A DNA stretch of 64,000 nt from Laspinema sp. D2d (lineage in GTDB: Bacteria; Cyanobacteriota; Cyanobacteriia; Cyanobacteriales; Laspinemataceae): assembly GCF_025370755.1 (NCBI RefSeq), contig NZ_JAMXFC010000025.1, forward strand, positions 1 to 64,000, read 5' to 3'. Numbering within the stretch: the first letter of the stretch is position 1; each line of letters opens with the position of its first letter. A program made the position numbers and the translations under genes. The notes beneath the pieces were generated by a model. The model was not told the DNA's origin. It was given only the letters and a program-made list of their open reading frames with translations, and did not search any database. Positions 1 through 64,000 of the stretch are shown here, piece by piece.

Positions 1-403
1 CTGTTGTTTTCTAGTCATAAGGAGAGGATTGAATTGCCATCTTTTTTACTTTTTTTAAAATGAGCGAACCGTAAGTTGTTAAAGCCAGAATATACCCATT
101 TTGGGTATGGAATTATGACCGAACCTTTCAGCAGAAGAGTGTTTGCCGTCCAGACTTTTTCATCCTCGAAACCGTAAGCGAGTTATCAAGTTTTCCCCTA
201 GAATTTGCAGAAACTCGAAGTCTTGGTTGTAGCAGGAGCGGTTGTCACCAACGAGGGATGAGCGCGGTTGTTGCGGTGGGTGCGTTGTTAATGCTGCTTG
301 ACTGATGCGATCGCATTGCATGAGGAGCCGATCGCATCGGTCAAGCAGGTTTTCCGGCGTTCTGAGAAATCGTAGAAATCCACGGGAAACTATGCTGAAT
401 CAA
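1..403. other. Non-coding leading edge
   Basis: I find no convincing gene here. The segment contains HIP1-like GCGATCGC/GATCGCAT sites and no clear terminator or structured repeat. Short open frames on the plus strand run into the minus-strand gene that follows and look like shadows. Confidence 0.5.
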
Positions 404-1087
404 TCAAGCAGAGGAATCCAACCCAATCACGCGGCTTGTGTTCCCCTCCAAAACTGGGTCTTGCTCGTGTCCTGCTGCTTTCATCCCGCGCTGATATCCA
501 GGGCGATCGCTAATCTGAGTCAGCCACGCCTTGATGTTGGGCCGGTTGTCGAAACCCAAGTCATAAAATGCCTTCATCGTGCCGAACGGGAAGTGCATCA
601 TAATGTCGGCGGCTGTAAAATCAGCACCAGCGAAGTAGTCCCCTTGGGATAGGCGAGTTTCGACCATTTCCAGATGGCGATCGAGCCGCTGCCGTAGAGC
701 CGGGAGCAGTGGAGAATTGCTATCAGGGCCTAGGGCCATACCCGTAATCCAGCTTACAATACTCCAACTCACCAAGCTGGCATTGGCGTAGTGGAACCAG
801 TACAAATAATCTGGATACTGAGGTGATGTGGCGGGAACTGCCAATCTTCCTTCCCCGTAGCGTCCCAAGATATATTCAACGATCGCTCCCGATTCACCCA
901 GCACCACCTCGCCATCGACCAGCACCGGCGCAGTTCCCACGGGATGAACGTCCCGCAGTTCTGGGGGAGCAAACTGGGTCACTGGGTCACGTTGATATAA
1001 AACCAGTTCGTAAGGCAATTCCAGTTCTTCTAACAGCCAGATTATCCGCTCGGACTGGGAAACGTTGAGATGGTGGACGGTTAGCAT
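404..1087 (-). CDS. Glutathione S-transferase family protein
   Basis: The 227-residue product has the two-domain layout of soluble glutathione S-transferases, which conjugate glutathione to electrophiles or reduce peroxides in the cytosol. The N-terminal thioredoxin-like half begins MLTVHHLN, followed by SQSERIIWLLEEL, a cis-Pro segment (GTAPVLVDG) and the glutathione-binding ESGAIVEYI motif. The all-helical C-terminal half contains the FTAADIMMHFP N-capping box. The ATG at 1087 was chosen because the fold starts there; an in-frame extension of 54 residues to 1249 has no domain-like content. It is convergent with nothing, stands alone, and is followed upstream by repeats. The substrate cannot be told. 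The family assignment is secure. Confidence 0.9.
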   Translation of the reverse strand: MLTVHHLNVSQSERIIWLLEELELPYELVLYQRDPVTQFAPPELRDVHPVGTAPVLVDGEVVLGESGAIVEYILGRYGEGRLAVPATSPQYPDYLYWFHYANASLVSWSIVSWITGMALGPDSNSPLLPALRQRLDRHLEMVETRLSQGDYFAGADFTAADIMMHFPFGTMKAFYDLGFDNRPNIKAWLTQISDRPGYQRGMKAAGHEQDPVLEGNTSRVIGLDSSA

Positions 1088-1229
1088 TGTTTTGTTACAG
1101 CTTTTGATTCTGAAAATACCACGCCTAGGGACTTGAGTAAAACTTTGATGCAGTGGTAATCCAGGAAATTCTGTGGCTTGGGGTGAGCCACTGGTTTGCA
1201 CGTTTCGAGGTTTATGCGATTGCTTCGGA

Positions 1230-1256
1230 CAAACTGTCAGTCTCGACACTTATCCG
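1230..1256. repeat. Dispersed palindromic repeat (AACTGTCAG family)
   Basis: A degenerate copy of the imperfect palindrome whose two arms read roughly GATAACTGTCAG and CTGACAGTTATC. It lies in the 5' flank of the glutathione S-transferase gene. The right arm has drifted to GACACTTATC, as in several other copies. Confidence 0.6.
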
Positions 1257-1357
1257 ACGGAGACCTGTACCGAATTTCAGGCTGCCAACCGATGATTGTT
1301 AGTCCTGGAGGTTATTGGGGCAAAATGATATCGGACTGCTCATGCGTCGTCTCGCGG

Positions 1358-1383
1358 GATAACTGTCGGTTCTGACACTTATC
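1358..1383. repeat. Dispersed palindromic repeat
   Basis: Another copy, GGATAACTGTCGG plus TCTGACACTTATC. It ends exactly where the methyltransferase remnant begins, so the repeat may have arrived with, or caused, the truncation. Confidence 0.65.
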
Positions 1384-1640
1384 GCCGGAAAGCGCTCAGG
1401 GGAACCTATGAAGAATCTGTCTGGGACCATTTAGGCGAAACGACTAGCACCCCGTTTGAGCTAGGGAAACATAAGCAGATTGCTGTCAAGGCGAGTGATG
1501 ATTTGGGTAATGAATTGTTGGTTATTAAGAGCCTTGTAATTTATAACCAGAATATGAATTATGGAAAACCAAAAATATTTATAATTGATATTTTTGGTTT
1601 TATAAATTCACCTTTTAACAAAACTAAAATTCTTAGATAG
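1384..1640 (+). pseudogene. C-terminal remnant of a DNA methyltransferase
   Basis: An open frame without a start codon reads RGTYEESVWDHLGETT, then STPFELGKHKQIAVK, then GNELLVIKSL, and stops at TAG 1638-1640. The pattern ESVWDHL...TTS.PF.LG.H.....GNEL..IKSL is what I know from the C-termini of adenine-specific (type III Mod-like) DNA methyltransferases. The catalytic part is absent: upstream is a palindromic repeat and then the flank of the GST gene. After about residue 50 the reading becomes AT-rich and probably runs out of the original gene. It sits just before the sigma factor-helicase-EVE genes and suggests that the locus once carried a restriction-modification type methylase. The family call is from memory, not a search. 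Confidence 0.55.
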
Positions 1641-1684
1641 TTCAATTTTCCACTATTATTTCATGTATTTATCGGGAAAAACTT

Positions 1685-3547
1685 ATGGTTTATCGGCATA
1701 TACATATAGAAGACTTAGAAAATATCAAGGATGCTTTATCGGTAGCCGTCGTATTTGAATCATTGGGTTATGATGCTTGTTGCGAGGCTCTTGAGGTGAG
1801 TGACCTAGACTTATCGCCTACCAACATCGAAGCGATAAAAACAGCGTATCTAATTGCAAATCAGGAAAAGGGAACACTACAAGTATTTTTATTGGAACTA
1901 CAACCGAAAAGTTGGAGTTCTAATGCAGGAGTAATCCTCCGACTAACAGCGATTGCCAAGAATTTATGCCAGCGTGATACTGATATTTTAATTGTTGCTA
2001 CAATAAATTATCAACAATTAGTGTTGGTCAGTCCTTTTAGAACATTTGACCAACAATTAAATCTTAAATTGAGCATTGCTAAGATGTTCATCAATGTCAA
2101 AAAACCCAGCTTTTATGACTTGAATCAATTAGAGAAGATAGCTGCTCATAGCCTCAAACCTAGCCAACTTTATCAGGTGCAACACCAAACCTTGAAACAG
2201 GTGAGGGAAGAGAAACGGCAACCCATCAGTACAGATTTAGTGCAATGCTACTTCAGAGAAATTGGCTGGATTCCATTACTTAAACGCGAGGATGAGATAT
2301 CTTTAGCTCAACAGGTGCAACGATGGATTCAGTTAGAACAAAATAAGAAATCCTTATATTCCAAACTTTACCGAGAACCTACAGACTTAGAGTGGGCAAA
2401 TATTACGGGGTTGTCATTATCTCAATTGCAGGATTTTATTTCAAAGGGACGAGATGCCCAAAAATCTCTAGTTTGTAGTAACCTCAGATTGGTGGTATCC
2501 ATTGCCAAAATTTACCAACATCGTGGCCTAGAGTTATTAGATTTAATTCAGCATGGAAACGAGGGATTGATTAAAGCTACTGAAAAATTTGACCCGACAA
2601 TGGGCTATAAATTCTCCACCTGTGCAACCCATTGGATTCGGCAGCATATTACTCGTGGCTTGTGTAATGAATCCAGAATAATTCGACTCCCTGTCCATAT
2701 CTATGAGAGTCTGAGTAAAATCAAAAAAGCAACCTGTCACCTTACCCTTAACCTTGAACATACTCCCAGTTTAGAAGAGATTGCGGTTGAGCTAGAGATG
2801 AGTGGAGAAAAAGTCGAATTTTTACGCGGAATCAACCAATTAAGCCGACCAAGCTCTTTGGATTCTCTACTAACCGATGACTTAACTCTAGCTGATTTAC
2901 TCCCTAGCAACGACAACTCCGCTCAACGCTTAGAACAGCAGTGGTTACGCGAAGAAATTGATAAAGCCTTGTGTACTTTAACACCACGAGAGCAGGAAGT
3001 GTTAACCTTTCGCTTTGGCTTAGATGGTCAGGGAGAACGGACCCTAGAAAAAATTGGTGATTACTATGGACTGACACGAGAAAGAATCCGTCAAGTTCAG
3101 GATAAGGCACTAAGGAAATTTAAAGCGGCATACAGCCCGCGACAACACCTTAAAGATACAGAGACGCAACAAACTACTTCAGAAATAAATAAAGTTATTC
3201 TACCGCTATCCCAATTGTTTAAAGATGCCACTCGATTAAAAGCTGACACAGGTAGTAGTGATTCACTGAACTCCCCCGCTTTGCAATTTTTTTGCAATCC
3301 TTCCGTATCTGTACTCATTCAGTTCCAAGAATTGAACGCTCATCGTCGGCTCTATGCCAATGACGACTCATCCTTAAAACAACACCTATTTACCTTAATC
3401 ACAAATAAATACTATGCCAAACCTACATACATTATCAAAAACATTATCTACCTCGTTTGGGGAATTGAGGCCACTCAAACTGACCTCTACTCTATTGCCC
3501 AGAACCAACTAAAACAATGGGAACTTCTTCCAACCTCTTTAACTTAA
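1685..3547 (+). CDS. Sigma-70 factor with extra N- and C-terminal domains
   Basis: The 620-residue protein carries a sigma-70 core at about residues 182-484. Region 1.2 begins TDLVQCYFREIG, region 2 contains NLRLVVSIAKIYQHRGLELL and KFSTCATHWIRQHITRG, region 3 follows RIIRLPVHIYESL, and region 4 has TPREQEVLTFRFGL and LTRERIRQVQDKALRK. It should direct RNA polymerase to particular promoters. Cyanobacterial group 2 sigma factors are usually about 320-400 residues; here residues 1-180 form an added domain. Its pattern (VFLLELQ..., ILIVATINYQQLVLVSP, LKLSIAKMFI...PSFYDLNQLEKIA) resembles the N-terminal domain of some large DNA methyltransferases. Residues 485-620 are also extra. The gene is 22 bp ahead of the helicase gene and probably cotranscribed. 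The sigma assignment is firm; the N-domain relation is inference. Confidence 0.9.
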   Translation: MVYRHIHIEDLENIKDALSVAVVFESLGYDACCEALEVSDLDLSPTNIEAIKTAYLIANQEKGTLQVFLLELQPKSWSSNAGVILRLTAIAKNLCQRDTDILIVATINYQQLVLVSPFRTFDQQLNLKLSIAKMFINVKKPSFYDLNQLEKIAAHSLKPSQLYQVQHQTLKQVREEKRQPISTDLVQCYFREIGWIPLLKREDEISLAQQVQRWIQLEQNKKSLYSKLYREPTDLEWANITGLSLSQLQDFISKGRDAQKSLVCSNLRLVVSIAKIYQHRGLELLDLIQHGNEGLIKATEKFDPTMGYKFSTCATHWIRQHITRGLCNESRIIRLPVHIYESLSKIKKATCHLTLNLEHTPSLEEIAVELEMSGEKVEFLRGINQLSRPSSLDSLLTDDLTLADLLPSNDNSAQRLEQQWLREEIDKALCTLTPREQEVLTFRFGLDGQGERTLEKIGDYYGLTRERIRQVQDKALRKFKAAYSPRQHLKDTETQQTTSEINKVILPLSQLFKDATRLKADTGSSDSLNSPALQFFCNPSVSVLIQFQELNAHRRLYANDDSSLKQHLFTLITNKYYAKPTYIIKNIIYLVWGIEATQTDLYSIAQNQLKQWELLPTSLT

Positions 3548-3569
3548 TTATTCTTTATAGTTAAATCCT

Positions 3570-6500
3570 ATGATATTACCCGACTACATTGACAATAGCC
3601 AACACACCCTCGAAGCCGTCCTCACCGACTTAATTAAGAACGATCGCCAGCTTGTCCTCGACCTTGCCACCGGCTTTTTCCGTATTGAAGCATGGTTGCG
3701 GTTAGAAGCTCCTATGAATCAGCTAACCCGGCTGCGGCTGCTCATAGGTCGTGACCCAGCTATCCGACCTGCTGAGAGCGATCGCATTGATTTGGTGAAG
3801 CATCTGCGGCGGGTGATTCAGGAGCAGTTAGAGCAGGCGTCATTCCAAATCGAGTACAAACATCAGATTGACCGTGCGATCGCCTACTTCCAGCAAGACC
3901 ATATCGAGATGAGGTTGTTCGGGGCTGTGGGTGATAAGTCCCAGTTTCTCCATGCTAAGGCTTACATATTCGACAAATACAGTATTGTCGGTTCGAGCAA
4001 CTTCACGCCATCGGGACTGGAGGGCAACTCTGAACTAAATGTGGTCAACAAAATTGAGGCGATCGCTCGTGATTTGCGAGAGAACTGGTTCGAGCGGTTT
4101 TGGAATGACCCCAGCGTTGACCTAGACTACAAGAGCAAATTTATTGACGCCCTCAACGCTTCCAAGTTTGGCAGCAAGGCTTACACGCCCTATCAGGTTT
4201 TCCTCAAAGCGCTGTACGAACTGTTTAAGGAAGAGTCGGTTGTTGGGGAAGGCGATCGCTCGTCGGTGGAATTAGCTAATTTCCAGCAAGAAGGATTCGC
4301 TAGGGCAGTACGGCTGATTAACAAGCACGGTGGTTGCATGGTTGCCGATGCGGTGGGCTTAGGAAAAACCTACATCGGGCTGCGGGTGCTGGAACACTAT
4401 TTAATTGAAGAACGTAAACCGGGGAAAGTCCCTCGTGCTCTGGTGCTATGTCCGGCTCAGTTGCGTGATTTGGTCTGGAATAAGAAGCTAGACGACTTTG
4501 GGATTAAAGCAGATGTCCTCTCTCACGAAGAAATTAGCCGTAAGGAATTTGATATCCGTCGCTATAGCAGTCACGATATGATAGTGATTGACGAATGTCA
4601 TAATTTCCGCAACTCTGCCACTAACCGTTATCAGAATCTACAAAAATTGATTAATAGTGGTAATCGCCATAAAAAATTAGTCTTGCTGACGGCAACCCCA
4701 ATTAATAATAGTGTTTTTGACCTCTACCATCAAGTTTTTTTACTTGCTCGGGGCCAGACCACTTATTATCGGACCGATGGCATTAGCAACCTTCAAACTT
4801 ATTTTAAAGCATTATCCAAAGGTCAAATAGAAATTACTAATCTCCTATTTGAAACGATGGTTCGGCGATCGAGGCAGGATGTGATTCGGCGGCAGCAGGC
4901 AGGGGAAGAGATTCGGATTGCGGGGAAACTCATCCGTTTCCCAACAAGAAAGTTAGAGAATTTTACTTATAATTTTGAAGCCAGCTTTTCTGGGTTGTAT
5001 CTTAAAATTGCCAACTGCATTGATGAGTTAAATTTAGCCCCGTACAACATCAAGGCATTCAAAAAACGCAAAGCGAGGGAAGATGAAAACGAGGTAAAGC
5101 GGAATAAGGCACTGGTGGCATTACAAAAGGCGCTTTACCTTAAGCGGCTAGAAAGTGCGCTGGTTGCTTTTAAGAATAGCGTTGAAAGGCAGGCTAAATT
5201 TCAAGATAAATTTTATCAAATTCTTACTGAAGAAGGTAAGTTGCTCGATAGCAAGAACTTCCGCAAACTACTTCTAGCTCTTGAAGATGAAGAGGAATCC
5301 CACTCCGTCACAGAAATTATCAACAGTCTGGAAGCAGTGGATTCCAAGCAATATAGTTTAAAGACTTTGGAAGAACAAATTCAAGCCGATTTGACGATGT
5401 TACACGATATCCTCAAAATGCTTGACACCATTGAAACCAGTGTTGAAACGGGAACAGACTATGACCGCAAACTGGTTGCCTTCAAGGAATTGCTAGGGGA
5501 GAACCTGAAAGGGCAGAAAATCCTTGTTTTTAGCTACTTTAAGGACACGGCGGAATATCTGCACAAAACGCTAACTAATGATTCAAGGTGGTTGCAGCAG
5601 ATGGTAGTTAGCGGGCGATCGCCAGTTATCGAACTCATCACCGGCAGTACGTCGGGTAAGCAGCGCAAGGAAATGGTAAGCCGATTTGCACCCAAGGCAA
5701 ACCATGAAACTCCAGAGGATTTACAACTGCTACTGAACAACCCGATTGATATCCTGATTTGCACAGACGTACTCTCGGAAGGCCAAAACTTACAAGATGC
5801 TGGGGTGCTGGTGAATTATGACTTACACTGGAACCCGGTACGGATGATTCAACGGGCTGGACGTATCGACCGACTCGGCACAGATTATGAGCAACTCTAC
5901 ATTTACAACTGTTTCCCCGAAGAAGGACTAGAAGAACTGCTGGGTTTGGTGAAACGTTTACAGAAACGGATTGCTGATATTGACCGAGAAGTTGGACTCG
6001 ATGCTAGTGTCCTCGGTGAAACCATCTCCGATAAATCCCTTGAGGAACTATTCCGGCTCAAGCGCGCGACCACCGAAGCCGAAAAACAAGCCATTTTGGA
6101 AGAATTGGAACAAGCCTCCGATTTAATTTCCTTAGATGAGATGCGATTGCCTTTGCTTGAATACATTCAGCGCAAAACCGCTGAGGAAGTTGAGGATATT
6201 CCCCTAGGCATTCACAGCACTCGCTATTTTAGGATCCCTCAGTCTGAATTTGCCGAAGGTGGCCTTTTTCTAGCTTTTAAGACTGAAGATAACCATTACT
6301 GGCATTTCTATCCACGCATTAATAATGCAATTTCTACTGATTTTAATACGGCTATCACAGATAAGCGCAAAATATTTAATTGGATAAAATGCCAAGAATC
6401 CGAATTTCCACCGCCTGAGCAACTGCCACCAACACCGTTCAATCCAACAATTTTTCCGGTAGTGGAAAGTGCGCTCAATAATCTAATGCTCATGTTTGAG

Positions 6501-6869
6501 AAACAGCAATCAGGTTCTAAAGTTAAACCAGTGCTGACAAAAGTTCTTAACAATGTTTTGCAAGCCTTTAGGCAACCAGACTTATTCCAGGATTCGGTCA
6601 ATTCGGAAATGATTGAACGAATTATTTCTGTCATCAGTACAGAGAAACTCAGCGTGTTTGAGCGAGAAATTAGACGAATGTGGGATAAATTCAAGGACTC
6701 AAAAAGTTTGTCTGAACTGGCCGCCGACCTAGATGAGTTTTTTGCTGACAATGAGTTGTATCCAGAAATGGAGGAGGACCCACAACTAAAAACTTTCAAA
6801 ATGGTCAAACGAGAAGATATTCAACTCGTTTGCTATGAATGGTTTTATCCAACCCAATCAAGCTCCTAA
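3570..6869 (+). CDS. PLD-domain SNF2-type helicase
   Basis: This 1099-residue protein joins a phospholipase D-like nuclease domain to a superfamily 2 helicase. The PLD motif is at residues 128-147 (HAKAYIFD, then GSSNFTPSG; H128, K130, D135), a single HxK motif. The helicase part shows Walker A ADAVGLGKTY (about 259-268), DECH (341-344), LTATP (373-377) and the C-terminal lobe with DVLSEGQNLQDAG and the arginine-finger motif QRAGRIDRLG (about 733-775). A long helical C-terminal region follows. Such PLD-helicase fusions occur in restriction and phage-defence loci, where they are thought to translocate on and cut DNA. It sits between the sigma factor gene and the EVE gene and is likely translated from one message with both. 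Confidence 0.9.
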   Translation: MILPDYIDNSQHTLEAVLTDLIKNDRQLVLDLATGFFRIEAWLRLEAPMNQLTRLRLLIGRDPAIRPAESDRIDLVKHLRRVIQEQLEQASFQIEYKHQIDRAIAYFQQDHIEMRLFGAVGDKSQFLHAKAYIFDKYSIVGSSNFTPSGLEGNSELNVVNKIEAIARDLRENWFERFWNDPSVDLDYKSKFIDALNASKFGSKAYTPYQVFLKALYELFKEESVVGEGDRSSVELANFQQEGFARAVRLINKHGGCMVADAVGLGKTYIGLRVLEHYLIEERKPGKVPRALVLCPAQLRDLVWNKKLDDFGIKADVLSHEEISRKEFDIRRYSSHDMIVIDECHNFRNSATNRYQNLQKLINSGNRHKKLVLLTATPINNSVFDLYHQVFLLARGQTTYYRTDGISNLQTYFKALSKGQIEITNLLFETMVRRSRQDVIRRQQAGEEIRIAGKLIRFPTRKLENFTYNFEASFSGLYLKIANCIDELNLAPYNIKAFKKRKAREDENEVKRNKALVALQKALYLKRLESALVAFKNSVERQAKFQDKFYQILTEEGKLLDSKNFRKLLLALEDEEESHSVTEIINSLEAVDSKQYSLKTLEEQIQADLTMLHDILKMLDTIETSVETGTDYDRKLVAFKELLGENLKGQKILVFSYFKDTAEYLHKTLTNDSRWLQQMVVSGRSPVIELITGSTSGKQRKEMVSRFAPKANHETPEDLQLLLNNPIDILICTDVLSEGQNLQDAGVLVNYDLHWNPVRMIQRAGRIDRLGTDYEQLYIYNCFPEEGLEELLGLVKRLQKRIADIDREVGLDASVLGETISDKSLEELFRLKRATTEAEKQAILEELEQASDLISLDEMRLPLLEYIQRKTAEEVEDIPLGIHSTRYFRIPQSEFAEGGLFLAFKTEDNHYWHFYPRINNAISTDFNTAITDKRKIFNWIKCQESEFPPPEQLPPTPFNPTIFPVVESALNNLMLMFEKQQSGSKVKPVLTKVLNNVLQAFRQPDLFQDSVNSEMIERIISVISTEKLSVFEREIRRMWDKFKDSKSLSELAADLDEFFADNELYPEMEEDPQLKTFKMVKREDIQLVCYEWFYPTQSSS

Positions 6870-6877
6870 CCGCTACT

Positions 6878-7300
6878 ATGACCTACTGGCTATTCCAAGG
6901 CAATCCCAAATATTATCGACTCCGTGCTGGCATCCAAGACTTTGACCGGATGCCTTGGCTAGTCACGCGCTACCACAAAGAAATCGCCGTGGGTGATGGG
7001 GTCCTGATTTGGATATCGGGGACAGATGCCGGAATCTATGCGATCGCCGAGGTCATCGAACCCGCTACGATTTTGACTGAAGTGCCTGATATCGGCTACT
7101 GGCTGGACAAGAGCAAAATCTACACTCACCCCCACGCTCGAATCCGGTTTACCACGAAGCTGCTGGATAAGCCGTTGTTGCGATCGCATCTGAAGAACGA
7201 CGAAATTCTCAAAGACCTGGGAGTGATTCGCCAGCCGAACGCGACCAACTTTAAAGTCACTCCCATTCAGTGGCAGCGGGTTCATGAATTGAAGGAGTAA
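6878..7300 (+). CDS. EVE-domain protein
   Basis: The 140-residue product begins MTYWLFQGNPKYY and continues with IAVGDGVLIWISGTDAGIYAIAEV, a pattern typical of EVE domains (PUA-like fold). EVE domains are known or suspected readers of modified bases such as 5-methylcytosine and occur in modification-dependent restriction proteins and defence islands. The ATG at 6878 lies 8 bp after the helicase stop, so translation is probably coupled; an earlier in-frame start at 6839 would add 13 residues that do not belong to the fold. There is no nuclease domain in this protein, so the helicase with its PLD domain may be the effector it works with. That partnership is inference. Confidence 0.88.
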   Translation: MTYWLFQGNPKYYRLRAGIQDFDRMPWLVTRYHKEIAVGDGVLIWISGTDAGIYAIAEVIEPATILTEVPDIGYWLDKSKIYTHPHARIRFTTKLLDKPLLRSHLKNDEILKDLGVIRQPNATNFKVTPIQWQRVHELKE

Positions 7301-7410
7301 ACGAGATGAAAACTTTGAAATCTGCTAAGACTAAGATGCGATCGCCTCCTTCCACCCCGACCCAAATAGGCCCCACCAGTACGCACCGGCTTCCAGGGGT
7401 TCCGGTTTCC

Positions 7411-7435
7411 CAAACTCTCAGCACTGAGAGTTTAG
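7411..7435. repeat. Dispersed palindromic repeat (perfect copy)
   Basis: AAACTCTCAG, two bases, CTGAGAGTTT: a perfect inverted repeat with 10-bp arms just downstream of the EVE gene. Short open frames that cover it look spurious. Confidence 0.75.
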
Positions 7436-7484
7436 CCAACCGCTATCGGACCGGCGGGCACTCGCGAAGGGGTTTGGAACTAGC

Positions 7485-7511
7485 GGATAACTGTCAGAGG
7501 TGACAGTTATC
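7485..7511. repeat. Dispersed palindromic repeat (perfect copy)
   Basis: ATAACTGTCA, four bases, TGACAGTTAT: 10-bp perfect arms, about 50 bp after the preceding copy. It is the clearest full-length copy of the family. Confidence 0.8.
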
Positions 7512-7652
7512 TGGGTGGGACCGATGGTGGATGCGATCGCCCGCTCAGAAAAACCGCCAACCCGTTGCGGACCGACCGACTGAGGCAGTTGAATTAAGTC
7601 GCCATCTTGGGGGCGATCGAGATTTTTCCCTTAAACCAGTGAGAATAAGGTT

Positions 7653-8489
7653 ATGACGCAATCAGACCCAACACCAGAAGAAGAAGCGAAAATTTCTTTG
7701 ATTAAACGGATTAAAGCAGGTGAAAAAAATCTGAGTGGGGCTAATCTGAGTGGGGCTGACCTGAGCGAGGCCGAACTATATGATGCTGACCTGAGCGGTG
7801 CTAATTTGAGTGGAGCTAATTTGAGTGGAGCTGACCTGGGTGAGGCTAATTTGACGGGAGCCAACCTTTGTAAAGCGAATCTAAGAAAGGCTGACATGAG
7901 AGAGGCTGACCTGTGTAATGCTGACCTAAATGGAGCTGACCTGAGTGAGGCTTACCTGAGTGGCATTATGTTGTATAAAGCTAACCTCAAAGAGGCTAAC
8001 TTAAACAACGCCTATTTAAGTGGGTCGGACCTGGGTGGCGCTGACTTGAGAGAGGCTGACCTAGGTGGGGCTTATTTAAGAAGGGTTAGTTTAGATGGGG
8101 CTAATCTATATAAGGCTAATCTGAGAGAGGCTGACCTGGGAGAGGTTGAGATGAATGGGGCTAACCTGAGTTTGGCTAATTTGAATCTAGCTATCCTGAG
8201 TCTGGCTGAGATGAATGGGGTTTATTTGATTGGAACTAACCTAATTAAGACTGACTTGCTAGGGGCTCAATTAATTAAAGCTGATTTAAGAGGGGCTGAC
8301 CTGAGAGGGGCTAACTTGAGTGGGGCTGACCTGACTGGGGCTAATCTGACTGAGGCTGACCTAAGTTTGGCTAACCTGAGTAGGACTAAATTTGAAAATG
8401 CCACAGTTGTCAAAACCCGATTTGGACAAAATCAAGGCATTGATGAAGCTCTAAAAGCGGACCTCATCAAGAGAGGGGCAAAATTTTGA
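7653..8489 (+). CDS. Pentapeptide-repeat protein
   Basis: After an acidic N-terminus (MTQSDPTPEEEAK) and a short helix (ISLIKRIKAGEKN), nearly the whole 278-residue protein is made of A(D/N)LSG-type five-residue repeats, about 45-48 of them, ending near residue 250. Such repeats fold into a right-handed square beta-helix. Members include gyrase-protecting DNA mimics and many cyanobacterial proteins of unknown role. The N-terminal helix plus repeats is a common cyanobacterial arrangement. There is no signal peptide or membrane segment, so it is probably cytosolic. The DNA itself is a degenerate 15-bp tandem repeat rich in GGGGCTAA and CTGAGC blocks. Upstream AAGG serves as a modest ribosome binding site. 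Confidence 0.92.
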   Translation: MTQSDPTPEEEAKISLIKRIKAGEKNLSGANLSGADLSEAELYDADLSGANLSGANLSGADLGEANLTGANLCKANLRKADMREADLCNADLNGADLSEAYLSGIMLYKANLKEANLNNAYLSGSDLGGADLREADLGGAYLRRVSLDGANLYKANLREADLGEVEMNGANLSLANLNLAILSLAEMNGVYLIGTNLIKTDLLGAQLIKADLRGADLRGANLSGADLTGANLTEADLSLANLSRTKFENATVVKTRFGQNQGIDEALKADLIKRGAKF

Positions 8490-8570
8490 AGATTCTCCAG
8501 GCGATCGCTCCCGCGTCCTAACCCCCGTCTAACCCAGCACCTTCCCACGGTTAGAGCAAATCGCCTCCCC

Positions 8571-8710
8571 GATAACTGTCAGACCCGGCACTTATTGGAG
8601 CAATCGGATATCGGACTGTCGATGCGCCTCCCGATAACTCTCAGAGTTGACAGTTATCCCGCGAACCTGGACTAGATGCGATCGCCAACTGTTAGCCGTG
8701 GCAGTTATTG
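8571..8710. repeat. Cluster of three palindromic repeats
   Basis: Three copies of the GATAACTGTCAG...CTGACAGTTATC family at 8571-8596, 8633-8658 and 8686-8710. Between them lie shared flanking words such as ATCGGACTG and GATGCG, also seen beside the copies at 1.36 kb and 10.4 kb, so the duplicated unit is longer than the palindrome. The segment between the pentapeptide and ParB-domain genes holds nothing else I recognise. Confidence 0.7.
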
Positions 8711-8769
8711 GGGCAATTGGATGGCGGCATCTAGGAGTTGGGGGATGCAAGAAGGCGATCGGGAATTTG

Positions 8770-10062
8770 TTACTTTCGCGCTTCAGCTTCAATAAACCCT
8801 TTGACGGTTTCAATAGGAACATTTATGAAAGGATGGTTGAATATTGCTTTAACAGCTTCTATTCCACCTTCTTTGAAAGCATTGATGAGACGGTCTTTAA
8901 AAGTGACATCATATTTTATTTTAGCTTGAATTTTTTCAATGACTTGGCTCTCCTTAGCGTTTTCTTTATTTAGCTCATCAAGTAACTGCCTAACCTCATT
9001 TTTAAGCTCCTGAAAATAAGCTGGATTCGACTGAATAAAAGTATTGTAATCTGACTTTGACTCTTTTCCTACCGCACCCGCTTGGCCGTACACATTATAG
9101 ATATCGCCTTCATTCATGACATTTCTCCTGATTTGGCTGTTGACAAAAATGTTAGTTCCATTAATTTGATAGTCCCTTGTAGTTTGCGTGATGACACGCT
9201 GAGAATTTTCCTCCAAATATTGAACAATATTTTCAAATTTTATTTTAATGGATTCATATTTGTTGGCTTCTTGGGAGGTTTTTACAATATCTTCTAATAG
9301 GCTAAACAGTTTTCTAAAGTATTGAGTAGAAACTTCTTGAATGGGAATAATTAACTTGTCATCGCCGGAAATCTTGGTTAAAGGAGGTAATAAAACCAAG
9401 CAAGGAAACTGGTCGGCATATACATTTAAAGCTCTCCCAATTTCATAGCATTCCGCTTTATTAAATGGTTTGTTTGTAAACCACCTAAATAGAGGAAATT
9501 TTTTATATAAGTTAGAATGTAAAATAAATCTCCAATACTGGTTTAACAATTGCAAATCATGGGCAATATTTTCTAAAATGTAAATTTCAGACCATTTTCC
9601 AGTTAATATATCTAATTCATTAATATGTTTGTTAATATAATTTACTAATTCTACATCTTCATTCGTATATAAAAGGATACCTTTGATAATTTGTGAAGAA
9701 GAATTGTTGAAAAAATGCTGTTTTATCCCTAAGATATCTTCAAATATTAACTTTTTATTTGGCTTCGGACTAATTCCCGGCCATGAGATTGGTATTTGAA
9801 CCACCACGGGCAGTTGAGTTAATCCAACGGCTTTGGCTGCTTTATACCGGCGTTCTCCAGTGACCAATTCATACTGGTTGTCTCCTAGGGGTCGGACAAT
9901 AATCGGTTGAAGAATGCCATGTTGTTGAATGCTGGCTGTGAGTTCCGCCATCGCCTCTTCATCAAAATATCTCCGAGATTGAAACCCTGGAGGAGAAATT
10001 TGGTCCAGCCTGATGTTCTTAACGGGTGAGTTGTCAGGGTTTTGACTATTTGGGTTATCCAT
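8770..10062 (-). CDS. ParB N-terminal domain protein with a cyanobacterial C-terminal module
   Basis: Residues 15-90 form a ParB/Spo0J nuclease-like domain (IRLDQISPPGFQSRRYFDEE, then LQPIIVRPLGDNQYELVTGERRYKAAKAVG). ParB domains of this type bind and hydrolyse CTP and act in plasmid segregation or transcription control. The usual helix-turn-helix after the domain is not evident; residues 95-300 are helical and unassigned. The C-terminal 110 residues contain GDIYNVYGQAGAVGK and a final helical segment ending FINVPIETVKGFIEAEARK, resembling a module I have seen at the ends of various cyanobacterial conflict and signalling proteins. No ParA is adjacent, so a segregation role is uncertain. A regulatory or defence role is an alternative. 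Confidence 0.8.
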   Translation of the reverse strand: MDNPNSQNPDNSPVKNIRLDQISPPGFQSRRYFDEEAMAELTASIQQHGILQPIIVRPLGDNQYELVTGERRYKAAKAVGLTQLPVVVQIPISWPGISPKPNKKLIFEDILGIKQHFFNNSSSQIIKGILLYTNEDVELVNYINKHINELDILTGKWSEIYILENIAHDLQLLNQYWRFILHSNLYKKFPLFRWFTNKPFNKAECYEIGRALNVYADQFPCLVLLPPLTKISGDDKLIIPIQEVSTQYFRKLFSLLEDIVKTSQEANKYESIKIKFENIVQYLEENSQRVITQTTRDYQINGTNIFVNSQIRRNVMNEGDIYNVYGQAGAVGKESKSDYNTFIQSNPAYFQELKNEVRQLLDELNKENAKESQVIEKIQAKIKYDVTFKDRLINAFKEGGIEAVKAIFNHPFINVPIETVKGFIEAEARK

Positions 10063-10373
10063 TGGGCTGTTAGAAGTTCAGTGGGTATCGGTAAGCAACG
10101 GTTAATACTGCGCGATGCTTCTGGGTGCATCCTGCCAATGGTTGGAAGAGTTGGATGGGTTGGTTGGGCAGCCACTCCCGGAACTCTGTTGAGATGAATT
10201 TGGGTTTGCGTTGTAAGTACATAGAGGAAATATCTTACGATTCTACCTCTATTTCTAGGAGTAGGCTGCGGTTTTTATGGGTTTTTGAAGGTTTAATCGC
10301 AAAACTTTACAATGCCCTCCCCCTACTCCATGCTTCCCAACTGGAATCAAATGAGTGAGGCCATCACCTCCCC

Positions 10374-10400
10374 CAATAACTATCGGCTCCGACACTTATC
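10374..10400. repeat. Dispersed palindromic repeat
   Basis: CAATAACTATCGG and CCGACACTTATC arms. Followed by AACTCGGACTAGATGCGAT, the same flank as the copy at 8.65 kb. Confidence 0.6.
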
Positions 10401-10420
10401 CAGCGAACTCGGACTAGATG

Positions 10421-10453
10421 CGATAAGCCCGGGGGCATGGCTTCGCTTACCGC
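10421..10453. repeat. Small dispersed repeat, GGCAT-GCTTACCGC type
   Basis: Reads CGATAAGCCC, GGGGGCATGG, CTTCGCTTACCGC. This is one copy of a family whose best form is GCCTACGGCATAGCTCCGC followed by TTACCGC and which recurs about ten times in the window. Confidence 0.55.
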
Positions 10454-10690
10454 CTCTCCCCCGCTCGTTCTCCACCAACTCCCCAGCCCCAGAGGTGACC
10501 TCGGTTCCCACCGGCGCGATTCCGGCCAACTTCACCCGCTGCCAATCCGTTGGGAATAGAGACTATCCCGCTCAAGTTACCTCCCCGGATGGATTCGCAG
10601 ACCCGAGCAGTCCAATAGATTAAGAACATAAGAAAAACAAAAACCCGTTAACACAGACCGCGCAGGTCTTTTTAAAAACTGATATAACAG

Positions 10691-10723
10691 ACAAACCCGC
10701 CAGAGCTAGTCTAGCGGGTTTGT
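10691..10723 (+). terminator. Hairpin, possible terminator
   Basis: Perfect 10-bp stem ACAAACCCGC / GCGGGTTTGT with a 13-base loop. The right arm carries TTT but no long T-run follows, so termination would be weak. It lies 67 bp upstream of a small gene and has no clear gene before it. Confidence 0.4.
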
Positions 10724-10790
10724 TGCGTTGGGGGTCACTCTCTGGCAACTGCCCCCTAAAATCAAATAAGTCTCAGCCCTAACAGTTTCC

Positions 10791-11015
10791 ATGACCGAAC
10801 CCAATCGCCTCGACCTTTTAGACACGGACTATGCAGCCCTCATCGCCACTGACTACGACCCCAACCTAGAACGGCTGATAAGAGCGGCGGGGGAATCGTC
10901 CAGGGATGCAGTGCTGCTGACCCGGTTAGTGGGACTGGCTCAGAAGCCATTGGAAACCGAGCGGGACTGGCAGCAGTTTGAGGCGGTTTGGGGGAAACTG
11001 GAATCAGATGAGTGA
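10791..11015 (+). CDS. Small acidic protein, unknown
   Basis: A 74-residue acidic product (MTEPNRLDLLDTDYAALIA ... WGKLESDE) with no recognisable domain; the amino acid composition and lack of repeats look like real coding sequence. It follows a hairpin and is followed within 17 bp by a palindromic repeat. There is no strong Shine-Dalgarno. It does not seem to belong to an operon. Function unknown. Confidence 0.5.
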   Translation: MTEPNRLDLLDTDYAALIATDYDPNLERLIRAAGESSRDAVLLTRLVGLAQKPLETERDWQQFEAVWGKLESDE

Positions 11016-11031
11016 GCCGATCGCATCTCCC

Positions 11032-11058
11032 GATAAGTGTCGGGGCTGACAGTTATCC
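11032..11058. repeat. Dispersed palindromic repeat
   Basis: GATAAGTGTCGG and CTGACAGTTATCC arms, between the small acidic gene and the ATPase gene. The right arm is intact. Confidence 0.65.
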
Positions 11059-11198
11059 AGCGAAACCCAACTTTCAGGCGATCGGCTCACTCCCGCTTGT
11101 TTTCCACCAACTCCCAAGCCCCCCGGGTGACTTCGTTTTCTACCGGCACGATTCCGGACAATTTCACCCGCCGCTAATCCCCATAAGCACCCAAGTAA

Positions 11199-12872
11199 TC
11201 ATTCTTCGTCAGTATCAAGTTCTTCAATAGCAACTATCAAGGGACCCAGTAAAGATTTGACCAAATGTAAAGCCTCTACATCTTTCATTAATAGAGTCTT
11301 TACATATTTTTGATACATTTTCTGATCTGCAAATCCTAATTCTTTACTAATTGTGTGTAAAATTGATGTTTTTTTAACAGGATATTCTAAAACAATTTCT
11401 CGGAAATCTTTTTGTGTAATTAACTCGTCTAAGCGTTGAATTTCTTCCTCTATAATAAGGGAGGTAGGAAAGTGAATATCCACCGGAGCTTTAGTATTAA
11501 TCACCTCTTTTATAGGTTTTTCTTGAGAATATTTTTGTAGTATTTTTCGATAAGCCCTCTCGTTAATAATCTTTTTTTTAGCATCATACTGGGAAGAAAA
11601 AGCCTTAATTGCCTCCTCTTTCGCTTTTTTTATTCGCTGGTTTTTATCATCTTCATTTAATGGTGATGGCTCATAATTGTCCCAATGTTTTTTGTAAGCT
11701 AATTCAATAACGTCTGGATGATAATAAATAGATTCTACCGATGAAAATGGTAGTACATATATCCGATGTTCGCTTTCAAGTTTTTGTATGTCTTCATCTG
11801 AGCGATTATCCTTATCAATAATACCAAAAGCCTCTACCCAGGCAATATCTTGAGAAGACTGGATGCCTTTAACAGCTTTTTCTACTTCTCCACAGCCCGA
11901 TTTAGGAATAACAGAAACATTGGGAAACAGTAAACTATAAAGGGGTTTGTCTAGGCTTGTCTCCTGCCCTTCAATAAATAAAATCTTTCTACGCGCTCCA
12001 AGGATATCTTTTTTGATTTCATCATCGATTTGAGTTCCTGGCAGCATCAAATCTAAATCCCAGGCACTTACCGAAGATTCAGTATAGGTGCAGCCTCGAA
12101 GTAAAAGTGTCTTTGACTCAGGATTATCTAAGGGAAGCATCACTTCATGTGTTGATATGACAAATGTACAGTCCCTACGCTTAGAGAATAAATTTGTCAA
12201 CAATGGTGAAATTATAGAACGATGAAGGTGACGCTCTGGTTCATCGATTAGTAGTAATGTACCTTCCTTAGCTGTAAGCACTTCTGCTGCAATTAATAAA
12301 GCATTTCGCTCACCGTCTGAAAGTTCTGCAACACTATATTCTGAATCTCCGCCATTTTTTGCTTTGGCAACTATCTCCCTCTTTGTAGTTAACCGAATTT
12401 TAATATTTATATTAGAAAACTGGAAAATTTCATTAATAATTTCAATAAGATTATCTTGTTCATAATGTTCTACTGCTTTTTCAAAATCCCGATTCCCGAC
12501 TGTTTCAAAAACTACCTGATGTAAAGTGGTTTGATAATCGATAAAATTATTAATTCCCAAATTTGGTAAACGATGTAGATCGAGATTTGTGAATTTATAA
12601 CGTGCAGATTCAGAAAGATTCATTGATTGGAGAGTTTGTTCTATAAATTTCTTCTCATCAGGTGAAAAACTGCTTGAATTAGAAGTAAACCAATTTGGGC
12701 GATGAGCATATATCCATTGTGCATTTGAAGCATTATCTCTATATAAGCGTTGCATCAAACTAGATTTTCCGGTTCCATTAGCACCAAGAACAAACAAAAT
12801 ATCTCCTAAATCAGCGGGGACAATAAGTGGATCGTCGCTCGCTCGGTCAATTTTAAATTCAAAAGATGTCAT
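11199..12872 (-). CDS. AAA ATPase-DUF4435 fusion (PARIS-like)
   Basis: The N-terminal 285 residues are an ABC/SMC-like AAA ATPase of the AAA_21/AAA_15 type: Walker A GANGTGKS (30-37), signature ELSDGERN (183-190), Walker B LLLIDEPERHLH (206-217), and a switch histidine in ISTHEV (239-244). The remainder looks like DUF4435, a TOPRIM-related nuclease fold: FIEGQETSLDKPLYSLLF (299-316), with Glu301, and IIDKDNR (351-357), giving an E...DxD set. ATPase plus DUF4435 is the composition of the phage-defence system PARIS (AriA and AriB), in which the nuclease is released by an anti-restriction trigger; single-gene versions are known. The gene is divergent from a GIY-YIG gene. Base composition is AT-richer than its neighbours, suggesting transfer. 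Confidence 0.83.
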   Translation of the reverse strand: MTSFEFKIDRASDDPLIVPADLGDILFVLGANGTGKSSLMQRLYRDNASNAQWIYAHRPNWFTSNSSSFSPDEKKFIEQTLQSMNLSESARYKFTNLDLHRLPNLGINNFIDYQTTLHQVVFETVGNRDFEKAVEHYEQDNLIEIINEIFQFSNINIKIRLTTKREIVAKAKNGGDSEYSVAELSDGERNALLIAAEVLTAKEGTLLLIDEPERHLHRSIISPLLTNLFSKRRDCTFVISTHEVMLPLDNPESKTLLLRGCTYTESSVSAWDLDLMLPGTQIDDEIKKDILGARRKILFIEGQETSLDKPLYSLLFPNVSVIPKSGCGEVEKAVKGIQSSQDIAWVEAFGIIDKDNRSDEDIQKLESEHRIYVLPFSSVESIYYHPDVIELAYKKHWDNYEPSPLNEDDKNQRIKKAKEEAIKAFSSQYDAKKKIINERAYRKILQKYSQEKPIKEVINTKAPVDIHFPTSLIIEEEIQRLDELITQKDFREIVLEYPVKKTSILHTISKELGFADQKMYQKYVKTLLMKDVEALHLVKSLLGPLIVAIEELDTDEE

Positions 12873-12920
12873 AGTAGTGTTACCGTTTAAACTGGTCTCA
12901 TTATAATAATATTTTAAATT

Positions 12921-13487
12921 GTGGACGAGCGACAGCTAAATTTATTCGACCACTCCCCAGAACCCACCCGGAAGCAGCAGAAACTAGAGATGACCCGGGA
13001 CCAGTTCATCCAGTGGAAACGGCAAATCGCCAGCCATCAGCAAGCCACCCGGGAGAATCACCCGCAGCAACCGACCCTATTCGATACCGGAGTAAACCAG
13101 TTCGACCCCCAGGGGATAGACCCGTTCGGGCTTCGGCAATACGCCACCCGGTTTTACGACCTGGCTGAGATGCGCTTGGGCCAGGAAGGGGACCCCTGCC
13201 TCTACTTTTTGATTGATAATTGTTTTCCCCTAATTTTATACATCGGGGAGACAGTCCACTCGAACCAACGCTGGAAAGGGGGTCACCATGTCGAAGAATA
13301 CTTGGCAAAATACATCCAACTCAACCGCAAACACGGGTTGGAAGTGCTGCCCGCTTTAGCTTTCGAGTGGGGAGCACCGCACGAAACCAGGCTGAGGCAA
13401 AAGATGGAATTCGAGCTTATCAAGAAGTGGCGATCGCCTTTTAACAAGGAAAACCGAGTGCAGTGGGGTCACCCGTTCGGAGAGTAA
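12921..13487 (+). CDS. GIY-YIG nuclease-like protein
   Basis: A 188-residue protein starting at GTG 12921. Residues 75-165 match a GIY-YIG fold: CLYFLID...LILYIGET (the GIY-YIG strand pair), then QRWKGGHH, and a downstream Glu in HETRLRQKMEFELIKKW. The family cuts DNA; some members are repair, homing or restriction enzymes. The N-terminal 70 residues are polar and Gln-rich (NLFDHSPEPTRKQQ). It is divergent from the PARIS-like gene with 48 bp between starts, so the two may share a control region. The protein resembles a cyanobacterial GIY-YIG group I cannot name further. Confidence 0.72.
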   Translation: MDERQLNLFDHSPEPTRKQQKLEMTRDQFIQWKRQIASHQQATRENHPQQPTLFDTGVNQFDPQGIDPFGLRQYATRFYDLAEMRLGQEGDPCLYFLIDNCFPLILYIGETVHSNQRWKGGHHVEEYLAKYIQLNRKHGLEVLPALAFEWGAPHETRLRQKMEFELIKKWRSPFNKENRVQWGHPFGE

Positions 13488-13496
13488 AGAGACATC

Positions 13497-13522
13497 AAAA
13501 AGCCCCGGGTTAGGGGGCTGTG
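13497..13522 (-). terminator. Rho-independent terminator
   Basis: AGCCCC / GGGGCT stem with a 7-base loop. Read on the minus strand it is followed by TTTTTGATG, so it fits the end of the small membrane-protein gene; on the plus strand it may also end the GIY-YIG gene. Confidence 0.65.
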
Positions 13523-13533
13523 TTACTTAGAAA

Positions 13534-13848
13534 TTACCGAAACAAAATAGGGAGTTCTTGGAAGAACCACTTCCAGGTTTTAAAAGAACCTCCCACACTG
13601 AGTCCAGTAGATATAGCGAGTAGGACAGCAGCTATTTGGGGCATCCCTGCTGAATGAATATAGCCTGACAAAAGCCCGTACAAAAGAAATAAACCCGCGA
13701 AAGTCAACACAGCCAACAAGTCACGGCTTTTAAAGCTAACAATAAAGGCTCCCAGAAGAGTTGCTATTATTGCAACCACAAATAGTCCCTCAAGTAAAAT
13801 GTTACTTAGCTCAGTAATCTGGTTCATAAACTCGTAAATTTGGTACAT
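13534..13848 (-). CDS. Small membrane protein, unknown
   Basis: About 104 residues with three hydrophobic stretches: LLEGLFVVAIIATLLGAFIV, LLAVLTFAGLFLLYGLLSG and MPQIAAVLLAISTGLSVGG, so an inner-membrane protein. I start it at ATG 13848, where AGGT precedes the start at a fair distance; the TTG at 13929 would add 27 residues of no evident character. It lies downstream of the ATPase-like gene on the same strand (about 140 bp), which also has membrane segments, so the two may act together. No family recognised. Confidence 0.6.
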   Translation of the reverse strand: MYQIYEFMNQITELSNILLEGLFVVAIIATLLGAFIVSFKSRDLLAVLTFAGLFLLYGLLSGYIHSAGMPQIAAVLLAISTGLSVGGSFKTWKWFFQELPILFR

Positions 13849-13986
13849 TTCAATACCTACATTTTTTAGACCACCTATTATTTTAGCGTGGGGTTTTCCT
13901 GCATGATTGGTAATGAATATTGGCTGCAATCACGTCGATAATTAGGTCCCAGTCTAGCCCCATCAAGATATCAAAAACTCAGTAAC

Positions 13987-14862
13987 TCACTGTCCCAGCC
14001 GCTTGCGAGTTCCCTTGATTTGGCCCAATTGCTTCAGGCCCATGAAAGCCATGAAAGCCAAGCCCCCAAAGATTTGTACATCCTTTTGCCCGGTAGACAT
14101 CCCGATATATCGCATAGCGCCAAACCCAAGGAGGAACGCGAACCAGAGCGCAGTAACATTTATATACTGTGTATGCTCTGCCTTCTCATCATGAATCCCG
14201 AGGGAGTGGCGCTTAATCACCTGCTTTGCCATCAGGGGGGACCGTCCGGCTTGGGGTGCAAGGTCAGCGAGTTCGGATTCACTGAGATTTAATCCCCTGG
14301 CTTGAGCTTCCGATCGCATCACTTCCCGGATATGTTTTTCGCTGGGGGGTTCGAGTTCAATCTCCACCATGTCTAAAAAAATGTCCCTGCGCGGATTCAC
14401 CACGGCAAAGCAACAAATCCTCACCCCGTTAGAGATGGCATCTTCCAACCAATACCGAACGCCGGTGGTTAACCGCTTCGCCTCTGGGAAAATCAGCAAA
14501 GTGTCCGAGTTCATCCGGTCGAGTAACGCCTCTTTCAATTCATCCATTGTGAGAGACCGTTCCCCGACTGGTTCACCCTCGCGATTAAGTTTGGGTTCGG
14601 TGATATCCACATCCAACTGTTCAGCCAGCCGGTGAAAGAAATTTTTCCCGCTGCCTTTGTAAGTTGCGATCGCCACATCCAACTCACCCGTAAACTCATC
14701 CACAACGCGAGTAACGAATTCAGACCCGCCGACCCCAGACTCAGCCAACACCAAAACGGACTCCCCGCGACGGAGAGCCTCAGAGACTAATTGAAATTCC
14801 TTGTGATTTAACTGCGTTTCTTCTGCGCCTTGATAGCTTCCGCCAGATGAGCCGCCGCCCAT
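13987..14862 (-). CDS. Membrane-anchored ATPase-like protein with degenerate P-loop
   Basis: The 291-residue protein has a TniB/ExeA-like AAA layout. The phosphate-binding loop region reads LAESGVGGSEFV (39-50), with Gly46 where the P-loop lysine should be; a Walker B-like strand DTLLIFPEAKRL follows, then LVDL-like sensor segments and a helical lid (SESELADLAPQAGRSPLM). Two C-terminal hydrophobic stretches (VTALWFAFLLGFGAMRYIG and IFGGLAFMAFMGL) would anchor it in the membrane. The start overlaps the preceding gene by 55 bp; no better downstream ATG exists. ATP hydrolysis seems unlikely with the lysine gone. The family is known to contain transposition helpers and secretion ATPases; the role here is unknown. 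Confidence 0.6.
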   Translation of the reverse strand: MGGGSSGGSYQGAEETQLNHKEFQLVSEALRRGESVLVLAESGVGGSEFVTRVVDEFTGELDVAIATYKGSGKNFFHRLAEQLDVDITEPKLNREGEPVGERSLTMDELKEALLDRMNSDTLLIFPEAKRLTTGVRYWLEDAISNGVRICCFAVVNPRRDIFLDMVEIELEPPSEKHIREVMRSEAQARGLNLSESELADLAPQAGRSPLMAKQVIKRHSLGIHDEKAEHTQYINVTALWFAFLLGFGAMRYIGMSTGQKDVQIFGGLAFMAFMGLKQLGQIKGTRKRLGQ

Positions 14863-15389
14863 TCCCGGTTGATTAACTCCGGGGACTCCTCGAAAAAAAG
14901 TTGCTCTTTTAAATCCTCGTCCAAGTCATCAGGATTAGAGATATATCCAGCCGTCAGCCGGTTACTCGCCTCGACCAAAACAGCCGCCGCCCGACTCTGA
15001 GCCGCACGGTCAAACCGCCGCATTGAGTCTTGGTTGCGATCGCCTGAAACTGCCTCATTGATTTCCTGCTGAGTTGACTTCCGCTGGATTCCATTTCCCT
15101 TGGTCGCGGTCACCAACTCGCCCGCTTCCTCATGGGATTCCTGGGATTGCTGGTTCAACTCTTCCTCATGCTCAATAAAACCATCCTTTTTACCAGTTTT
15201 TTGAATCCAGGCATGGAGGTTATCCAACCGTTGAACCTCTGGCAGTTCGAGATAAGCCTCTTTGGTGTCCGGGTCTATATTTGCTTTAATCTGCAAGTAT
15301 TGAAGCCGCTTGTAGTAGGCATCCTTCTTAATTCTCCAGCGTTCCATCAATTCGGTTGGGGTGAAGCGATTCGGGTCGGTGGTTTGCAT
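14808..15389 (-). CDS. DNA-binding-like protein of plasmid type
   Basis: A 193-residue protein from ATG 15389, preceded by GAGG. Residues 8-35 (FTPTELMERWRIKKDAYYKR) look like a helix-turn-helix of the MerR/excisionase sort. The rest is polar and helical, with a Gln/Glu-rich middle (EHEEELNQQSQESHEEAGE). The in-frame TTG at 15404 would add five residues only. It overlaps the start of the ATPase-like gene by 55 bp, so the two are likely one transcription unit, possibly a regulator plus partner. Similar pairs occur on cyanobacterial plasmids, but I cannot name the family. Confidence 0.6.
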   Translation of the reverse strand: MQTTDPNRFTPTELMERWRIKKDAYYKRLQYLQIKANIDPDTKEAYLELPEVQRLDNLHAWIQKTGKKDGFIEHEEELNQQSQESHEEAGELVTATKGNGIQRKSTQQEINEAVSGDRNQDSMRRFDRAAQSRAAAVLVEASNRLTAGYISNPDDLDEDLKEQLFFEESPELINREWAAAHLAEAIKAQKKRS

Positions 15390-15577
15390 AAATTTTTTCC
15401 TCAAGCCGTTGCATATTATGGATTTGTGAATTGAGAAAAATTTTAACCACTCCCACCCGAATCGGCAACCTTCGCCTCCGACTCACCCGAAACTCGCCCA
15501 CCGACTCATCACTACAACTGAGGCGACAGTCTAAGGGGCTAGAATCCTTGCATGACTGAGTAAAAGTTCTCAGCCCA

Positions 15578-15708
15578 AATAACTCTCAGAAGTGACAGTT
15601 ATCTGAAGGGGTCGAATTCATCCACTCGAAAATAACTCTCAGGTCCGACAGTTATCTGAAAAGTTGCCGAACAAATCAACCCGATAACTATCAGGTCTGA
15701 GAGTTTGG
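15578..15708. repeat. Cluster of three palindromic repeats
   Basis: Copies at 15578-15604, 15631-15657 and 15683-15708. The first two are separated by 26 bp and read AATAACTCTCAG with TGACAGTTATCTGAA or CGACAGTTATCTGAA, so they look like a recent tandem duplication; the third has GAGAGTTTGG at its right. Confidence 0.75.
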
Positions 15709-15913
15709 AGAATGCCGATCGCCGGTGGAATCAACCAAGACCCAACCGGATTGATTCAGTTGATAGGCGATCGCATCACCGGGATGAAACGAGCTTGGCG
15801 TCCGTTCCCAACCTGGCGATTGCCCACCAAACACCCCAGCCAATTTATCTCGAAAATCACCGGCGGGGGAAAACACTCGAATGGATTCGGTTCCCCTGGG
15901 GGCGAGTCCTCGG

Positions 15914-15940
15914 CAATAACTATCAGGGCTGAGAGTTTGG
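15914..15940. repeat. Dispersed palindromic repeat
   Basis: CAATAACTATCAGG and CTGAGAGTTTGG arms. Flanked by GATCGCCGGTG words that also flank the copy at 15.69 kb, so a longer segment (GAGAGTTTGG...GATCGCCGGTG) has been duplicated. Confidence 0.65.
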
Positions 15941-16212
15941 GGATTGAGTTGCGATCGCCGGTGAGAGAACCCCATCGGATTGGTTTAGTTCGATAGGCGA
16001 TCGCATCCTTCACACGAACCAGGCAGGTTAAATTTGACAGTGACCCCGGACTTTTGGCATCGAAGATACTTCCCGCATCCTTAGTAAACTCAAAGCAAGG
16101 TTCTTAGCAGCAAATGCACTCGAAGCATTTCTGTGGGCCAAATCATTCTTGTTTAGGTGAAACGATTGGCAGTAAAGTTAAGAAATTTCTATTGGGCGAG
16201 TGTCCAAAAATT

Positions 16213-17013
16213 ATGTCAGACGATGCAGATGCTCAAGTGAGTTTAACCGCTCGATTTATGGCAGCGAGTCGAGCCTTTGAGAGCCAGCAAGCCAATCCTT
16301 TGTTCCGTGACCCATTTGCCGAACGGTTGGCGGGAACAGAAACGATGAAACTTATCATCCCCCGGGCTGAAGAATACGAAGCCCAAGGCCGACCCTATGC
16401 TGCCGTGCGGACTCGCTTTTTCGATGACTTTTTGTTGCAGTGCAACGCGACCATCCGCCAAGTGGTGCTGCTCGGTGCTGGAATGGATACCCGCGCCTAC
16501 CGACTCGACTGGCAACCGGAAACTCATCTATACGAACTTGACCGCTCATCAGTCTTGGATTACAAAGAAACCGAACTGGAAACGTTCGCGCCCCAATGCA
16601 ATCGGCACGTCGTAAGAGCAGACTTGCGCGAAGATTGGGTACCACTCCTCATTGAAAATGGCTATCAACCGGACCAACCCTCGGTATGGCTGCTGGAAGG
16701 ACTGCTCTACTATTTAAGTGACAGCGAAGTAAGTGCCTTGATGAAAGCAATTGATAATTTGACCGCACCGGGAAGCCATTTCGCCGCCGATGTTATCAAT
16801 GATATAATTTGCAACGGTTCGGACGCACTTGCGGCATATTGGCAGTCGAGTTGCAACGAGCCGGAAACGTTTTTTGCCGAGTTTGGCTGGAGCGCTCAAG
16901 CCATCCAACCGAGTGACGAGGGCGCTTCATTCGGACGTTTCACCTATCAGTTTCCCCCGCGCTCGGTTACGGATGGACCCCACATCTTTTTCGTCACCGC
17001 AACTAAAACGTGA
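16213..17013 (+). CDS. SAM-dependent O-methyltransferase, leucine carboxyl methyltransferase type
   Basis: The 266-residue protein begins MSDDADAQVSLTARFMAASR and shows the pattern of the bacterial Ppm1/LCMT-like family (TIGR00027): NPLFRDPFAERLAG, VRTRFFDDFLLQ, the SAM-binding loop VVLLGAGMDTRAYRL, a following acidic strand ELDRSSVLDYKE, and VWLLEGLLYYL. These enzymes transfer methyl from S-adenosylmethionine to carboxyl or hydroxyl oxygens of small molecules or lipids. The ATG at 16213 was chosen because the conserved part starts there; an in-frame ATG at 16114 adds 33 residues without domain character. The gene is isolated between repeat-rich stretches. Substrate unknown. Confidence 0.87.
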   Translation: MSDDADAQVSLTARFMAASRAFESQQANPLFRDPFAERLAGTETMKLIIPRAEEYEAQGRPYAAVRTRFFDDFLLQCNATIRQVVLLGAGMDTRAYRLDWQPETHLYELDRSSVLDYKETELETFAPQCNRHVVRADLREDWVPLLIENGYQPDQPSVWLLEGLLYYLSDSEVSALMKAIDNLTAPGSHFAADVINDIICNGSDALAAYWQSSCNEPETFFAEFGWSAQAIQPSDEGASFGRFTYQFPPRSVTDGPHIFFVTATKT

Positions 17014-17175
17014 TGCTTCAGTCTTTTGGGCTGGGTTGACAACGGGGCAGGCATCCACACAATGCGATCTCATCATCAACGCAACCCATCGCATTCGGCT
17101 CCACCCGCCATACTGCACTTGCCAGTGCTAGGAGTCTGTTACATTATCACCGAGGGAGTACCTGGGTAGATTGAG

Positions 17176-17382
17176 TTACCGCTGGTCAACAACTGCCCTC
17201 CGTAACAGCCAATGATTCTTGGCCGCCTCGCACTCGGGGCAAACATCCACGGTATCGCCCCCATACCCGCGACAAATCAGGTAGAACGAGAGTTGACGCG
17301 CATGGAGCCGACAGATGGGCCGATCGCAGTTTTTGCCATCGCACAATAAGGGTGCAGGGTTATCACAAAAATCGCACTTCAT
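17176..17382 (-). CDS. Small zinc-binding protein
   Basis: A 68-residue protein beginning MKCDFCDNPAPLLCDGKNCD and containing further CR-H and CPEC pairs (CxxC at residues 3-6, C and H in the middle, CPEC near 54-57), so it should hold one or two zinc ions. GGAGG lies at a good distance before the ATG at 17382, which decides this start over an upstream ATG at 17409. Such small proteins are common on cyanobacterial replicons. Function unknown. Confidence 0.65.
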   Translation of the reverse strand: MKCDFCDNPAPLLCDGKNCDRPICRLHARQLSFYLICRGYGGDTVDVCPECEAAKNHWLLRRAVVDQR

Positions 17383-17697
17383 TGAGATTCCTCCAGTTGT
17401 CAGCATCAAAATAACGATAGAGCCTTGGGGTTTGGAAGTTGACCGATGGCAATCGCACCCGTGCAGAGTCTCGTTAGATTGAGTCGGTTGTGATCAGTTC
17501 CCTGATTCACCTAGGCTATCCCGGACAAGACCTCGCTGGATGGTTGCCGATCGCACCGCACGGAGACTGACCCGGTTCTATCGGTGGCAAGGCTCACTCG
17601 GACTAGAACAGTGGCAGCCCAGGACAAGGTAACCGGACTCACCCGGTTTTATCGGACCCAAGGCGTTCATCTCATGAGACGATCGCATCGTTAGTCC

Positions 17698-18004
17698 GAT
17701 TAACCTAGCACTGGCGGCCAAACACAAGCTCGATTACTTCGGTTTCTCCCGTGGGTGATCGCATTGAGTTCCAAGCAACCACCAACAGCGAAACCCAAAC
17801 TCGATGACTTCGGTTCCTCCCGTGGGCGATCGCATTGAGTTCTAAGCGAGAACCTGGGACCAAGCTCAAACTTAATGATTCGGTTCCTCTCTGGGGCGAT
17901 TCCCTACGGGATAGCTCCGCTTACCGCATTATCAGTCAGATTCACCTAGCACCGGCGGCGAAATCCAAGCTGGATGATTCGGTCCTTCCCGTGGCGATCG
18001 CATC
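17698..18004. repeat. Four imperfect direct repeats of about 60 bp
   Basis: Units near 17698-17770, 17782-17840, 17848-17900 and 17939-18004 share CAAGCTCGAT, GACTTCGGTTCCTCC and CGTGGGCGATCGCAT. The first and last also share CACCTAGCACCGGCGGC. Unit 3 has a GGATAGCTCCGCTTACCGC small repeat inserted in it (17896-17928). They lie directly after the 3' end of the winged-helix plasmid gene. Confidence 0.7.
17896..17928. repeat. Small dispersed repeat, GCTCCGCTTACCGC type
   Basis: GCGATTCCCTACGGG followed by ATAGCTCCGCTTACCGC. It appears to interrupt one unit of the 60-bp direct repeats. Confidence 0.65.
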
Positions 18005-18025
18005 AAATCAACTTGCACGGATCAA

Positions 18026-19033
18026 CTACTTCCGCCCAAACTTTTTCCGTAGCGAGTCAAAGAATCCCGTGGGTGGCTCAGAGGGTTCGACCTGAGTTCC
18101 CGGGGCAGTCTCAACGCTATAAACTGGCAGGCGCGTCCCTAACTGCTCCACCGGCTGTTTTGACAGTTGGAACAAGAACACACCACGCGGGTTATCAATT
18201 GATTCCCAAGTCGCTTCCACATGAGCCAAAGCCCCACGCACCTGGCTGAGATGGTGCTTTTCGATATCTCCCACTACTTTCTTATCCAGCGGAATCTGAC
18301 AGGCCGCCAGCCTGTCCTTGACCTCCTGAGTGAGGTTGTTTGACGCAGGTCGCGCTACCACACTCACCGTCACCGTTTGCCCCGATGCTGGCGAGTTCGT
18401 TTCATTACTTGCAACCTGCGGAACATTTGTCTCAGTCGGAGTATGTTGCGAAGCCAGGGTTTTTGTTTTAACTGCCGGGGTTACCCGAGATGTTTGGGGG
18501 GCCTCTTCTTCTTGAGCGTTAGCGGGCCAGCCCTCTTTGGTGGGATGACTCTTTTGTAATGAGGTCTTTTGTTTCGATGTGTGACTATCCCGCACGTCGA
18601 TATGAGGACTAGCACTCTCATGGATATGTGGAGACTCACACATCGAGTCTGGCAAGGGTTTCAGCCGTTGGAGTGCCTCGTAGTCCAGGCTGTACCAACC
18701 TCGGTGCCACCAGTGTTGCTTCTTGCGTTTCTCGAACAAAACAAGGCCCAACTCGCGTAGTTTTTCCAGGGCCTGCCGGACCCCCCAGATACTCATCCAG
18801 GGGAATTGCTCTTGCCACGTTTGTAAAGAATTGTGAATCCAGCGACGCCCTTGAGAGTCGGTCTCGCCGGAGTGGCCCTTCATCCAAAAGTCTAGTTGTT
18901 GCAGGACTAGCGCCATATCCACGGCCCAAGTTTTGTACTGGGCATCGTCGATTTGGGCGAGGGTTGCGGCAAGTTCGGGGCATAAAACTAGCCGTGCGGA
19001 TCCAAAAAGGTCCGCAAAAACGGTATTATTCAT
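18026..19033 (-). CDS. Winged-helix plasmid protein, replication-type
   Basis: The 335-residue protein begins MNNTVFADLFGSARLV (ATG 19033, with GGAG 8 bp before it; the ATG at 19054 has no ribosome site). Residues 40-125 look like a winged helix: ALVLQQLDFWM, GRRWIHNSLQTWQEQF, WGVRQALEKLRELGLVLFEK. This pattern is seen in plasmid replication or primosome-type proteins. A Ser/Thr/Pro-rich linker follows, then a C-terminal module (HHLSQVRGALAHVEATWE, then PRGVFLFQLSKQPVEQ) shared with the protein encoded at 41.1-42.1 kb. It may be a plasmid initiator or DNA-binding regulator. The role is inference. Confidence 0.65.
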   Translation of the reverse strand: MNNTVFADLFGSARLVLCPELAATLAQIDDAQYKTWAVDMALVLQQLDFWMKGHSGETDSQGRRWIHNSLQTWQEQFPWMSIWGVRQALEKLRELGLVLFEKRKKQHWWHRGWYSLDYEALQRLKPLPDSMCESPHIHESASPHIDVRDSHTSKQKTSLQKSHPTKEGWPANAQEEEAPQTSRVTPAVKTKTLASQHTPTETNVPQVASNETNSPASGQTVTVSVVARPASNNLTQEVKDRLAACQIPLDKKVVGDIEKHHLSQVRGALAHVEATWESIDNPRGVFLFQLSKQPVEQLGTRLPVYSVETAPGTQVEPSEPPTGFFDSLRKKFGRK

Positions 19034-19230
19034 GATGTCAGCTCCTGGTCTCATCAGGGGTTGGTAGGGTTTGGGGTGGTGCTAACATCCCAAGCCTGTT
19101 CCTTTTATTTTACTACAGCCGCCTGAAAATCTTGCACAGATTTGGCAAAGTTTTGATACAACAGATAATCAGTCTCAATGCAGCTTGAGCGTTAGAATCG
19201 GGTTGGTTTCATTCGTTTGCCTTCACTGCC

Positions 19231-20220
19231 ATGAACAAGACATTAGCCGAAGCGAAAGCCATCCATCGCCAGGGCTTAGAAATTGCCAAGCGCTCGGATT
19301 GGTTCCAAAAGCTGGACCGTCGCTATCGCAAGGTGGATGGTTACGAGCCGTTCTCCACTGCTGCGAAAAACCTCGCCTACAATTTGGTGGCAGCGGAGTC
19401 CGGTTTCGTGGGAGGGTTGCTCGAACCGCAACGAATGTTAGACGATTTTGCGTGGAGTGCGGTAATTTCTTCGGCCTGGACTCTAGCTTACAACCCGTTC
19501 CCAGTCTGGTGGCTGCACCGAAATTTGTTTGAAGCGTTTGAGGCGTCGGACCTGCCCAAGGCGATTGCGGATTTGCAGGTGAGCGCACCGTTTGGGATGA
19601 TTATGTTGCCGCGAGATAGAATCCTCAACCCGGATGGCGAACCCTGTGACTGGATTTTCTTTCAGCATCTGTCCCAAGGGTCCGTGCCACCCACGTTGCG
19701 CTTTGGGCGGCATACGATTCAATTCCAGCCCGTAGAATGCGAAAAGTTGCGCTGGGTTACGGTACTCAGAAATGGCACATCTTACGCCAGCCTTGTCGAA
19801 ATCAACGGCGATGAACTCGTTCGGGGCAACTTTTCGATGGGGACTCAGTGTTTGACTGACAGCAACCAAGACCTGACCCTCGAACAACAATTCCAGTTAA
19901 CTCTCGAAAAAATTGTCTTGCAAACGCTCCTTTACCTCCAAATCCGCCCCGATGATTTGCTGGCTCCCACGAACGCGGTCCGCATCTCTAACAAGGGCCA
20001 AGGGTTTGCTGGCAAGAAATCTGACAAGGACCGGCTCAATCCGCTTATCCTCGGGCAACAGTTTCAGCCTCAGACTGAACGCATCTCACGTTCTGCTCAC
20101 TCAACCCATGCCACCCCCCGGACTCACTGGCGGCGAGGTCACTGGCGGAGGGTGGCAGTCGGCGAGGGACGGCAAGAACGGAAATGGCGATGGATTCAGC
20201 CGGTCTTGGTCAATGGGTGA
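19231..20220 (+). CDS. Protein with AcrVA2-like C-terminal motif
   Basis: A 329-residue basic protein. The C-terminus reads THWRRGHWRRVAVGEGRQE and ends WRWIQPVLVNG. An RRGHW...G.G......W..P..VN ending is what I remember from AcrVA2, an anti-CRISPR that removes Cas12a mRNA, and from its many plasmid-borne relatives. Before it, LEKIVLQTLLYLQIRPDDL would match a helical part of that family. The N-terminal 200 residues (beta-rich, with a LPKAIADLQVSAPFGMIMLP segment) are not otherwise recognised. It stands alone, about 200 bp from the divergent winged-helix gene. The AcrVA2 relation is from memory and needs a profile search; being a general plasmid protein is the alternative. Confidence 0.6.
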   Translation: MNKTLAEAKAIHRQGLEIAKRSDWFQKLDRRYRKVDGYEPFSTAAKNLAYNLVAAESGFVGGLLEPQRMLDDFAWSAVISSAWTLAYNPFPVWWLHRNLFEAFEASDLPKAIADLQVSAPFGMIMLPRDRILNPDGEPCDWIFFQHLSQGSVPPTLRFGRHTIQFQPVECEKLRWVTVLRNGTSYASLVEINGDELVRGNFSMGTQCLTDSNQDLTLEQQFQLTLEKIVLQTLLYLQIRPDDLLAPTNAVRISNKGQGFAGKKSDKDRLNPLILGQQFQPQTERISRSAHSTHATPRTHWRRGHWRRVAVGEGRQERKWRWIQPVLVNG

Positions 20221-20350
20221 GGGGTTGCACTGAGCCGATAACTGGAGGCGATAGTGCTTACCTGAACTGGCATTCTAACGGTCGGGGGTGATACTTGCTG
20301 GTAAACGAGCCTCTATGCAAGAACTGTGACAATTTGGGACCGAGTTGGAT

Positions 20351-20384
20351 GCGATAAGCCTACACCCGGGCTGGTGCTTACCGC
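20351..20384. repeat. Small dispersed repeat, GCTTACCGC type
   Basis: GCGATAAGCCTACACC then CGGGCTGGTGCTTACCGC. A diverged copy of the family, in the gap between the AcrVA2-like gene and the DUF4087-like gene. The rest of this gap (20.22-20.57 kb) holds nothing recognisable. Confidence 0.5.
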
Positions 20385-20566
20385 AACCGGGAATAAGCCT
20401 TGCAAATAGGGAACTTTCATCTTAACTTGGCTGAGTCTGGTTCCATCTTTTGTACCAATCGCCTTGACCGGCCTCAGTTGTACTTGGCAGTCATAGTCAG
20501 TGCTACAATCCGTAATATTATCGCCTCGCCTGCTTCAAACGTTATTTGCGGAATAAATACCAGACT

Positions 20567-20923
20567 ATGCAAAAAATTGGATGGGTTACGCTTGCTTTAA
20601 TTTCCACCGCCCTTCCCGCCACGGCGACCGAACTCCGTTGTGGCTGGCTGCGAAATCCAACGCCAGCCAACTGGTTGTTAACCGATAGAGACACAACCTG
20701 GACGATTGGAGCGCAGGGTGGCTATCAAGCTCAAGGCATGGAAAATATTCCTGACCTTGGCGAGGAATATGTCCGAACGAATGTCAATTACGGATATGGT
20801 TGCGCCTGTTTGGAAGTCGTCACCGATAGCGAACGAGACCGAATTGTTCGGATTGAAGGCGGGGAAGCCCTAGAGTTGAGCGTGTGTCGCACTGACCCAG
20901 ATTTGCCTCCGATGCGGCGGTGA
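20567..20923 (+). CDS. Exported DUF4087-like protein
   Basis: The 118-residue product begins with a signal peptide, MQKIGWVTLALISTALPATA, cut probably after ATA. The mature part has RCGWLRNPTP, LLTDRDTTWTIGAQGGYQA and NYGYGCACLEV, which I recognise as the DUF4087 family of small secreted proteins with conserved Cys and Trp. The Cys residues (RCGW, GCAC and a later VCRT) could form disulfides in the periplasm. An in-frame TTG at 20546 is an alternative start but leaves a poorer signal peptide. Function unknown. Confidence 0.75.
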   Translation: MQKIGWVTLALISTALPATATELRCGWLRNPTPANWLLTDRDTTWTIGAQGGYQAQGMENIPDLGEEYVRTNVNYGYGCACLEVVTDSERDRIVRIEGGEALELSVCRTDPDLPPMRR

Positions 20924-20967
20924 GTCCCTTGCATTGAGCGTTTGCCGCACCGGCGGGAGGAATAATC

Positions 20968-21264
20968 ATGACACTTTCCAAGTTTCAGCAAGACTGGTGG
21001 GATACTCTAGCTCCCGATGAGCAGACTCAAGCTGATTTGATAGTGCGGCAGGATGTGCTCGGGGCATTCATTGCTTTGATTCCAACCAGTGCGGGCTATG
21101 GGAATTTTTGGCAAGCTCGGGGGTTCGACTCGGAAAGAGCCAAGGCGTTTCTATGCAAAGAACTCAGGATGCAACGGTTGCTCGGGAATCTGGAGAAACC
21201 TGGCAATCCGGTTGAGTTTCTGGAAGTCTGGTTTGAACTGGATGAGCGATGCGATCGCAAGTAG
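20968..21264 (+). CDS. Small protein, unknown
   Basis: A 98-residue acidic, Trp-rich protein (MTLSKFQQDWWDTLAPDEQ ... VEFLEVWFELDERCDRK). The ribosome binding site GGAGG sits 7 bp before the ATG, so the start is secure. It follows the DUF4087-like gene by 44 bp and may be cotranscribed. The last codons run into a HIP1 site. No domain recognised. Confidence 0.6.
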   Translation: MTLSKFQQDWWDTLAPDEQTQADLIVRQDVLGAFIALIPTSAGYGNFWQARGFDSERAKAFLCKELRMQRLLGNLEKPGNPVEFLEVWFELDERCDRK

Positions 21265-21283
21265 GCATAGCTGATGCTTACCG
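21250..21283. repeat. Small dispersed repeat, GCATAGCT-GCTTACCGC type
   Basis: GCGATCGCAAGTAGGC then ATAGCTGATGCTTACCGCC. It overlaps the end of the preceding gene. The first half, GCGATCGCAAGTAGGCATAG, recurs exactly at 26.46 kb. Confidence 0.55.
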
Positions 21284-21353
21284 CCTGGAATGAAACCTCA
21301 CATTGAATTGAGTTGGGAGAGGCGTCGCAACTGGCTGAATCCTCAAACTGTTA

Positions 21354-21370
21354 GCGCTGAGAGTTTTGGT
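21354..21370. repeat. Dispersed palindromic repeat
   Basis: CAAACTGTTAGCGCTGAG followed by AGTTTTGG. A degenerate copy. From here to 21842 there is only a weak plus-strand open frame starting at ATG 21525 (about 62 codons), which I do not call as a gene. Confidence 0.5.
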
Positions 21371-21842
21371 GGAAGTCATCGCAACTAACACCCCAAGACC
21401 GACCGGAGTGACTTAGCCGGTCCCCAGTTGAAACCCTTGCAGATAAGGAGTTTTTGCCTCGGATGGGCCTACCCGATCCCGTTGGGTTTCGCTGGATTCT
21501 GATGGATTGGCACAAGCGATCGCCATGACCGAATTCAACAATTGCTGGACCCAGGGACCCGCCACCGGCTATGTTCTGAGCGATCGCCTCTTAAAACTAC
21601 ACTTTTGCTTGATGGTGTCCGGTTCTCCTGTGCAGACTTTAAATTTAGAGAGTTATGACACTAAAACTGCCTCGAATCTATTCCTTAAGATAGAGACGAA
21701 TTGTCAAACTTAGTGAATATAAAGAGAAAGCGTTGCTACAAAAAAACAGTTTTTTGACTTGGGAATCAGGGGATTTGCCAGGTATATCACATTTTAATGA
21801 TGGAAGTATAACGCAAAATAGTTTGAATTTAAACTTAAAACA

Positions 21843-23291
21843 ATGACTAAGAAATTCATCTCGCGTCAGACGGACTTACCCCGGCAACCCGCAAAAAGCC
21901 CTTTTTCTCCCCGTCCGTTTTCGCCTGCTGTGCAAGCAAAAGCGCAAGACAATCCCACTGCTGCTCCTTTAGTGGAGCATTCGCCCCAAAATAGTAATCT
22001 ACTTTCTCGCCTGACCCATTCCGAACCCGTATCTGAATCGCAACAAATCGGGTCGGAAGTTGGCAGGGAAGGCCCAGGCAATCAGCATAAGATTCAACGG
22101 AAACGTCAAGATAATCTCGCTCAAGTCTCAGCGGTTCCACCCACGCCTCCATCTACTTCACGTTTTCCTATCCAAGCCAAGCTGACTGTCGGCGATGTGG
22201 GGGATAAACACGAGCAGGAAACCCACCGGGTGGCGCGGCAAATGGCCAATCGCATCCAGGCTCCTCAAGCCAATCTCCAAAGCAGTGATTCCAATCCCAT
22301 TCAGCGGAAAATCTCCAGTGAAAAGACGGCTGAACCGATACAAGCCAAAGGAGATAAACCCGCCAATCAAACGGGATTACCGGATAACCTCAAAGCCGAA
22401 ATCGAAAATCTATCAGGATATTCCCTAGATGATGTCAGGGTCCATTACAACTCGCCAAAACCCGCCCAATTACAGGCATTAGCTTACACCCAAGGCACTG
22501 AGATTCATGTAGCGCCTGGACAAGAGAAGCATTTACCCCATGAAGCATGGCACGTTGTCCAGCAGAAGCAAGGAAGGGTGAAGCCGACCATACAAATGAA
22601 GGGGACACAGATTAACGATGATCAGGGTTTGGAGAGAGAAGCAGATCTGATGGGCCAGAAAGCAAAAATATCAGGAGACAGCAAAGACAGGCAAACTCAG
22701 GTGCAATCCGAAAATAAAAGAGGACCAATAGGATTGCCAGATAATCTCAAAAGCTGTCAGTTAATGGGAAATTATTTTAAGAACAATCTTCCTATTCAAT
22801 TGGTTAAAGAGTATAAGCATTTAGTTATAGACAAACAAGACGTGGGATTGGATGCACTGCGTGAATCTTTGAATGAAAACGGCTTGCAAACAGCAGAAAA
22901 CAGGAATATTTCTCTGTCGGAAGGCAGTGAAAAACTAGGACACCACCAGCACGTTTTTATGTGGGATAGTTCAAAGAAAGGAATTCAAGGTTCAATTGGT
23001 ATTGAGTCACAGGGGGAAGTAGTAAAAGTCAGGATTAGAATGCAAGGATTAAGTGAGCCAACTTGGTATAGCAGAGGAACTTTAAAAGGTGATAATATGG
23101 GGCCATTAGGTGGAAAATCTACAACTGGAGCATGGGCTTATGAGGGAGATATTCCACGGAAATATTTATTTATTGATGGAATGGATAGTGTCAGTCAACC
23201 TGGTTTTGAAAGTTGGTATGAAGGAAAGGGCTGGCCAGACGATCATGCAGAATTAGCATTAAGAAGATATGGCTATACTGAGATACTTTGA
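21843..23291 (+). CDS. DUF4157 (eCIS-core) protein with C-terminal effector-like domain
   Basis: The 482-residue protein has a Pro/Gln-rich disordered N-terminus, a first eCIS-core-like segment (IQAKLTVGDVGDKHEQE ... VARQMANRIQ) and the DUF4157 core at about 185-250: LKAEIENLSGYSLDDVRVHY, then the metal-binding-like HEAWHVVQQKQGRVKPT. DUF4157 marks cargo or processing factors of extracellular contractile injection systems and also polymorphic-toxin-like proteins. Residues 310-482 form a separate globular domain (YKHLVIDKQDVGLDALRESL ... LGHHQHVFMWDSS ... FESWYEGKGWPDDHAEL) that could be an effector, perhaps an ADP-ribosyltransferase-like fold. No injection-system structural gene is in the window. 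The core call is firm; the effector call is a guess. Confidence 0.85.
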   Translation: MTKKFISRQTDLPRQPAKSPFSPRPFSPAVQAKAQDNPTAAPLVEHSPQNSNLLSRLTHSEPVSESQQIGSEVGREGPGNQHKIQRKRQDNLAQVSAVPPTPPSTSRFPIQAKLTVGDVGDKHEQETHRVARQMANRIQAPQANLQSSDSNPIQRKISSEKTAEPIQAKGDKPANQTGLPDNLKAEIENLSGYSLDDVRVHYNSPKPAQLQALAYTQGTEIHVAPGQEKHLPHEAWHVVQQKQGRVKPTIQMKGTQINDDQGLEREADLMGQKAKISGDSKDRQTQVQSENKRGPIGLPDNLKSCQLMGNYFKNNLPIQLVKEYKHLVIDKQDVGLDALRESLNENGLQTAENRNISLSEGSEKLGHHQHVFMWDSSKKGIQGSIGIESQGEVVKVRIRMQGLSEPTWYSRGTLKGDNMGPLGGKSTTGAWAYEGDIPRKYLFIDGMDSVSQPGFESWYEGKGWPDDHAELALRRYGYTEIL

Positions 23292-23471
23292 TAATTTGGT
23301 AGGATTACGGCTTTTGTAGGGCGTCAATAAAATGAAACCTACCTTCTTACCTTCAATACTATATCCTGACCCGAAAGAGGGAAATAATGGTGGATTCTGG
23401 CAGTTATTGGCTGAGTTTTTGTCGGTTGCCAACTTAAATATCGTCTTGCCAAATTAATGTCGCTAAACTTG

Positions 23472-23513
23472 ATAGCCTGAATCCCTCTGTGCATAAAGGT
23501 TCAGGCTATTTTT
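23472..23513 (+). terminator. Rho-independent terminator
   Basis: Perfect stem ATAGCCTGAA / TTCAGGCTAT, loop of about 18 bases, then TTTTT. It is 180 bp after the DUF4157 gene stop and is the strongest terminator in this part of the window. Confidence 0.8.
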
Positions 23514-23802
23514 ACACGAGGACCCACCCCAAACTAGGCTTGACAAATTAAATGTCGTCTTTTGTAATTTTGACAAATTAGAGGTCGTTTCTTGTAAAAG
23601 GTATTGGCAAGGGATTGTAAGTAGGCTTCTTCTGCGCCATCGGTAACGGGAGAATCAGAAATCAGATAACTGCCGAAACCGTGGGAGAAGCACCGACAAA
23701 CTGATTGATTGCTGGGCGACATTAATCTGTCAACGGCGACAAATAATGTGGCAACCGATAGTTTTGCTGTGATGGTATTCGCCTCTTAGGACTGAAGCGG
23801 GA

Positions 23803-23827
23803 AATAACTCTCAACGCTGACAGTTAG
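23803..23827. repeat. Dispersed palindromic repeat
   Basis: AATAACTCTCAACG and CTGACAGTTAG arms. Confidence 0.6.
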
Positions 23828-23895
23828 GGAACTCCAAAAAATAAAACCTCCAGAACGTTCGTTCGTAGTTCCGGATCAACGGAGTAGCCCAGTCA

Positions 23896-23951
23896 ATGTA
23901 GGGGCGCAATGTGCAGGCTTTTTAGAGGGCTTGTACATTGCGCCCCTACAT
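23896..23951. repeat. 17-bp perfect inverted repeat element
   Basis: ATGTAGGGGCGCAATGT and ACATTGCGCCCCTACAT are perfect inverted copies around 22 bases. GTAGGGGCGCAATG-type hairpins are common dispersed elements in cyanobacterial genomes. No target duplication is visible. Between 23.29 and 24.04 kb nothing else but the terminator and one palindromic repeat is seen. Confidence 0.75.
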
Positions 23952-24040
23952 TTCCTTTCAGTTGAACGGTTGGATGATTTATTTTTTGTAATCCCCTTAT
24001 TTTAAAGATGGCCGTTTAGTTTCAGAGGCGATCGCCACCC

Positions 24041-24316
24041 ATGCCCAAACTCCCCGAATGCCACACCTGCCGATACAACGCTCAGAATTACTTGTTAGTC
24101 TGCGCCCTGCATCCATCGGGACCCACGGGCGAGACCTGCAAAGACTACGACCCAAGCACATCATTAATACATATACCCTTTCAAGACTTTCTCGGACTGG
24201 GCGAACTCGTGGACATTGAAGCCCCAATCAACAATCCCTATCACGATGAAGCCGAGGAAAATTGGGCACCAGACGGCTGGCAGTTTGTCAGTGGTGAGTT
24301 ACGGCGGGTGGATTGA
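24041..24316 (+). CDS. Small Cys-containing protein, paralogue 1
   Basis: A 91-residue acidic protein: CHTCRYNAQNYLLVCALHP carries CxxC and a later Cys-His, then GETCKDYDP, FQDFLGLGE, and the C-terminal NPYHDEAEENWAPDGWQF. It may bind a metal through the four N-terminal Cys residues. It is clearly paralogous to the protein at 25875-26183. Each copy follows a DUF4157 gene, so the pair may be a linked unit. No function is known to me. Confidence 0.72.
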   Translation: MPKLPECHTCRYNAQNYLLVCALHPSGPTGETCKDYDPSTSLIHIPFQDFLGLGELVDIEAPINNPYHDEAEENWAPDGWQFVSGELRRVD

Positions 24317-24583
24317 GGCAGTGGAATAGACGATCGCATTGTTGCGGAGCAGCTTTCCCCCTGATTCAGTTTGGCAAGCCAGACAGGGCGAAATTTTTCT
24401 CTATTCAGATAAAAAATAATAAGATAATTATGTGCATCATTTACGCAAAATGTCAATTAACTAAGGGATAGTATTTTTATTTTTCAAGGCAAATCAACCG
24501 CGACGTTCGGAGAATTTACTAAATAGATTTTAGCCAGATAAAATGAAGCTCTAAAGCAAAATCGAATAAATCAGGTCAACACT

Positions 24584-25627
24584 ATGGCATTACGGTCCAA
24601 AATCCAACGGAATCAACCGACAAACTTTAAACCAGCTCCTAAAACTGGAATGTTTCAATCGCGTCCGTTTGCGGCACCTAAATCCGCATCCTCGCAGACT
24701 CCAGAAGTTCAGGCCAAAGCAAAAACTCAGTCTCAATCTAACCGCCTCAGCTACGTTGATTTTTCAGTACCGCCAACGATTCAACCTAAGTTAACCATTG
24801 GCGCACCGGGTGACAAGTATGAGCAAGAAGCTGACACCGTTGCCCGAAAAGTTGTGCAGCAAGTCAACTCATCTGGGTCGGGAGCAAGTGAAACCGTGCA
24901 GCGTCAGAGTCCCACGCTCTCCATTCAACCCAAGCTGTCTTTTCCCACACGATCAATACAACGTCGAAAAGAAGAAGCAACCCCTGACTTGGAATCCTCC
25001 ATCAGCCGCGCTAAAGGTGGCGGGTCTCCACTAGATAATGCCACTCGTCCCAAAATGGAGAGTGCGTTTGGTGCAGATTTTGGCGGCGTGCGTGTTCATA
25101 CCGATGCTAGTTCAGATATGTTAAGTCGGTCTATCAGCGCTCGTGCTTTTACGACAGGACAGCACATTTTCTTTAAGAAAGGCGAATACAATCCGAGTAG
25201 TGCTGGAGGACAAGAGTTGTTGGCTCATGAGTTGACTCATGTCGTTCAGCAAGCCGGTAATAATTCAGGGGCTGTTATGAAATCTGAATCACATATTCAG
25301 AGATTCCCTACACCAGAAAAATCTAACAAGAAAAATGAGGAAATTAAGGTAAATTCACAGGCAGAAATTAATCTCGAAAAAGAAAATTTGAAAGAACAAC
25401 ATCAAGAAGAAATGGCATTACTGACTCAGAAAAAAGTTTTAAGAGAATCACAACCAAACTTTAAAGCCTTGCCACCCAAAGAAAAAGAACTTTTGGAACA
25501 AGAGTTTAAGCGTGAACAAGAAGATTTAAAAATCAAGCAAAAAGAAGAAAATGAACAGCTTGAAGACAAAGAGAGTATCAACAAGAACCAGCCAAAATCC
25601 GGAAATATCCTACCAAGAAATAAATAA
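24584..25627 (+). CDS. DUF4157 (eCIS-core) protein with coiled-coil tail
   Basis: The 347-residue protein has the same disordered N-terminus type as its neighbour, an IQPKLTIGAPGDKYEQEADTV segment, and a canonical DUF4157 core: AKGGGSPLDNATRPKMESAF, GGVRVHTDASSD, ARAFTTGQHIFFKKGEY and HELTHVVQQAG (about residues 214-224), with the HExxH zinc-peptidase-like motif. The C-terminal 100 residues are highly charged helix (KENLKEQHQEEMALLTQKK; FKREQEDLKIKQKEE), probably coiled coil, in contrast to the globular tail of the first DUF4157 protein. It could be an injection-system cargo or a self-processing leader. The tail ends abruptly with NKNQPKSGNILPRNK. Confidence 0.85.
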   Translation: MALRSKIQRNQPTNFKPAPKTGMFQSRPFAAPKSASSQTPEVQAKAKTQSQSNRLSYVDFSVPPTIQPKLTIGAPGDKYEQEADTVARKVVQQVNSSGSGASETVQRQSPTLSIQPKLSFPTRSIQRRKEEATPDLESSISRAKGGGSPLDNATRPKMESAFGADFGGVRVHTDASSDMLSRSISARAFTTGQHIFFKKGEYNPSSAGGQELLAHELTHVVQQAGNNSGAVMKSESHIQRFPTPEKSNKKNEEIKVNSQAEINLEKENLKEQHQEEMALLTQKKVLRESQPNFKALPPKEKELLEQEFKREQEDLKIKQKEENEQLEDKESINKNQPKSGNILPRNK

Positions 25628-25874
25628 AAAGTAATTTTACATTAAAAGAATGAAATGCAAAAACCCACGGGAATGACCGGCAGTTGTTGGAGATGTCTAT
25701 TGACACCGGCATAAAGCTGTTTCGACTCACTAGAGTCTCATTCCTCATTATCTTCAGCGGCGGAATACTCGAACGTTTCCATTGAGGATGCGATCGCACC
25801 GTGGTCCAGTTACTTTGCCATATTTTCACCGGCGCTTAATCGGACAACGGTTAGCGTTCTTGTAGTTATGGGGT

Positions 25875-26183
25875 ATGCAAAAATTGAATCACACCAGCTT
25901 GCCGCCACCCATGCTCAAACCAGAATGCAACTCCTGCCGATATCACTCCCACCATTACGCCCTCTTTTGTACCGTTCATTCATCGGGGCCATCGCAAGAA
26001 ACTTGCTTGGACCATGACCCAGACCCTAACTCAGAAACCCGACAGTTTCAAGATTTCCTCGGACTGGGGGAAACCGTGAACATTGAAGCTCCCATCACCA
26101 ATCCCTATCACGATGCGCCCGAGGAAAACTGGACACCGGACGGCTGGCAATTTGTCGGTGGGCAACTGCGGCGGGTGGAGTAG
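25875..26183 (+). CDS. Small Cys-containing protein, paralogue 2
   Basis: A 102-residue relative of the protein at 24041-24316: CNSCRYHSHHYALFCTVH, then QETCLDHDPD, FQDFLGLGETVNIEAPITNP and APEENWTPDGWQFVG. The N-terminus is about 11 residues longer (MQKLNHTSLPPPMLK). The start could also be the ATG inside (MLKPEC). As with paralogue 1, the gene follows a DUF4157 gene, by about 250 bp. Confidence 0.7.
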   Translation: MQKLNHTSLPPPMLKPECNSCRYHSHHYALFCTVHSSGPSQETCLDHDPDPNSETRQFQDFLGLGETVNIEAPITNPYHDAPEENWTPDGWQFVGGQLRRVE

Positions 26184-26204
26184 GCGATCGCCTGGTTTTC
26201 AACC

Positions 26205-26270
26205 TGATAACTATCAATGCCCACAGTTTAGGAATCATCACCCGGCTAAACTGTCGGAGGCGACACTTTG
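26205..26270. repeat. Two palindromic repeats
   Basis: Copies at 26205-26230 (GATAACTATCAATG...CCACAGTTTA) and 26247-26270 (TAAACTGTCGGAGGCG...ACACTTTGG). These are the last copies of the family seen in the window. Confidence 0.6.
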
Positions 26271-26288
26271 GAGAAAAACTCTGCCGCA

Positions 26289-26332
26289 TGACCCGCGACG
26301 ATCGCCCAGTCTCTGCGAAGGAGAATCGCTTT
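26289..26332. repeat. Small dispersed repeat, GGAGAATCGC type
   Basis: CCCGCGACGATCGCCCAGTC followed by TCTGCGAAGGAGAATCGC and TTTCAA. A similar word, GGGCGTCTCCCAAGGAGAAT with CGCCTTCCAA, sits inside the coding region at 47.41-47.45 kb. A second short repeat (GTAGGCATAGTTAAGCGC...GGCTGCGCCAACGC) follows at 26.46-26.51 kb. Confidence 0.5.
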
Positions 26333-26560
26333 CAACCTGGACCATTTCTGCGAAGCCATTCACATCCACGCCCGATTCTCTGGCTGTTGCCATCTAGGGA
26401 TTCGACCCTGAGCGTGACATGGGCTAGAAACTAAAACGGGTTGCAGGTTGTTAGTGGCGATCGCAAGTAGGCATAGTTAAGCGCTTCGCGCAGGCTGCGC
26501 CAACGCTGTGCGGCGTTCCAGAAAACTGAAAACAGTACCCAGAGTATGAGTCCTATGAAA

Positions 26561-27016
26561 CTAAGGATTAATGGTAAACTCTTTAATGGTAGGTTCGGAG
26601 TTTGCTACATTAGGTAGAGTAAGAATTACTTGATAGTTTCCCGGTTGCCATCCTCTCGCTGGACTAGAAATTGATGACACGACAAAGTTATCACTTCCTT
26701 TAGGCTTGATTGTTTCTTGGGTCAGCGGAATTTCTTGTCCCGCTACCGGACCAGTATTGGGCAAGTATTTCCAATCGACAGTAACTAGGGTATTACTTGA
26801 AGCATTTTTCAAATTAGCACTAACAAATAATGGCTGGTTTTTATTGTCAAACACTGGTGAGTCTTCTTGACAAAAGCCTTCGACATTTAATTGTTCACAA
26901 GTTTTAATCTCAGACAGTTGAGGTTTCCTGAATGGTCCACAACTCGTTACCCCCACTAGGCTAAAAGCCAAAGCAAGGGGAAAGAATGAAGTTCGGAAAT
27001 ATCGCGTTAAAATCAT
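26561..27016 (-). CDS. Lipoprotein, unknown
   Basis: A 151-residue protein with a lipoprotein signal: hydrophobic FPLALAFSLVGVTSCG, with a lipobox ending at Cys26, so it should be lipidated and anchored on the outer face of the inner membrane or in the outer membrane. The mature part is beta-rich (PVFDNKNQPLFVSANLKNA, TVDWKYLPNTG, GWQPGNYQVILTLP), like an Ig-type or DUF-like carrier domain. It lies 13 bp after the coiled-coil protein gene on the same strand, so the two are one operon. Confidence 0.78.
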   Translation of the reverse strand: MILTRYFRTSFFPLALAFSLVGVTSCGPFRKPQLSEIKTCEQLNVEGFCQEDSPVFDNKNQPLFVSANLKNASSNTLVTVDWKYLPNTGPVAGQEIPLTQETIKPKGSDNFVVSSISSPARGWQPGNYQVILTLPNVANSEPTIKEFTINP

Positions 27017-27029
27017 TTAAAATCTCCGA

Positions 27030-28124
27030 TTAAATAGTCAAGGCTCTCTGAATCAATCGGTCTATAATAGAGGGTCTTTCCCCTGAAGTGATGTTAGTGG
27101 CAACACCTAGGAATTTTTCAGTTTCCTGCCGGAGCAAGCCATGTTCTAACCATTCTTGTGCGAAAAATTCATTTTGACCCGGTGTAGCAACTATATTGAG
27201 GAACTTCATAATAGCGGCATTTTCTTGCATTTCGTCATAAACTGCTAATCTTTCTTTAATAGTTACTTGCCCGTCTCGCTCGATTACTTGTTGTAAGTAG
27301 GCTTTTTGGAATTGGTAATAATTCCAGTCTGAAAGTTGTAGGTCCCCCACTCCTAAACCCATAATTTTTAAAGTATCTCTCCCGATTGATGAGCTAACGA
27401 TAGCCACCAAGTTAGTTCGTCTTTTAAATGCTTCAGCCTTTTGGTTGACTTCACTAATCAGCTTATCTAAAACATTATTAATGTCTTTGAATAACTGTTT
27501 TTGCATTTCTTCTATCTTTTCTAAAGTTGGAGCAACTAGCTCACTTCTAATTTTGCCTGGGGTGTAATCCTCGGCTATTGTAGCTACTTTATTCAAGCTA
27601 GATGCAATAATTTCTGCAACTTGACTTATCCGAGCCTCTACATAAACGTTAGTCTCATGCAGCAACGCTTTGGCTTCTTCTAAAGCCTCATTCAGGAAAG
27701 AGCGAAGTTCAGTTAGAGTCTGATTCAGCAATTCTTTGTAAGTTTCTCCTACATTGGTGATAATATTATTCGCAACTTCTTCAAACTTATTAGCCACAGC
27801 TATTCCAGCATTCTTGAGTTGGTCTGCTGCTTTGGTAATAACATAGTCTAATTTATTGAGTACACCATCAGCCAACCCCTTGAAAACATTGGCGATTGAT
27901 TCGACCACTTCTTTGATAAATTTAAAAGGATTGGGGACAGATATTTTCGGGATAAATGAACCAATTGAAGGAATTCTTCCCATATCAAAAGGGAGTATCC
28001 CATTGTTGCTGATTGTTTGAGCGAGGATATCGACGGGCAGGGCCAAACCGACCGTGCTACCTACCCCTTTTATAAAATTTTCACCTGCACCCACTGCCTT
28101 TTTCCAAGCCTTACTTAGGGACAT
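27030..28124 (-). CDS. Helical coiled-coil protein, unknown
   Basis: A 364-residue protein from ATG 28124 (MSLSKAWKKAVGAGENF); a GTG at 28157 would add 11 residues. The first 90 residues are Gly/Pro/Ile-rich and amphipathic (GVGSTVGLALPVDILAQT), then long alpha-helices with coiled-coil character (TLTELRSFLNEALEEAK, LVAPTLEKIEEMQKQLFK). The C-terminal part contains GRDTLKIMGLGVGDLQLSD. There is no signal peptide. The operon with a lipoprotein suggests envelope function, perhaps as a pore or scaffold protein. No family recognised. Confidence 0.6.
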   Translation of the reverse strand: MSLSKAWKKAVGAGENFIKGVGSTVGLALPVDILAQTISNNGILPFDMGRIPSIGSFIPKISVPNPFKFIKEVVESIANVFKGLADGVLNKLDYVITKAADQLKNAGIAVANKFEEVANNIITNVGETYKELLNQTLTELRSFLNEALEEAKALLHETNVYVEARISQVAEIIASSLNKVATIAEDYTPGKIRSELVAPTLEKIEEMQKQLFKDINNVLDKLISEVNQKAEAFKRRTNLVAIVSSSIGRDTLKIMGLGVGDLQLSDWNYYQFQKAYLQQVIERDGQVTIKERLAVYDEMQENAAIMKFLNIVATPGQNEFFAQEWLEHGLLRQETEKFLGVATNITSGERPSIIDRLIQRALTI

Positions 28125-28469
28125 ATTATTCGTAGCTATAAAATAAATGTGATCCACTCATACAAAAGACATTTACATTATCCGGACATCGGCAAGCATA
28201 TTTAAGGATGATGCCCAACGTAAAGCTCTAAGCTACTTCTAGGGACATAGGCTCCATACGATAGTGGCTCCTCAGCATTAGCCTGATCCCATGCGATAGA
28301 TAGCTGATTCCCTGGACAGTTTGGTTCACAGGCGATCGCATAAATTCGGATGAGAGCGCATAAACCAATCTTAGGGAAATCTTGCCGAATCACTCCTAAA
28401 TCAATACTGAGATAGAGGCATGAAAAACCGAAGGGGCATAAACTAAGAGCAACCATGAGGAGTGGCAAA

Positions 28470-28718
28470 ATGACGAGAGAAGTTACGGACGCCAAGGGAA
28501 TCACCTGGAGTTGTGTTCAGGCTTATGCGGGTCTTTCAGATGAGCCAGAAAACCGGGAGGCGGCCCAAGTGAAAGGAACTAGCGATACTTATTGGGTCGT
28601 TTGCACTCCGGATGGTGGGGCCAAGTCGGTACGGATTCAGCTAGAGGGTGAGTGGGAAAAATCTTACTCCGATGAAGAGTTGCTGGAGGCGCTCCAAGCC
28701 GAGCAGCAGGCAGATTGA
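28470..28718 (+). CDS. Small protein, unknown (MTREV-DAKGITWSC type)
   Basis: An 82-residue acidic protein from ATG 28470 (MTREVTDAKGITWSCVQAYA), with GAGGAG before it. The beginning looks like a conserved cyanobacterial small protein with a beta-rich first half (YWVVCTPDGGAKSVRIQLEG) and a helical acidic tail (EKSYSDEELLEALQAEQQ). It is transcribed divergently from the coiled-coil protein gene. Function unknown. Confidence 0.65.
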   Translation: MTREVTDAKGITWSCVQAYAGLSDEPENREAAQVKGTSDTYWVVCTPDGGAKSVRIQLEGEWEKSYSDEELLEALQAEQQAD

Positions 28719-28999
28719 GCGAGATTATTCGAGGGTAAATGGGACGCTGCAAACCAGTGCGACTCTAGTCCTCAGTGCCGATCGCCTTCCAAAACAAGAC
28801 CTCCAGTTCCAGTTCCACCCAGATAAATTACTCGCCAATCAGTTCGGCTTCCTAGGGCCAATCGCCACCAAAACCAGACCCCTCCAGTTTCAGCATGGGG
28901 CTTAGGTGGGATGGAGTGGAATCATGCTCCTGCTAGAAGCGATCGCCCATTCGGCCACCAAGCCAGTCGCCTGAGCCGGAGGAAACTTTGGCCGATGTT

Positions 29000-29032
29000 G
29001 CGGTAAGCACCAGCTATGCCGTAGGCTATCGC
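29000..29032. repeat. Small dispersed repeat, GCGGTAAGC type
   Basis: GCGGTAAGCACCAGCTATGC then CGTAGGCTATCGC, in the reverse orientation to the copies at 10.4 and 17.9 kb. It lies in a gap (28.72-29.48 kb) whose only other content is the hairpin element that follows. Confidence 0.6.
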
Positions 29033-29095
29033 TTGCCCATTCCCCTCGTCCTCCTCTAGTCAAATCGCTCTTTACCTGACTGGGTAAGACTTTGC

Positions 29096-29160
29096 CCAGG
29101 TGAACACAAGTCTGGTCAAATCGGGTTTTGCTATAAATAAGGTGACTTGTGTTCACCTGG
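29096..29160. repeat. Long hairpin element, copy 1
   Basis: CCAGGTGAACACAAGTC and GACTTGTGTTCACCTGG form a perfect 17-bp inverted repeat around 31 bases that include TATAAATAA. A second copy lies at 30281-30339 with similar outside sequence over about 150 bp (TCGCTCTTTACC; GCCTCCGCTGA), so this is a duplicated element, one copy on each side of the YcxB-like gene. Confidence 0.78.
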
Positions 29161-29477
29161 GTCCAATGGAAAGACTAGCCCTTTTTTTGGGTAAGATTTT
29201 GCCATGCCTCCGCTGAAACCCGAGTTCATCCGCCCCATCACCACCATCTGAAATCACGAGCACTTTCACGGCAGGAGTACCAACCGGCTTTGACCCAAAA
29301 TAGAAGGGTCCTATCCCCCGAAAAGAGTCGCTTTTTTTTCGAGGCGACTGGTCAATCCGACCGAGACTGCTCACCTACTTAGAAGGACCAATTTGGTGGC
29401 GGTTGTATTATTCGGGCATTGAGGTCGTTACAGCAGGACGTTCACTTATCAAATATTAGTTAAAGAAATACAAACCC

Positions 29478-29996
29478 ATGAATATCTCTCTTGAATACAG
29501 ATTGTCTCAAACCGAATTTAAGGAGGGGTTGATAATTGCTTACAAAGTTTTTCGCCTCATGCGTATTTACTTTTTTTATAAAATACTCGGCATAATATCG
29601 TTCATCATTGCGATAGTAAGTTTCCCGGTGGCAATCATTTATATGAAACTCGGATTATTAATCCTATCCACCTATTTGGGAATAGCGGGCTTTTTCCTAA
29701 TGCCCAAGGTTCAGTTTGGAGTCGTTGCCAAGCGAATTTATAAAGAATACCCCTATTTAGCAGAACCTGTTCAACTCTTAATAAATGACGACCTTTTTAT
29801 CTACACCAGTCCCGTGGGTAAAGCAGAATATGCCTGGAAAACAATCAAAAAAGTGGCTGAATCCAATTCCCTATTTGTCATGTTGCATATCACTAACGTC
29901 CATTATGTGCTTCCCAAGAGAGCATTTCCCAATGCAGAAACTATTGATTTATTTAAAACGATTTTGACGAATCATGATATAGAAATTTCCCAGTAA
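29478..29996 (+). CDS. YcxB-like membrane protein
   Basis: A 172-residue protein with two membrane segments in the first half (ILGIISFIIAIVSFPVAIIY and LGLLILSTYLGIAGFFLM) and a C-terminal soluble domain of the YcxB type: YTSPVGKAEYAWKTIKKVAE, FVMLHITNVHYVLPKRAFP. YcxB-like proteins are inner-membrane proteins of unknown function. The gene lies between the two copies of the long hairpin element. AT content is higher than in the neighbourhood, suggesting recent arrival. Confidence 0.75.
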   Translation: MNISLEYRLSQTEFKEGLIIAYKVFRLMRIYFFYKILGIISFIIAIVSFPVAIIYMKLGLLILSTYLGIAGFFLMPKVQFGVVAKRIYKEYPYLAEPVQLLINDDLFIYTSPVGKAEYAWKTIKKVAESNSLFVMLHITNVHYVLPKRAFPNAETIDLFKTILTNHDIEISQ

Positions 29997-30280
29997 ATGC
30001 AACTTAATCGTATCGGTTGCTAGAACTTAGAACTAGGGGTCATACGGACGCTAGAATAGCCCTGATTCTTATGGCCCCGGTTCACAAATAGAGGGGTCCT
30101 ATTTGCGAGGGAAAAAATGGCTTGGTGTGTTTGAGGCGATCGGTCAACTGCCAACGAGACCTATTGCCCACTAAGGGGAACCAACTTTGTCGCTGTTGCA
30201 TTCTTGGGCGATTCCACCTCATTCTGAGGCGGCTAACTTACCGAAATCGCTCCTTACCAGACAGGACAATGCTTTTGTGG

Positions 30281-30339
30281 GGTGAACACAAGTCCTGTGT
30301 CAAAGCTATTCCTTATAAATATGCCGACTTGTGTTCACC
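30281..30339. repeat. Long hairpin element, copy 2
   Basis: GGTGAACACAAGTC and GACTTGTGTTCACC are perfect 14-bp inverted arms around 31 bases that include TATAAATATG. It corresponds to the element at 29096-29160. The rest of 30.00-30.71 kb has no gene I can support; short plus-strand frames there cover the hairpin and look spurious. Confidence 0.75.
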
Positions 30340-30714
30340 TAGTCCCAGGATTGACAATGGCTCCACTGAGTCCGAAAAAAATGCTGTAACGAAACTCGCC
30401 CCATTCGCCCCACTCGCCTGAGAAACTGTAAACCATTTCAGTTTGGCCCGATGGGTCCAGAGGCAACCGTGATGACGCCAAGCGAGTCAGCCTGCGATTT
30501 GACTAGACACCGCTATTCGATAACCGGCAAAATCTTTCAGTTGGGGGCAAGTCAAAAGGCGATTCGCTTGACCCAGACTAACCGGGTTCCAACGTCGCCC
30601 TCTAACTCGTATCCATAACGGCCAACAATGGCCCTTATCCAGATGAATGACATCCGAGTGGGTGGGAATCTAGCCCATGACTAAAATTTTATCACGACAA
30701 CAAGACACCTTCTT

Positions 30715-31170
30715 TCAGCGCTCAACTTGATGGAACAACGCACCCCGTTTCTCCCAGCGAATCAAAGCCGGGTCATGGCTACGGCTCCACTTCTTGAATT
30801 CCTCGACCCCTTTGAGCACTGCTTCGTCAACTTCCTGGGCTGTCACTTTCAATCGTTGAGCGAGTTCTGCCGTAGTCAACGCTTTCGGCTTAATCGGTTC
30901 AGACATCACCGGCATGGAGCTACGTCTGCTGCCGCCTCTGCCCCCCGCACGCAAGACCGCCTCGACCACCGCCATCCGCTGTTGCAACTGGACCAGTTCG
31001 GACTTGAGTGCGTCGAGTTCGGGATTCTTCTGGGACCCGTCAAAAAACTCGCGCAGAATTTGCACTAACGCCGCACTCTCGCCTAGGTTGTGTTCTTCCA
31101 TATATTGACGGAGCCGGTTATGGTATTCCACCGGCAAATAACCCACAATCCGTTTCGTTGGCGGTGTCAT
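30715..31170 (-). CDS. Ribbon-helix-helix-like DNA-binding protein
   Basis: A 151-residue protein. Residues 5-45 (TKRIVGYLPVEYHNRLRQY, then LGESAALVQILREFF) look like a ribbon-helix-helix strand plus two helices. A coiled-coil part follows (LDALKSELVQLQQRMAVVEA), then a second helix-turn-helix-like part, LTTAELAQRLKVTAQEVDEA. Such two-part regulators sit next to integrases and plasmid genes. It is divergent from the tyrosine recombinase gene with about 240 bp between, so it may control it. That role is inference. Confidence 0.65.
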   Translation of the reverse strand: MTPPTKRIVGYLPVEYHNRLRQYMEEHNLGESAALVQILREFFDGSQKNPELDALKSELVQLQQRMAVVEAVLRAGGRGGSRRSSMPVMSEPIKPKALTTAELAQRLKVTAQEVDEAVLKGVEEFKKWSRSHDPALIRWEKRGALFHQVER

Positions 31171-31412
31171 GCTTCGAGTGTGCTGTAGTCGTGCTTTGCT
31201 CTCCCATCATAGCCGCTGATTTGCCCTCGAATTGCGTGCCATTTCCAACCCATTTAAAGCATGACTATGAATTCGTTGGAATTGTCTATTGGACAGGTTT
31301 GCGCCGGTCAGACTTGTGGAAATACCTCTTTACCTGAGTGTGGCAGTTTCGCCAAAAGCCCCTCCTTCATGCGACCATCAGAATAGCCCCAGTCGTTCGG
31401 GAGAGCGGCTCC

Positions 31413-32363
31413 ATGAGTTTATTAGTAGAATCTGTTGAACATCCGCACCCGTTGGCGTTACTTGAGCCATTGCCGCTCACCCGCCATCCCGCTGCGGTCT
31501 ATCTCAGCCAGCTTTCGGAAAACAGCCGCCGCACCATGACCCACAACCTCAATTGGTGCGCCAGAGTTTTGAGTGCCGGTCAGTGCGATCGCCTGACGTT
31601 GGACTGGTCTAAGTTGCGCTACGAACACACGGCAGCCCTGCGCGCAATCTTGCTCGAAATTCACCCGCCATCAACGGGGAATTTAAAGTTGACAGCAATC
31701 AAGCAAGTGCTCAAAGCAGCACGGAAGTTGCGGTTGATAGATGCCGATGATTATGAGGATGCCGTTTCCATTGACCGGATTCGCGGGGACGCTCCTCTGC
31801 GGGGTCGGTTGTTGCAGCCGGACGAAATTCAAGCCCTGGTGCGGGTTTGCCTCGAATCAGAGACAACCATTGGCGTTCGGGATGCAGCCGCAGTCGCCTG
31901 CTTCTGTGCTGGATTGCGACGCGCAGAAGTGGTGGCCCTGGACTACCAGGATTGCGTTTGGGAAACGCGCGGCCTGCTGGTGCGACAAGGCAAAGGCAAA
32001 AAGTACCGCCAAACCTACCTGCGACCCGGTAGCCTAGAGTTGCTGGAAAACTGGGTGAGCTTGCGCGGACGTAGGGCCGGACCCTTGTTTTACCACTGTC
32101 AATGGTGGGGCGAGATTGTTCCCAAACGAATTACCAGTGAGGCGATCGCATTGCGGTTGCAAGAATGGGGCAAGGTGGCTGGGTTGGAACCGTTCTGTGC
32201 CCATGATTTTAGACGCACGTTTATCTCGAACCTGTTGGATAAAGGGGTGGATATCGCGACAGTCCAGCAGTTGGCCGGACATAGCAATATCGGAACCACG
32301 GCCCGCTATGACCGCAGGGGCGAGGAGACTAAGCGCGCAGCCGTACAAAAGCTGGAGTTTTAA
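31413..32363 (+). CDS. Tyrosine recombinase (phage-integrase family)
   Basis: A 316-residue enzyme that breaks and rejoins DNA through a phosphotyrosine link. It has an N-terminal SAM-like DNA-binding half (YLSQLSENSRRTMTHNLNW) and a complete catalytic set in the C-terminal half: Arg in GLRRAEVVALD (about 170), a Lys in QGKGKKYR (about 194), HDFRRTF (His264, Arg267), His in LAGHSNIGTTARY (about 290) and the nucleophile Tyr299 in ARYDRR. The ATG at 31413 starts the conserved part; the longer frame from 31338 adds 25 residues with no similarity. No paired attachment sites are visible, so it may resolve plasmid multimers or integrate elements. Family certain, role open. Confidence 0.9.
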   Translation: MSLLVESVEHPHPLALLEPLPLTRHPAAVYLSQLSENSRRTMTHNLNWCARVLSAGQCDRLTLDWSKLRYEHTAALRAILLEIHPPSTGNLKLTAIKQVLKAARKLRLIDADDYEDAVSIDRIRGDAPLRGRLLQPDEIQALVRVCLESETTIGVRDAAAVACFCAGLRRAEVVALDYQDCVWETRGLLVRQGKGKKYRQTYLRPGSLELLENWVSLRGRRAGPLFYHCQWWGEIVPKRITSEAIALRLQEWGKVAGLEPFCAHDFRRTFISNLLDKGVDIATVQQLAGHSNIGTTARYDRRGEETKRAAVQKLEF

Positions 32364-32516
32364 AAGCTCGTTGCAGTGGAGTAGCCGTTGAGGTTTTTTC
32401 GGTTGCTTCCCAACGGAGGCGACTGACTCGACACCCAACCCGAACAACTTCGGGGATTCTGAACTCAACCGGGCAATTTTAGTTATCATACTAGCAAAGA
32501 AAAACCCGCCTGAACA

Positions 32517-33479
32517 ATGAGCGATAAAGCCCAAATAGAACCCACACCAGCCAAATTAGAAACTACAAAAACAACTGAAGCGCCTGCCAAATTAGAAACT
32601 ACAGAAACAATTGAAGTATCTGCCAAATTAGAAACTGCCGAAACAACTGAACCCGAACCCGAACCCGAACATAAGAGCGCATTTTTTCAAGCCGTTGGCA
32701 TCCTCCCCGGCGAGGTTAGCTTTGAGGAGGGGAGTATCATGTCAAAAGTGACGGTGGGGGGTAAGGAATATCCACTCTTGTTCAAGCCCCGGTTGATGTC
32801 CGCAATGGTCGCCTTAAAACTGGAGATAAAACAGTCGGGAGTAAGCACTCAACGGTTGATTGTTTATCCAAAGGTGATGCACTTCCCGAAGCAGGACCAG
32901 CCCCATCAGCTTGCTTTTCAGTTGGTGGGATTTGAGAAAGACCCGGCATCGTCCGCCATCTCCATGCAGCTAGAAGATTTTGAGTTTAAGTTGTCTGGGT
33001 TGTGGCAGTTTATCCCAGTTTGTCGGGTTCCGGTCATTTCGGTGTTCCGCAATTTTGACGAAGCCATCCACCAGAATTTAAAGAAATTAGACGAAGCAAT
33101 TGCGGCTAAAAAAAAGGTCAATTTCATGAAAGCGACCCATGTGCCTTTGATATGGAAAGATTCACCGTTCAAGCCATTCCGGTTCAACCCTAAACTCGAA
33201 AAAGAGGAGCAAGGTCGTCCACTGTTTCTGCAACTCAAAGCGAAGTTTATCCCGGAGAAAAACGGGTTTGAGTTTGTGGCATTACTCGCGCCACCGCTCG
33301 AAAAAGCACCTAAGTTTTTCAAGGCATCTAACGACGATAAAGCCACCGTCCAAAAGGAGAAAAGAAAGAACGCTACCCCTTCTAAGGCAAAGGCCACCCC
33401 CTCTAAGTCAAAGTCCAAACCTGCCCAAGCGAAGCCCAAACCCCGCCCGGTTAAAGCCCAACAAGAATCGGCGGAATAA
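32517..33479 (+). CDS. Protein with repeat-rich ends, unknown core
   Basis: A 320-residue protein. Residues 10-52 are a degenerate Ala-Lys-Leu-Glu-Thr repeat (PAKLETTE three times) and a Glu-Pro run. The core, about 55-260, is globular: FQAVGILPGEVSFEEG, VTVGGKEYPLLFKPRL, ALKLEIKQSGVSTQRLIVYP, LAFQLVGFEKDP. The last 55 residues are Lys/Ala/Pro-rich (SKAKATPSKSKSKPAQAKPK), like a histone H1 tail, and would bind nucleic acid. The core is familiar from cyanobacterial plasmid proteins without known function. A role in DNA binding or RNA binding is inference from the tail. Confidence 0.65.
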   Translation: MSDKAQIEPTPAKLETTKTTEAPAKLETTETIEVSAKLETAETTEPEPEPEHKSAFFQAVGILPGEVSFEEGSIMSKVTVGGKEYPLLFKPRLMSAMVALKLEIKQSGVSTQRLIVYPKVMHFPKQDQPHQLAFQLVGFEKDPASSAISMQLEDFEFKLSGLWQFIPVCRVPVISVFRNFDEAIHQNLKKLDEAIAAKKKVNFMKATHVPLIWKDSPFKPFRFNPKLEKEEQGRPLFLQLKAKFIPEKNGFEFVALLAPPLEKAPKFFKASNDDKATVQKEKRKNATPSKAKATPSKSKSKPAQAKPKPRPVKAQQESAE

Positions 33480-33686
33480 CGTGATGTGTCGAAGCTCCCA
33501 ACAATTACCAACTACTCAACCGCTAGGCTACAAGCGATCGCTTCCCTCCCGTTCCGAGAATAACTAAGTATTTTTTCGGATACTCACCCGACTTTGACGT
33601 AAGTTTTGAAATTTACTTGCGTGTTTTCCCGGATAAATTTTAGCCCAACAGAATGATGCTGGCAGTAAGATACAGGAAGGAAAATT

Positions 33687-34097
33687 ATGGCTCGAAGATT
33701 ATCCGGGACAGTGATTATCAACGGAACCGACGATGAAACCTGGGGTTCAAACGAAAAGGTCCACCGTTCGCATACCGTGACGATGGTCCTGAGCGAAAAC
33801 CAGCCCGCAGTCGCGTTAGATATTCCTCATGTGCGCTGGGGTGGCGAGTGTCGCGTTGAGGTCGGACTGACCGCCCGAGTTGTTGGCACAGGAGAAGTCC
33901 AAATCGAAGGCAATGCCAAGCTGTTTGAAGGAACTTCGGAGAATACTGACGATTTAGAGGATGAGAAAGTCGTCACTTTTACGGTACCTAAAGGAGGCCG
34001 TCCGGCCCATCACGGTGTCAATCTGCGTAACACAGAAAGCGGTGGCGGCGACCATGCCGAAATTAGCTTTTCTTTTACGAACTCAATTGACGAATAA
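33687..34097 (+). CDS. Small beta-rich protein, unknown
   Basis: A 136-residue protein, MARRLSGTVIINGTDDETWG ... EISFSFTNSIDE, mostly short strands, with Asp/Glu-rich turns and GGGDH near the end. AGGAAGGAAAATT before the ATG is a good ribosome site. It has no signal peptide or membrane segment. A good terminator follows 58 bp after the stop. I do not recognise the family. Confidence 0.62.
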   Translation: MARRLSGTVIINGTDDETWGSNEKVHRSHTVTMVLSENQPAVALDIPHVRWGGECRVEVGLTARVVGTGEVQIEGNAKLFEGTSENTDDLEDEKVVTFTVPKGGRPAHHGVNLRNTESGGGDHAEISFSFTNSIDE

Positions 34098-34154
34098 TCC
34101 TCGTTGAATGTTCTGCCATTTCCAAGAAGTGCCACGCCACTCAATCTCGTTTTC

Positions 34155-34184
34155 AAGCCCTGGTCATAAACAGCCGGGGCTTTT
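34155..34184 (+). terminator. Rho-independent terminator
   Basis: AAGCCCTGG / CCGGGGCTT stem (one G-T pair), 10-base loop, then TTTT. It ends the gene at 33687-34097. Confidence 0.65.
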
Positions 34185-34234
34185 GGTTGGCTGGTGATTC
34201 AGTGCGATCGCCTCATAGAAACTAGCCAATTCAC

Positions 34235-34254
34235 TCAGGTTCAGGCGCTTCCAC
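34235..34254. repeat. 20-bp direct repeat, left copy
   Basis: TCAGGTTCAGGCGCTTCCAC, identical to 35368-35387. On the minus strand both copies read as the same gene end (VEAPEPE stop here; VEAPEPD stop there), so the left copy is a remnant of the 3' end of the gene at 35364-36425. The pair brackets the MpaB-like gene. Confidence 0.7.
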
Positions 34255-34409
34255 TTGGCGGTATCCAAGGGCAACCGAGTCAAAACAGCCTCCTACCCAG
34301 CAGCCTCGAACCGCCCTGATAAAGCTGGAGTTAGCGCCGCATCTGTCGCTCATCTTGAGGAAACGGGTATAAGATAGATAAACTCTAGTGTTTGACCCAT
34401 CCTTATCCT

Positions 34410-35333
34410 ATGTCCTGGCTTGACTTTCGTTATGAGCGCTTTCGTCAGATTCAACAACTCGACCCGGTAGCCGACCATTGCCAGATTTGTCACCTTTTGA
34501 TGGGGTATGAATTTCCTTGGGATGTTACCCGCGCTCTTGAACTAGCCCTGCTCAAAACCTACTGCGTCCCGAGCATTTCCCAACTCCTCGACCGCACCGG
34601 CGAGTTCTATCAGCATACCCAAAAACGCTACGATGACACGGGTTTACTGGTGGCTCTCCTGTTCAAATGGGGTCACGAGAGTGAACAGGGTCAAGCCTCC
34701 ATTCGGCGGATGAATGCGATTCATGGACATTTTCCTATCAGCAACGAAGATTTTCTCTACGTTCTTTCGAGCTTTATCTACGAACCGATTCGGTGGAATG
34801 AGCGTTTTGGCTGGCGATTGTTTAGTGAAACGGAAAAGTTGGCTATTTTCTATTTTTGGCAAGCGGTGGGTCAAAAGATGCACATCCAGAACATCCCCAC
34901 CAATTATGAGGAATTTGCTCAATTCAACCGCGATTACGAACAAAAACACTTTACCTACTCGGATAGTAATCGGTCGGTGGGAGAATCAACGGTCAATTTA
35001 TTTCTAAGTTGGTTTCCGTCTCCAACTCGTTCCCTATTGAAGCCTTATGTTTTAGCGTTGTTTGATGAGTCAATGCTGACGGCGTTCGGTTGGTCTAGTC
35101 CTCCACAAGTTATCCGCAACTTAGTCGCAAATGGCCTAAAGTGGCGCAGTTGGGTTTCCCAGTGGCTTCCACCCAGACGCAACCCTGACTTTTTCACGGA
35201 GAGTCAAATCAGAAGTTACCCGCATGGCTATCAACTGGAAGATATTGGACCCCCTAGAATGTTGTCAGAACTTAATCGGAGTTTGAAAGTTAACGAACTG
35301 CCAACAACCAAAAAACCAAACACTCAAAATTAG
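34410..35333 (+). CDS. MpaB/Lcp-like oxygenase (DUF2236)
   Basis: The 307-residue protein fits the oxygenase MpaB / rubber oxygenase Lcp family: DPVADHCQICHLLMGYEFPW, ELALLKTYCVPSISQLLDRT, FKWGHESEQGQASIRRMN, then IHGHFPISNEDFLYVLSSF, FGWRLFSETEKLAIFYFW. The family binds haem b with conserved His residues (the HGHF and related positions). Cyanobacterial and fungal members are poorly known; some oxidise lipids or terpenoids. The ATG at 34410 is preferred to the TTG at 34392. The gene is bracketed by a 20-bp direct repeat and interrupts homologous gene ends, so it may have been inserted. Confidence 0.82.
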   Translation: MSWLDFRYERFRQIQQLDPVADHCQICHLLMGYEFPWDVTRALELALLKTYCVPSISQLLDRTGEFYQHTQKRYDDTGLLVALLFKWGHESEQGQASIRRMNAIHGHFPISNEDFLYVLSSFIYEPIRWNERFGWRLFSETEKLAIFYFWQAVGQKMHIQNIPTNYEEFAQFNRDYEQKHFTYSDSNRSVGESTVNLFLSWFPSPTRSLLKPYVLALFDESMLTAFGWSSPPQVIRNLVANGLKWRSWVSQWLPPRRNPDFFTESQIRSYPHGYQLEDIGPPRMLSELNRSLKVNELPTTKKPNTQN

Positions 35334-35363
35334 AAGGTGAATTCTAACTCAAAGGCAGCCGAT

Positions 35364-36425
35364 TCAATCAGGTTCAGGCGCTTCCACCTCGGGATAAAGC
35401 TCCCGATATTTCTGCCAGTTTTCTCGATAGAATCTGCGTCCTTCTTCGGTGATGCCGAGGCAGGATTTCCAGTTTTTGTGAAACTCCTGAACCAGCCCAT
35501 TCTTGCCATAACGCTCATTCCAATTGCGTAGTCGTACCCAACAATGCCGCCAACTGTGCCCGCCGTAGTCTCCTGAGCGTTCCCCGGCTGCTGTCAACCC
35601 GTCATTCCCGCCATTCCACGCGCTCACCAACGCTTTCCACTGATAATCCCGGAGCGTCCTTGCGGGCAACTTTTTCTCCGACTGAACGCCCAATCCAGCA
35701 CGAACCACGGCACGACCCAACCGAGTCAGCTTGCAATTAAACCAGTCTTTCACTGGATAGCAGTAGTCAATTTCAATCAGCTTGCTCTTGGCGAGTGCCT
35801 TGAATGTGCTGCCTGTTCCTGGGTCAACCACATCCGCCGCTTTTAGTTTCTGCCTGAGTTGGGATGAGTTTCCGAATAGCTCCAAATACTCAATCCATCG
35901 CCATTCGCTTGCGGGTCTGGGACGACAGCCGCTATTCCAAGCACCACGCTCACCGGCTTCCCGGTTCTGGTCAATCTCGAAAATCTGCTTGAGATAGGTC
36001 TGCTGCCGCTCGTTCAATTCATCCCAGATTTTTTCGTGTTTGGAGCGCGGTTGAGTGGGTTCGGGGACTGGCTCGGGTTTGGGTTCGGGTTCAGGCTCGG
36101 GTTCAGGCTCGGGTTTGGGTTCGGGTTCATTCTGCTGCTTGATGATTGCGGTAAGCGGAGCTATGCCGCAGGCAATCGCCTCGGACAGTTCCGCCAAAAA
36201 CTCATCCAGCCGAATTGCCCAATCTTCCCCCGTTATCCTGATCGCCTCGAACGCCAGGGGAGCGAATTCTGCAATTAATTGCGGTAAGCGCAGCGATGCC
36301 CCCAGGGCTTTTCGCGTTCTCGACTTCAGCATCGATGGCGGTTCTTCGGGATTGCCCCCAGCTTCGATAAATTCACGGTAGCGATTGCCTGCGGCATAGC
36401 TGCGCTTACCGCATAGTTCAATCAC
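35364..36425 (-). CDS. Plasmid protein with Glu-Pro linker, 5' end rearranged
   Basis: A 353-residue open frame starting at GTG 36425. Its first 15 residues (CGKRSYAAGNRY) are encoded by an inserted small dispersed repeat, so the start is artificial; the original N-terminus is probably the fragment at 36418-36510. REFIEAGGNPEEPP then resumes the normal sequence. Two more copies of the same repeat encode ALGASLRLP and AIACGIAPLTAI. A linker of Glu-Pro-Lys repeats (about 100-122) precedes a C-terminal domain with RPASEWRWIEYLELFG, CKLTRLGRAVVRAG and FHKNWKSCLGITEEGRRFY, which looks like winged helices. Possibly a DNA-binding plasmid protein. Whether it is still made from the GTG is uncertain. 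Confidence 0.55.
   Translation of the reverse strand: MIELCGKRSYAAGNRYREFIEAGGNPEEPPSMLKSRTRKALGASLRLPQLIAEFAPLAFEAIRITGEDWAIRLDEFLAELSEAIACGIAPLTAIIKQQNEPEPKPEPEPEPEPEPKPEPVPEPTQPRSKHEKIWDELNERQQTYLKQIFEIDQNREAGERGAWNSGCRPRPASEWRWIEYLELFGNSSQLRQKLKAADVVDPGTGSTFKALAKSKLIEIDYCYPVKDWFNCKLTRLGRAVVRAGLGVQSEKKLPARTLRDYQWKALVSAWNGGNDGLTAAGERSGDYGGHSWRHCWVRLRNWNERYGKNGLVQEFHKNWKSCLGITEEGRRFYRENWQKYRELYPEVEAPEPD
35368..35387. repeat. 20-bp direct repeat, right copy
   Basis: TCAGGTTCAGGCGCTTCCAC, at the 3' end of the gene at 35364-36425. See the left copy at 34235-34254. Confidence 0.7.
36148..36179. repeat. Small dispersed repeat in coding sequence
   Basis: GCGGTAAGCGGAGCTATGCC then GCAGGCAATCGC, in frame, encoding part of the AIACGIAPLTAI stretch of the gene at 35364-36425. 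Confidence 0.7.
36281..36308. repeat. Small dispersed repeat in coding sequence
   Basis: GCGGTAAGCGCAGCGATGCC then CCCAGGGC. A second, diverged copy in the same gene. Confidence 0.55.
36381..36414. repeat. Small dispersed repeat at a gene break
   Basis: GCGATTGCCTGCGGCATAGC then TGCGCTTACCGCAT. It lies at the junction between the N-terminal fragment (36418-36510) and the rest of the gene. Confidence 0.7.
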
Positions 36426-36510
36426 GATTCGATTCCAGCGGCACCGGAACCCGCATCTGCTTAGTTGTGTAAGGCGCTTTCTTGCCTCTGCCTCCCTTCG
36501 GTTTTGCCAT
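36418..36510 (-). pseudogene. N-terminal fragment of the gene at 35364-36425
   Basis: ATG at 36510 begins MAKPKGGRGKKAPYTTKQM, then RVPVPLESNRD and a stop at 36418. MAKPKGGRGKKAPY...RVPVP is a familiar N-terminus of short cyanobacterial DNA-binding or plasmid proteins and would normally continue into the REFIEAGGNP part. Here a small dispersed repeat separates them and puts the two parts in different frames (the GTG at 36425 is one base out of frame). I read this as a gene broken by repeat insertion. Reading on from this ATG cannot reach the rest of the protein. Confidence 0.6.
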
Positions 36511-36655
36511 GACTCGACTCGTAAACAGGTTATAGCTCTAGTTTAAAACTCGTTGATAGGTTTTCGTTCGGGTGGGGCTAGGTTGATAAAAGTTGATTTT
36601 TTTTCGGTTATTTTCGTAGGCCAGCCCTACCCCTGCCACTGCCAAACTGCCGGGA

Positions 36656-36678
36656 AATATGGCAAGATAATATGGCAG
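36656..36678. promoter_or_regulatory. Possible operator, AATATGGCA repeats
   Basis: Two direct copies of AATATGGCA (36656-36664, 36669-36677), just ahead of the small gene at 36697. AGATAATATGGCAG recurs as AGATAATATGACAG at 36872-36885 ahead of the Bro-N gene, so a single regulator, perhaps the small protein, may bind both. Confidence 0.5.
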
Positions 36679-36696
36679 AGTAATTAACGAGGAATC

Positions 36697-36867
36697 ATGA
36701 CCAAACATCCTGGAGGACGACCCCCGAGCGGACGGGGTAAGCGGTTGTATATCAAACACTCGAAAGTCAGAGCAGTGGAGCTAATCGGGGAATTGCCTGA
36801 TGAAGCTATGCCCCTCGTCGAAACCCTACTAGAAGCCCTAACCCTCAAATTTCCGCTAGAGGGTTGA
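36697..36867 (+). CDS. Small basic protein, possible regulator
   Basis: A 56-residue product: MTKHPGGRPPSGRGKRLYI, then KHSKVRAVELIGELPDEAM and a Leu-rich helix ETLLEALTLKF. The ribosome site GAGGAATC is well placed before the ATG. The GRPPSGRG start and the short helices recall plasmid copy-control or ribbon-helix-helix regulators. It was found by reading the sequence directly because it is short. Repeated AATATGGCA-type sites before it and before the next gene suggest autoregulation. Confidence 0.6.
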   Translation: MTKHPGGRPPSGRGKRLYIKHSKVRAVELIGELPDEAMPLVETLLEALTLKFPLEG

Positions 36868-36871
36868 CGCT

Positions 36872-36885
36872 AGATAATATGACAG
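36872..36885. promoter_or_regulatory. Possible operator, second site
   Basis: AGATAATATGACAG, matching 36665-36678 at 13 of 14 bases. It lies between the small basic gene and the Bro-N gene. Confidence 0.45.
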
Positions 36886-36956
36886 TTAAACTAAAGATAA
36901 TGCTCCTGCGATGCTACGAACATCCAGGAGCCGGTTAACTTTATCGAGCAGTCAAC

Positions 36957-37571
36957 ATGAATAATCTAGCAGTTTTTGCGTTCGAGGGCCATGAGGTCCG
37001 CTGTGTGGGGACGGCGGAGGAGCCTGAGTGGATTGCTCGGGATGTCTGCAAGGTGTTGGGACTTAACAATGTCAGCCATGCTTTGTCTCGTCTGGATGAT
37101 GATGAAAAGGATCTAGCATTAGTGACGACAACTAGAGGAAAGCAGAAACTCCTAACTATCAACAAAAAAGGACTCAAAAGGCTAGTATCCACCTCCTACA
37201 AACCCAACGCTAAAAAACTGGCTACTATTTTAGGTATTGAGGTAATGGTTACAACACGAGAAATGGATTGTTTGAGCATAATCAAAGCAGCATTCGCTCA
37301 TTTAAGCCCGATTTCGCAGTTTAGCGTCTTAGGTTACAAGATAGATTTGTACTTTCCCTCTGAAAAGATTGCCGTAGAATGCGATGAAAATGGTCACCAA
37401 CATTTAAGTTTGGTCAAAGAGCAAAAACGAGAAACAGCTATTATCAATGAATTACAGTGTCAATTCATCCGGTTCAATCCAGACCTAGCCCATTTCAACA
37501 TTGGCGAAGTTATCAATCGTATTATGCTGGCAATTGACGGACATTATGGAAACAATATTCTGACCCGGTGA
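36957..37571 (+). CDS. Bro-N domain protein with nuclease-like C-terminus
   Basis: The 204-residue protein starts with a Bro-N (baculovirus repeated orf N-terminal) DNA-binding domain: LAVFAFEGHEVRCVGTAEEP, EWIARDVCKVLGLNN, LLTINKKGLKRLV (residues 1-85). A second part, residues 98-185, has LGYKIDLYFPSEKIAVECDE and HQHLSLVKEQKRETAIINEL, a PD-(D/E)XK/DUF559-like nuclease pattern with D...ExD/K residues, as in virus Bro-N proteins carrying an endonuclease-like tail. Bro-N proteins are phage antirepressors or regulators of mobile elements. Possible operator sites precede it, and a decayed antirepressor tail follows. Confidence 0.85.
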   Translation: MNNLAVFAFEGHEVRCVGTAEEPEWIARDVCKVLGLNNVSHALSRLDDDEKDLALVTTTRGKQKLLTINKKGLKRLVSTSYKPNAKKLATILGIEVMVTTREMDCLSIIKAAFAHLSPISQFSVLGYKIDLYFPSEKIAVECDENGHQHLSLVKEQKRETAIINELQCQFIRFNPDLAHFNIGEVINRIMLAIDGHYGNNILTR

Positions 37572-37584
37572 GAAACCACCCCTA

Positions 37585-37783
37585 TCCGCTCGACAAGTCA
37601 ACGCCAAGCTCGAAGCCCTCGGACTCCAGTATCGCGATCGCTCTGGGAAAAAAGCCCATCTGGCAACTCACCGAAGCCGGTCACGAATATGGTCAGGTTT
37701 ATTTGGCAACCAACGACCAATGGAGTGGCGCTCAGATTCACTGGCAATCCGCTGTTATTGAGTTGATGGCCGATCGCAACTAA
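37585..37783 (+). pseudogene. Frameshifted antirepressor C-terminal remnant
   Basis: One frame reads PPLSARQVNAKLEALGLQY, then RDRSGKK; a second frame continues KKPIWQLTEAGHEYGQVY and on to LMADRN and a stop. Together they spell the C-terminal domain of phage antirepressors (SARQVN..L...G.Q......W.LT..G..Y). A frameshift around 37650-37665 separates the parts. A GTG-started open frame (from 37568) covers only the second part correctly, so it is not likely a working gene. Its place right after the Bro-N gene is as in an intact Bro-N antirepressor. Confidence 0.65.
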
Positions 37784-37804
37784 CGAAGTCGAGTTAATCC
37801 AGTG

Positions 37805-37829
37805 ACCCCGCTTTATCGGCGGGGTTTTT
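37805..37829 (+). terminator. Rho-independent terminator
   Basis: ACCCCGC / GCGGGGT stem, 7-base loop, then TTTTT. It ends the Bro-N unit; the minus-strand HAD gene ends 10 bp further on. Confidence 0.85.
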
Positions 37830-37838
37830 GCGTTGGGC

Positions 37839-38429
37839 TTAAACCCGATAGATTGCTTTGATATCCGGGTCCACAAGTCCAAGCTCGTCAACACTGACAC
37901 TCAAATCGCTCCATCCTGGCAAGTACCGGGACCGAAGAATATCCCCCGCCATAAAGTTGCAGCCCAGCGCCTCTGCCGCTTGTTCATCTTCAAAGCGATC
38001 GCCAATCATCCAGCAATCACTCAATGGGGGTTTGTCGAAATAGCGATGAATCAAGACGAGCATTCCCGGGTCCGGTTTACGGAACGACTCCTCGACCTCA
38101 TCCTCGGGACGAATCTCAGCGGCTTTGTCCGGCCAAACCATGCAGCAGGTGAAGCCTTGATAAGACGGGCAGAACATCCCAAACTCAATTTGGGGAAACA
38201 ACTCTAGGGCATACCGGCATTCGGCAAGTGCATCCTCAATCGTCTTGTAGCCCGCCTCAATTGCTTCTTGATTGTAAGCCATCGCCAACTGATAGCCGCG
38301 TTCATGCAGACTTTGCACGGCTTTATCCGCCCCCGCCCGAATCTTCTGGTCACGAGGATGTTGTACGTTAGCACCACTCACCGGCTCCACCAACGTCCCA
38401 TCCTTGTTAAAGATTACGATACCTGTCAT
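37839..38429 (-). CDS. HAD-superfamily phosphatase-like protein, nucleophile replaced
   Basis: The 196-residue protein is of the HAD class, histidinol/heptose-phosphatase type (about 190 residues): motif I FNKDGTL, motif III in FRKPDPGML (Lys), and motif IV IGDRFEDEQAAEALGC. In HAD enzymes motif I is DxDGT(L), and the first Asp forms the phosphoaspartyl intermediate; here position 8 is Asn (codon AAC). Asp10 is kept. The protein therefore may bind but not hydrolyse phosphate esters, unless an unusual mechanism is used. Four Cys residues in the cap region (EFGMFCPSYQGFTCC) may hold a zinc. It is a neighbour of the large ParB-domain gene on the same strand. Confidence 0.8.
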   Translation of the reverse strand: MTGIVIFNKDGTLVEPVSGANVQHPRDQKIRAGADKAVQSLHERGYQLAMAYNQEAIEAGYKTIEDALAECRYALELFPQIEFGMFCPSYQGFTCCMVWPDKAAEIRPEDEVEESFRKPDPGMLVLIHRYFDKPPLSDCWMIGDRFEDEQAAEALGCNFMAGDILRSRYLPGWSDLSVSVDELGLVDPDIKAIYRV

Positions 38430-38485
38430 ACGTTATACACTCCTGAAACTACACGAATATAGGGGACAAACTGCCCCCACAAACT

Positions 38486-40768
38486 TCAACTGGCAACGGA
38501 CTGGAAATTGCCCCGTCGGCTTTCCCCATCGCCCTCTTGACTAGGACGGTGACGCCTCGTCAGTTCTGCCTTAGCTGCTTTGACGATTGCTTTGATTTCC
38601 GAATCCTCCAGCATGGGCAAATCGAGCTTGAGATTGACGATCGCATTCAACGCCCCGGACCGTCGCGCTTGTAGTTGCGCTTGGTCCAGATTACGGACTG
38701 GAACCGGACGCTCAAACACCCCTACCGCAGTGGTAGCCGGATTCTCGGGCTGTTTGCCGTAGACTCCAGCTACATCGGGCAACTCTGCATCATCACCGGC
38801 GGGGGTGACACGGCCCATCAACGCTTTGCGCTGGTGTTGCTCGTTTTGTGGCGAGTTTTTAACCTGCAACGGTTTACGGTTTAGACTAGATTCCAGGTGA
38901 GCAATCTGTTGGCGGATGATTTGCTGAGTGAGCGGATTATCCGTGGCAAACTGCCGCAGCCGGTTAAGTCGTTGTTCGAGCGAAAGTGGCTCACCTGGTC
39001 CATCGTTGTCAAAGCTCGTCAACACTTGATGCTCCCCTGACTCGAAGCAGACTAGAGGCGTGTTACGCGAAATATTATACAAGCTAGACCAAACAAAACC
39101 ATCGGGTTCGATAGCGACCACTACACCCGCGCCTTGATTTGACCATAAGCGATCGCCGAGTTGGGGCAGTTTCGGTTCAAACACTGGGTCATCGACCACC
39201 AGCAAATCCTTGGGCAGATGGAATCCATCCTCGCAGCGGCACGAATCAAACCGAACGTAGAGGCCCCGCCGTTTATCGCACTTTTCGACGATGCCGAGGC
39301 GGTGTTCGCGGTTTTCGAGCAGAAAGCGTTCCTGCTGGAATTCAACGAGCAACACCCGCGTTCCTGGGGGGAAATTTTCGACTTCGCGCTCTATCTCAAT
39401 TTCTTTGCGGTAGTTCGCCACACTAACCCGACTCACCCTGAACACCTCGCCAATTGCCGAATCGTTCAATTTGGGCCAGGTGTTTTTCCCGGTGATTTGC
39501 TTGGCGCGCTCCAGAAACTTGGCAATCGCATCGGCGGGCAGTTTGTCCGCAACCCGCAAGAAATTCTTGCAGGCTTGCGCCCATTCTTCTGTACTCATCT
39601 TCAGCAGTTGGCGTTGACGACCATCCCCTGCATTAGAAACGGACGACTGGAAGACGGCCTCTTCATAAGACCGCGCTTCTTGGAAGCATTCCACCCGTTC
39701 CCGTCCGGCTTTACGCAAGGCCCGAATCCGGTGATGCCCCGAGACCAAGTAATATTGCTCGTCGTTGTCCCCAGGGCATTGACCGAACCAGACCTCAAGC
39801 GGTGGAGGTTCCGAGTATTCCAGCAAATCGTAATACTGCGCCACCATATCCGCATCGATGCCTTTCTCATGTTGCTGCTGTTGTCCCCGGGGCTGGAATT
39901 CGGGTCGTTCCATAATCGCTTCTATCGGGAGCCAAAAGGTTTCAGGTTCTTCAGTGCGAGTGGGTTCTTCAGTGCGAGTGGGTTCTTCAGTGCGAGTGGG
40001 TTCTTCAGTGCGATCGCTTTGTTGGGTGCGCTCGCCTTGCTCAATGCGAACAGGTTGCCCAATGCGATCGCCTCGACGGGCTGGCTCCAACTCGGGCTCA
40101 ACTGGCAAACGAGCTTTTTTCGGCTTCGACTCAACCTGCAAGGGCTTAGAGTTTTTGGACGTGGACAACTGAGCCAGAGCAATTTCAAGCGGTCCAGGTT
40201 CACTCGAATACAGTTCGAGTTCATCTAACGGAACGCCTTTGAGGATGTCCTCGGGTTCGCTGGTATTTGTCGGTTGAATCCAGCATTTTTTCTGGAATAA
40301 TTTGACGATAGTTCCCGTTAATTTTGCCCTATTATAAACGACTTTTTGTTTGAGCTTAAACTTGGATTTTATCTTGGATTTATCGGGTGATTTAGCGGTT
40401 GGTATCCAGAACGGCTTGTAGGAAGATTCACCGGGTACGGGAGCCGAACCATCCGCATTCTTGGGCAGTTTGCCATAAGGAATCACCAAGGATTCCTCGG
40501 CATCTTCTAGCAGCACTAAATACTCGCGACCTTCGTCATAAATGCGGTCTTTGCGCTTCATGGGAACCCAGACCTGACAGTCATAGTTATACTCGAATGG
40601 TCCCCAACTGGTCTGGACTTGCCTGGGTTGGGCGATTTGGACAATGCTCGATTTGACTGAACGAATTCCGTCCCCTGTCATCACCTCAACCATTTCGCCC
40701 CGGACTTCGGAGACTAACGCAATGCCCCAAGGACACTCAACCCAATCGCCTGATTTGAATGGCACCAT
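38486..40768 (-). CDS. Large ParB-domain protein
   Basis: The 760-residue protein has a ParB/Srx-like nuclease domain in the middle (about 280-370): FWLPIEAIMERPEFQPRGQQ, PPLEVWFGQCP, YYLVSGHHRIRALRKAGRER, with the GHHRIRAL motif in place of GxRR. A helix-turn-helix follows (about 440-465: LNDSAIGEVFRVSRVSVANY). Both ends contain KOW/SH3-like small domains: GDWVECPWGIALVSEVRGE, and LGDRLWSNQGAGVVVAIEPDG. A linker has four copies of TRTEEP. It may be a plasmid partition-type or replication accessory protein. The next gene upstream on the strand starts about 340 bp away, and the two are probably cotranscribed. Confidence 0.82.
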   Translation of the reverse strand: MVPFKSGDWVECPWGIALVSEVRGEMVEVMTGDGIRSVKSSIVQIAQPRQVQTSWGPFEYNYDCQVWVPMKRKDRIYDEGREYLVLLEDAEESLVIPYGKLPKNADGSAPVPGESSYKPFWIPTAKSPDKSKIKSKFKLKQKVVYNRAKLTGTIVKLFQKKCWIQPTNTSEPEDILKGVPLDELELYSSEPGPLEIALAQLSTSKNSKPLQVESKPKKARLPVEPELEPARRGDRIGQPVRIEQGERTQQSDRTEEPTRTEEPTRTEEPTRTEEPETFWLPIEAIMERPEFQPRGQQQQHEKGIDADMVAQYYDLLEYSEPPPLEVWFGQCPGDNDEQYYLVSGHHRIRALRKAGRERVECFQEARSYEEAVFQSSVSNAGDGRQRQLLKMSTEEWAQACKNFLRVADKLPADAIAKFLERAKQITGKNTWPKLNDSAIGEVFRVSRVSVANYRKEIEIEREVENFPPGTRVLLVEFQQERFLLENREHRLGIVEKCDKRRGLYVRFDSCRCEDGFHLPKDLLVVDDPVFEPKLPQLGDRLWSNQGAGVVVAIEPDGFVWSSLYNISRNTPLVCFESGEHQVLTSFDNDGPGEPLSLEQRLNRLRQFATDNPLTQQIIRQQIAHLESSLNRKPLQVKNSPQNEQHQRKALMGRVTPAGDDAELPDVAGVYGKQPENPATTAVGVFERPVPVRNLDQAQLQARRSGALNAIVNLKLDLPMLEDSEIKAIVKAAKAELTRRHRPSQEGDGESRRGNFQSVAS
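39945..40012. repeat. 18-bp tandem repeat in coding sequence
   Basis: GGTTCTTCAGTGCGAGTG repeated about 3.8 times, encoding the TRTEEP repeats of the large ParB-domain protein. It is a likely site of copy-number change. Confidence 0.85.
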
Positions 40769-40769
40769 C

Positions 40770-41108
40770 TTAAAATTCCTCCGGTAAACAAATGTTGGCT
40801 AATTTGTAATCAATCGGCAACTGTTTCAAACGTTCGATTTGACTCCAATCAAAGTTCCGACCGATGAACGAGTTGAACTCAGCACAATCCCCTCGAAACC
40901 ACACGCAACGGCTATCGACCCAGCAAGTCTCTCCTAAGCGGTTGCGGACGAGGTAAATCTTTTCGGTGTAGCTGCTGGGCAATTCCACAAATGCAATCGC
41001 CCAGCCTGGATAGCGATTTAATATTGAATTTGCCCGAGGACTGTAAAAGCAATCTTGCGGGTCCATCCGCTTGAAAACTAAGGCAAATTCATCGTTATTC
41101 GGCTGCAT
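40770..41108 (-). CDS. Small protein, unknown
   Basis: A 112-residue protein from ATG 41108 (MQPNNDEFALVFKRMDPQD), placed by GGAGGAA 7 bp before it. It contains YPGWAIAFVELP, YLVRNRLGETCWVDSRCVW and FIGRNFDWSQIERLKQLP. It overlaps the end of the winged-helix gene upstream by 14 bp and stops 2 bp before the ParB-domain gene, so the three genes form an operon. No domain recognised. Confidence 0.68.
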   Translation of the reverse strand: MQPNNDEFALVFKRMDPQDCFYSPRANSILNRYPGWAIAFVELPSSYTEKIYLVRNRLGETCWVDSRCVWFRGDCAEFNSFIGRNFDWSQIERLKQLPIDYKLANICLPEEF

Positions 41109-42147
41109 GGTTTCCTCCATATTCATCGGCATTTGCTATCTCCTCCTTGCTATATCCATAGGCCAACGCTGCCTCCTGCCAGACCCCTGGCGGATACCTC
41201 TGCTTGAGTGCGGCGATCGGCAACTTGAAATCGGCTGCGGTTCTCACCGGCTGAATGGGTCCACTTTTCTCAACCGGCTGTTTACGGATTTGGTACAAGA
41301 ACAAGCCCCTTGGGTCAGAGCAAGACTCAAACGAACGCTCGACGTGCGCCGCTGCCCCCTGCGCTCGGCTAATGTCCCACGCTGCGATCGCCCGCAACAC
41401 CCCCGCATCCCTCGCGCTACCATCCAGAATTCCTAACTCCTCTAATTGGCGTCTGAGGTCCCCGGGAATCTCTGGGGGCGGTTTGTGGATAACAGATTTC
41501 ACACCCGCCACCTTCTTTAGAGTGGGTTTATTTGATTTATTTGAATTATCTGGGGAATCGCTGAACAGCTTGCTGGTGCTGGCTTTTGGCGCTCGGTTCG
41601 GAACGATTGGGCAGTCCACCTGCCCATTTGGGCAGTCCACCTGCCCATTTGGGCAGTCCTTCGGAACGATTGGGCAGTCCTTCGGAACGGTCGGGCAGGT
41701 AGGGGCCAGAACGATTGGGCAGTCAGCCTGAACAGTTGACTGGGTAGAAGCTTGAACAGTTGGGCAGGCCAGAGCATGAACGATTGGGCGCTCAGTCTGC
41801 GTTGACCGTTCGGGCAGGGGTGGACAATCTTGGACCGTGGGGCTAGATTGTGGCTCGATAGTTCCGGCGATAGGGCTGGACATCCACAACTCAACGCTGC
41901 CGGTGAGACGCTCCTCCAGCCTGCCGGTGCTGACTAATTTGGCCTTGGCTTTGTAGAACGTTCTCTCCGGCAATCCGGTGAGTTCCAGCCAGTCCTTGAC
42001 CGGCATCGCCACGCGCTGGCCTCGTTTGCGCAAGACGCCGACGCAGTAGTAAAGCAAACCGGCTGCGGTGATGAGTCCGTCGGCATAGTCGCGTCGGGTC
42101 ATTTCGATGGATAGCCGATAATGCTGGTTGGGGTGAGGTTGATTCAT
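41095..42147 (-). CDS. Winged-helix plasmid protein, replication-type (second)
   Basis: A 350-residue protein from ATG 42147, with GGAGG 7 bp before it. Residues 20-90 (DYADGLITAAGLLYYCVGVL, MPVKDWLELTGLPERTFYKA, KLVSTGRLEERL) look like a winged helix. The middle has short tandem repeats (CPIVPKD and CPNGQVD). The C-terminal module, AIAAWDISRAQGAAAHVERS, FES..., PRGLFLYQIRKQPVEKSG, is shared with the protein at 18.0-19.0 kb. The gene is divergent from the XRE-type repressor gene, with a palindromic operator between, which fits control of a plasmid replication-type gene. Confidence 0.65.
   Translation of the reverse strand: MNQPHPNQHYRLSIEMTRRDYADGLITAAGLLYYCVGVLRKRGQRVAMPVKDWLELTGLPERTFYKAKAKLVSTGRLEERLTGSVELWMSSPIAGTIEPQSSPTVQDCPPLPERSTQTERPIVHALACPTVQASTQSTVQADCPIVLAPTCPTVPKDCPIVPKDCPNGQVDCPNGQVDCPIVPNRAPKASTSKLFSDSPDNSNKSNKPTLKKVAGVKSVIHKPPPEIPGDLRRQLEELGILDGSARDAGVLRAIAAWDISRAQGAAAHVERSFESCSDPRGLFLYQIRKQPVEKSGPIQPVRTAADFKLPIAALKQRYPPGVWQEAALAYGYSKEEIANADEYGGNHAAE
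41598..41700. repeat. 21-bp tandem repeats in coding sequence
   Basis: GGGCAGTCCACCTGCCCATTT twice and GGGCAGTCCTTCGGAACGATT about twice. They encode the CPNGQVD and CPIVPKD heptapeptide repeats. Confidence 0.8.
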
Positions 42148-42279
42148 CGCCATGCCTCCGTTGAACGGGCATGACACTCCGATTCAATTTGCTCCCCAGA
42201 GGCTTTCACCCGGTGTTGGACGTAGTAAAAATGCGCGGTCTGTGTCATAATCAGGACACCAATAAATTTAGCTTTTACA

Positions 42280-42320
42280 TCTGATAGGTGTAAATTAATG
42301 TCATGATTACATCTATCAGA
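42280..42320. promoter_or_regulatory. Probable operator between divergent genes
   Basis: TCTGATAGGTGTAA and TTACATCTATCAGA are inverted repeats with one mismatch, 13 bases apart, 29 bp before the XRE gene start and 133 bp from the divergent winged-helix gene. The XRE protein is the natural candidate to bind it. Confidence 0.65.
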
Positions 42321-42349
42321 TTTAACTTTCATTAACTTTTGTAAAATGT

Positions 42350-42706
42350 ATGGACCTAGCCGAAAAATTCAAAGTTACGATGGAAGTCATGAAATTGGGG
42401 GTAAGTGAGTTAGCAGAGCTGGCGAATCGGTCCGTCAATAACATAAGTGAGATTCGCTTAGGCAAGACCAACACGAGCATCCAAACCCTTGGAGAGTTGT
42501 TAGAGGTAGCGGAGCGGGCGCGTCCTGGGTTTGTGAACCGATTTTGCCAAGAAGTAAGCGGGAACGTTTTCTTTAGCAGTGACTCGCTAGACCAGATTAT
42601 TTCGGAGCTATCTCAAGAGCAAAAGTCGATGTTGCTCATGTCGCTGGCTGTCAATCTTGATGCGAAAGATTTAACTCCTGCAAAAAGCCAGAAATTTAGA
42701 GCCTAA
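42350..42706 (+). CDS. XRE-family repressor-like protein
   Basis: The 118-residue protein has a helix-turn-helix of the Cro/C1 type at about residues 14-65: MEVMKLGVSELAELANRSV, NNISEIRLGKTNTSIQTLGE. The rest is a helical dimerisation-type tail. Such proteins repress adjacent promoters on phages and plasmids. The palindrome at 42280-42320 lies directly upstream and is the likely operator, for autoregulation and for control of the divergent winged-helix gene. A short gene follows 41 bp later. Confidence 0.8.
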   Translation: MDLAEKFKVTMEVMKLGVSELAELANRSVNNISEIRLGKTNTSIQTLGELLEVAERARPGFVNRFCQEVSGNVFFSSDSLDQIISELSQEQKSMLLMSLAVNLDAKDLTPAKSQKFRA

Positions 42707-42747
42707 TTGTAGGCATAATTAGAGGGTCGATTTAGAACTCAGGTGTC

Positions 42748-43011
42748 ATGGACCAAAACCACCATTATGGGGTTAAACAAATTCAGGTTGAAGAGATAGT
42801 CAATCAAATTCAAGGACTTTCGTTGGAGCAACGATTAGAACTTACGCGGCAGCTAATTAGCAAAAATGCTTCGGACATAAGAAACGATAGCTTTTTCATC
42901 CACGTCAACAAGAGCGTGGACGAAATTAGCAGCCAGTTAAAAGGCTTGCCCAAGATAGTTTGGCAGAAGCTGCTCCAGGCAGTTGCAATTTGCATCATGC
43001 CCGATAACTAG
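42748..43011 (+). CDS. Small protein, unknown
   Basis: An 87-residue protein, MDQNHHYGVKQIQVEEIVNQ, with helices LSLEQRLELTRQLISK and LPKIVWQKLLQAV. It follows the XRE gene and may be cotranscribed, perhaps an antitoxin-like or regulatory partner. I do not recognise it. Confidence 0.6.
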   Translation: MDQNHHYGVKQIQVEEIVNQIQGLSLEQRLELTRQLISKNASDIRNDSFFIHVNKSVDEISSQLKGLPKIVWQKLLQAVAICIMPDN

Positions 43012-43083
43012 CCCATACATCGCCGGTCCAACACCAACCCCTCAACCGAATTGCTTACCTTCAACCGGCGATTAGACTTTTAC

Positions 43084-43156
43084 TAAACTGTAAAGATTTT
43101 CAGTTTTATCCCTTTGGGTTTGACTCGCTATAAACTGTAAAGGTTTGCAGTTTAAA
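43084..43156. repeat. Two AAACTG...CAGTTT dyads
   Basis: TAAACTGTAAAGATTTTCAG with TTTTA (43084-43107) and TAAACTGTAAAGGTTTGCAG with TTTA (43131-43156), 47 bp apart (centre to centre). They lie ahead of the plus-strand gene run that starts at 43308 and may be an operator pair. Confidence 0.6.
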
Positions 43157-43307
43157 CCCAAATTGGTCGAAAAGTTTCTGTTGTGCTGAACAGATATTCA
43201 ATCGTTCCCTTCGTCTCCAATATGCAGTTGGCTGGGGAGGGTGAGCGTACTGGGCTACTACGCTAGAATAGAATTGGACCGCTACAGCCCACAGTAAGGA
43301 GAATCAG

Positions 43308-43742
43308 ATGCAAAGCAATCAAACGGCTCAATCTTGGCGTTATCAGGTCAATCCGTTAGCTGACGGACGCTATCGGTTGCTGGTCTGGGACAGTCTGGAT
43401 GCGTTGGGCTGGTGTTGCTTGAGCTTTGACTCGGAAGCCGAAGCGATCGCCTACGCTAACGACCTCGAACGCGACTGCGCCGATAGCCTACGGCATGGCT
43501 CCGCTTACCGCACCTGGGAAAGTTGCCCGCCTTGGTTGCTTGCCAGTTTTGCGCTGATGGATCCGAACCGGGGCGACAAGCTCTATCGAGATTGGGCGAT
43601 GGAGTGCCGTTCGTCGGAATATCTGTTGCATGACCCGCATACCAACGAAATTCAACGGTTTGAGCGCTCCGACGACCCGAGGCAGCTAGAGTCCTTGTGC
43701 GACTGGATTGACCAGGTAGAACGAGAACGGCGCAAACTTTAG
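43308..43742 (+). CDS. Protein with repeat insertion, unknown
   Basis: The 144-residue acidic protein (WRYQVNPLADGRYRLLVWDS, EAEAIAYANDLE) contains a stretch, DSLRHGSAYRTW, encoded by an inserted copy of the GGCATGGCTCCGCTTACCGC small repeat at 43480-43511, in frame. Without it the protein would read smoothly. The C-terminal part (YLLHDPHTNEIQRFERSDDP) is helical. AAGGAG precedes the ATG. It is the first of the plus-strand run. Function unknown. Confidence 0.68.
   Translation: MQSNQTAQSWRYQVNPLADGRYRLLVWDSLDALGWCCLSFDSEAEAIAYANDLERDCADSLRHGSAYRTWESCPPWLLASFALMDPNRGDKLYRDWAMECRSSEYLLHDPHTNEIQRFERSDDPRQLESLCDWIDQVERERRKL
43480..43511. repeat. Small dispersed repeat in coding sequence
   Basis: CGATAGCCTACGGCATGGCT followed by CCGCTTACCGC. 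In-frame insertion in the gene at 43308-43742. Confidence 0.72.
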
Positions 43743-43778
43743 GAAAAGAAAAGAAGAAAAGAGAAAAAACAAACAAAA

Positions 43779-43816
43779 GAGCGTTCGCAGAGGGTGAAAA
43801 CATTGGAGTAACTCTC
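43779..43816 (+). promoter_or_regulatory. Conserved gene leader, copy 1
   Basis: After an A-rich stretch (43743-43778): GAGCGTTCGCAGAGGGTGAA then AACATTGGAGTAACTCTC and ATG. First clear member of the leader family in this window. The ATG opens a 24-codon reading frame. Confidence 0.75.
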
Positions 43817-43891
43817 ATGCTCGAATTCTCGTTCATCCTAGTCGCGTTCTGGCTTTTGCCTGCCATCGCACATTGGCAACAATCTCACTAG
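43817..43891 (+). CDS. 24-residue hydrophobic peptide
   Basis: MLEFSFILVAFWLLPAIAHW, then QQSH and stop. It begins at the ATG at the end of leader copy 1 and would be a single-span membrane peptide. Leader copy 2 starts immediately after its stop. The leader is the only evidence besides the hydrophobicity, so it may be a truncated gene rather than a real peptide. Confidence 0.45.
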   Translation: MLEFSFILVAFWLLPAIAHWQQSH

Positions 43892-43927
43892 CTTCCGCAT
43901 GGGGCAGATTCATTCGAGGTCTGTCCC
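43890..43927 (+). promoter_or_regulatory. Conserved gene leader, copy 2 (diverged)
   Basis: AGCTTCCGCATGGGGCAGAT then TCATTCGAGGTCTGTCCC, directly before the GIY-YIG gene. The GAGG ribosome site is kept and the GGGTGAA core has changed to GGGCAGA. Confidence 0.55.
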
Positions 43928-44281
43928 ATGTCTTTTGTCTATCTGCTGCATTACGACCGACCGATTGGCAACCCACAACAAGCCAACGGAATGGCCCAGC
44001 ATTATCTCGGTTATACGCGCAACTTAAGCCAACGACTGCAAGACCACGCCCAAGGGAAAGGAGCCAAACTAACTGCTGCCTTTGCCGAACAAGGAATTGA
44101 GTTTGAGTGCGTGCGAGTCTGGAAAAACGGAACCCGCAGTCTGGAACGCCAACTCAAGCGGCGACATAACCATCCGCAACTGTGTCCCATCTGCAATCCA
44201 ACGCTGCAAAACCACGATAAACCACACGCGCAAAAAAGCGGTCACCGGCGCAGGGTGAAGTCGTTGGAAAAAACTAGATGA
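43928..44281 (+). CDS. GIY-YIG nuclease-like protein (small)
   Basis: A 117-residue protein: FVYLLHYDRP (GIY strand), HYLGYTRNLSQRLQDHAQGK (YIG strand, Arg and helix), AFAEQGIEFECVRVWKNGT, RSLERQLKRRHNHPQLCPIC. This is the fold of UvrC/homing-type single-domain GIY-YIG nucleases, about 90-100 residues. The last 17 residues (AQKSGHRRRVKSLEKTR) are encoded by a copy of the conserved leader (44232-44274), so the original stop seems lost and replaced. It is a candidate nuclease of a mobile or defence cassette. Confidence 0.75.
   Translation: MSFVYLLHYDRPIGNPQQANGMAQHYLGYTRNLSQRLQDHAQGKGAKLTAAFAEQGIEFECVRVWKNGTRSLERQLKRRHNHPQLCPICNPTLQNHDKPHAQKSGHRRRVKSLEKTR
44232..44274 (+). promoter_or_regulatory. 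Conserved gene leader, copy 3 (inside a gene end)
   Basis: AAAAAAGCGGTCACCGGCGC then AGGGTGAAGTCGTTGGAAAA AAC. It forms the 3' end of the GIY-YIG gene. The next ATG (44277) opens only a 7-codon frame, so the gene it once served is gone. Confidence 0.65.
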
Positions 44282-44371
44282 ATCATACACAATCGCGTTA
44301 GTTGCTGACAATTTTGTTAGGGCAATGGTTAACTGGAATTTTGGTTATCGTGATAGTCAATGCAATCGTTT

Positions 44372-44409
44372 AGGCTTTCGCGTCCGAGTGAAGTAATCGA
44401 TAGAATATC
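44372..44409 (+). promoter_or_regulatory. Conserved gene leader, copy 4
   Basis: AGGCTTTCGCGTCCGAGTGA then AGTAATCGATAGAATATC, then the ATG at 44410. Confidence 0.72.
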
Positions 44410-45060
44410 ATGCAACAACGAGCTTCTTCTCGGCTAATCCCCGGCTTTTGTGACAACGAAATACACTATTTTTGTGTCCAGTTATTGGCGCGCCAAATTA
44501 AACGTTGGCTCCGACGCGACTGTTCTCGGCAACGGATTGGTTTTACATCGCTGGACAACTACCTAAATTATGTTGCGCCCGAACGTGCCGCAGCCGCTCC
44601 CCATGTTGCCCGCGAACTCCAACGCTATCCGCAGTATGGTGATATCCAGCATATCGAACCACTGCGCCATAGTTTGCGGGTGATGTTCGGTGAGGATTTG
44701 GGTTTGGCTCCGGTGTTTCTAGCCAAATCTGACCTCTGCGCTCTAGCTGCACCTTCCCCTCGCTATTGCCAGTTTTATGAGCGCGTTATTTCCCCTCGGC
44801 TAGTCTTCTGCAACTATCGCTTAAATGGTGACAATGTGGAATGGAACTGGACCACTAACTTGGGCTTTTACTACAAGAATAACGCACAAAAATATCAAAC
44901 GCAAATACGAGAAAATAAACTCGCCAGTTATGCCCAATTACGTCGGGGAAGTCGCACAACCTGTCCGTGGGAGTTGAAAGTTTGGGGACTCAAAGAGCAA
45001 GAACAAGCAAAAATTGAACAAGCATTCGCGGTTAGTGAAACAATAGAGGAACGGTTATGA
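44410..45060 (+). CDS. Unknown protein
   Basis: A 216-residue basic protein with Trp and Tyr-rich segments: EIHYFCVQLLARQIKRWLRR, FTSLDNYLNYVAPERAAAA, FYERVISPRLVFCNYRLNGD, VEWNWTTNLGFYYKNNAQKY. No domain recognised. It follows leader copy 4 at the standard distance. The stop overlaps the start of the next gene (ATGA), so translation of the two is coupled. Confidence 0.7.
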   Translation: MQQRASSRLIPGFCDNEIHYFCVQLLARQIKRWLRRDCSRQRIGFTSLDNYLNYVAPERAAAAPHVARELQRYPQYGDIQHIEPLRHSLRVMFGEDLGLAPVFLAKSDLCALAAPSPRYCQFYERVISPRLVFCNYRLNGDNVEWNWTTNLGFYYKNNAQKYQTQIRENKLASYAQLRRGSRTTCPWELKVWGLKEQEQAKIEQAFAVSETIEERL

Positions 45061-45401
45061 ACGAATTTGGTTTTAAGATTAACCTGGATGACGAATACGA
45101 ATTTCCGAGCTTAGAATTTCAGGTCAGCCAGCCCGTCGCCATCCGTACCAACCAGCCTCCGACCCAATGGGATGTCGTCGAAGTCACCGGCATCAAACTC
45201 GACTATGCCCGTTGGCCGTTACCGCTGGATACGTTACGGTATCAGCCGAAATGGTACTACTGCGTCAAGGCGCGTGACTCTTTGCACGAACGCTGGCTTA
45301 TGGCTGAAGATTTGTGCGATATCCCGCAACTTAAAATCCTCCAAGCTCATTATCGGGCCTTAGAACGAATCCTCGACTTGGAAGCATTAATCGTTGAGTA
45401 G
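45057..45401 (+). CDS. Unknown protein
   Basis: A 114-residue acidic protein, FKINLDDEYEFPSLEFQVSQ, WDVVEVTGIKLDYARWPLPL, WYYCVKARDSLHERWLMAED, with a strand-rich core. It overlaps the preceding gene at ATGA and has no leader of its own, so the two are made together. No family recognised. Confidence 0.68.
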   Translation: MNEFGFKINLDDEYEFPSLEFQVSQPVAIRTNQPPTQWDVVEVTGIKLDYARWPLPLDTLRYQPKWYYCVKARDSLHERWLMAEDLCDIPQLKILQAHYRALERILDLEALIVE

Positions 45402-45498
45402 GTTCCTTTGTCACTTGATTATTTGGGGGATGCCCGTATTAATTGGCATCCTTCCCATTTTACGTTAGATAAAAAGGAAAAAACAATTGAAAAATTGA

Positions 45499-45534
45499 AG
45501 CTATCGCGGTGGGTAAAATTATCGAAAAAAAGCG
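45499..45534 (+). promoter_or_regulatory. Conserved gene leader, copy 5
   Basis: AGCTATCGCGGTGGGTAAAA then TTATCGAAAAAAAGCG, then ATG 45535. Preceded by an A-rich stretch (AAAAAGGAAAAAACAATTGA). Confidence 0.75.
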
Positions 45535-46059
45535 ATGAAACCACAAGCAAAAACTAGCGCAAATACTCCAACTCGCAAACCCCGTTATCGCATACCCATT
45601 GGTAGCACCAAACCCAACCGAAAACTAAACGAACTAGGACGGCAAGCTCAAAACTGGGTGATGGTTGAATGTGTCCTAACCTGGGCAAAAATGGCTCAAC
45701 AATACCAGTTATCGATTGAAGACCACATCCAGGCGGATTTGGGTGGCGACATCTTTATCTCGAAAGAACTCTACGACCGAGCCGATGGATTTGCCGAAGC
45801 CTATTCCTACAAGAAAAAAGTCTTGGAAGAATCGAACATGGACTACGACATCACCCAAGAATGGACGGCGGAAGAATGGGAGCGAATGCAGTGGGATCCG
45901 AATCTGCTAGAAGGACTCAATTACCTGTTTCATTCGGGCTTATCCGATGGCCTCTGGAACGAACAAAACTATCAACGAATCCAAGCAATCCAGCCTCAGA
46001 TTGACCCAACTCGCCTCAACCAAACACCGCCAAAACCCGACGATTACTTGACATTTTAG
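45535..46059 (+). CDS. Unknown protein
   Basis: A 174-residue protein: a basic start (KPQAKTSANTPTRKPRYRIP), then helical acidic parts (QNWVMVECVLTWAKMAQQYQ; YDITQEWTAEEWERMQWDPN) and a Pro-rich end. No domain recognised. Preceded by leader copy 5 at the usual distance. Confidence 0.65.
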   Translation: MKPQAKTSANTPTRKPRYRIPIGSTKPNRKLNELGRQAQNWVMVECVLTWAKMAQQYQLSIEDHIQADLGGDIFISKELYDRADGFAEAYSYKKKVLEESNMDYDITQEWTAEEWERMQWDPNLLEGLNYLFHSGLSDGLWNEQNYQRIQAIQPQIDPTRLNQTPPKPDDYLTF

Positions 46060-46109
46060 GACAAATTGGGCATGAAAAATTACCCAGTTTAACTAAGAAA
46101 ACTCTCGCT

Positions 46110-46148
46110 CAAATTGAATCAATCCAACAAACTAAAAAGGCAAATACC
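46110..46148 (+). promoter_or_regulatory. Conserved gene leader, possible copy 6 (weak)
   Basis: AAAACTCTCGCTCAAATTGA then ATCAATCCAACAAACT, then AAAAAGGCAAATACC and ATG 46149. The CTCTCGC and TTGAATCAAT parts match; the middle does not. Confidence 0.4.
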
Positions 46149-46619
46149 ATGACAACTGAACGCATTCAACAGACCGAATCCTTGCTCGACACTTACGGCA
46201 AACTCCGCTGGCAAAAGTATATCCTAGAACAGCAAATCCAAGAACTTGAACCCCAGGCCATCCAACAAGCCTTTGACGTGCTCTGTAACGGAGAAACGGT
46301 CAACGGCAAACGCAAAGTCTACCAAAGCACGGGCGAGTATCCTTGCAGCATCAGCCTCCAATTTCGCACCGTCAAGCCCAAACCTAGCGATGACCAAGAC
46401 CTCGAAAGCCTCGCCGAAGCGATCGCCCTCGAACAGCGCAAGGCTCAGTACCACAACGCCGATGCCCTCCAGTCCATCGAGGCGGCGATCGCTACTCTGC
46501 AAGCCAAACGTGACGAACTCTCCCAAACTGACGCAGGCCGCCAACTCCAAGCCGAGTATGCCGAGCGCGAATCGGCCCTGACCTGCAAAAAACCCAGCTT
46601 CCTAGTTCGGTTAGAATAA
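46149..46619 (+). CDS. Coiled-coil protein, unknown
   Basis: A 156-residue protein. The first third is helical (QQTESLLDTYGKLRWQKYIL; LEQQIQELEPQAIQQAFDV), with a strand insert (GKRKVYQSTGEYPCSISLQF) and a long C-terminal coiled coil (LAEAIALEQRKAQYHNADAL; IEAAIATLQAKRDELSQTDA). A structural or adapter role is likely. No name. Confidence 0.66.
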   Translation: MTTERIQQTESLLDTYGKLRWQKYILEQQIQELEPQAIQQAFDVLCNGETVNGKRKVYQSTGEYPCSISLQFRTVKPKPSDDQDLESLAEAIALEQRKAQYHNADALQSIEAAIATLQAKRDELSQTDAGRQLQAEYAERESALTCKKPSFLVRLE

Positions 46620-46647
46620 CGAGTCAACAATTAGCAATTTAATGTAT

Positions 46648-46684
46648 AGGCGTTCGCCCGGGGTGAAGTCATTGAGGAAAAGCA
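46648..46684 (+). promoter_or_regulatory. Conserved gene leader, copy 7
   Basis: AGGCGTTCGCCCGGGGTGAA then GTCATTGAGGAAAAGCA, then ATG 46685. The best copy of the 3' half (GTGAAGTCATTGAGGAAA). Confidence 0.78.
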
Positions 46685-47629
46685 ATGAAACTGATTGACG
46701 CACCCTGGGTTGAACGCGCCGGACACAAAATCTTGCAATGTCATCATCGAGGAGACCGACGCTTTTCGAGTCAACATTGCCTCGTGCGCTCGTTGGGTCG
46801 GATTGACAGCATCGCCAACCATTACCATCGCGCCAAACTGTTTGGCAACGGCAAAACCCCGCACAACGCCCTAGAGTCGAAAGACTGGGCAAATTTAGGG
46901 TTGCTGCATATTGGTTGGCGCTTGGGCGATTGGACGTTGCCAATTTGCCATGAACCGGGCCATCTCGACTGGGGAGAGCAGTACCAGATTGCCCTGTGGC
47001 TCAAGTATGTGCGAGACCATCAAGCATTAATTGAATATGCCCAGCAGTTTGACCAGTTCCAAGACGAAGAAGAGTCCCAGCTTTTGACGGCTCATATCTG
47101 GCAGACTTTAGTGAGTGATGGCCCGTTAGTCTTGCGCCGTCGTTGTCAGCCTCTGGTGCAATTGTTCGAGAATCCGCCGGTGTTGCAGATTCAAGCGCGA
47201 TTGGATTGCGATATCTACACCGGCATCATTGGCGTTCCCATCGATGACCACTATCCTCGCACGATTGCCCAAGCATTCCCTAACGCCTATCACAAATATT
47301 GTCAGCACCGTGATGCATTCACCCCGGGCAAACTGCAACTGATTCAAATCCTGGAGAATCCGCCGTTGTTCCTGGCTCATCTGGCTTTGGGCGATGATGC
47401 AGGAAGTGGAGCGATCGCTGGGCGTCTCCCAAGGAGAATCGCCTTCCAAGAATGCCTGTCCAAACTGCACCAGTTCGGCACCCAACAGCATCTGAGCGTT
47501 TACCTGCCAGCGCTGCCCATCGATGCGGCAAGTGATGCGATCGCCACGAACTGCCCCGGTGCGATTCTGTGCGACTGGCCCGAAAACGCCGGAGTCAGCG
47601 AAAGTCTAGGAAAGACGATGAAAAGATAG
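46685..47629 (+). CDS. Macro-domain-like protein, paralogue of the 62.2-kb gene
   Basis: The 314-residue protein shares with the product at 62222-63112 a conserved block: NHYHRAKLFG, then DWANLGLLHIGWRLGDWTLP, IALWLKYVRDHQALIEYAQQ, FDQFQDEEESQ. The C-terminal part (KLQLIQILENPPLFLAHLAL, ...ECLSKLHQFGTQQHLSVYLP, LPIDAASDAIA) resembles a macro domain, which binds ADP-ribose and often removes it from proteins or DNA. An inserted small repeat encodes AGSGAIAGRLPRRIAFQ inside that domain. The first block may be a substrate or partner domain. The relation to ADP-ribose is an inference from pattern. Confidence 0.62.
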   Translation: MKLIDAPWVERAGHKILQCHHRGDRRFSSQHCLVRSLGRIDSIANHYHRAKLFGNGKTPHNALESKDWANLGLLHIGWRLGDWTLPICHEPGHLDWGEQYQIALWLKYVRDHQALIEYAQQFDQFQDEEESQLLTAHIWQTLVSDGPLVLRRRCQPLVQLFENPPVLQIQARLDCDIYTGIIGVPIDDHYPRTIAQAFPNAYHKYCQHRDAFTPGKLQLIQILENPPLFLAHLALGDDAGSGAIAGRLPRRIAFQECLSKLHQFGTQQHLSVYLPALPIDAASDAIATNCPGAILCDWPENAGVSESLGKTMKR

Positions 47630-47712
47630 CACAACTCAATGAATAATTCAGGGCAAGATTAAGCGAAGAAAAAGAATTATTCAGAACTAGAAAGAAACAA
47701 AAAGCAACAAAA

Positions 47713-47751
47713 AAGCTCTCGCGTAGGGTGGAATTAACGAGGAATTGAATC
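47713..47751 (+). promoter_or_regulatory. Conserved gene leader, copy 8
   Basis: AAGCTCTCGCGTAGGGTGGA then ATTAACGAGGAATTGAATC, then ATG 47752. Preceded by AGAAACAAAAAGCAACAAAA. Confidence 0.76.
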
Positions 47752-48153
47752 ATGACTCAAGTAACTGAAAACAGCAACATTGTAAGCATCAACAAATCCG
47801 TGAAGAACAACGTGATAGACGATTCAGCACTAGGCTATGAAGTATCCGACCATGCCGAACGGTTGTATCGTCAAGTTTACTACGCAATCCGTGAAGAAGT
47901 CGGACGCATTGCCAAGGCTGGCAGCAAAGAAAAGTTTGACTGGAAAGAGTACAAACAAAACTTCGCTAAAACCTTTGGAACACCTGACAATCGCAAGTAC
48001 AGCCTCAAACAACTCCTAGAATATGCCCACCTCAAACTGGGCAAAAACCTAGAACAACTCATCGAAAGCAACCGCAAATCGTGTGAGCGTTATCAACGCT
48101 ACCAAAACCGTTTAGCCCAAGATGAAGACGTAAAAGACGAAATTCCCTACTAA
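47752..48153 (+). CDS. Unknown protein
   Basis: A 133-residue protein, mostly helical: LGYEVSDHAERLYRQVYYAI, KAGSKEKFDWKEYKQNFAKT, YSLKQLLEYAHLKLGKNLEQ. No membrane segment or signal. Leader copy 8 precedes it. Function unknown. Confidence 0.66.
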   Translation: MTQVTENSNIVSINKSVKNNVIDDSALGYEVSDHAERLYRQVYYAIREEVGRIAKAGSKEKFDWKEYKQNFAKTFGTPDNRKYSLKQLLEYAHLKLGKNLEQLIESNRKSCERYQRYQNRLAQDEDVKDEIPY

Positions 48154-48180
48154 ACCGATTGAACCAGGTGGGAGCATCAC

Positions 48181-48237
48181 CAGCTCTCGCCTGGGTTGAA
48201 ACTCATGCAATCTATTAACATCAGCGAGGTCATTCTC
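48181..48237 (+). promoter_or_regulatory. Conserved gene leader, copy 9 (with insertion)
   Basis: CAGCTCTCGCCTGGGTTGAA then ACTCATGCAATCTATTAAC, then CAGCGAGGTCATTCTC and ATG 48238. The 5' half matches well; about 20 extra bases separate it from the GAGG site. Confidence 0.6.
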
Positions 48238-48438
48238 ATGGAAAACCAACCGAATCAATCTTACCAAATGCTGGCTATTTCTGACCTGTTCATCCCTAAA
48301 TCTAACACAGCAGAAACACTGCCCGAATTCGAGTTACCCGACTGGCTTGAAGAATATGATGAGTCGATGCCCGTAGATGAAGCAACCAGCACAGCCGAAC
48401 AACGCTGGCTGGATGAACGGGACTACTACCAAGCTTAA
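48238..48438 (+). CDS. Small acidic protein, unknown
   Basis: A 66-residue acidic protein, MENQPNQSYQMLAISDLFIP, ending ERDYYQA. The ATG at 48238 was chosen by GAGG 9 bases before; the TTG at 48196 would add 14 residues encoded by the leader. No family recognised. Confidence 0.58.
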   Translation: MENQPNQSYQMLAISDLFIPKSNTAETLPEFELPDWLEEYDESMPVDEATSTAEQRWLDERDYYQA

Positions 48439-48485
48439 TCAAGCTCACTTTTGGGGTATCATGGCAGCGTCGCATAGATTCTGTC

Positions 48486-49328
48486 ATGTTTGCCCCAACC
48501 CCCGGACGTAGCGCCCCCATCCGCCGCGCTCTTAGTGTCCCGATTCGTCAATGTCTCCAATCGGGCATCATCACGCCAGACCGCACTCATTTCGATTATG
48601 GGTGCGGTTACGGATTCGATGTGGATTACCTGCAACACCAAGGCATTTGCTCGGCAGGCTATGACCCGTACCACCGACCACACGAGCGTAAACGAGCGGC
48701 AGATGTGGTGACGTTGTTGTTCGTGCTCAACGTGATTCGTGACCCGATAGAGCGCGAGGCAGTGCTGGTGGAAGCGTACCATCTCGCCCAAGAACAGTTG
48801 GTGGTGGCGATTAGCTGGGGTGAGGCGCAACCGCATTGGCGACCGGACGGGGACGGCTACCGTACCCAGTGGAACACCTTCTGCAAGTTTTATGATGCAG
48901 CCGAAATCCAAACGTTTCTATGTGCGATTCTCGGGCTATTCCCAATGCCGTTGTTGGGCGCGACAGGCGCTTACTTGGTGCCAAAACAGCATCCTGGCGA
49001 TATCCTGCAACCCCACGCCCTAACTCGCCGTCAACGTCGCCAACTGCTCAAGCACTATCAAGACGAACGGGTTCACCTCCTCGCTTCCGGCTGGGTTCCA
49101 TCTGAACAGGTCCGCTGGGATAGCATCCTCGCCAAAGGCTATCGGTATCCCAGACTGCGATCGCCTTTGCCTGACATCCCCAACCCTAACACGGGCAAAT
49201 TCAACAAAAGTTTACACGCTGGTGCAAAGGGTTCTCCCCGTCGCCGGTGGATTGAAGCGGCTCTGGCCCGTCGCGAACGGATGCGGATTCTAGCAGCCCG
49301 AATCGAGTATCTGAGTGCGATACAATAA
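48486..49328 (+). CDS. Methyltransferase, Dnd-associated type
   Basis: The 280-residue protein has a SAM-binding fold: HFDYGCGYGFDVDYLQ (motif I), AGYDPYHRPH (motif II), ADVVTLLFVLNVIRDPIER. This pattern is that of the putative methyltransferases linked to DNA phosphorothioation (TIGR04096-like), in which FDYGC...DD..YL and YVLNVIE(D/N)P are conserved. The C-terminal region is basic (FNKSLHAGAKGSPRRRWIEA). A paralogue (49523-50164) is convergent to it. No dnd genes are in the window, so the role here is not clear. Confidence 0.72.
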   Translation: MFAPTPGRSAPIRRALSVPIRQCLQSGIITPDRTHFDYGCGYGFDVDYLQHQGICSAGYDPYHRPHERKRAADVVTLLFVLNVIRDPIEREAVLVEAYHLAQEQLVVAISWGEAQPHWRPDGDGYRTQWNTFCKFYDAAEIQTFLCAILGLFPMPLLGATGAYLVPKQHPGDILQPHALTRRQRRQLLKHYQDERVHLLASGWVPSEQVRWDSILAKGYRYPRLRSPLPDIPNPNTGKFNKSLHAGAKGSPRRRWIEAALARRERMRILAARIEYLSAIQ

Positions 49329-49358
49329 CCGCAAACTAGATTTTATGTTAGTAGTGCA

Positions 49359-49559
49359 ATGTCCGACTCAATCGCCTTAGAAACTGCTGAGAATGCTCGT
49401 AAACTATTGCTGTTGACTCGCCAGGAAGTCCAGACCATTTGCACCGCATTAGAGCGCGGTCATACGCGGATTGCGTTGCAACAAAGTCAACTTGTCTTGG
49501 CTAAACTTGATGCAGCCCTGGCTCATTTGCCACCGATGCTTTTGCAACCGGAAGATTGA
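49359..49559 (+). CDS. Small helical protein, unknown
   Basis: A 66-residue protein, SIALETAENARKLLLLTRQE, HTRIALQQSQLVLAKLDAAL, AHLPPMLL, almost entirely helix. It lies 30 bp after the methyltransferase gene and overlaps the end of the convergent methyltransferase gene by 37 bp. Possibly a partner of the preceding enzyme. Confidence 0.55.
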   Translation: MSDSIALETAENARKLLLLTRQEVQTICTALERGHTRIALQQSQLVLAKLDAALAHLPPMLLQPED

Positions 49560-50164
49560 CGGATGAGCGCTCGTAATCGTCGTTGCTGTACGAGGGATAA
49601 CCGCTGCTTTTCGTTGTGCAGCAACCTGATAAGTTGATAGTAATTGTCCAGTTCGATGGCCGGGTCATCCTTGAGACAGCAGGCTAAATCATCGCCCAAC
49701 CGTCGCGGGAGTCGGCCTGTCACGCTTTCGAGAAGTGCATAGAATTCGTCCGTTTCAAAGGCACGATTGAAGCAGTAGCGTGAGTTGAGTCGTCCGTCCG
49801 CGTAGGCTGTCCCGGTCTGCTTGACACAACGAGGTAATGCGATTAGTAATGCTTTGGTGCAAAGCTGCCAAGAATTCGCCAACAACTCGCGTCGTTCTTG
49901 TGGATTCTCGATGACGTTCAAGACATAGTTAAGGCTGACAATATCGGGACGATGGCAACAACCACAACATAGGGGATAATAGTACAAATCCCAGCCATAA
50001 GCCCGATAACCCATCTGCCGCAACTGATTGAAGTCGGCTCCCACTCCGCAGCCGATATCGAGCAAATAATCGTCCCGCGTCAGAATTCCTTGGGCAATGG
50101 CTTGGCGGAAGAGTGGCGCTAGTTTGTTCTTGGCCCGGGCAGCCAGATGTCGGTTGATTTGCAC
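49523..50164 (-). CDS. Methyltransferase, Dnd-associated type (second)
   Basis: The 213-residue protein has the same SAM motifs as its convergent neighbour: LLDIGCGVGADFNQLRQMGY, AYGWDLYYYP, and PDIVSLNYVLNVIENPQERR. The central part has CCGCC, five Cys in a short stretch. The start is GTG 50164; no better ATG is near. It is shorter than the 280-residue relative and lacks its basic C-terminus. The two may methylate related targets. Confidence 0.72.
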   Translation of the reverse strand: MQINRHLAARAKNKLAPLFRQAIAQGILTRDDYLLDIGCGVGADFNQLRQMGYRAYGWDLYYYPLCCGCCHRPDIVSLNYVLNVIENPQERRELLANSWQLCTKALLIALPRCVKQTGTAYADGRLNSRYCFNRAFETDEFYALLESVTGRLPRRLGDDLACCLKDDPAIELDNYYQLIRLLHNEKQRLSLVQQRRLRALIRQSSGCKSIGGK

Positions 50165-50181
50165 AGGTTAGCTCACTCTCA

Positions 50182-51210
50182 CTAAAGCTGATTTCGCATC
50201 GAATTGGGCAGCACCGAACCAAAGCGCTCGTACGTCGAATTAAAGTTACTTTGGAAGGTGTTGTCCCTCATAGAAATATCACGCATTAGCCGCATATCGC
50301 GCAAGATTTCATTCTGCAAATAACGCTCCTGTGCCGTCCCCCGATACAAATCAAGTTGATAAACTGTAAATTCAATCTTATTTTGCAGCCGATTGATGTA
50401 GCTGGTCCGATTAGCTTGCAACGCATTGGTATCCTTGTTCCCCAACGCCAAAAACTCGTTATCCCAAAAGTCACTACGCCACTCCCGGTTCAAATCTGCA
50501 AATTGCTGGAGTTGCGTTCGCAAACTCTCGCCCATCTCCCCACGTCGGACGCGCTCTCCAAAGCCCCCTTGTCCCGCGTAGGAGTCGGGAACGAAACCAA
50601 AATCTCGCGTGTTGCCACTTTGCTTAGTCGCGTTCCCCGCCCAGCCGTCGCGCACCCCTGCCGCCCGCTCAATCTGGCTCATCTCCCAGGTCCTACTCGT
50701 TAATTCTTGCTCAATCAGCTTGCCTTCGCGGGAATTGGGGCCGTACAGGTCATACTGAATCCGCAATTCTTGGATGGCTCGTTCTTGTTGGATCCAAGCA
50801 TTGTCCAGATATTGCTGACGTTGTTGGGGATCTGCTGGCATCTTGCTAAACAACTCGCTGTTACGCTCTCGGGAAGCGGCACGCAAACTTTCGCGGGTTC
50901 CATTAATGGTGACATAGTTGACCTCTCGCCGGTTCGTGCGCTCTCCATAACGACCCACCACGGTCTCCCCCGATTTGGTTGTGCCGGAAGGTACTTCCCC
51001 AAAGCGTTGATTGCCCGTCTTTTGCAAGGTGGATTCCACGCCAATTTTGGCCGCCCCTTCCGCTTTGCATTCGATAAAGGATTCGATAGCTTGCGAGAGC
51101 GCCCCACTGGGGTTGATGCCCCCGCTAACGACTGCACTCGTGACCGCACTCGTTGCCAGCGCATTCATGAAGTTAACTAAGCACCCAAACGATTTACCCT
51201 TTGCTACCAT
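50182..51210 (-). CDS. Unknown protein, coupled to the DUF4417-like gene
   Basis: A 342-residue protein from ATG 51210 (MVAKGKSFGCLVNFMNALA), which overlaps the end of the DUF4417-like gene by 17 bp. The first 45 residues could be a weak membrane-associated segment; the rest is polar, helical and Arg/Gln-rich (AASRERNSELFSKMPADPQQ; LDNAWIQQERAIQELRIQYD; YINRLQNKIEFTVYQLDLYR). It could be a phage head- or plasmid-type accessory protein. An in-frame start at 51363 extends into the neighbour and is unlikely. Function unknown. Confidence 0.66.
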   Translation of the reverse strand: MVAKGKSFGCLVNFMNALATSAVTSAVVSGGINPSGALSQAIESFIECKAEGAAKIGVESTLQKTGNQRFGEVPSGTTKSGETVVGRYGERTNRREVNYVTINGTRESLRAASRERNSELFSKMPADPQQRQQYLDNAWIQQERAIQELRIQYDLYGPNSREGKLIEQELTSRTWEMSQIERAAGVRDGWAGNATKQSGNTRDFGFVPDSYAGQGGFGERVRRGEMGESLRTQLQQFADLNREWRSDFWDNEFLALGNKDTNALQANRTSYINRLQNKIEFTVYQLDLYRGTAQERYLQNEILRDMRLMRDISMRDNTFQSNFNSTYERFGSVLPNSMRNQL

Positions 51211-51820
51211 CTGCTCGATATCGCCCCTTATAGACCAACGGACCTCGGTAAGTATCGCAGTACAGCCACCGATTCGCTTGGGCCAACGCTCTGACTTGTT
51301 CGCCCCCAGCGTACACCCAGAACAGCGGATTAGACCGGCCCGAATGCTCCTGCGCCAACCCATACTGATGGAGCAACTTTTCTAGGTCCCAACTGCCTCG
51401 GGTCGCGTACGCACTCCAGCCACGCGGCACTCCTAGCAAATTCAAGCGCTCAAACCGCTGCGGCACGTTCAAGTCCACGATGATATTGATACCCCGGCTC
51501 TGCCAGTACCGACTTAGCCAGCGTTTCCGGTAAATCTGATATAAGGCCACCGCTGCCGGTCCATCCGGGTCGATGCTGAAGTTTACCTCCACGCAACCGA
51601 ACGGCTCACCCTCTGGCACTTTGTCCGGCTTCTTCCAAAGTCCCTCAAACTTGTCATCCCAAGTATAAAAATGCCAGGTCCCACCCCGGACTACCTGCAC
51701 GTTCTTCGTTCCCCAAGGCGTTACTGGCATCGCCATCATCCCGGCGCACCGCTCCTCATCCAGTACCGGAATGTCCCACTCGTTATCCACTGGTAATCCA
51801 CCCCCGCCATACACTCTCAT
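51194..51820 (-). CDS. DUF4417-like protein
   Basis: The 208-residue protein matches the DUF4417 pattern: WHFYTWDDKFEGLWKKPDKV, then VNFSIDPDGPAAVALYQIYR, KRWLSRYWQSRGINIIVDLN, RFERLNLLGVPRGWSAYATR. DUF4417 occurs on phages and plasmids with unknown function. It starts at ATG 51820 after a GAGAGAGG-type ribosome site and overlaps the following gene by 17 bp, so the two are coupled. Upstream, 51.82-52.40 kb has no gene. Confidence 0.72.
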   Translation of the reverse strand: MRVYGGGGLPVDNEWDIPVLDEERCAGMMAMPVTPWGTKNVQVVRGGTWHFYTWDDKFEGLWKKPDKVPEGEPFGCVEVNFSIDPDGPAAVALYQIYRKRWLSRYWQSRGINIIVDLNVPQRFERLNLLGVPRGWSAYATRGSWDLEKLLHQYGLAQEHSGRSNPLFWVYAGGEQVRALAQANRWLYCDTYRGPLVYKGRYRADGSKG

Positions 51821-52460
51821 CCGTAGCCTCTCTCTTCCCTAATTACACTGGGGAAATTATGCTTCCTTTTGGACTCGCAACGGTTGAACTGTTAGCACAT
51901 CAGATGTAATTTTGTCTAGTCCGTTGGCGGTCGAGTGGGCTAGTTTGGCATTGTCTGGGGTTAGTGTCAGCGAGAGTTGGAGGCAAGTCATCGGCTCAAG
52001 AAAAGGCTGAAAGTGAATAGGTTGGTTCTCATTTTACCGGATAAAGTGCGTCATAGTTTGAGCAATTGGAAACAAACTAGACGTTGAGGATAATCGAGAA
52101 TAGTTCACCGAAATTCACCGAAATTCGATGGAGTCAAATTCGATAACGATAGTTTTCTTTAGCCCGGTTTTGGCTATACTAAAAAAGCGAGAAACAGTTG
52201 GGTAATGGTCAATATAAAACTCGTTCCATAGTTCGGTGACGTAGTTTCTTCCTCGATAATCTCCCTGAATTTTGTTAACTCTAAGCCCTTATGAATATTG
52301 CAGCTTAATGTTCCGAAATATCGACCACAAACTTAAATAATTTGTAGGTGAGTTGCCAGACATGAGTCTGGTCTTGATTCAGTTAGGATTCTTCAGGGTG
52401 AACGAGTGAGTCCGAGTACGACCCAATGGAGTGCCAGCCGTTCATCCAGACTTGGCGATC
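51821..52460. other. Non-coding stretch
   Basis: No gene that I can support. It has HIP1-poor, AT-richer DNA with a few short inverted words. It separates the minus-strand DUF4417-like unit from the hairpin-rich region and may carry its promoter. Confidence 0.45.
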
Positions 52461-52473
52461 GCAACAAAAATAA

Positions 52474-52686
52474 AGTGCTCATTCGGTCGGGGGAGGGGCC
52501 AACGCGACAAACCTCGATTGCGGCCCGTCCCGTCAGCCCCTCCCCGCTCCCTCACTCGCGCCCCCCGACCCCCAGGGGAGGTTCAGTCAAATCTTGCCGA
52601 TCGCATCAACATAGAGTGCTCATTCGGTCGGGGGAGGGGGTACCCTCCCCACTCCCTCACTCGCGCCCCCCCCGCCCCCAGGGGAG
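52474..52686. repeat. Two copies of a GC-rich hairpin repeat
   Basis: AGTGCTCATTCGGTCGGGGG AGGGG ... TCCCC, then CTCCCTCACTCGCG, then a C-rich run, occurs at 52474-52579 and at 52615-52686. The first copy carries an extra 38-40 bases between the arms. GGGGGAGGGG and CCCCTCCCC pair, so each forms a stem. It starts a series of hairpins that runs to 53.10 kb. Confidence 0.75.
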
Positions 52687-52755
52687 CGCTCATGGCCGCT
52701 GGGCCAGCCCCCCCAGCAACCCTAGTATATAGGGGTGGTCGGGACCGGTAAAGGC

Positions 52756-52874
52756 CTCGGAGTCAGTAAGAATCTCTAACCAAATAGGCTACCTGACGAA
52801 TTTCTAAGCTCCTATCGTCGCTAAGAAATTCTACCAGGTACCGTATTTGGTAAGAGCTTCTAACTGACTCCGAG
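52756..52874. repeat. Long cruciform-type inverted repeat (119 bp)
   Basis: Outer arms CTCGGAGTCAG...CCAAATA and TATTTGG...CTGACTCCGAG pair over about 32 positions with few mismatches; inner arms (CTACCTGACGAATTTCTAAG / CTAAGAAATTCTACCAGGTA) pair again around the loop CTCCTATCGTCG. The stem is about 50 bp. This is far larger than a terminator. Confidence 0.82.
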
Positions 52875-52888
52875 CAAGTAAGTTCGAC

Positions 52889-52963
52889 TAAGCGATCCCC
52901 GTCGGGCTTTGCGAAACACTTAGTGAGAGTCATAAACTCTTGCAGCCCGACGGGGATCGCTAA
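52889..52963. repeat. Inverted repeat with 18-20-bp arms
   Basis: AGCGATCCCCGTCGGGCT and AGCCCGACGGGGATCGCT are perfect inverted copies around 35 bases; the loop holds a smaller AGAGT/ACTCT stem. It lies 14 bp after the 119-bp structure. Confidence 0.82.
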
Positions 52964-52996
52964 GTCTCTCTAAGCCTTGACCTAGCCAAGAATTCG

Positions 52997-53104
52997 TAAG
53001 GCGGGGGAGGTTGACTGTTTGTTGCGTACACTCTCTGCGGCAACCCCCGCCTAACGACTTCTAGGCCCCCCTCGCGCCCCTATAACCCCACAAGGGGCGG
53101 GGGA
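52997..53104. repeat. Two more GC-rich hairpins
   Basis: First, AGGCGGGGG and CCCCCGCCT with matching GTTG and CAAC (52997-53054), loop about 27 bases. Second, CGCCCCT and AGGGGCG (53075-53099) with outer C5/G5. These complete four to six consecutive hairpins just before leader copy 10 and the DUF4326 gene. Confidence 0.75.
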
Positions 53105-53107
53105 AGA

Positions 53108-53143
53108 AGAGCCTCGCGTAGTTGAACTTAGGAGGACAAAATC
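53108..53143 (+). promoter_or_regulatory. Conserved gene leader, copy 10
   Basis: AGAGCCTCGCGTAGTTGAAC then TTAGGAGGACAAAATC, then ATG 53144. One base shorter in the CTCGC part than the consensus; the GGAGG site is strong. Confidence 0.7.
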
Positions 53144-54469
53144 ATGAATACAGCAATCAACATCTCGGTGGTGAACGGCAAGGTCGGTGGATTCCGGGGA
53201 GTAAACCGGCAATACATTGGGCGTTCAAATGCACGTTACGGATTAGCACAATCGGCATTGGCGAATCCGTTCCATATTGGCAAAGATGGCAACCGCGAAA
53301 TGGTCATTGAGAAATATCGTCATTGGCTCTGGGTTCAGATTAAAGCGGGTCTGCGGGGCGAGTCGAATGCGGCATTTGAGGAGCTAATCTCGATAGCAAA
53401 ACGTGCAGTTCGCGGAGAAAAGCTAGAGTTGGCTTGTTATTGCGCTCCGTTAGGTTGTCATGGCGATGTGATTCTCAAAGCGATTAATTGGTTGGTTCAA
53501 GAAAATCTGGTGGAAGGTAAAAAGAAAATGAAGAAACAAGAAAAAGAAAAGAAAAATAAAGAGAAAGAAAAGGAAGTAAGCAAAAACAATGAAATGCAAG
53601 ATAAAAAGCTATCGCGGCGAGTGAAAAATAATCAGAACTTGGAGTCAACTATGCAGCTCAATTCAATCTCTAGCATCTTCAATCCGGCACATATAAAGCA
53701 AGCAAAACTTAATCGTGAGGCTGAGTACGAGATTAATAATTTGCAGTATTTGTTCAAGCAGCTTTATTATGGGTTGCGGCATTTTTGGTGGAAATCGCTG
53801 AGTAAGTCCGAAATCTGGCGGAATGCGTATGAAATGGGTCAGCTTGAAGTTTATCAGATAGCTCCAGGGCGGCGTAATGAGGATGGGAGTTACAGTCAAG
53901 CAGAATATGATTGGGACCGGATTAATGATTGGCGAGATGGCTTGTGGGCAACTTATCGGAATCAATTCTATGAAGAGTTTGAAGCGGAGTTCTTCTTGAG
54001 CGAGATTGATAAGGCGAATACGGTCAAGTCAATCAATCATCGTATTTCAATGTTGCTCTCGACAGCGAAAGTGTACTTTGGCGATAAGCTCATCAATCAA
54101 AACAGCGATGTGCCAGAGCTAGACCAGATTAAGGCAGCATTGTTAGAGATTAACAAAGCACAGCTAGAAAAGCGCAAATCCTATCAAAATCAACCTCAAC
54201 AATTGCGAGGACAAGTTGCGAATAGTCAGCCAATTGAAGCCGTCAAAAAACCTGTGCAGAAGTCGCAACCGAAAGCTACTCAACCGGCCAAATCGAACAA
54301 ACTAGAAATTGTGGCGATTCGCAAACGTAAGGAAGCCGAAGCACAGGCGTGGTTAGCTCAGAATCCAGAGTTTGCGGATAACGTGGATGCGAGTCTAGGA
54401 GTCAATGCAGTCAATGCAGTCAATGCAGAGAAAGTCGAAAAAGCAGCAACAGAACCCATTGAAATCTAA
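53144..54469 (+). CDS. Fused DUF4326 protein and unknown helical protein
   Basis: A 441-residue frame. Residues 1-125 are a DUF4326 domain: INISVVNGKVGGFRGVNRQY, IGRSNARYGLAQSALANPFH, LELACYCAPLGCHGDVILKA. Residues 126-169 are a Lys/Glu-rich linker. It is encoded by an A-rich stretch plus a complete copy of the conserved leader (53606-53650), which ends in ATG 53651. Residues 170-441 form another protein: an N-terminal helical part with YLFKQLYYGLRHFWWKSLSK, then a coiled-coil end. I think two genes were joined here when the first lost its stop. Whether the second part is also made alone from ATG 53651 is open. A strong terminator follows. Confidence 0.75.
   Translation: MNTAINISVVNGKVGGFRGVNRQYIGRSNARYGLAQSALANPFHIGKDGNREMVIEKYRHWLWVQIKAGLRGESNAAFEELISIAKRAVRGEKLELACYCAPLGCHGDVILKAINWLVQENLVEGKKKMKKQEKEKKNKEKEKEVSKNNEMQDKKLSRRVKNNQNLESTMQLNSISSIFNPAHIKQAKLNREAEYEINNLQYLFKQLYYGLRHFWWKSLSKSEIWRNAYEMGQLEVYQIAPGRRNEDGSYSQAEYDWDRINDWRDGLWATYRNQFYEEFEAEFFLSEIDKANTVKSINHRISMLLSTAKVYFGDKLINQNSDVPELDQIKAALLEINKAQLEKRKSYQNQPQQLRGQVANSQPIEAVKKPVQKSQPKATQPAKSNKLEIVAIRKRKEAEAQAWLAQNPEFADNVDASLGVNAVNAVNAEKVEKAATEPIEI
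53606..53650 (+). promoter_or_regulatory. Conserved gene leader, copy 11 (inside a reading frame)
   Basis: AAGCTATCGCGGCGAGTGAA then AAATAATCAGAACTTGGAG and TCAACT, then ATG 53651. It lies in frame within the 53144-54469 gene, and is translated as a Lys/Arg-rich linker (SRRVKNNQNLEST). Confidence 0.78.
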
Positions 54470-54480
54470 CTAATCTTTCG

Positions 54481-54512
54481 AGAGGGTGGCGGAAACGTCA
54501 CTCTCTTTTTTT
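54481..54512 (+). terminator. Strong rho-independent terminator
   Basis: AGAGGGTGGCG / CGTCACTCTCT, an 11-bp stem (two G-T pairs) with a GAAA loop, then seven T. It ends the DUF4326-fusion gene. Confidence 0.9.
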
Positions 54513-54536
54513 GCATATTTATTCTGGAGGAAAATT

Positions 54537-55049
54537 ATGGAACTAATTCAAGCTAAAACAGTCGCATTCACAGGTCATCGTCAATTTGTAGCCACTGATA
54601 TATTTCCCGTTCAAGTTGCATTACAACGGATGATTTCCCGAGCCAAAGAACGAGGTTATAATAGTTTCATCTCGGGCATGGCGATTGGCGTAGACCAGTG
54701 GGCAGCCGGTATCGTTGCTGATGACCCAGATTTGCGTTTGATAGCCGCTATTCCCTGTAAAGAACAATATAAGAAATGGCCCAAATCTAGTCAACGCTAC
54801 TATTTTCACTTGCTCGAAAAAGCCGATAATGTTTGTTATCTTTCCCATCGAACTTATTATCACGGTTGTATGAACGACCGGAACAAATGGATGATAGACC
54901 GATGCAGTTTGGTGTTAGCAGTGTGGGACGGACGAAGTGGCGGAACCTGTCATGCCGTCGATTATGCGCTGAATCAGGGCATTACGGTACTCAACTTTGA
55001 CCCGACAACCGCATCTTACAAGCGACTCCAGCCTGTCCGTACCCGATAG
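54537..55049 (+). CDS. SLOG-family protein (YspA/DUF1273-like)
   Basis: A 170-residue protein from ATG 54537, after GGAGGAAAATT. It has the SLOG Rossmann fold: VAFTGHR, then SGMAIGVDQWAAGIV, LRLIAAIPCKEQYKKWPKSS, KADNVCYLSHRTYYHGCMND, VLAVWDGRSGGTCHAVDYAL. SLOG proteins (YspA, DprA, LOG, TIR-linked) bind nucleotides such as NAD+ or cyclic signals and often take part in defence. Stand-alone members like this are of unknown role. The strong terminator just before it means it has its own promoter. A start at 54486 would add 17 hydrophobic residues and is unlikely. Confidence 0.85.
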   Translation: MELIQAKTVAFTGHRQFVATDIFPVQVALQRMISRAKERGYNSFISGMAIGVDQWAAGIVADDPDLRLIAAIPCKEQYKKWPKSSQRYYFHLLEKADNVCYLSHRTYYHGCMNDRNKWMIDRCSLVLAVWDGRSGGTCHAVDYALNQGITVLNFDPTTASYKRLQPVRTR

Positions 55050-55081
55050 GTCACAGCAGCATGAGCGGGGCCTTTCCTCGC

Positions 55082-55104
55082 TTGTTCGTGTCGCGCTCTT
55101 AGGC
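55082..55104. repeat. TTCGTGTCGCGCTC repeat, copy 1
   Basis: TTGTTCGTGTCGCGCTCTTA GGC. The core TTCGTGTCGCGC(T/C)C recurs at 55.96 and 56.04 kb, all just downstream of genes in the same run. Confidence 0.6.
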
Positions 55105-55168
55105 AGAATGATAAAATCAAGTCACACTAGAAAACCAAGTTACATGAATAAAACCGAGTAAAAACGAG

Positions 55169-55206
55169 CCAGCTATCGCGATGGGTGAAGTTATCGGAAT
55201 AAAACG
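55169..55206 (+). promoter_or_regulatory. Conserved gene leader, copy 12
   Basis: CCAGCTATCGCGATGGGTGA then AGTTATCGGAATAAAACG, then ATG 55207. Confidence 0.78.
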
Positions 55207-55701
55207 ATGCAAACCCAGAAAGGAATTACGCTTGTGGAATTGTTAGTCACTGTTTTAATTGTTGCCATTATCGCAGCGATTGTTATCCCATCTTGGCTAT
55301 CATTTCTGCAAGATTATCGTACTCGTTCAGCGCGAGATAATGCCTATCAAGTGCTGCTCAACGCCAAATCTACAGCACGACATACTAAGGAAACTCATGA
55401 AGCTTGTTTCCGCGAACATCAAGGCAATATCGAATATTCTGTGCATCATCGTCGATGGGGCGGAACCTGCACCAACGCAAACTGGCAGAGTCTAGGGATA
55501 CCCCAGGTCAAGATTGATGCGGCAAATACTAGCTTTTATCATCGCAACAATATTTATCGAGTTCAATTCAACTATTTGGGCGTAACGAATGGACGACTAG
55601 GACGGATTACGTTCCGTTCAGGAAAACACCGATACTGCACCTATTTGTCAACATTACTTGGGGCGCAACGTAAACAAAAAGGACAAAATTGTAACCGTTA
55701 G
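55207..55701 (+). CDS. Type IV pilin-like prepilin
   Basis: The 164-residue protein starts MQTQKGITLVELLVTVLIVA, the prepilin peptidase site (G6-I/T, with Glu at position 5 of the mature protein: GITLVE) and the hydrophobic helix (VIVAIIAAIVIPSWLSFLQD). It should be cleaved after Gly6 by PilD and assembled or held in the membrane. A C-terminal globular part has Cys at EACFREHQG, GTCTNANWQ, RYCTYL, NCNR. No other pilus gene is here, so it would use host machinery. Leader copy 12 precedes it. It could be a minor pilin for surface binding or DNA uptake. Confidence 0.85.
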   Translation: MQTQKGITLVELLVTVLIVAIIAAIVIPSWLSFLQDYRTRSARDNAYQVLLNAKSTARHTKETHEACFREHQGNIEYSVHHRRWGGTCTNANWQSLGIPQVKIDAANTSFYHRNNIYRVQFNYLGVTNGRLGRITFRSGKHRYCTYLSTLLGAQRKQKGQNCNR

Positions 55702-55710
55702 AATCAACCG

Positions 55711-55751
55711 AGAAGCTCTCGCAGTGAGTGAAGTTATTGCAAGAGTTTACG
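55711..55751 (+). promoter_or_regulatory. Conserved gene leader, copy 13
   Basis: AGAAGCTCTCGCAGTGAGTG then AAGTTATTGCAAGAGTTTAC G, then ATG 55752. It follows the pilin-gene stop by 10 bp. Confidence 0.75.
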
Positions 55752-55916
55752 ATGCTCATTCGGTTCCAACAACTCACCATCGGCAGCACTTTCCGTTACG
55801 GCGGCGGTCGCTGGCTCAAGTCCAGCACCAACCAAGCTCAACTCATCGGCCAATGGTCCTCCCAACTCGGCCAGCCCATTGCATTCGCACCCACTGACTT
55901 GACAATTTATCGCTAG
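55752..55916 (+). CDS. 54-residue protein, unknown
   Basis: MLIRFQQLTIGSTFRYGGGR, then WLKSSTNQAQLIGQWSS and a short tail ending TDLTIYR. The ATG is set by leader copy 13 at the standard distance; an earlier frame opening at 55728 adds residues encoded by the leader. Probably a small beta-rich protein. It would be missed by most length filters. Confidence 0.6.
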   Translation: MLIRFQQLTIGSTFRYGGGRWLKSSTNQAQLIGQWSSQLGQPIAFAPTDLTIYR

Positions 55917-55943
55917 AGTTCTCGCCCTGGCTTGGGGAAACCC

Positions 55944-56056
55944 GAGCCAGTTGTCCCGCGTTCGTGTCGCGCTCTGGGACAAAACATCAGCTTAGTTTAT
56001 TGTCCTCGCCTGTATCAACCGAGCTAGTTGTTCCGCGTTCGTGTCGCGCCCTAGGC
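55944..56056. repeat. Two TTCGTGTCGCGCTC repeats
   Basis: GAGCCAGTTGTCCCGCG then TTCGTGTCGCGCTCTGGGAC (55944-55980) and GAGCTAGTTGTTCCGCG then TTCGTGTCGCGCCCTAGGC (56021-56056). GC-rich, short palindromic core GTGTCGCG. Same family as 55082-55104. Confidence 0.65.
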
Positions 56057-56074
56057 AAGTTATATAGCTGGTTG

Positions 56075-56490
56075 GAGTGTTACGATCGCCTCGACAGCCT
56101 GAGTGATTAGGTTGCTGGTATTATTCATGCGATCGCTAAGGACAGTTTCGGTGAGTTGGTTCTTTACCTTGAGTAGTGCAATCGTCAAGGATAAGTCTCA
56201 CTATTGGAATTACGGTTTCTTTACAAAACTTTACATGATGTCCTATCGTGCCCGTATCTCGGCTGGGCTTGAGCAGGACCGATTGCTTAGGTAGTCTGGG
56301 TGATTAGGCTACTGCATTATGCGCTTTCCAAGGGCAGTCTCGCTCAGGGCGCTGATTGACCAGAATATTGTGATCGCCTAGGCAGCTTCAGTAGTTGAGC
56401 CGGTGTTTGGTTGATGCGATCGCCAAGGATAGTCTTCGGTTGGTTTGAGTGTTGCGATCGCCTCGTCAGTCTGAGTGATGGTGCGGGTTG
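56075..56490. repeat. Degenerate tandem repeats with HIP1 cores
   Basis: Alternating units: one like GATCGCCTCGACAGCCTGAG TGATTAGG (56085, 56279, 56372, 56456) and one like GATCGCTAAGGACAGTTTCG GTGAGTTGG (56131, 56180, 56323, 56420). Copies differ at many positions. No gene lies here; short frames in it are shadows. Confidence 0.6.
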
Positions 56491-56593
56491 TTTGGCGTTG
56501 GGACAAAAACGGCAATGACTTGTGGATTATGGACAAAATAAAGACCATTCTAGTAACCAATAAAAACTAACAAAACCAAATAAAAACAAATAA

Positions 56594-56631
56594 AAGGCTT
56601 TCGCAGAGGATGAAAAAAATGAGGACAAACT
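56594..56631 (+). promoter_or_regulatory. Conserved gene leader, copy 14
   Basis: AAGGCTTTCGCAGAGGATGA then AAAAAATGAGGACAAACT, then ATG 56632. Preceded by A-rich CAAAACCAAATAAAAACAAA. Confidence 0.78.
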
Positions 56632-56955
56632 ATGAAAAAATTAGGAATGACTGAAGCCGAATTTGTCAAAATTTTTCCCGCCACTGAGAAAGAAACTTTT
56701 TGGGACAAAATAGGGGTTGGCTTAGAGTGGATAACCTATGCAATCTTTCTCTGGGTGATTCTCGGTAACCCGCTCTATGGCGTGTACCAGTATCTTACCA
56801 CCGAAACTTTAGAGCAGCATTGTGAACAGATAAGAACCGAAATTCGCACTATCAACAACTATACCAAAGTAAAGCTTAAAGATGTCTGGAAATCCGAATG
56901 GGAAAACTGTTCGGAAATTGCCCGCCATAAAGCCAGAATCCTAAGAAACAATTGA
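56632..56955 (+). CDS. Small membrane protein, unknown
   Basis: A 107-residue protein with one membrane segment (WITYAIFLWVILGNPLYGVY) and polar ends: a charged N-terminus (KLGMTEAEFVKIFPATEKET) and a C-terminal helical region (EQHCEQIRTEIRTINNYTKV). Leader copy 14 precedes it; a stem-loop follows its stop. No family recognised. Confidence 0.68.
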   Translation: MKKLGMTEAEFVKIFPATEKETFWDKIGVGLEWITYAIFLWVILGNPLYGVYQYLTTETLEQHCEQIRTEIRTINNYTKVKLKDVWKSEWENCSEIARHKARILRNN

Positions 56956-56968
56956 CCCGTTCAAGCTA

Positions 56969-56991
56969 AACCCGCCCACAACCGGCGGGTT
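56969..56991 (+). terminator. Hairpin after the small membrane-protein gene
   Basis: AACCCGCC / GGCGGGTT, 7-base loop, no T-run. It is the same kind of hairpin as at 10.69 kb. Termination is uncertain. Confidence 0.45.
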
Positions 56992-57004
56992 GACGGACTC
57001 AAAT

Positions 57005-57124
57005 TCACTCGTAAGACTGGAGCCATTCCGCCATTCGCTGACTCACCCAGTCGCCAACCATCTTGCTCTCAACACCCATCAAGTTAGCCCCCACAAATCT
57101 GTCAATACCATCAGCAATTCTAAT
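57005..57124 (-). pseudogene. Possible C-terminal gene fragment
   Basis: On the minus strand an open stretch reads IADGIDRFVGANLMGVESKM, then VGDWVSQRMAEWLQSYE and stop at 57005. It looks coding and has no start beyond an internal ATG. It may be the end of a lost gene. This is a weak call. Confidence 0.25.
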
Positions 57125-57180
57125 GCATAAAACACAAAATAAATCGTGGATTATAAGATATAATGATGAAAAAATCAACT

Positions 57181-57216
57181 AAAGGCTTTCGCAGTGGGTG
57201 AGACAGACGAGATAGA
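57181..57216 (+). promoter_or_regulatory. Conserved gene leader, copy 15 (long spacer)
   Basis: AAAGGCTTTCGCAGTGGGTG then AGACAGACGAGATAGAG. The matching part ends there, and the ATG of the next gene is 68 bp further on (57285), with AAGGAG as the ribosome site. The leader may have been separated from its gene. Confidence 0.65.
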
Positions 57217-57284
57217 GTCTGACCCCAAAAAAAGGAACGGCAGCAACCGTCCCAAACCAAGTAATTAATCTAAGGAGATTATAG

Positions 57285-58619
57285 ATGACAACCGTAGTAA
57301 TCGGCTACTACAAAACCACCGAATTGCTAAACGCAGCGATTTGGGACCATATCAAGCATTACCAGAATGTATCCCAGGCAATTAGTGTGCGATTCGAGCC
57401 GTACCAGAAACCTGTCTGGCATCGGGGCCATGTCCTGTATCACGAACTCAAATTCAAAGCCATCGTGACTTACGAGACTGTTGATGGCAAGATTCAGACA
57501 CGCCGCTGTTCGGCGCAAGGCTGGAGCGTTTTCGGCATTACCCGCGAGAACAATCAGTTACGAGTCCACAGTTGGGATGGCCGTGAGTTCCATGAATATG
57601 CCCTCACCCGCACAACCTGCACCTGCCAGTCCTTCCAGTTCCAGACTGGCTTAGTCGAGGGCCAGTGCAAACATTTACAGGTAGCTGCTCCCGAACTCAA
57701 TCAATCGCCTTGGCTCGAACAACCGCTCTATGTTTACCCGTTTGGACAACGACAAGCCGAACCTGAAACGGTGCAGCTTCATCCCGGTTTGGTCTTAGCA
57801 CCTGGGTTCCGGTTGGTCCGCACAGCGCAAGGATATCGGGTGGTGGCAGACCTGCGCGATCGCATGGGACGAGAGCAGGCTAAGGTCATCGGGACCGTGG
57901 AGCAGCAGGGCGAATGGGTCAACTACTCGAATCCGCGCGGTACATTCGGAAAACGGGTCACCGCCACTGCCACGAATTTGAGGGTGATGTGCCAAGAGTT
58001 GCACCAGCGTTCGATGTATAGCGATTGGCAAGTGATAGACCCGAACGCCAAAGACGAGGATAAAGTGGACCTCAATGAATTGGCGAGTGCGGCGATCAAC
58101 TGGAGCCGCATCAAGCCGATCGCTAACCGGGCAACCCCGCAACCTGCAACCCCGCAACCGACACCGGCGCGATCGGGTGAGGACGAAGTAGACCTCCAGG
58201 AACTCGCAAGTGTAACCATCAACTGGAGCCGCATCAAGCCGATCGCTAACTCGGCAACCACACAACCGACACCGGCGCGATCGACACTGATCCGACCGGC
58301 AACCCCGCAACCTGCACCGGCGCGATCGGCACCGGCGGCGAAACAATCCGTGCAGTCCGAGCAAGAACAGCACCAGACTCGAACGATTCGGGTGGAGAAG
58401 GACGAAGAGACTGGACTCTACTGGTTCCGCGATATGAACACGGACAAATTCTGTGGTGATGGCTACCCAAAAGACCTCGTAAATTACCGCGCTCAACAGT
58501 TTATTTTAATGGGATGTGTCGTGGAAACCTTCGACCCAACTAAGGGAAAATGGTACGTCTTCCAAAACCAGAAATGGCTTCCCGTTAGTTCCCCTCAACC
58601 GGCTTTAGTCTTAGCTTGA
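57285..58619 (+). CDS. SWIM zinc-finger protein with duplicated linker
   Basis: The 444-residue protein has a SWIM-type zinc finger near residues 105-130 (TTCTCQSFQFQTGLVEGQ, then CKHL), i.e. CxC...CxH, a module for binding nucleic acid or protein. Before it is a beta-rich part (VRFEPYQKPVWHRGHVLYHE; VTYETVDGKIQTRRCSAQGW). The linker holds two copies of VDLxELASxxINWSRIKPIA (58.07 and 58.19 kb) between PATPQP-type runs. The C-terminal part (TRTIRVEKDEETGLYWFRDM) is a small beta domain. SWIM proteins occur with helicases and transposases; none is next to it. Confidence 0.78.
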   Translation: MTTVVIGYYKTTELLNAAIWDHIKHYQNVSQAISVRFEPYQKPVWHRGHVLYHELKFKAIVTYETVDGKIQTRRCSAQGWSVFGITRENNQLRVHSWDGREFHEYALTRTTCTCQSFQFQTGLVEGQCKHLQVAAPELNQSPWLEQPLYVYPFGQRQAEPETVQLHPGLVLAPGFRLVRTAQGYRVVADLRDRMGREQAKVIGTVEQQGEWVNYSNPRGTFGKRVTATATNLRVMCQELHQRSMYSDWQVIDPNAKDEDKVDLNELASAAINWSRIKPIANRATPQPATPQPTPARSGEDEVDLQELASVTINWSRIKPIANSATTQPTPARSTLIRPATPQPAPARSAPAAKQSVQSEQEQHQTRTIRVEKDEETGLYWFRDMNTDKFCGDGYPKDLVNYRAQQFILMGCVVETFDPTKGKWYVFQNQKWLPVSSPQPALVLA

Positions 58620-58710
58620 TTGGGTCATATCTGGCCTCTATCTGCTATCAAATGGAGGTCAGATAAATCCAAGAAAGAAGGAAAAAATAAGTAAAGTAAG
58701 CTAAAAATAA

Positions 58711-58748
58711 GAGCCTTTCGGATAGAGTGAAACAATTGAGAATTTGTT
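58711..58748 (+). promoter_or_regulatory. Conserved gene leader, copy 16
   Basis: GAGCCTTTCGGATAGAGTGA then AACAATTGAGAATTTGTT, then ATG 58749. Preceded by the A-rich AAAATAAGTAAAGTAAGC. Confidence 0.74.
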
Positions 58749-59414
58749 ATGACTCAAACAGACAGAAAACCAACTATCTCGGTATTTGGCTTCAAAGAAG
58801 AAAACGCACTCGTTGTCCCGGAGATTCCGATTAATGCTCGGAACAATTGTCAAGCTGGAAAGTGGACTCTAGGCGATGAAGACTACGGCTCGAAAGTGAC
58901 CATGACCATCTTAAAGTTTAGCAAGTTCTTTGGCAGTCTAGGTCAAACGAAACATACGCTCTGGGGACAGATTTGGTTCATCGCTGAATCGGGGGAATTG
59001 CCTCACGATGTTTTGCTAGTAACCTACGTCAAAGGTCGCAGCCTCAGTGACTTCAACCGACTCGTTGCCACCGTCCAGGCGCGAGGGATTGAACCGGCTG
59101 AAGGGCTATTTATTCCTAGTTTCATCAAGCATTCGGGCCAGAAACCGGACGAGTCGGGCATGGTCAAACCGATTAACTATTACAGCCTCAAATGGGACTG
59201 GATGGAACGCTCGAACTGGGACATGATTGAGAAGGCCGCAGCGGTATTAGCCGATCCACAAAACCAAGCGCGGATGATTGACTTAGATGGCACACGCGAG
59301 ATGATTTGCTTAGACGAATTACCGCCTCATCAGATTGCTAACTTGATGGCTGCTCACTTGGGAAATTCGAGCCAAACTCACGAACCGAACGTAAAACTTT
59401 TGGCGGGCAACTAA
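58749..59414 (+). CDS. Unknown protein, possible DNA-binding type
   Basis: A 221-residue protein, TDRKPTISVFGFKEENALVV, GKWTLGDEDYGSKVTMTILK, LWGQIWFIAESGELPHDVLL, VKGRSLSDFNRLVATVQARG, then LKWDWMERSNWDMIEKAAAV. The layout (an extended strand-rich part and a helical tail) resembles phage recombination or ssDNA-handling proteins of cyanobacterial plasmids, but I cannot name the family. Leader copy 16 precedes it. Confidence 0.65.
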   Translation: MTQTDRKPTISVFGFKEENALVVPEIPINARNNCQAGKWTLGDEDYGSKVTMTILKFSKFFGSLGQTKHTLWGQIWFIAESGELPHDVLLVTYVKGRSLSDFNRLVATVQARGIEPAEGLFIPSFIKHSGQKPDESGMVKPINYYSLKWDWMERSNWDMIEKAAAVLADPQNQARMIDLDGTREMICLDELPPHQIANLMAAHLGNSSQTHEPNVKLLAGN

Positions 59415-59427
59415 CTCAAGCATTCTC

Positions 59428-59646
59428 ATGGAAGGCTATCAGCTTTATCTTGACCTTAACGTGCGAGGAATCCGGCTAGAAAGTGGTGATAGAGTCTTGA
59501 TTTTGAGCGGTCCACAAGCGGGAAAAACGGGACGGGTCAGTATTCCTCGCTATTGGGCAGGTCGGGATTTTCAAGATTATTTCGTGCGCTTACGCGGGAA
59601 TAAACGTATCTCTTGCCCTCGTCATCAACTGCACAAAATCAAGTAA
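59428..59646 (+). CDS. Small KOW-motif protein
   Basis: A 72-residue protein with a KOW-type turn, GDRVLILSGPQAGKTGRVSI, as in ribosomal protein L24, NusG and other nucleic-acid-binding proteins. It starts 13 bp after the preceding stop, without a leader of its own, so it is probably translated with it. The end RISCPRHQLHKIK is basic. It likely binds RNA or DNA. Confidence 0.72.
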   Translation: MEGYQLYLDLNVRGIRLESGDRVLILSGPQAGKTGRVSIPRYWAGRDFQDYFVRLRGNKRISCPRHQLHKIK

Positions 59647-59650
59647 AAAC

Positions 59651-59672
59651 TGGGAGGTTTAGAAGCCTCCCA
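59651..59672 (+). terminator. Hairpin after the KOW gene
   Basis: TGGGAGG / CCTCCCA, 8-base loop, starting 4 bp after the stop. It has no T-run, so it is a weak terminator at best. Confidence 0.4.
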
Positions 59673-59746
59673 CCCCATCTCACCGGCATCAACTGCCAAG
59701 AAATCTTGCACTCAACCTGTAAACCTTTGCACTTTGGAGCATTACC

Positions 59747-60205
59747 ATGACCGAATTTACCGATTTCTGGAGCCGCAATGGATGGCTCTGTCAATTCCAG
59801 CATCGCGATGGAGTCGTGGGTGATTGCCTCATCATCACGCCCCACGTTAGGCCGCCCTATCACACTAGCGATCGCTACCAAGGCTGGAGTGTCACTGCAC
59901 TTGAAAGCTGGTTCCAAGAACTAGAGGAAGCCACCACTCTCACTATGGTCTTGCCCCAAGCCGAAGTACCGGCCTTGGACTTGCGAATCTTTCCCACACC
60001 GGACGGTTACTGGTGCGCCGCTTGGCCGCCGATGCCCGAAAGTGAGCCGGGTCAGATTTATGTTCTAGTGCGTCGGTTCAGTCCCCATCCGAGTTGGCGC
60101 TCGTGGGATTGGCAGGAGCGCGCTGAAGCCAGTCGGTTGCAGCACATTCAAGACCAACTCGCCCGGGCTGCCAAGATGATTTGGCGAGCAATCGAGCGCG
60201 GTTAG
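59747..60205 (+). CDS. Unknown protein
   Basis: A 152-residue protein rich in Trp (TDFWSRNGWLCQFQHRDGVV, YQGWSVTALESWFQELEEAT, YWCAAWPPMPE), with a basic helical tail (RLQHIQDQLARAAKMIWRAI). No family recognised. No leader motif is visible before it. Confidence 0.65.
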   Translation: MTEFTDFWSRNGWLCQFQHRDGVVGDCLIITPHVRPPYHTSDRYQGWSVTALESWFQELEEATTLTMVLPQAEVPALDLRIFPTPDGYWCAAWPPMPESEPGQIYVLVRRFSPHPSWRSWDWQERAEASRLQHIQDQLARAAKMIWRAIERG

Positions 60206-60301
60206 TGACCGTTGAGGCGATCGCTTCCCAACGAGGCAATCGCCTGTCAAAATTAAAGGGTAGTCTTAACAATTATTGCTAATCAAACGGAGCAAAATCG
60301 G

Positions 60302-60679
60302 ATGAATCTTGAGCAAATTAAAGTGTTTTTGGACAGCCAGAGCGAGGAATTATCATTGAGCGATTATCTAGCTTTGGCTAAGGTGGCAACTCATGCGGCA
60401 TTCTTGGTAAGCAGCGAGGATGAAGACTGTGACCCTCTAGTTGTCAGCCCTGAAGAATATGCGCTGCAAGATGGAGACTTCTGCCATTTCCAGGATGCGG
60501 CACAATCTCAACTTGATGAGCTAGATTTCTGGTGGTTTCATGAGCTAAACTGGAATCCAATGTTAGAAATTCAGCTTTCCTCGACTAACTGGATTAATCT
60601 AGCCCAATGGCTCTTAGAACGCGCGGCCCAAGCTCGTAAGGAAACTTTGCCCTACAAACAATTGCAACTATTTGATTAA
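60302..60679 (+). CDS. Unknown acidic protein
   Basis: A 125-residue acidic protein (LEQIKVFLDSQSEELSLSDY; AAFLVSSEDEDCDPLVVSPE) with a helical tail (LAQWLLERAAQARKETLPYK) ending QLQLFD. The pI should be low, as in DNA mimics and anti-restriction proteins, but there is no direct evidence. A CGGAG ribosome site is before the ATG. Confidence 0.62.
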   Translation: MNLEQIKVFLDSQSEELSLSDYLALAKVATHAAFLVSSEDEDCDPLVVSPEEYALQDGDFCHFQDAAQSQLDELDFWWFHELNWNPMLEIQLSSTNWINLAQWLLERAAQARKETLPYKQLQLFD

Positions 60680-60756
60680 GAAAATCTAGCCAACAATGAA
60701 CGATACTAGATAAAATTGTCAGACGAGTCAAAATCCAATAATCGAGAACCTTACCC

Positions 60757-61179
60757 ATGCAAAAACAAAGCAGAGTCTTGTCAATCAAAACCTCGAAAAT
60801 ACCTTGCCCTTGGTACGAGGATTGGAATGCCTCAACCCAGTATCTTGAAGAAAAAGCAGCATGGGATTTTACTCGCAAAGGATTACCTCCAAAAGAGCCT
60901 AAATTATCCTGGAAAATTAATTGTCTCCGAGGAATATTACAGGCTGTTGGGTTTATGCTTGATAACGTTGGGCTGCAAAGAAAACCTGGTTATTTCTATG
61001 GTGAGATTCCAGAAAGGGTTGAGTCGGTTTCGCTAGAGTCTTGCCTTGAAACGGGTGAGGGCGAGTTCGTGCAAACTTTGACCAAAAAAGTATGTCACAA
61101 CCTAGCTAATAAAGAATTGCATATAGCGGAATACTTGATGCAAGTGCGGGGTGTAACTCAAACAAAATCTAGTCCATAA
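60757..61179 (+). CDS. Unknown protein
   Basis: A 140-residue protein: LSIKTSKIPCPWYEDWNAST, then a helical part (EPKLSWKINCLRGILQAVGF) and a C-terminal helical part. No domain recognised. The sequence before the ATG (CAATAATCGAGAACC) has a hint of the leader's 3' half only. Confidence 0.6.
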   Translation: MQKQSRVLSIKTSKIPCPWYEDWNASTQYLEEKAAWDFTRKGLPPKEPKLSWKINCLRGILQAVGFMLDNVGLQRKPGYFYGEIPERVESVSLESCLETGEGEFVQTLTKKVCHNLANKELHIAEYLMQVRGVTQTKSSP

Positions 61180-61187
61180 GAATTAGC

Positions 61188-61230
61188 AGAGGGTCCATTT
61201 GGTGAAAGTCTATTTGGAGATTAGGAAATC
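61188..61230 (+). promoter_or_regulatory. Conserved gene leader, possible copy 17 (weak)
   Basis: AGCAGAGGGTCCATTTGGTG then AAAGTCTATTTGGAGATTAG and GAAATC, then ATG 61231. Pieces of the core (GCAGAGGG, GGTGAAAGT, TTGGAG) are in order with extra bases between. Confidence 0.4.
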
Positions 61231-61809
61231 ATGTCTCTAGGGTTTGGTGAATGGGCAAGGCAAGTCTCGAATGCGTGGCGAGAGGAATATGCTCGTAATG
61301 GTGTGTTCGACGATAGCGAGATTCAAAACTACCGAAGACAGGGCTATTATGTGGTGTACGAATCGGTCGAGATTTGCTGCCCTGAAACGGATGGGTCGCT
61401 CGGATACGCCCAGTCAATCCTAAGTCAACCCGATGGCAGTCCAGCTATCTTCCTCAATCAAGAACAAGCTCAAGAATTTGCCCAGGAACATCAAGCCTTC
61501 TGTGCTAAACCTACTGGAATCCACCGGCATACTCCCAAACCCAAGCTCAGGCCCAAAGACCAACCTCGCGCAACCGATGCAGTCTTAGGCGGTAGGGGAA
61601 CTCAACCTCACGCGACCGATGCAGTCTTGGGAAATTCCATTACTGCCAGCCGCCAGCAACTATTTCGCAAACTCCAAGCCAAAGGGGGAACACCTCAAGA
61701 ATGGGCAAGACTAGCAATCCTAGACCATGAATCGGGCTGCACTTGTCCCCAGATGCCTCGCGTCCAGCCCTATCTCGCTGCCTGGAATCGGTGTGGTTTA
61801 CGTTCGTGA
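61231..61809 (+). CDS. Unknown protein with ATDAVLG repeat
   Basis: A 192-residue protein: an N-terminal helical part (FGEWARQVSNAWREEYARNG; EIQNYRRQGYYVVYESVEIC), a linker with RATDAVLGG and HATDAVLGN copies, and a C-terminal part (ASRQQLFRKLQAKGGTPQEW; LAILDHESGCTCPQMPRVQP) with CTCP. It is the last plus-strand gene of the run. No family recognised. Confidence 0.64.
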   Translation: MSLGFGEWARQVSNAWREEYARNGVFDDSEIQNYRRQGYYVVYESVEICCPETDGSLGYAQSILSQPDGSPAIFLNQEQAQEFAQEHQAFCAKPTGIHRHTPKPKLRPKDQPRATDAVLGGRGTQPHATDAVLGNSITASRQQLFRKLQAKGGTPQEWARLAILDHESGCTCPQMPRVQPYLAAWNRCGLRS

Positions 61810-62221
61810 ACAACCGGATGCAGTCAGCGGGTGCGATCGCCATGAATGCAAGACCCACCCAGACAATGCGCTATGGATACGGATAGATGCGATTGGTTTC
61901 GGCAACTTGGCGATCGCTTCTAAAGGGTACAATTATCATACCCTTGGCAACTCTTGACCTCAGCCAGCTTCAGCCGGACCGATTCACGAGCATCGGACTG
62001 TGGACTAGATGAGTAGGCGATCGCTCAGAGCATGACAAGTTCGCGGCAACACCGAATCCTCTCTGACTCTAGTCAATCACGACTGGCATCAACCCGATAG
62101 AATCGCTCAACGAGCCGATCACCACGGATGCAGGATTGAGCTAGATGCAGCCATAACTCACGGATGGCGGGTGGGTGCGATATGGAGGAAAAGGCAATCC
62201 AGCATCATCCTCCACTAACGA
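61810..62221. other. Non-coding stretch between convergent units
   Basis: I see HIP1 sites and short degenerate words (GCGATCGCTCAGAG, GGACTAGATGAGTAGGC) but no gene, terminator or strong repeat. It separates the plus-strand run from the minus-strand genes at the window end. Confidence 0.5.
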
Positions 62222-63112
62222 TTAACTACAAATCGCTACGGGCATTAAATGGTTTTCAATCAAAGACAAGACTTGAGAAGCATCATCATCGGAAATTCCG
62301 TTTAAGATAGTTTGAGGCAAGTAAATCGGTGCAGGTCGAGAGGTTTCTTGCAAATCAGCCAGTTTTATTACACATTTCCTCAAGGCTTTTAAGTCTGTTT
62401 GGTCACCAATTTGAGTGAACAAGTTGACCACTGATAGACTATTTGAGACCGGAATTACTCGAATATCACCTAAGCAACAACAGAGCAAACTATCTTGATA
62501 GGAATCGTAGACGCTAGGATAACGTTTGCATATTTGCTGGGATAGTCCAGTCATCACTCCATCGGGACTAACCTCGTGGCAAATGAACCCATACTTAATA
62601 TCTAGCAAATCATATTTAATGGTGAGTGACTTGTAACTTAGCAAATTCCACAATTCACTAGCCAATGAGCGTAAACTATTCAGGCCATCTTGCTTGATTT
62701 TTAGCATGATGTCCGCTTGCCCAAACGGAAAAGATTTGTTTTTGTACGAGTCATTAAATTTGTCGAACTGCTGGAGGTATTCTAATTTTTCAGGGTTTTC
62801 TCGTAGATGCTTGTACCACAATAGGATATACCACTGCACCCCGAAATCATTTATTTTATACCCCTTGCTATTCATCCTGAGCGGTAGAATAAAATCGCCT
62901 ATTTTCCAGCCTATTTGTCGAACTCCGGCTTTAGCCCATTTCCTTGATTCTTTCCAGTCTTCGGGAAACATTGCAGTTCCATTAGGCGATTTAAAGACCT
63001 TTGCAGCATGGTAATGGTTTTCTATGCAACGGGTTTCGTTGAATACGCTAACGTAGGCAAAGAACGCGGTGAATTCTTTATGCTCTTTTTTCTGGCTCTC
63101 GAAAATTTTCAT
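62222..63112 (-). CDS. Macro-domain-like protein, paralogue of the 46.7-kb gene
   Basis: The 296-residue protein matches the product at 46685-47629 in NHYHAAKVFKSPNGT, then RKWAKAGVRQIGWKIGDFIL, ILLWYKHLRENPEKLEYLQQ, FDKFNDSYKNK. The C-terminal part has GDIRVIPVSNSLSVVNLFTQ and LRKCVIKLADLQETS, then PAPIYLPQTILNGIS and VLSLIENHL, which fit the order of conserved parts in macro domains (GDI...VVNLF.Q......L.......I.LP..I). Macro domains read or remove ADP-ribose. The AT-rich composition suggests separate arrival from its relative. Upstream is an A/T-rich leader, without the conserved leader motif. Confidence 0.64.
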   Translation of the reverse strand: MKIFESQKKEHKEFTAFFAYVSVFNETRCIENHYHAAKVFKSPNGTAMFPEDWKESRKWAKAGVRQIGWKIGDFILPLRMNSKGYKINDFGVQWYILLWYKHLRENPEKLEYLQQFDKFNDSYKNKSFPFGQADIMLKIKQDGLNSLRSLASELWNLLSYKSLTIKYDLLDIKYGFICHEVSPDGVMTGLSQQICKRYPSVYDSYQDSLLCCCLGDIRVIPVSNSLSVVNLFTQIGDQTDLKALRKCVIKLADLQETSRPAPIYLPQTILNGISDDDASQVLSLIENHLMPVAICS

Positions 63113-63202
63113 TTTCTTTTTCTTGATTCATTTCGCCCTCCGCGATAGCTTGCCTTTAATCAGTTTTAGTTTTTCTTGATTATCCATTTATTTTCTAGTT
63201 TT

Positions 63203-63559
63203 TTAATTGAGTCCAGCCCGTTTACGGGGCCAAAATAACGAAAAAGGCAACAGCAGAACAGCACCGACCACCCAGGCGATCGCATACAAGCAACAACCTA
63301 CCGCACCCAGGTAGAAAACGAACGGACGAGCGAATAATACCGCAATATCAGCCACCCGCTTGCGTTCGTCTAGGTCATCCGCCCAGCAGAACAAGCCACC
63401 AGCTAGAATCACCACAACCAGGCTCACGAGGGCCAAGTTGAGGAAAAAAGGATAGCCAGCAAATTGAGCCAGCCAAACTAGGATTAGACGGAGTAAGAAT
63501 AGATAGAAACTCAGGAAGACTGCAACAATTAATCCACCTGCTAAAAGGGAACGATTCAT
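63203..63559 (-). CDS. Small membrane protein
   Basis: A 118-residue protein with four hydrophobic segments: LLAGGLIVAVFLSFYLFLLR, GYPFFLNLALVSLVVVILAG, FARPFVFYLGAVGCCLYAIA, WVVGAVLLLPFSLFW. The order (two segments, a polar Asp-rich loop, two segments) is also seen in the next gene, so they are related. Function unknown. It ends in RKRAGLN. Confidence 0.68.
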   Translation of the reverse strand: MNRSLLAGGLIVAVFLSFYLFLLRLILVWLAQFAGYPFFLNLALVSLVVVILAGGLFCWADDLDERKRVADIAVLFARPFVFYLGAVGCCLYAIAWVVGAVLLLPFSLFWPRKRAGLN

Positions 63560-63568
63560 TTTTTATAT

Positions 63569-63901
63569 TTAAGTTCGATGTTCTAAAGCAAACAGTATCA
63601 AAGGTCCAAAAAATGGCAGCCCAATTATTGCAAAAGAGTATCCAACTATTTTAAGGTAGCTTACAAATGGAAAAAATAAGATGGATGCAGCTTTGCCAAC
63701 CCATGCCCGCCTATCGGGGTGACTAGCCCACGGATTAACAGCCATTTTTAATCTCACTACCATTAGACTCAGTAGAAACAACTTAAAGGCAACCCAGAAC
63801 CAAAAGAACTGAGATAGCCATGTGAGCAAAAAGCCAACGACCACCAGATACAGGATAACAGCTAGATAAAATACAATCTTGTCTATCAGTAACTGGTTCA
63901 T
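63569..63901 (-). CDS. Small membrane protein, paralogue of the gene at 63203-63559
   Basis: A 110-residue protein with the same plan: YLAVILYLVVVGFLLTWLSQ, FFWFWVAFKLFLLSLMVVRL, a polar loop with HPDRRAWVGK, then FFPFVSYLKIVGYSFAIIGL and a last short segment. GGAGG lies 8 bp before ATG 63901. The stop is 9 bp before the start of the next gene, so the two are one operon and probably form a hetero-complex in the membrane. Confidence 0.7.
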   Translation of the reverse strand: MNQLLIDKIVFYLAVILYLVVVGFLLTWLSQFFWFWVAFKLFLLSLMVVRLKMAVNPWASHPDRRAWVGKAASILFFPFVSYLKIVGYSFAIIGLPFFGPLILFALEHRT

Positions 63902-64000
63902 AATCTTGCATCCTCCCGAAACAGCACTTTGGATCTTAACCTGGCTCCTAACGAAATGGCTTTAAGTTTTTTTACTCAACTATAAAGGAGCAATGTGCTT
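63902..64000. other. Non-coding window edge
   Basis: The 5' flank of the membrane-protein operon; the promoter should be here. No gene seen before the window ends. Confidence 0.45.

Follow-up and report, generated by a model that had tools for sequence, protein, structure and literature searches.

Start-associated sequences, known as SAS and ESAS in actinobacteriophages, have a first phage description from 2011, and a 2024 paper still calls them "ill-defined" (PMC11373665). The published accounts give SAS a length of 13 bp and a usual distance of 3-9 bp to the start codon, with AGGAG in cluster K, and present ESAS as an upstream 17-bp inverted repeat, joined in Adephagia by a putative SigA-type -35/-10 promoter; a role in translation start is suggested there and termed ill-defined (PMC3203893, PMC7302621, PMC11373665, PMC12699233). 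The SAS consensus is given as GGGATAGGAGCCC in cluster K and GGGAAAGGACCCC in cluster EF, at the ribosome site (PMC3203893, PMC7302621, PMC11373665). Intergenic repeats are also described for halovirus HF2, nine of them with promoter activity and with AT-rich motifs (PMC8707807).

We analysed a window of 64,000 nt, the first part of a 100,132-bp plasmid-like contig of Laspinema sp. D2d, and find a repeated leader before many unrelated genes. By analogy, SAS/ESAS are its closest known kind: both are short repeats 5' of the start codons of unrelated genes on one replicon, oriented with the genes, conserved beyond a Shine-Dalgarno sequence and provided with an extra upstream element. The original prediction that no element like it had been described was thus too strong, since phages of clusters K and EF have a described analogue in their start-associated sequences (PMC3203893, PMC7302621). 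The plasmid leader differs from SAS in its consensus, in beginning 35-39 nt upstream and in having the ribosome site outside the motif, and from ESAS in carrying an A-rich tract, with no inverted repeat or SigA-type promoter found; moreover, SAS and ESAS reside on phages and this leader on a plasmid-like cyanobacterial replicon. Like the HF2 repeats it recurs 5' of genes across one replicon, but those have promoter activity and no such promoter was found here. In the ops/RfaH system, a leader signal with a mini-hairpin recruits a NusG-type factor to a horizontally acquired gene set. The plasmid leader likewise accompanies a horizontally acquired gene set and has a possible 2-bp mini-hairpin, but it occurs once per gene rather than once per operon, and a Pfam scan of 68 contig proteins turned up no NusG paralogue. 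Richness in A around start codons may help initiation; the leader shares this feature, but it leaves the conserved GCTNTCGC-N3-GGGTGAA unexplained.

Leader copies on the contig

When a single mismatch to GCTNTCGC-N3-GGGTGAA was allowed, the two strands of the contig together had 12 sites, 10 of which have a start codon (ATG/GTG) 35-43 nt 3' of the motif (range scanned 30-45), 48183 and 57185 being the two without one in that range. With GCTNTCGCNNNGGGTGAA and up to two mismatches there were 13 sites, both strands of the whole contig included, and 12 of these differ at no more than one position. In leave-one-out matrix scoring of 13 sites, 12 reached 18.9-31.3 and the weak copy 44374 had 6.4. 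A first-order Markov background predicts 1.7 matches above 13 per 100 kb, and six additional non-leader sites on the contig score 13.4-17.3; their number is above that expectation, and their scores are below those of 12 of the 13 leaders.

All nine copies named in the original prediction are present (9/9; marked in Table 1), and the same run also holds 45022, 53608 and 57185 as well as the weaker 48183 and 46101. Its restriction to this 18-kb run was wrong, as there are minus-strand copies too, 63149 (gene at 63112) inside the window and 76104 (contig numbering; gene at 76065) beyond it; at 61230, where the run was said to end, there is no leader-type match in the motif scan or among the matrix matches listed. 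In the whole 6.6-Mb genome TCGCNNNGGGTGAA has 14 matches, three of them on this contig; eight genome matches were read and comprised two leaders and six non-leaders, mostly HIP1-like coding sequence. A sequence model found no off-contig match in the same genome better than E 0.186.

Table 1. Leader copies in the window (positions of the whole stretch; "yes" marks copies named in the original prediction).
Span	Strand	Motif start	Start codon	Named	Remarks
43745..43819	+	43781	ATG 43817	yes	A-rich stretch; 24-aa ORF
44374..44412	+	44374	ATG 44410	yes	weak; one base extra in spacer
44988..45059	+	45022	ATG 45057		within 3' end of upstream ORF 44410-45060
45465..45537	+	45500	ATG 45535	yes	
46101..46151	+		ATG 46149		degenerate; Microcystis and G688 homologues likewise with leader
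46615..46687	+	46650	ATG 46685	yes	
47680..47754	+	47715	ATG 47752	yes	30/30 bases from motif start identical in sister species
48183..48240	+	48183	ATG 22 or 55 nt 3'		weaker, leader-like
53574..53653	+	53608			inside ORF running from DUF4326 (53144) into next gene (53651-54469)
55137..55209	+	55172	ATG 55207	yes	exact consensus; pilin-like gene
55680..55754	+	55715	ATG 55752	yes	upstream stop 14 nt before
56562..56634	+	56597	ATG 56632	yes	
57150..57287	+	57185	ATG 57285		TATAAT begins 26 nt 5'; ATG 100 nt 3'
58679..58751	+	58714	ATG 58749	yes	variant CCTTTCGG-N3-GAGTGAA
63110..63185	-	63149	ATG 63112		54 nt past upstream ORF

From motif start to start codon the distance is 35-39 nt in 11 of 13 measured copies and 43 and 100 nt in the remaining two, a list that leaves out 44374 (36 nt) and 48183 (22 or 55 nt) and for which we chose the start codons. 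The upstream stop has no set place, lying as far as 681 nt 5' of the motif start and up to 38 nt 3' of it: 11-54 nt separate it from copies 76104, 55715, 46650, 43781 and 63149, and copies 45022 and 53608 sit within upstream coding sequence. Leaders inside or just behind upstream genes need not mark transcript starts. The DUF4326 and 53651 counterparts are separate genes in Microcystis.

Comparison of 15 leader-gene proteins showed a single related pair, 46685 and 62222 (27% identity over 286), and apart from this pair one 12-residue match at E 0.006; the genes are not recent duplicates. The core of the original prediction finds support, also across species: a common leader stands before unrelated genes, is longer than a Shine-Dalgarno sequence and sets a distinct module apart.

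Anatomy, conservation and predicted structure

In 5' to 3' order the leader comprises an A-rich, T-poor tract (~25-40 nt), the bipartite motif, ~8 nt, a ribosome-site region and the start codon, with a GAGG/GGA-type ribosome site in many copies. The tract 5' of the motif is strand-asymmetric (A 0.60-0.69, T 0.12-0.15). Comparison of 13 orthologous pairs with the sister species gave identity at 172/182 (95%) of the fixed motif positions, at 25/39 (64%) in the N3 spacer and at 391/546 in the 40 nt upstream (gapped alignment); within GCTNTCGC, none of the 13 pairs differs at positions 1-3 or 5-8.

The predicted unpaired fraction of the upstream tract is 0.69 in 10 leader genes vs 0.50 in 19 others, and predicted openness does not differ for the motif (0.45 vs 0.46) or the start region (0.55 vs 0.54). 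Folding and covariation, which had been suggested as a check, supported no stem: TCGC-GTGA is at shuffle level and the leader folding tests produced no convincing stem. A 2-bp GC-N4-GC pairing lies above shuffles in alignments (24/26 and 25/32 leaders), an effect both tiny and confounded. In window positions 40000-64000, Rfam gave no family at gathering score, and its three matches up to E 5 were all far below.

There is no TANNNT peak 5' of 32 leaders (at most 2 at any position vs a base-shuffle mean of 3.2), and neither the promoter scan nor the hexamer count found a -10 or -35 element at a constant distance from the motif. A TATAAT 20-26 nt 5' of the 57185 motif, read by eye and with no -35 partner listed, is kept in both species and would place the motif inside the transcript; between this motif and ATG 57285 lie another hairpin and ribosome site.

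Several other candidate roles were rejected. Many copies can be read as (K/R)LSxxVK in one frame, yet a stop interrupts that frame at 55715 and in its orthologue, and N3 is free (by eye). An upstream ORF starting at the GTG of GGGTGAA was ruled out by GCG, GTA and GTC at that place. As for complementarity to a contig-encoded RNA, the two strong minus-strand matrix matches are leaders themselves.

Occurrence in other genomes

A degenerate form of the leader, often ending RGTGAAAAC or GTGTAAA, stands 5' of the homologues both on plasmid p1 of Microcystis and in G688, a third genome. Gene order is unlike among Microcystis, G688 and this contig and the leaders remain with their genes; leader and module occur together in three lineages, and the protein families of 46149 and 53651 bear the leader in all of them. 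When 67 ORFs are ranked by a Microcystis-only profile, seven from the G688 run come out on top, with the A-rich part making up much of the signal, and the motif columns alone place only four leader genes within the top 11 of 283 ORFs on this contig. A Microcystis-only model recovers just 2/26 leaders of this contig (C24) and G003 at E <0.05. These poor matches indicate that the motif is degenerate between lineages and that the signal comes in large part from the A-rich tract.

Model R1, built from 13 leaders of this contig, matched 3/291 genomes of the order and 2/386 of the phylum at E<=0.001. Besides G000 and G003 it had single matches in G163 (coding-like on reading) and G475, which were rejected, as was a match within the genus in G002 (E 0.003), HIP1-like on reading. 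Model R3 at E<=0.01 had matches in 19/388 and 24/386 genomes; 33 loci were read by eye and G688 was retained, and the G644 contig proved to be that of the Microcystis MAG. G248, with CCTTCGG-type leaders and no module genes, and G210 and G243, with one each, are tentative and uncounted.

Viral contigs contained 74 stretches with an exact pattern match, and none of the eight with A-rich upstream sequence that were inspected was leader-like; viral-contig scans with A5, A9 and A10 found no relatives, and that with A6 found 59 loci. Homologues of 58749 are without the leader by pattern on 13 genome contigs from outside Microcystis (L054-L066; 11/13 were inspected upstream, L065 and L066 beginning at the gene), and the 10 in IMG/VR contigs lack it too. 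One viral-contig homologue, L068, has GCTATCGC ~90 nt 5' of its ATG, without the second half. Two leader-gene proteins tried against the phage collection had no match. The 46149 and 53651 families were absent from every other plasmid record and viral contig searched, and 53651 also from phage records.

Possible function of the leader

Our preferred reading, held tentatively and as close to an even call, is a start-associated mRNA leader that belongs to one accessory module of cyanobacterial plasmids, is common to its genes and acts on translation start. It would act within the mRNA, whether in the 5' UTR or between two cistrons, with the A-rich tract as an open landing tract and the motif as a sequence-specific contact, and would set the efficiency with which the 30S subunit starts on its cistron; the module genes would thereby respond together, probably to a trans-acting factor. 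The fixed distance to the start codon, and not to upstream features, argues for a leader read in mRNA; copy 57185, 100 nt from its start codon, fits poorly with direct ribosome action. In a bolder version, which we consider unlikely, the leader would be a private expression code: the module would place it before most genes taken up, and a module-encoded factor would read it in the mRNA and license the ribosome, incoming genes being silent until tagged. The proteins 46149 and 53651 are candidates for this factor, since their genes carry the leader in all three lineages and are absent from the other records searched.

The three options originally offered fare differently, RNA-level control or a translation signal fitting best. 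A signal read as DNA at the level of transcription (a promoter, an operator or an ops-like co-transcriptional recruitment site for a NusG-type factor before each gene) seems somewhat unlikely. Four Microcystis leaders (25958, 33513, 33873 and 34870 of L052) stand directly behind terminator-like stems after the upstream gene, and their genes would then need a nearby promoter, but shuffled sequence has about as many such stems (19.5, sd 5.6) as the 20 counted there. The possible 2-bp mini-hairpin in GCTNNCGC pairs in 78% vs 62.5% in shuffles (0/500; 25/32 leaders, 58714 among those omitted), a signal that comes partly from leaders whose entire 5' half is lost. A 72-aa KOW-type protein at 59428-59646 (PF00467, 21.7 bits, just missing the cut-off of 22.3) could suit such a system, but is found also in leaderless Laspinema. 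Against transcription also stand the lack of a -10-like hexamer at constant spacing, a regional promoter scan whose 21 hits are close to the chance level (shuffles 17.3, sd 3.9), the constant start-codon distance and the copies within upstream genes; a single-subunit RNA polymerase gave no match in a search whose controls likewise gave no signal.

That the leader is only a generic strong ribosome site in A-rich sequence, copied within the module and needing no dedicated factor, we judge decidedly improbable. The A-rich tract and GAGG-type sites would suit it, and copying is suggested by the pair 45500/55172, with 25/30 bases in common in each species against an average of 18.8 for leader pairs within a genome, and by Microcystis p1, where the pilin leader and ~220 nt are present twice, around a DUF6876 gene. 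The GCTNTCGC block, however, lies too far upstream for Shine-Dalgarno pairing, and its invariance beside a free N3 in the sister pairs also speaks against a generic site. Most improbable by far is a recombination site bounding exchangeable gene cassettes. Leaders do stay with their genes as gene order varies, and the DUF6876 duplication takes in a leader, but the duplication ends fall outside the motif (one duplication and one syntenic intergenic pair examined), no good inverted repeat was found and copies on both strands follow gene orientation. Homologous neighbors, moreover, occur with and without the leader: 57285 and 58749 adjoin here with leaders, and their Laspinema homologues (27% and 72% identical) adjoin without them.

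An mRNA leader acting on translation start would be a second start-associated case, unrelated in sequence to SAS, on plasmid-like replicons of photosynthetic bacteria. That the same gene families keep it in distant lineages despite altered gene order suggests that some mobile elements give their own genes one common start signal. RNA data for Microcystis p1 could be searched for transcript 5' ends; control microcosm metatranscriptomes are reported to average >5,000 TPM per gene on this plasmid (PMC12510456).

Distribution of the leader on the contig

The leader is real, conserved, linked to one gene module and located at start sites. It comprises an A-rich stretch, a bipartite motif whose two blocks are separated by three bases, and the ribosome-site region. 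Fuzzy and matrix scans of the whole home contig (C24) upheld the original prediction that it is repeated before many genes; C24 is 100,132 bp long in a genome of 6.6 Mb, and the window covers its bases 1-64000. GCTNTCGCNNNGGGTGAA with at most one mismatch was found at 12 sites on C24, and 10 of these sit 35-43 nt ahead of a start codon, the exceptions being 48183 and 57185. Against the 1.7 matches above 13 expected by chance per 100 kb, leave-one-out matrix scores over the contig were 18.9-31.3 at 12 of 13 sites and 6.4 at the other (44374); six non-leader sites on C24 scored 13.4-17.3. Site 58714 scored 21.6 with a matrix built without it.

Between 43 and 62 kb lie about 25 plus-strand genes, and reading by eye placed the leader at 14 of them, three with weak copies (44410, 46149 and 48238); it is missing from genes 43308, 43928, 48486, 49359, 53144, ~54538 (SLOG) and 59428-61231. 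Minus-strand copies at 63149 and 76104 precede minus-strand genes, so the repeat tracks gene direction and extends past the 18-kb run to which it had been thought confined.

Conservation within the genus

Runs of the leader were found in two of eight genomes of the genus, the home genome and its sister species G003, whose contig C17 is syntenic with C24 at about 82% identity over the query stretch. Comparison of 13 orthologous leader pairs gave identities of 172/182 at the fixed motif positions, 131/156 in the 12 bases after the motif and 391/546 in the 40 bases upstream, the last aligned with gaps; N4 is identical in 12 of the 13 pairs and the N3 spacer at 25/39 positions. Selection therefore acts on two motif blocks around a free 3-nt spacer, and further upstream preserves mainly A-richness, the A fraction there being 0.61 and 0.60 in the two species.

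Recurrence in other lineages

Searches with tblastn pointed to plasmid p1 of Microcystis aeruginosa NIES-2481, in which a same-strand run holds homologues of DUF4326, 53651, 46149, 58749, 47752, part of 46685 and the DUF6876 gene 75703, along with an annotated prepilin-type gene. At 13 sites in this run, which correspond to 12 of its 20 annotated plus-strand genes plus one short frame, a degenerate motif with endings such as RGTGAAAAC, GTGTAAA, GCGAAAAC and TCGAAAAC comes after an A-rich stretch. A model made from 12 p1 leaders, run over the entire plasmid, detected 12 sites, all within the run: 11 of the leaders used to build it plus the omitted copy at 34961. A DUF6876 paralogue elsewhere on p1 (L052:1484) has no leader. 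A third lineage, G688, has homologues of 46149, 58749, the methyltransferase, 33623, 53651 and SLOG in a different order, all but SLOG preceded by the leader. The leader recurs, in degenerate form, before homologous genes in p1 and G688, in line with the earlier view that it marks a distinct module.

With the full 54-column Microcystis profile, seven ORFs of the G688 run ranked top among 67 (scores 9.4-21.2, next 1.8), and leader genes made up 8 of the top 10 among 283 ORFs of C24; conversely, all top nine of 111 ORFs on p1 were leader genes under the C24 profile. Two results count against this: the Microcystis motif columns alone placed only four leader genes in the top 11 on C24, and the Microcystis model recovered only 2 of 26 C24 and G003 leaders at E <0.05, so the A-rich tract supplies much of the signal common to the lineages.

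Probable gain or loss of the leader, and its spread

The leader is absent from 58749 homologues of Laspinema, Oscillatoria, Tychonema, Okeania and others (at most 81% identical), so it is a property of the module rather than of the gene. The 57285 and 58749 homologues adjoin in both C24 and Laspinema with leaders only in C24, so that the leader seems to have been gained or lost in situ. The 57185 copy stands upstream of a 5' region resembling that of Laspinema (alignment score 40 against a maximum of 35 in 100 shuffles), as though it had been added to that region. Resemblance to Laspinema is marginal before 55207 (31, shuffles up to 29) and was not found before 58749 (18, shuffle mean 16.8). 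Certain leaders nearly duplicate one another; those at 45500 and 55172, for example, agree at 25 of 30 bases.

On p1, the DUF6876 gene and its own leader are flanked by two direct copies of about 220 nt (L052:33846-35060), each spanning the pilin 5' region, the pilin leader and 38 nt of pilin coding sequence. At the corresponding place in genome G622 the stretch is single and the DUF6876 gene is missing; either state may be the older.

Level of action

The distance from motif to start codon is almost constant, that to upstream genes variable, and leaders lie in 3' ends of upstream genes, between cistrons and behind terminator-like stems. No constant upstream spacing of a -10-like hexamer emerged across 32 leaders. 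TATAAT 20-26 nt upstream of 57185 is kept in both species, and in the Microcystis pilin unit TTGACC-18-TAATTT, read by eye and unlisted by the promoter scan, follows a terminator well ahead of the leader. Predicted openness exceeds that of other genes for the A-rich tract but not for the motif or the start region. These observations favour, without proving, an RNA element close to the ribosome site. The reading with the best support, about as likely as not, is that the leader controls translation start at the RNA level, and a putative trans factor is plausible. Folding, raised in the original prediction, left the TCGC...GTGA stem no better than shuffles; a 2-bp GC-N4-GC hairpin exceeds shuffles, but the hairpin is tiny and the excess stems in part from leaders that lost the block.

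Related elements and other features

Window 40000-64000 searched against Rfam gave no match at gathering score. The nearest described kind is the start-associated sequences (SAS/ESAS) of actinobacteriophages, which share its logic but differ in sequence, spacing and replicon. Among the open-access papers listed by literature searches, none has a title or abstract that describes such a leader on cyanobacterial plasmids, which is weak evidence of absence. The CCTTCGG leaders of genome G248 possibly form a separate, similar family.

Further features on the contig and in another genome
Feature	Location	Observation
620-aa sigma-70 with long N-terminal part, then 1099-aa SNF2-type helicase with PLD domain	window 1685-6869	
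Two proteins with eCIS core domain (PF13699)	window 21843-25627	
Inverted repeat TGAATAATTC...GAATTATTCA	window 47640-47690	Upstream of 47715 leader; kept in sister species
DUF4326 and next gene in a single open frame	window 53144-54469	Fused via A-rich leader (lysine-rich linker); separate on p1, leader between
72-aa KOW-motif protein	window 59428-59646	Adjoins 58749; small, without rest of NusG; also in Laspinema contig L058
CRISPR-like array	L010:342-2392 (contig 84342-86392)	27 direct repeats, ~36 nt common (GTTTCCAATCAACTAATTTCCCTAGCGAGTAGGGAG), 70-89 nt spacing; repeat array also in matching region of sister contig
A-rich + CCTTCGG leaders on three genes	L264 (G248 contig C10, 49.8-51.5 kb)	Gene content unrelated
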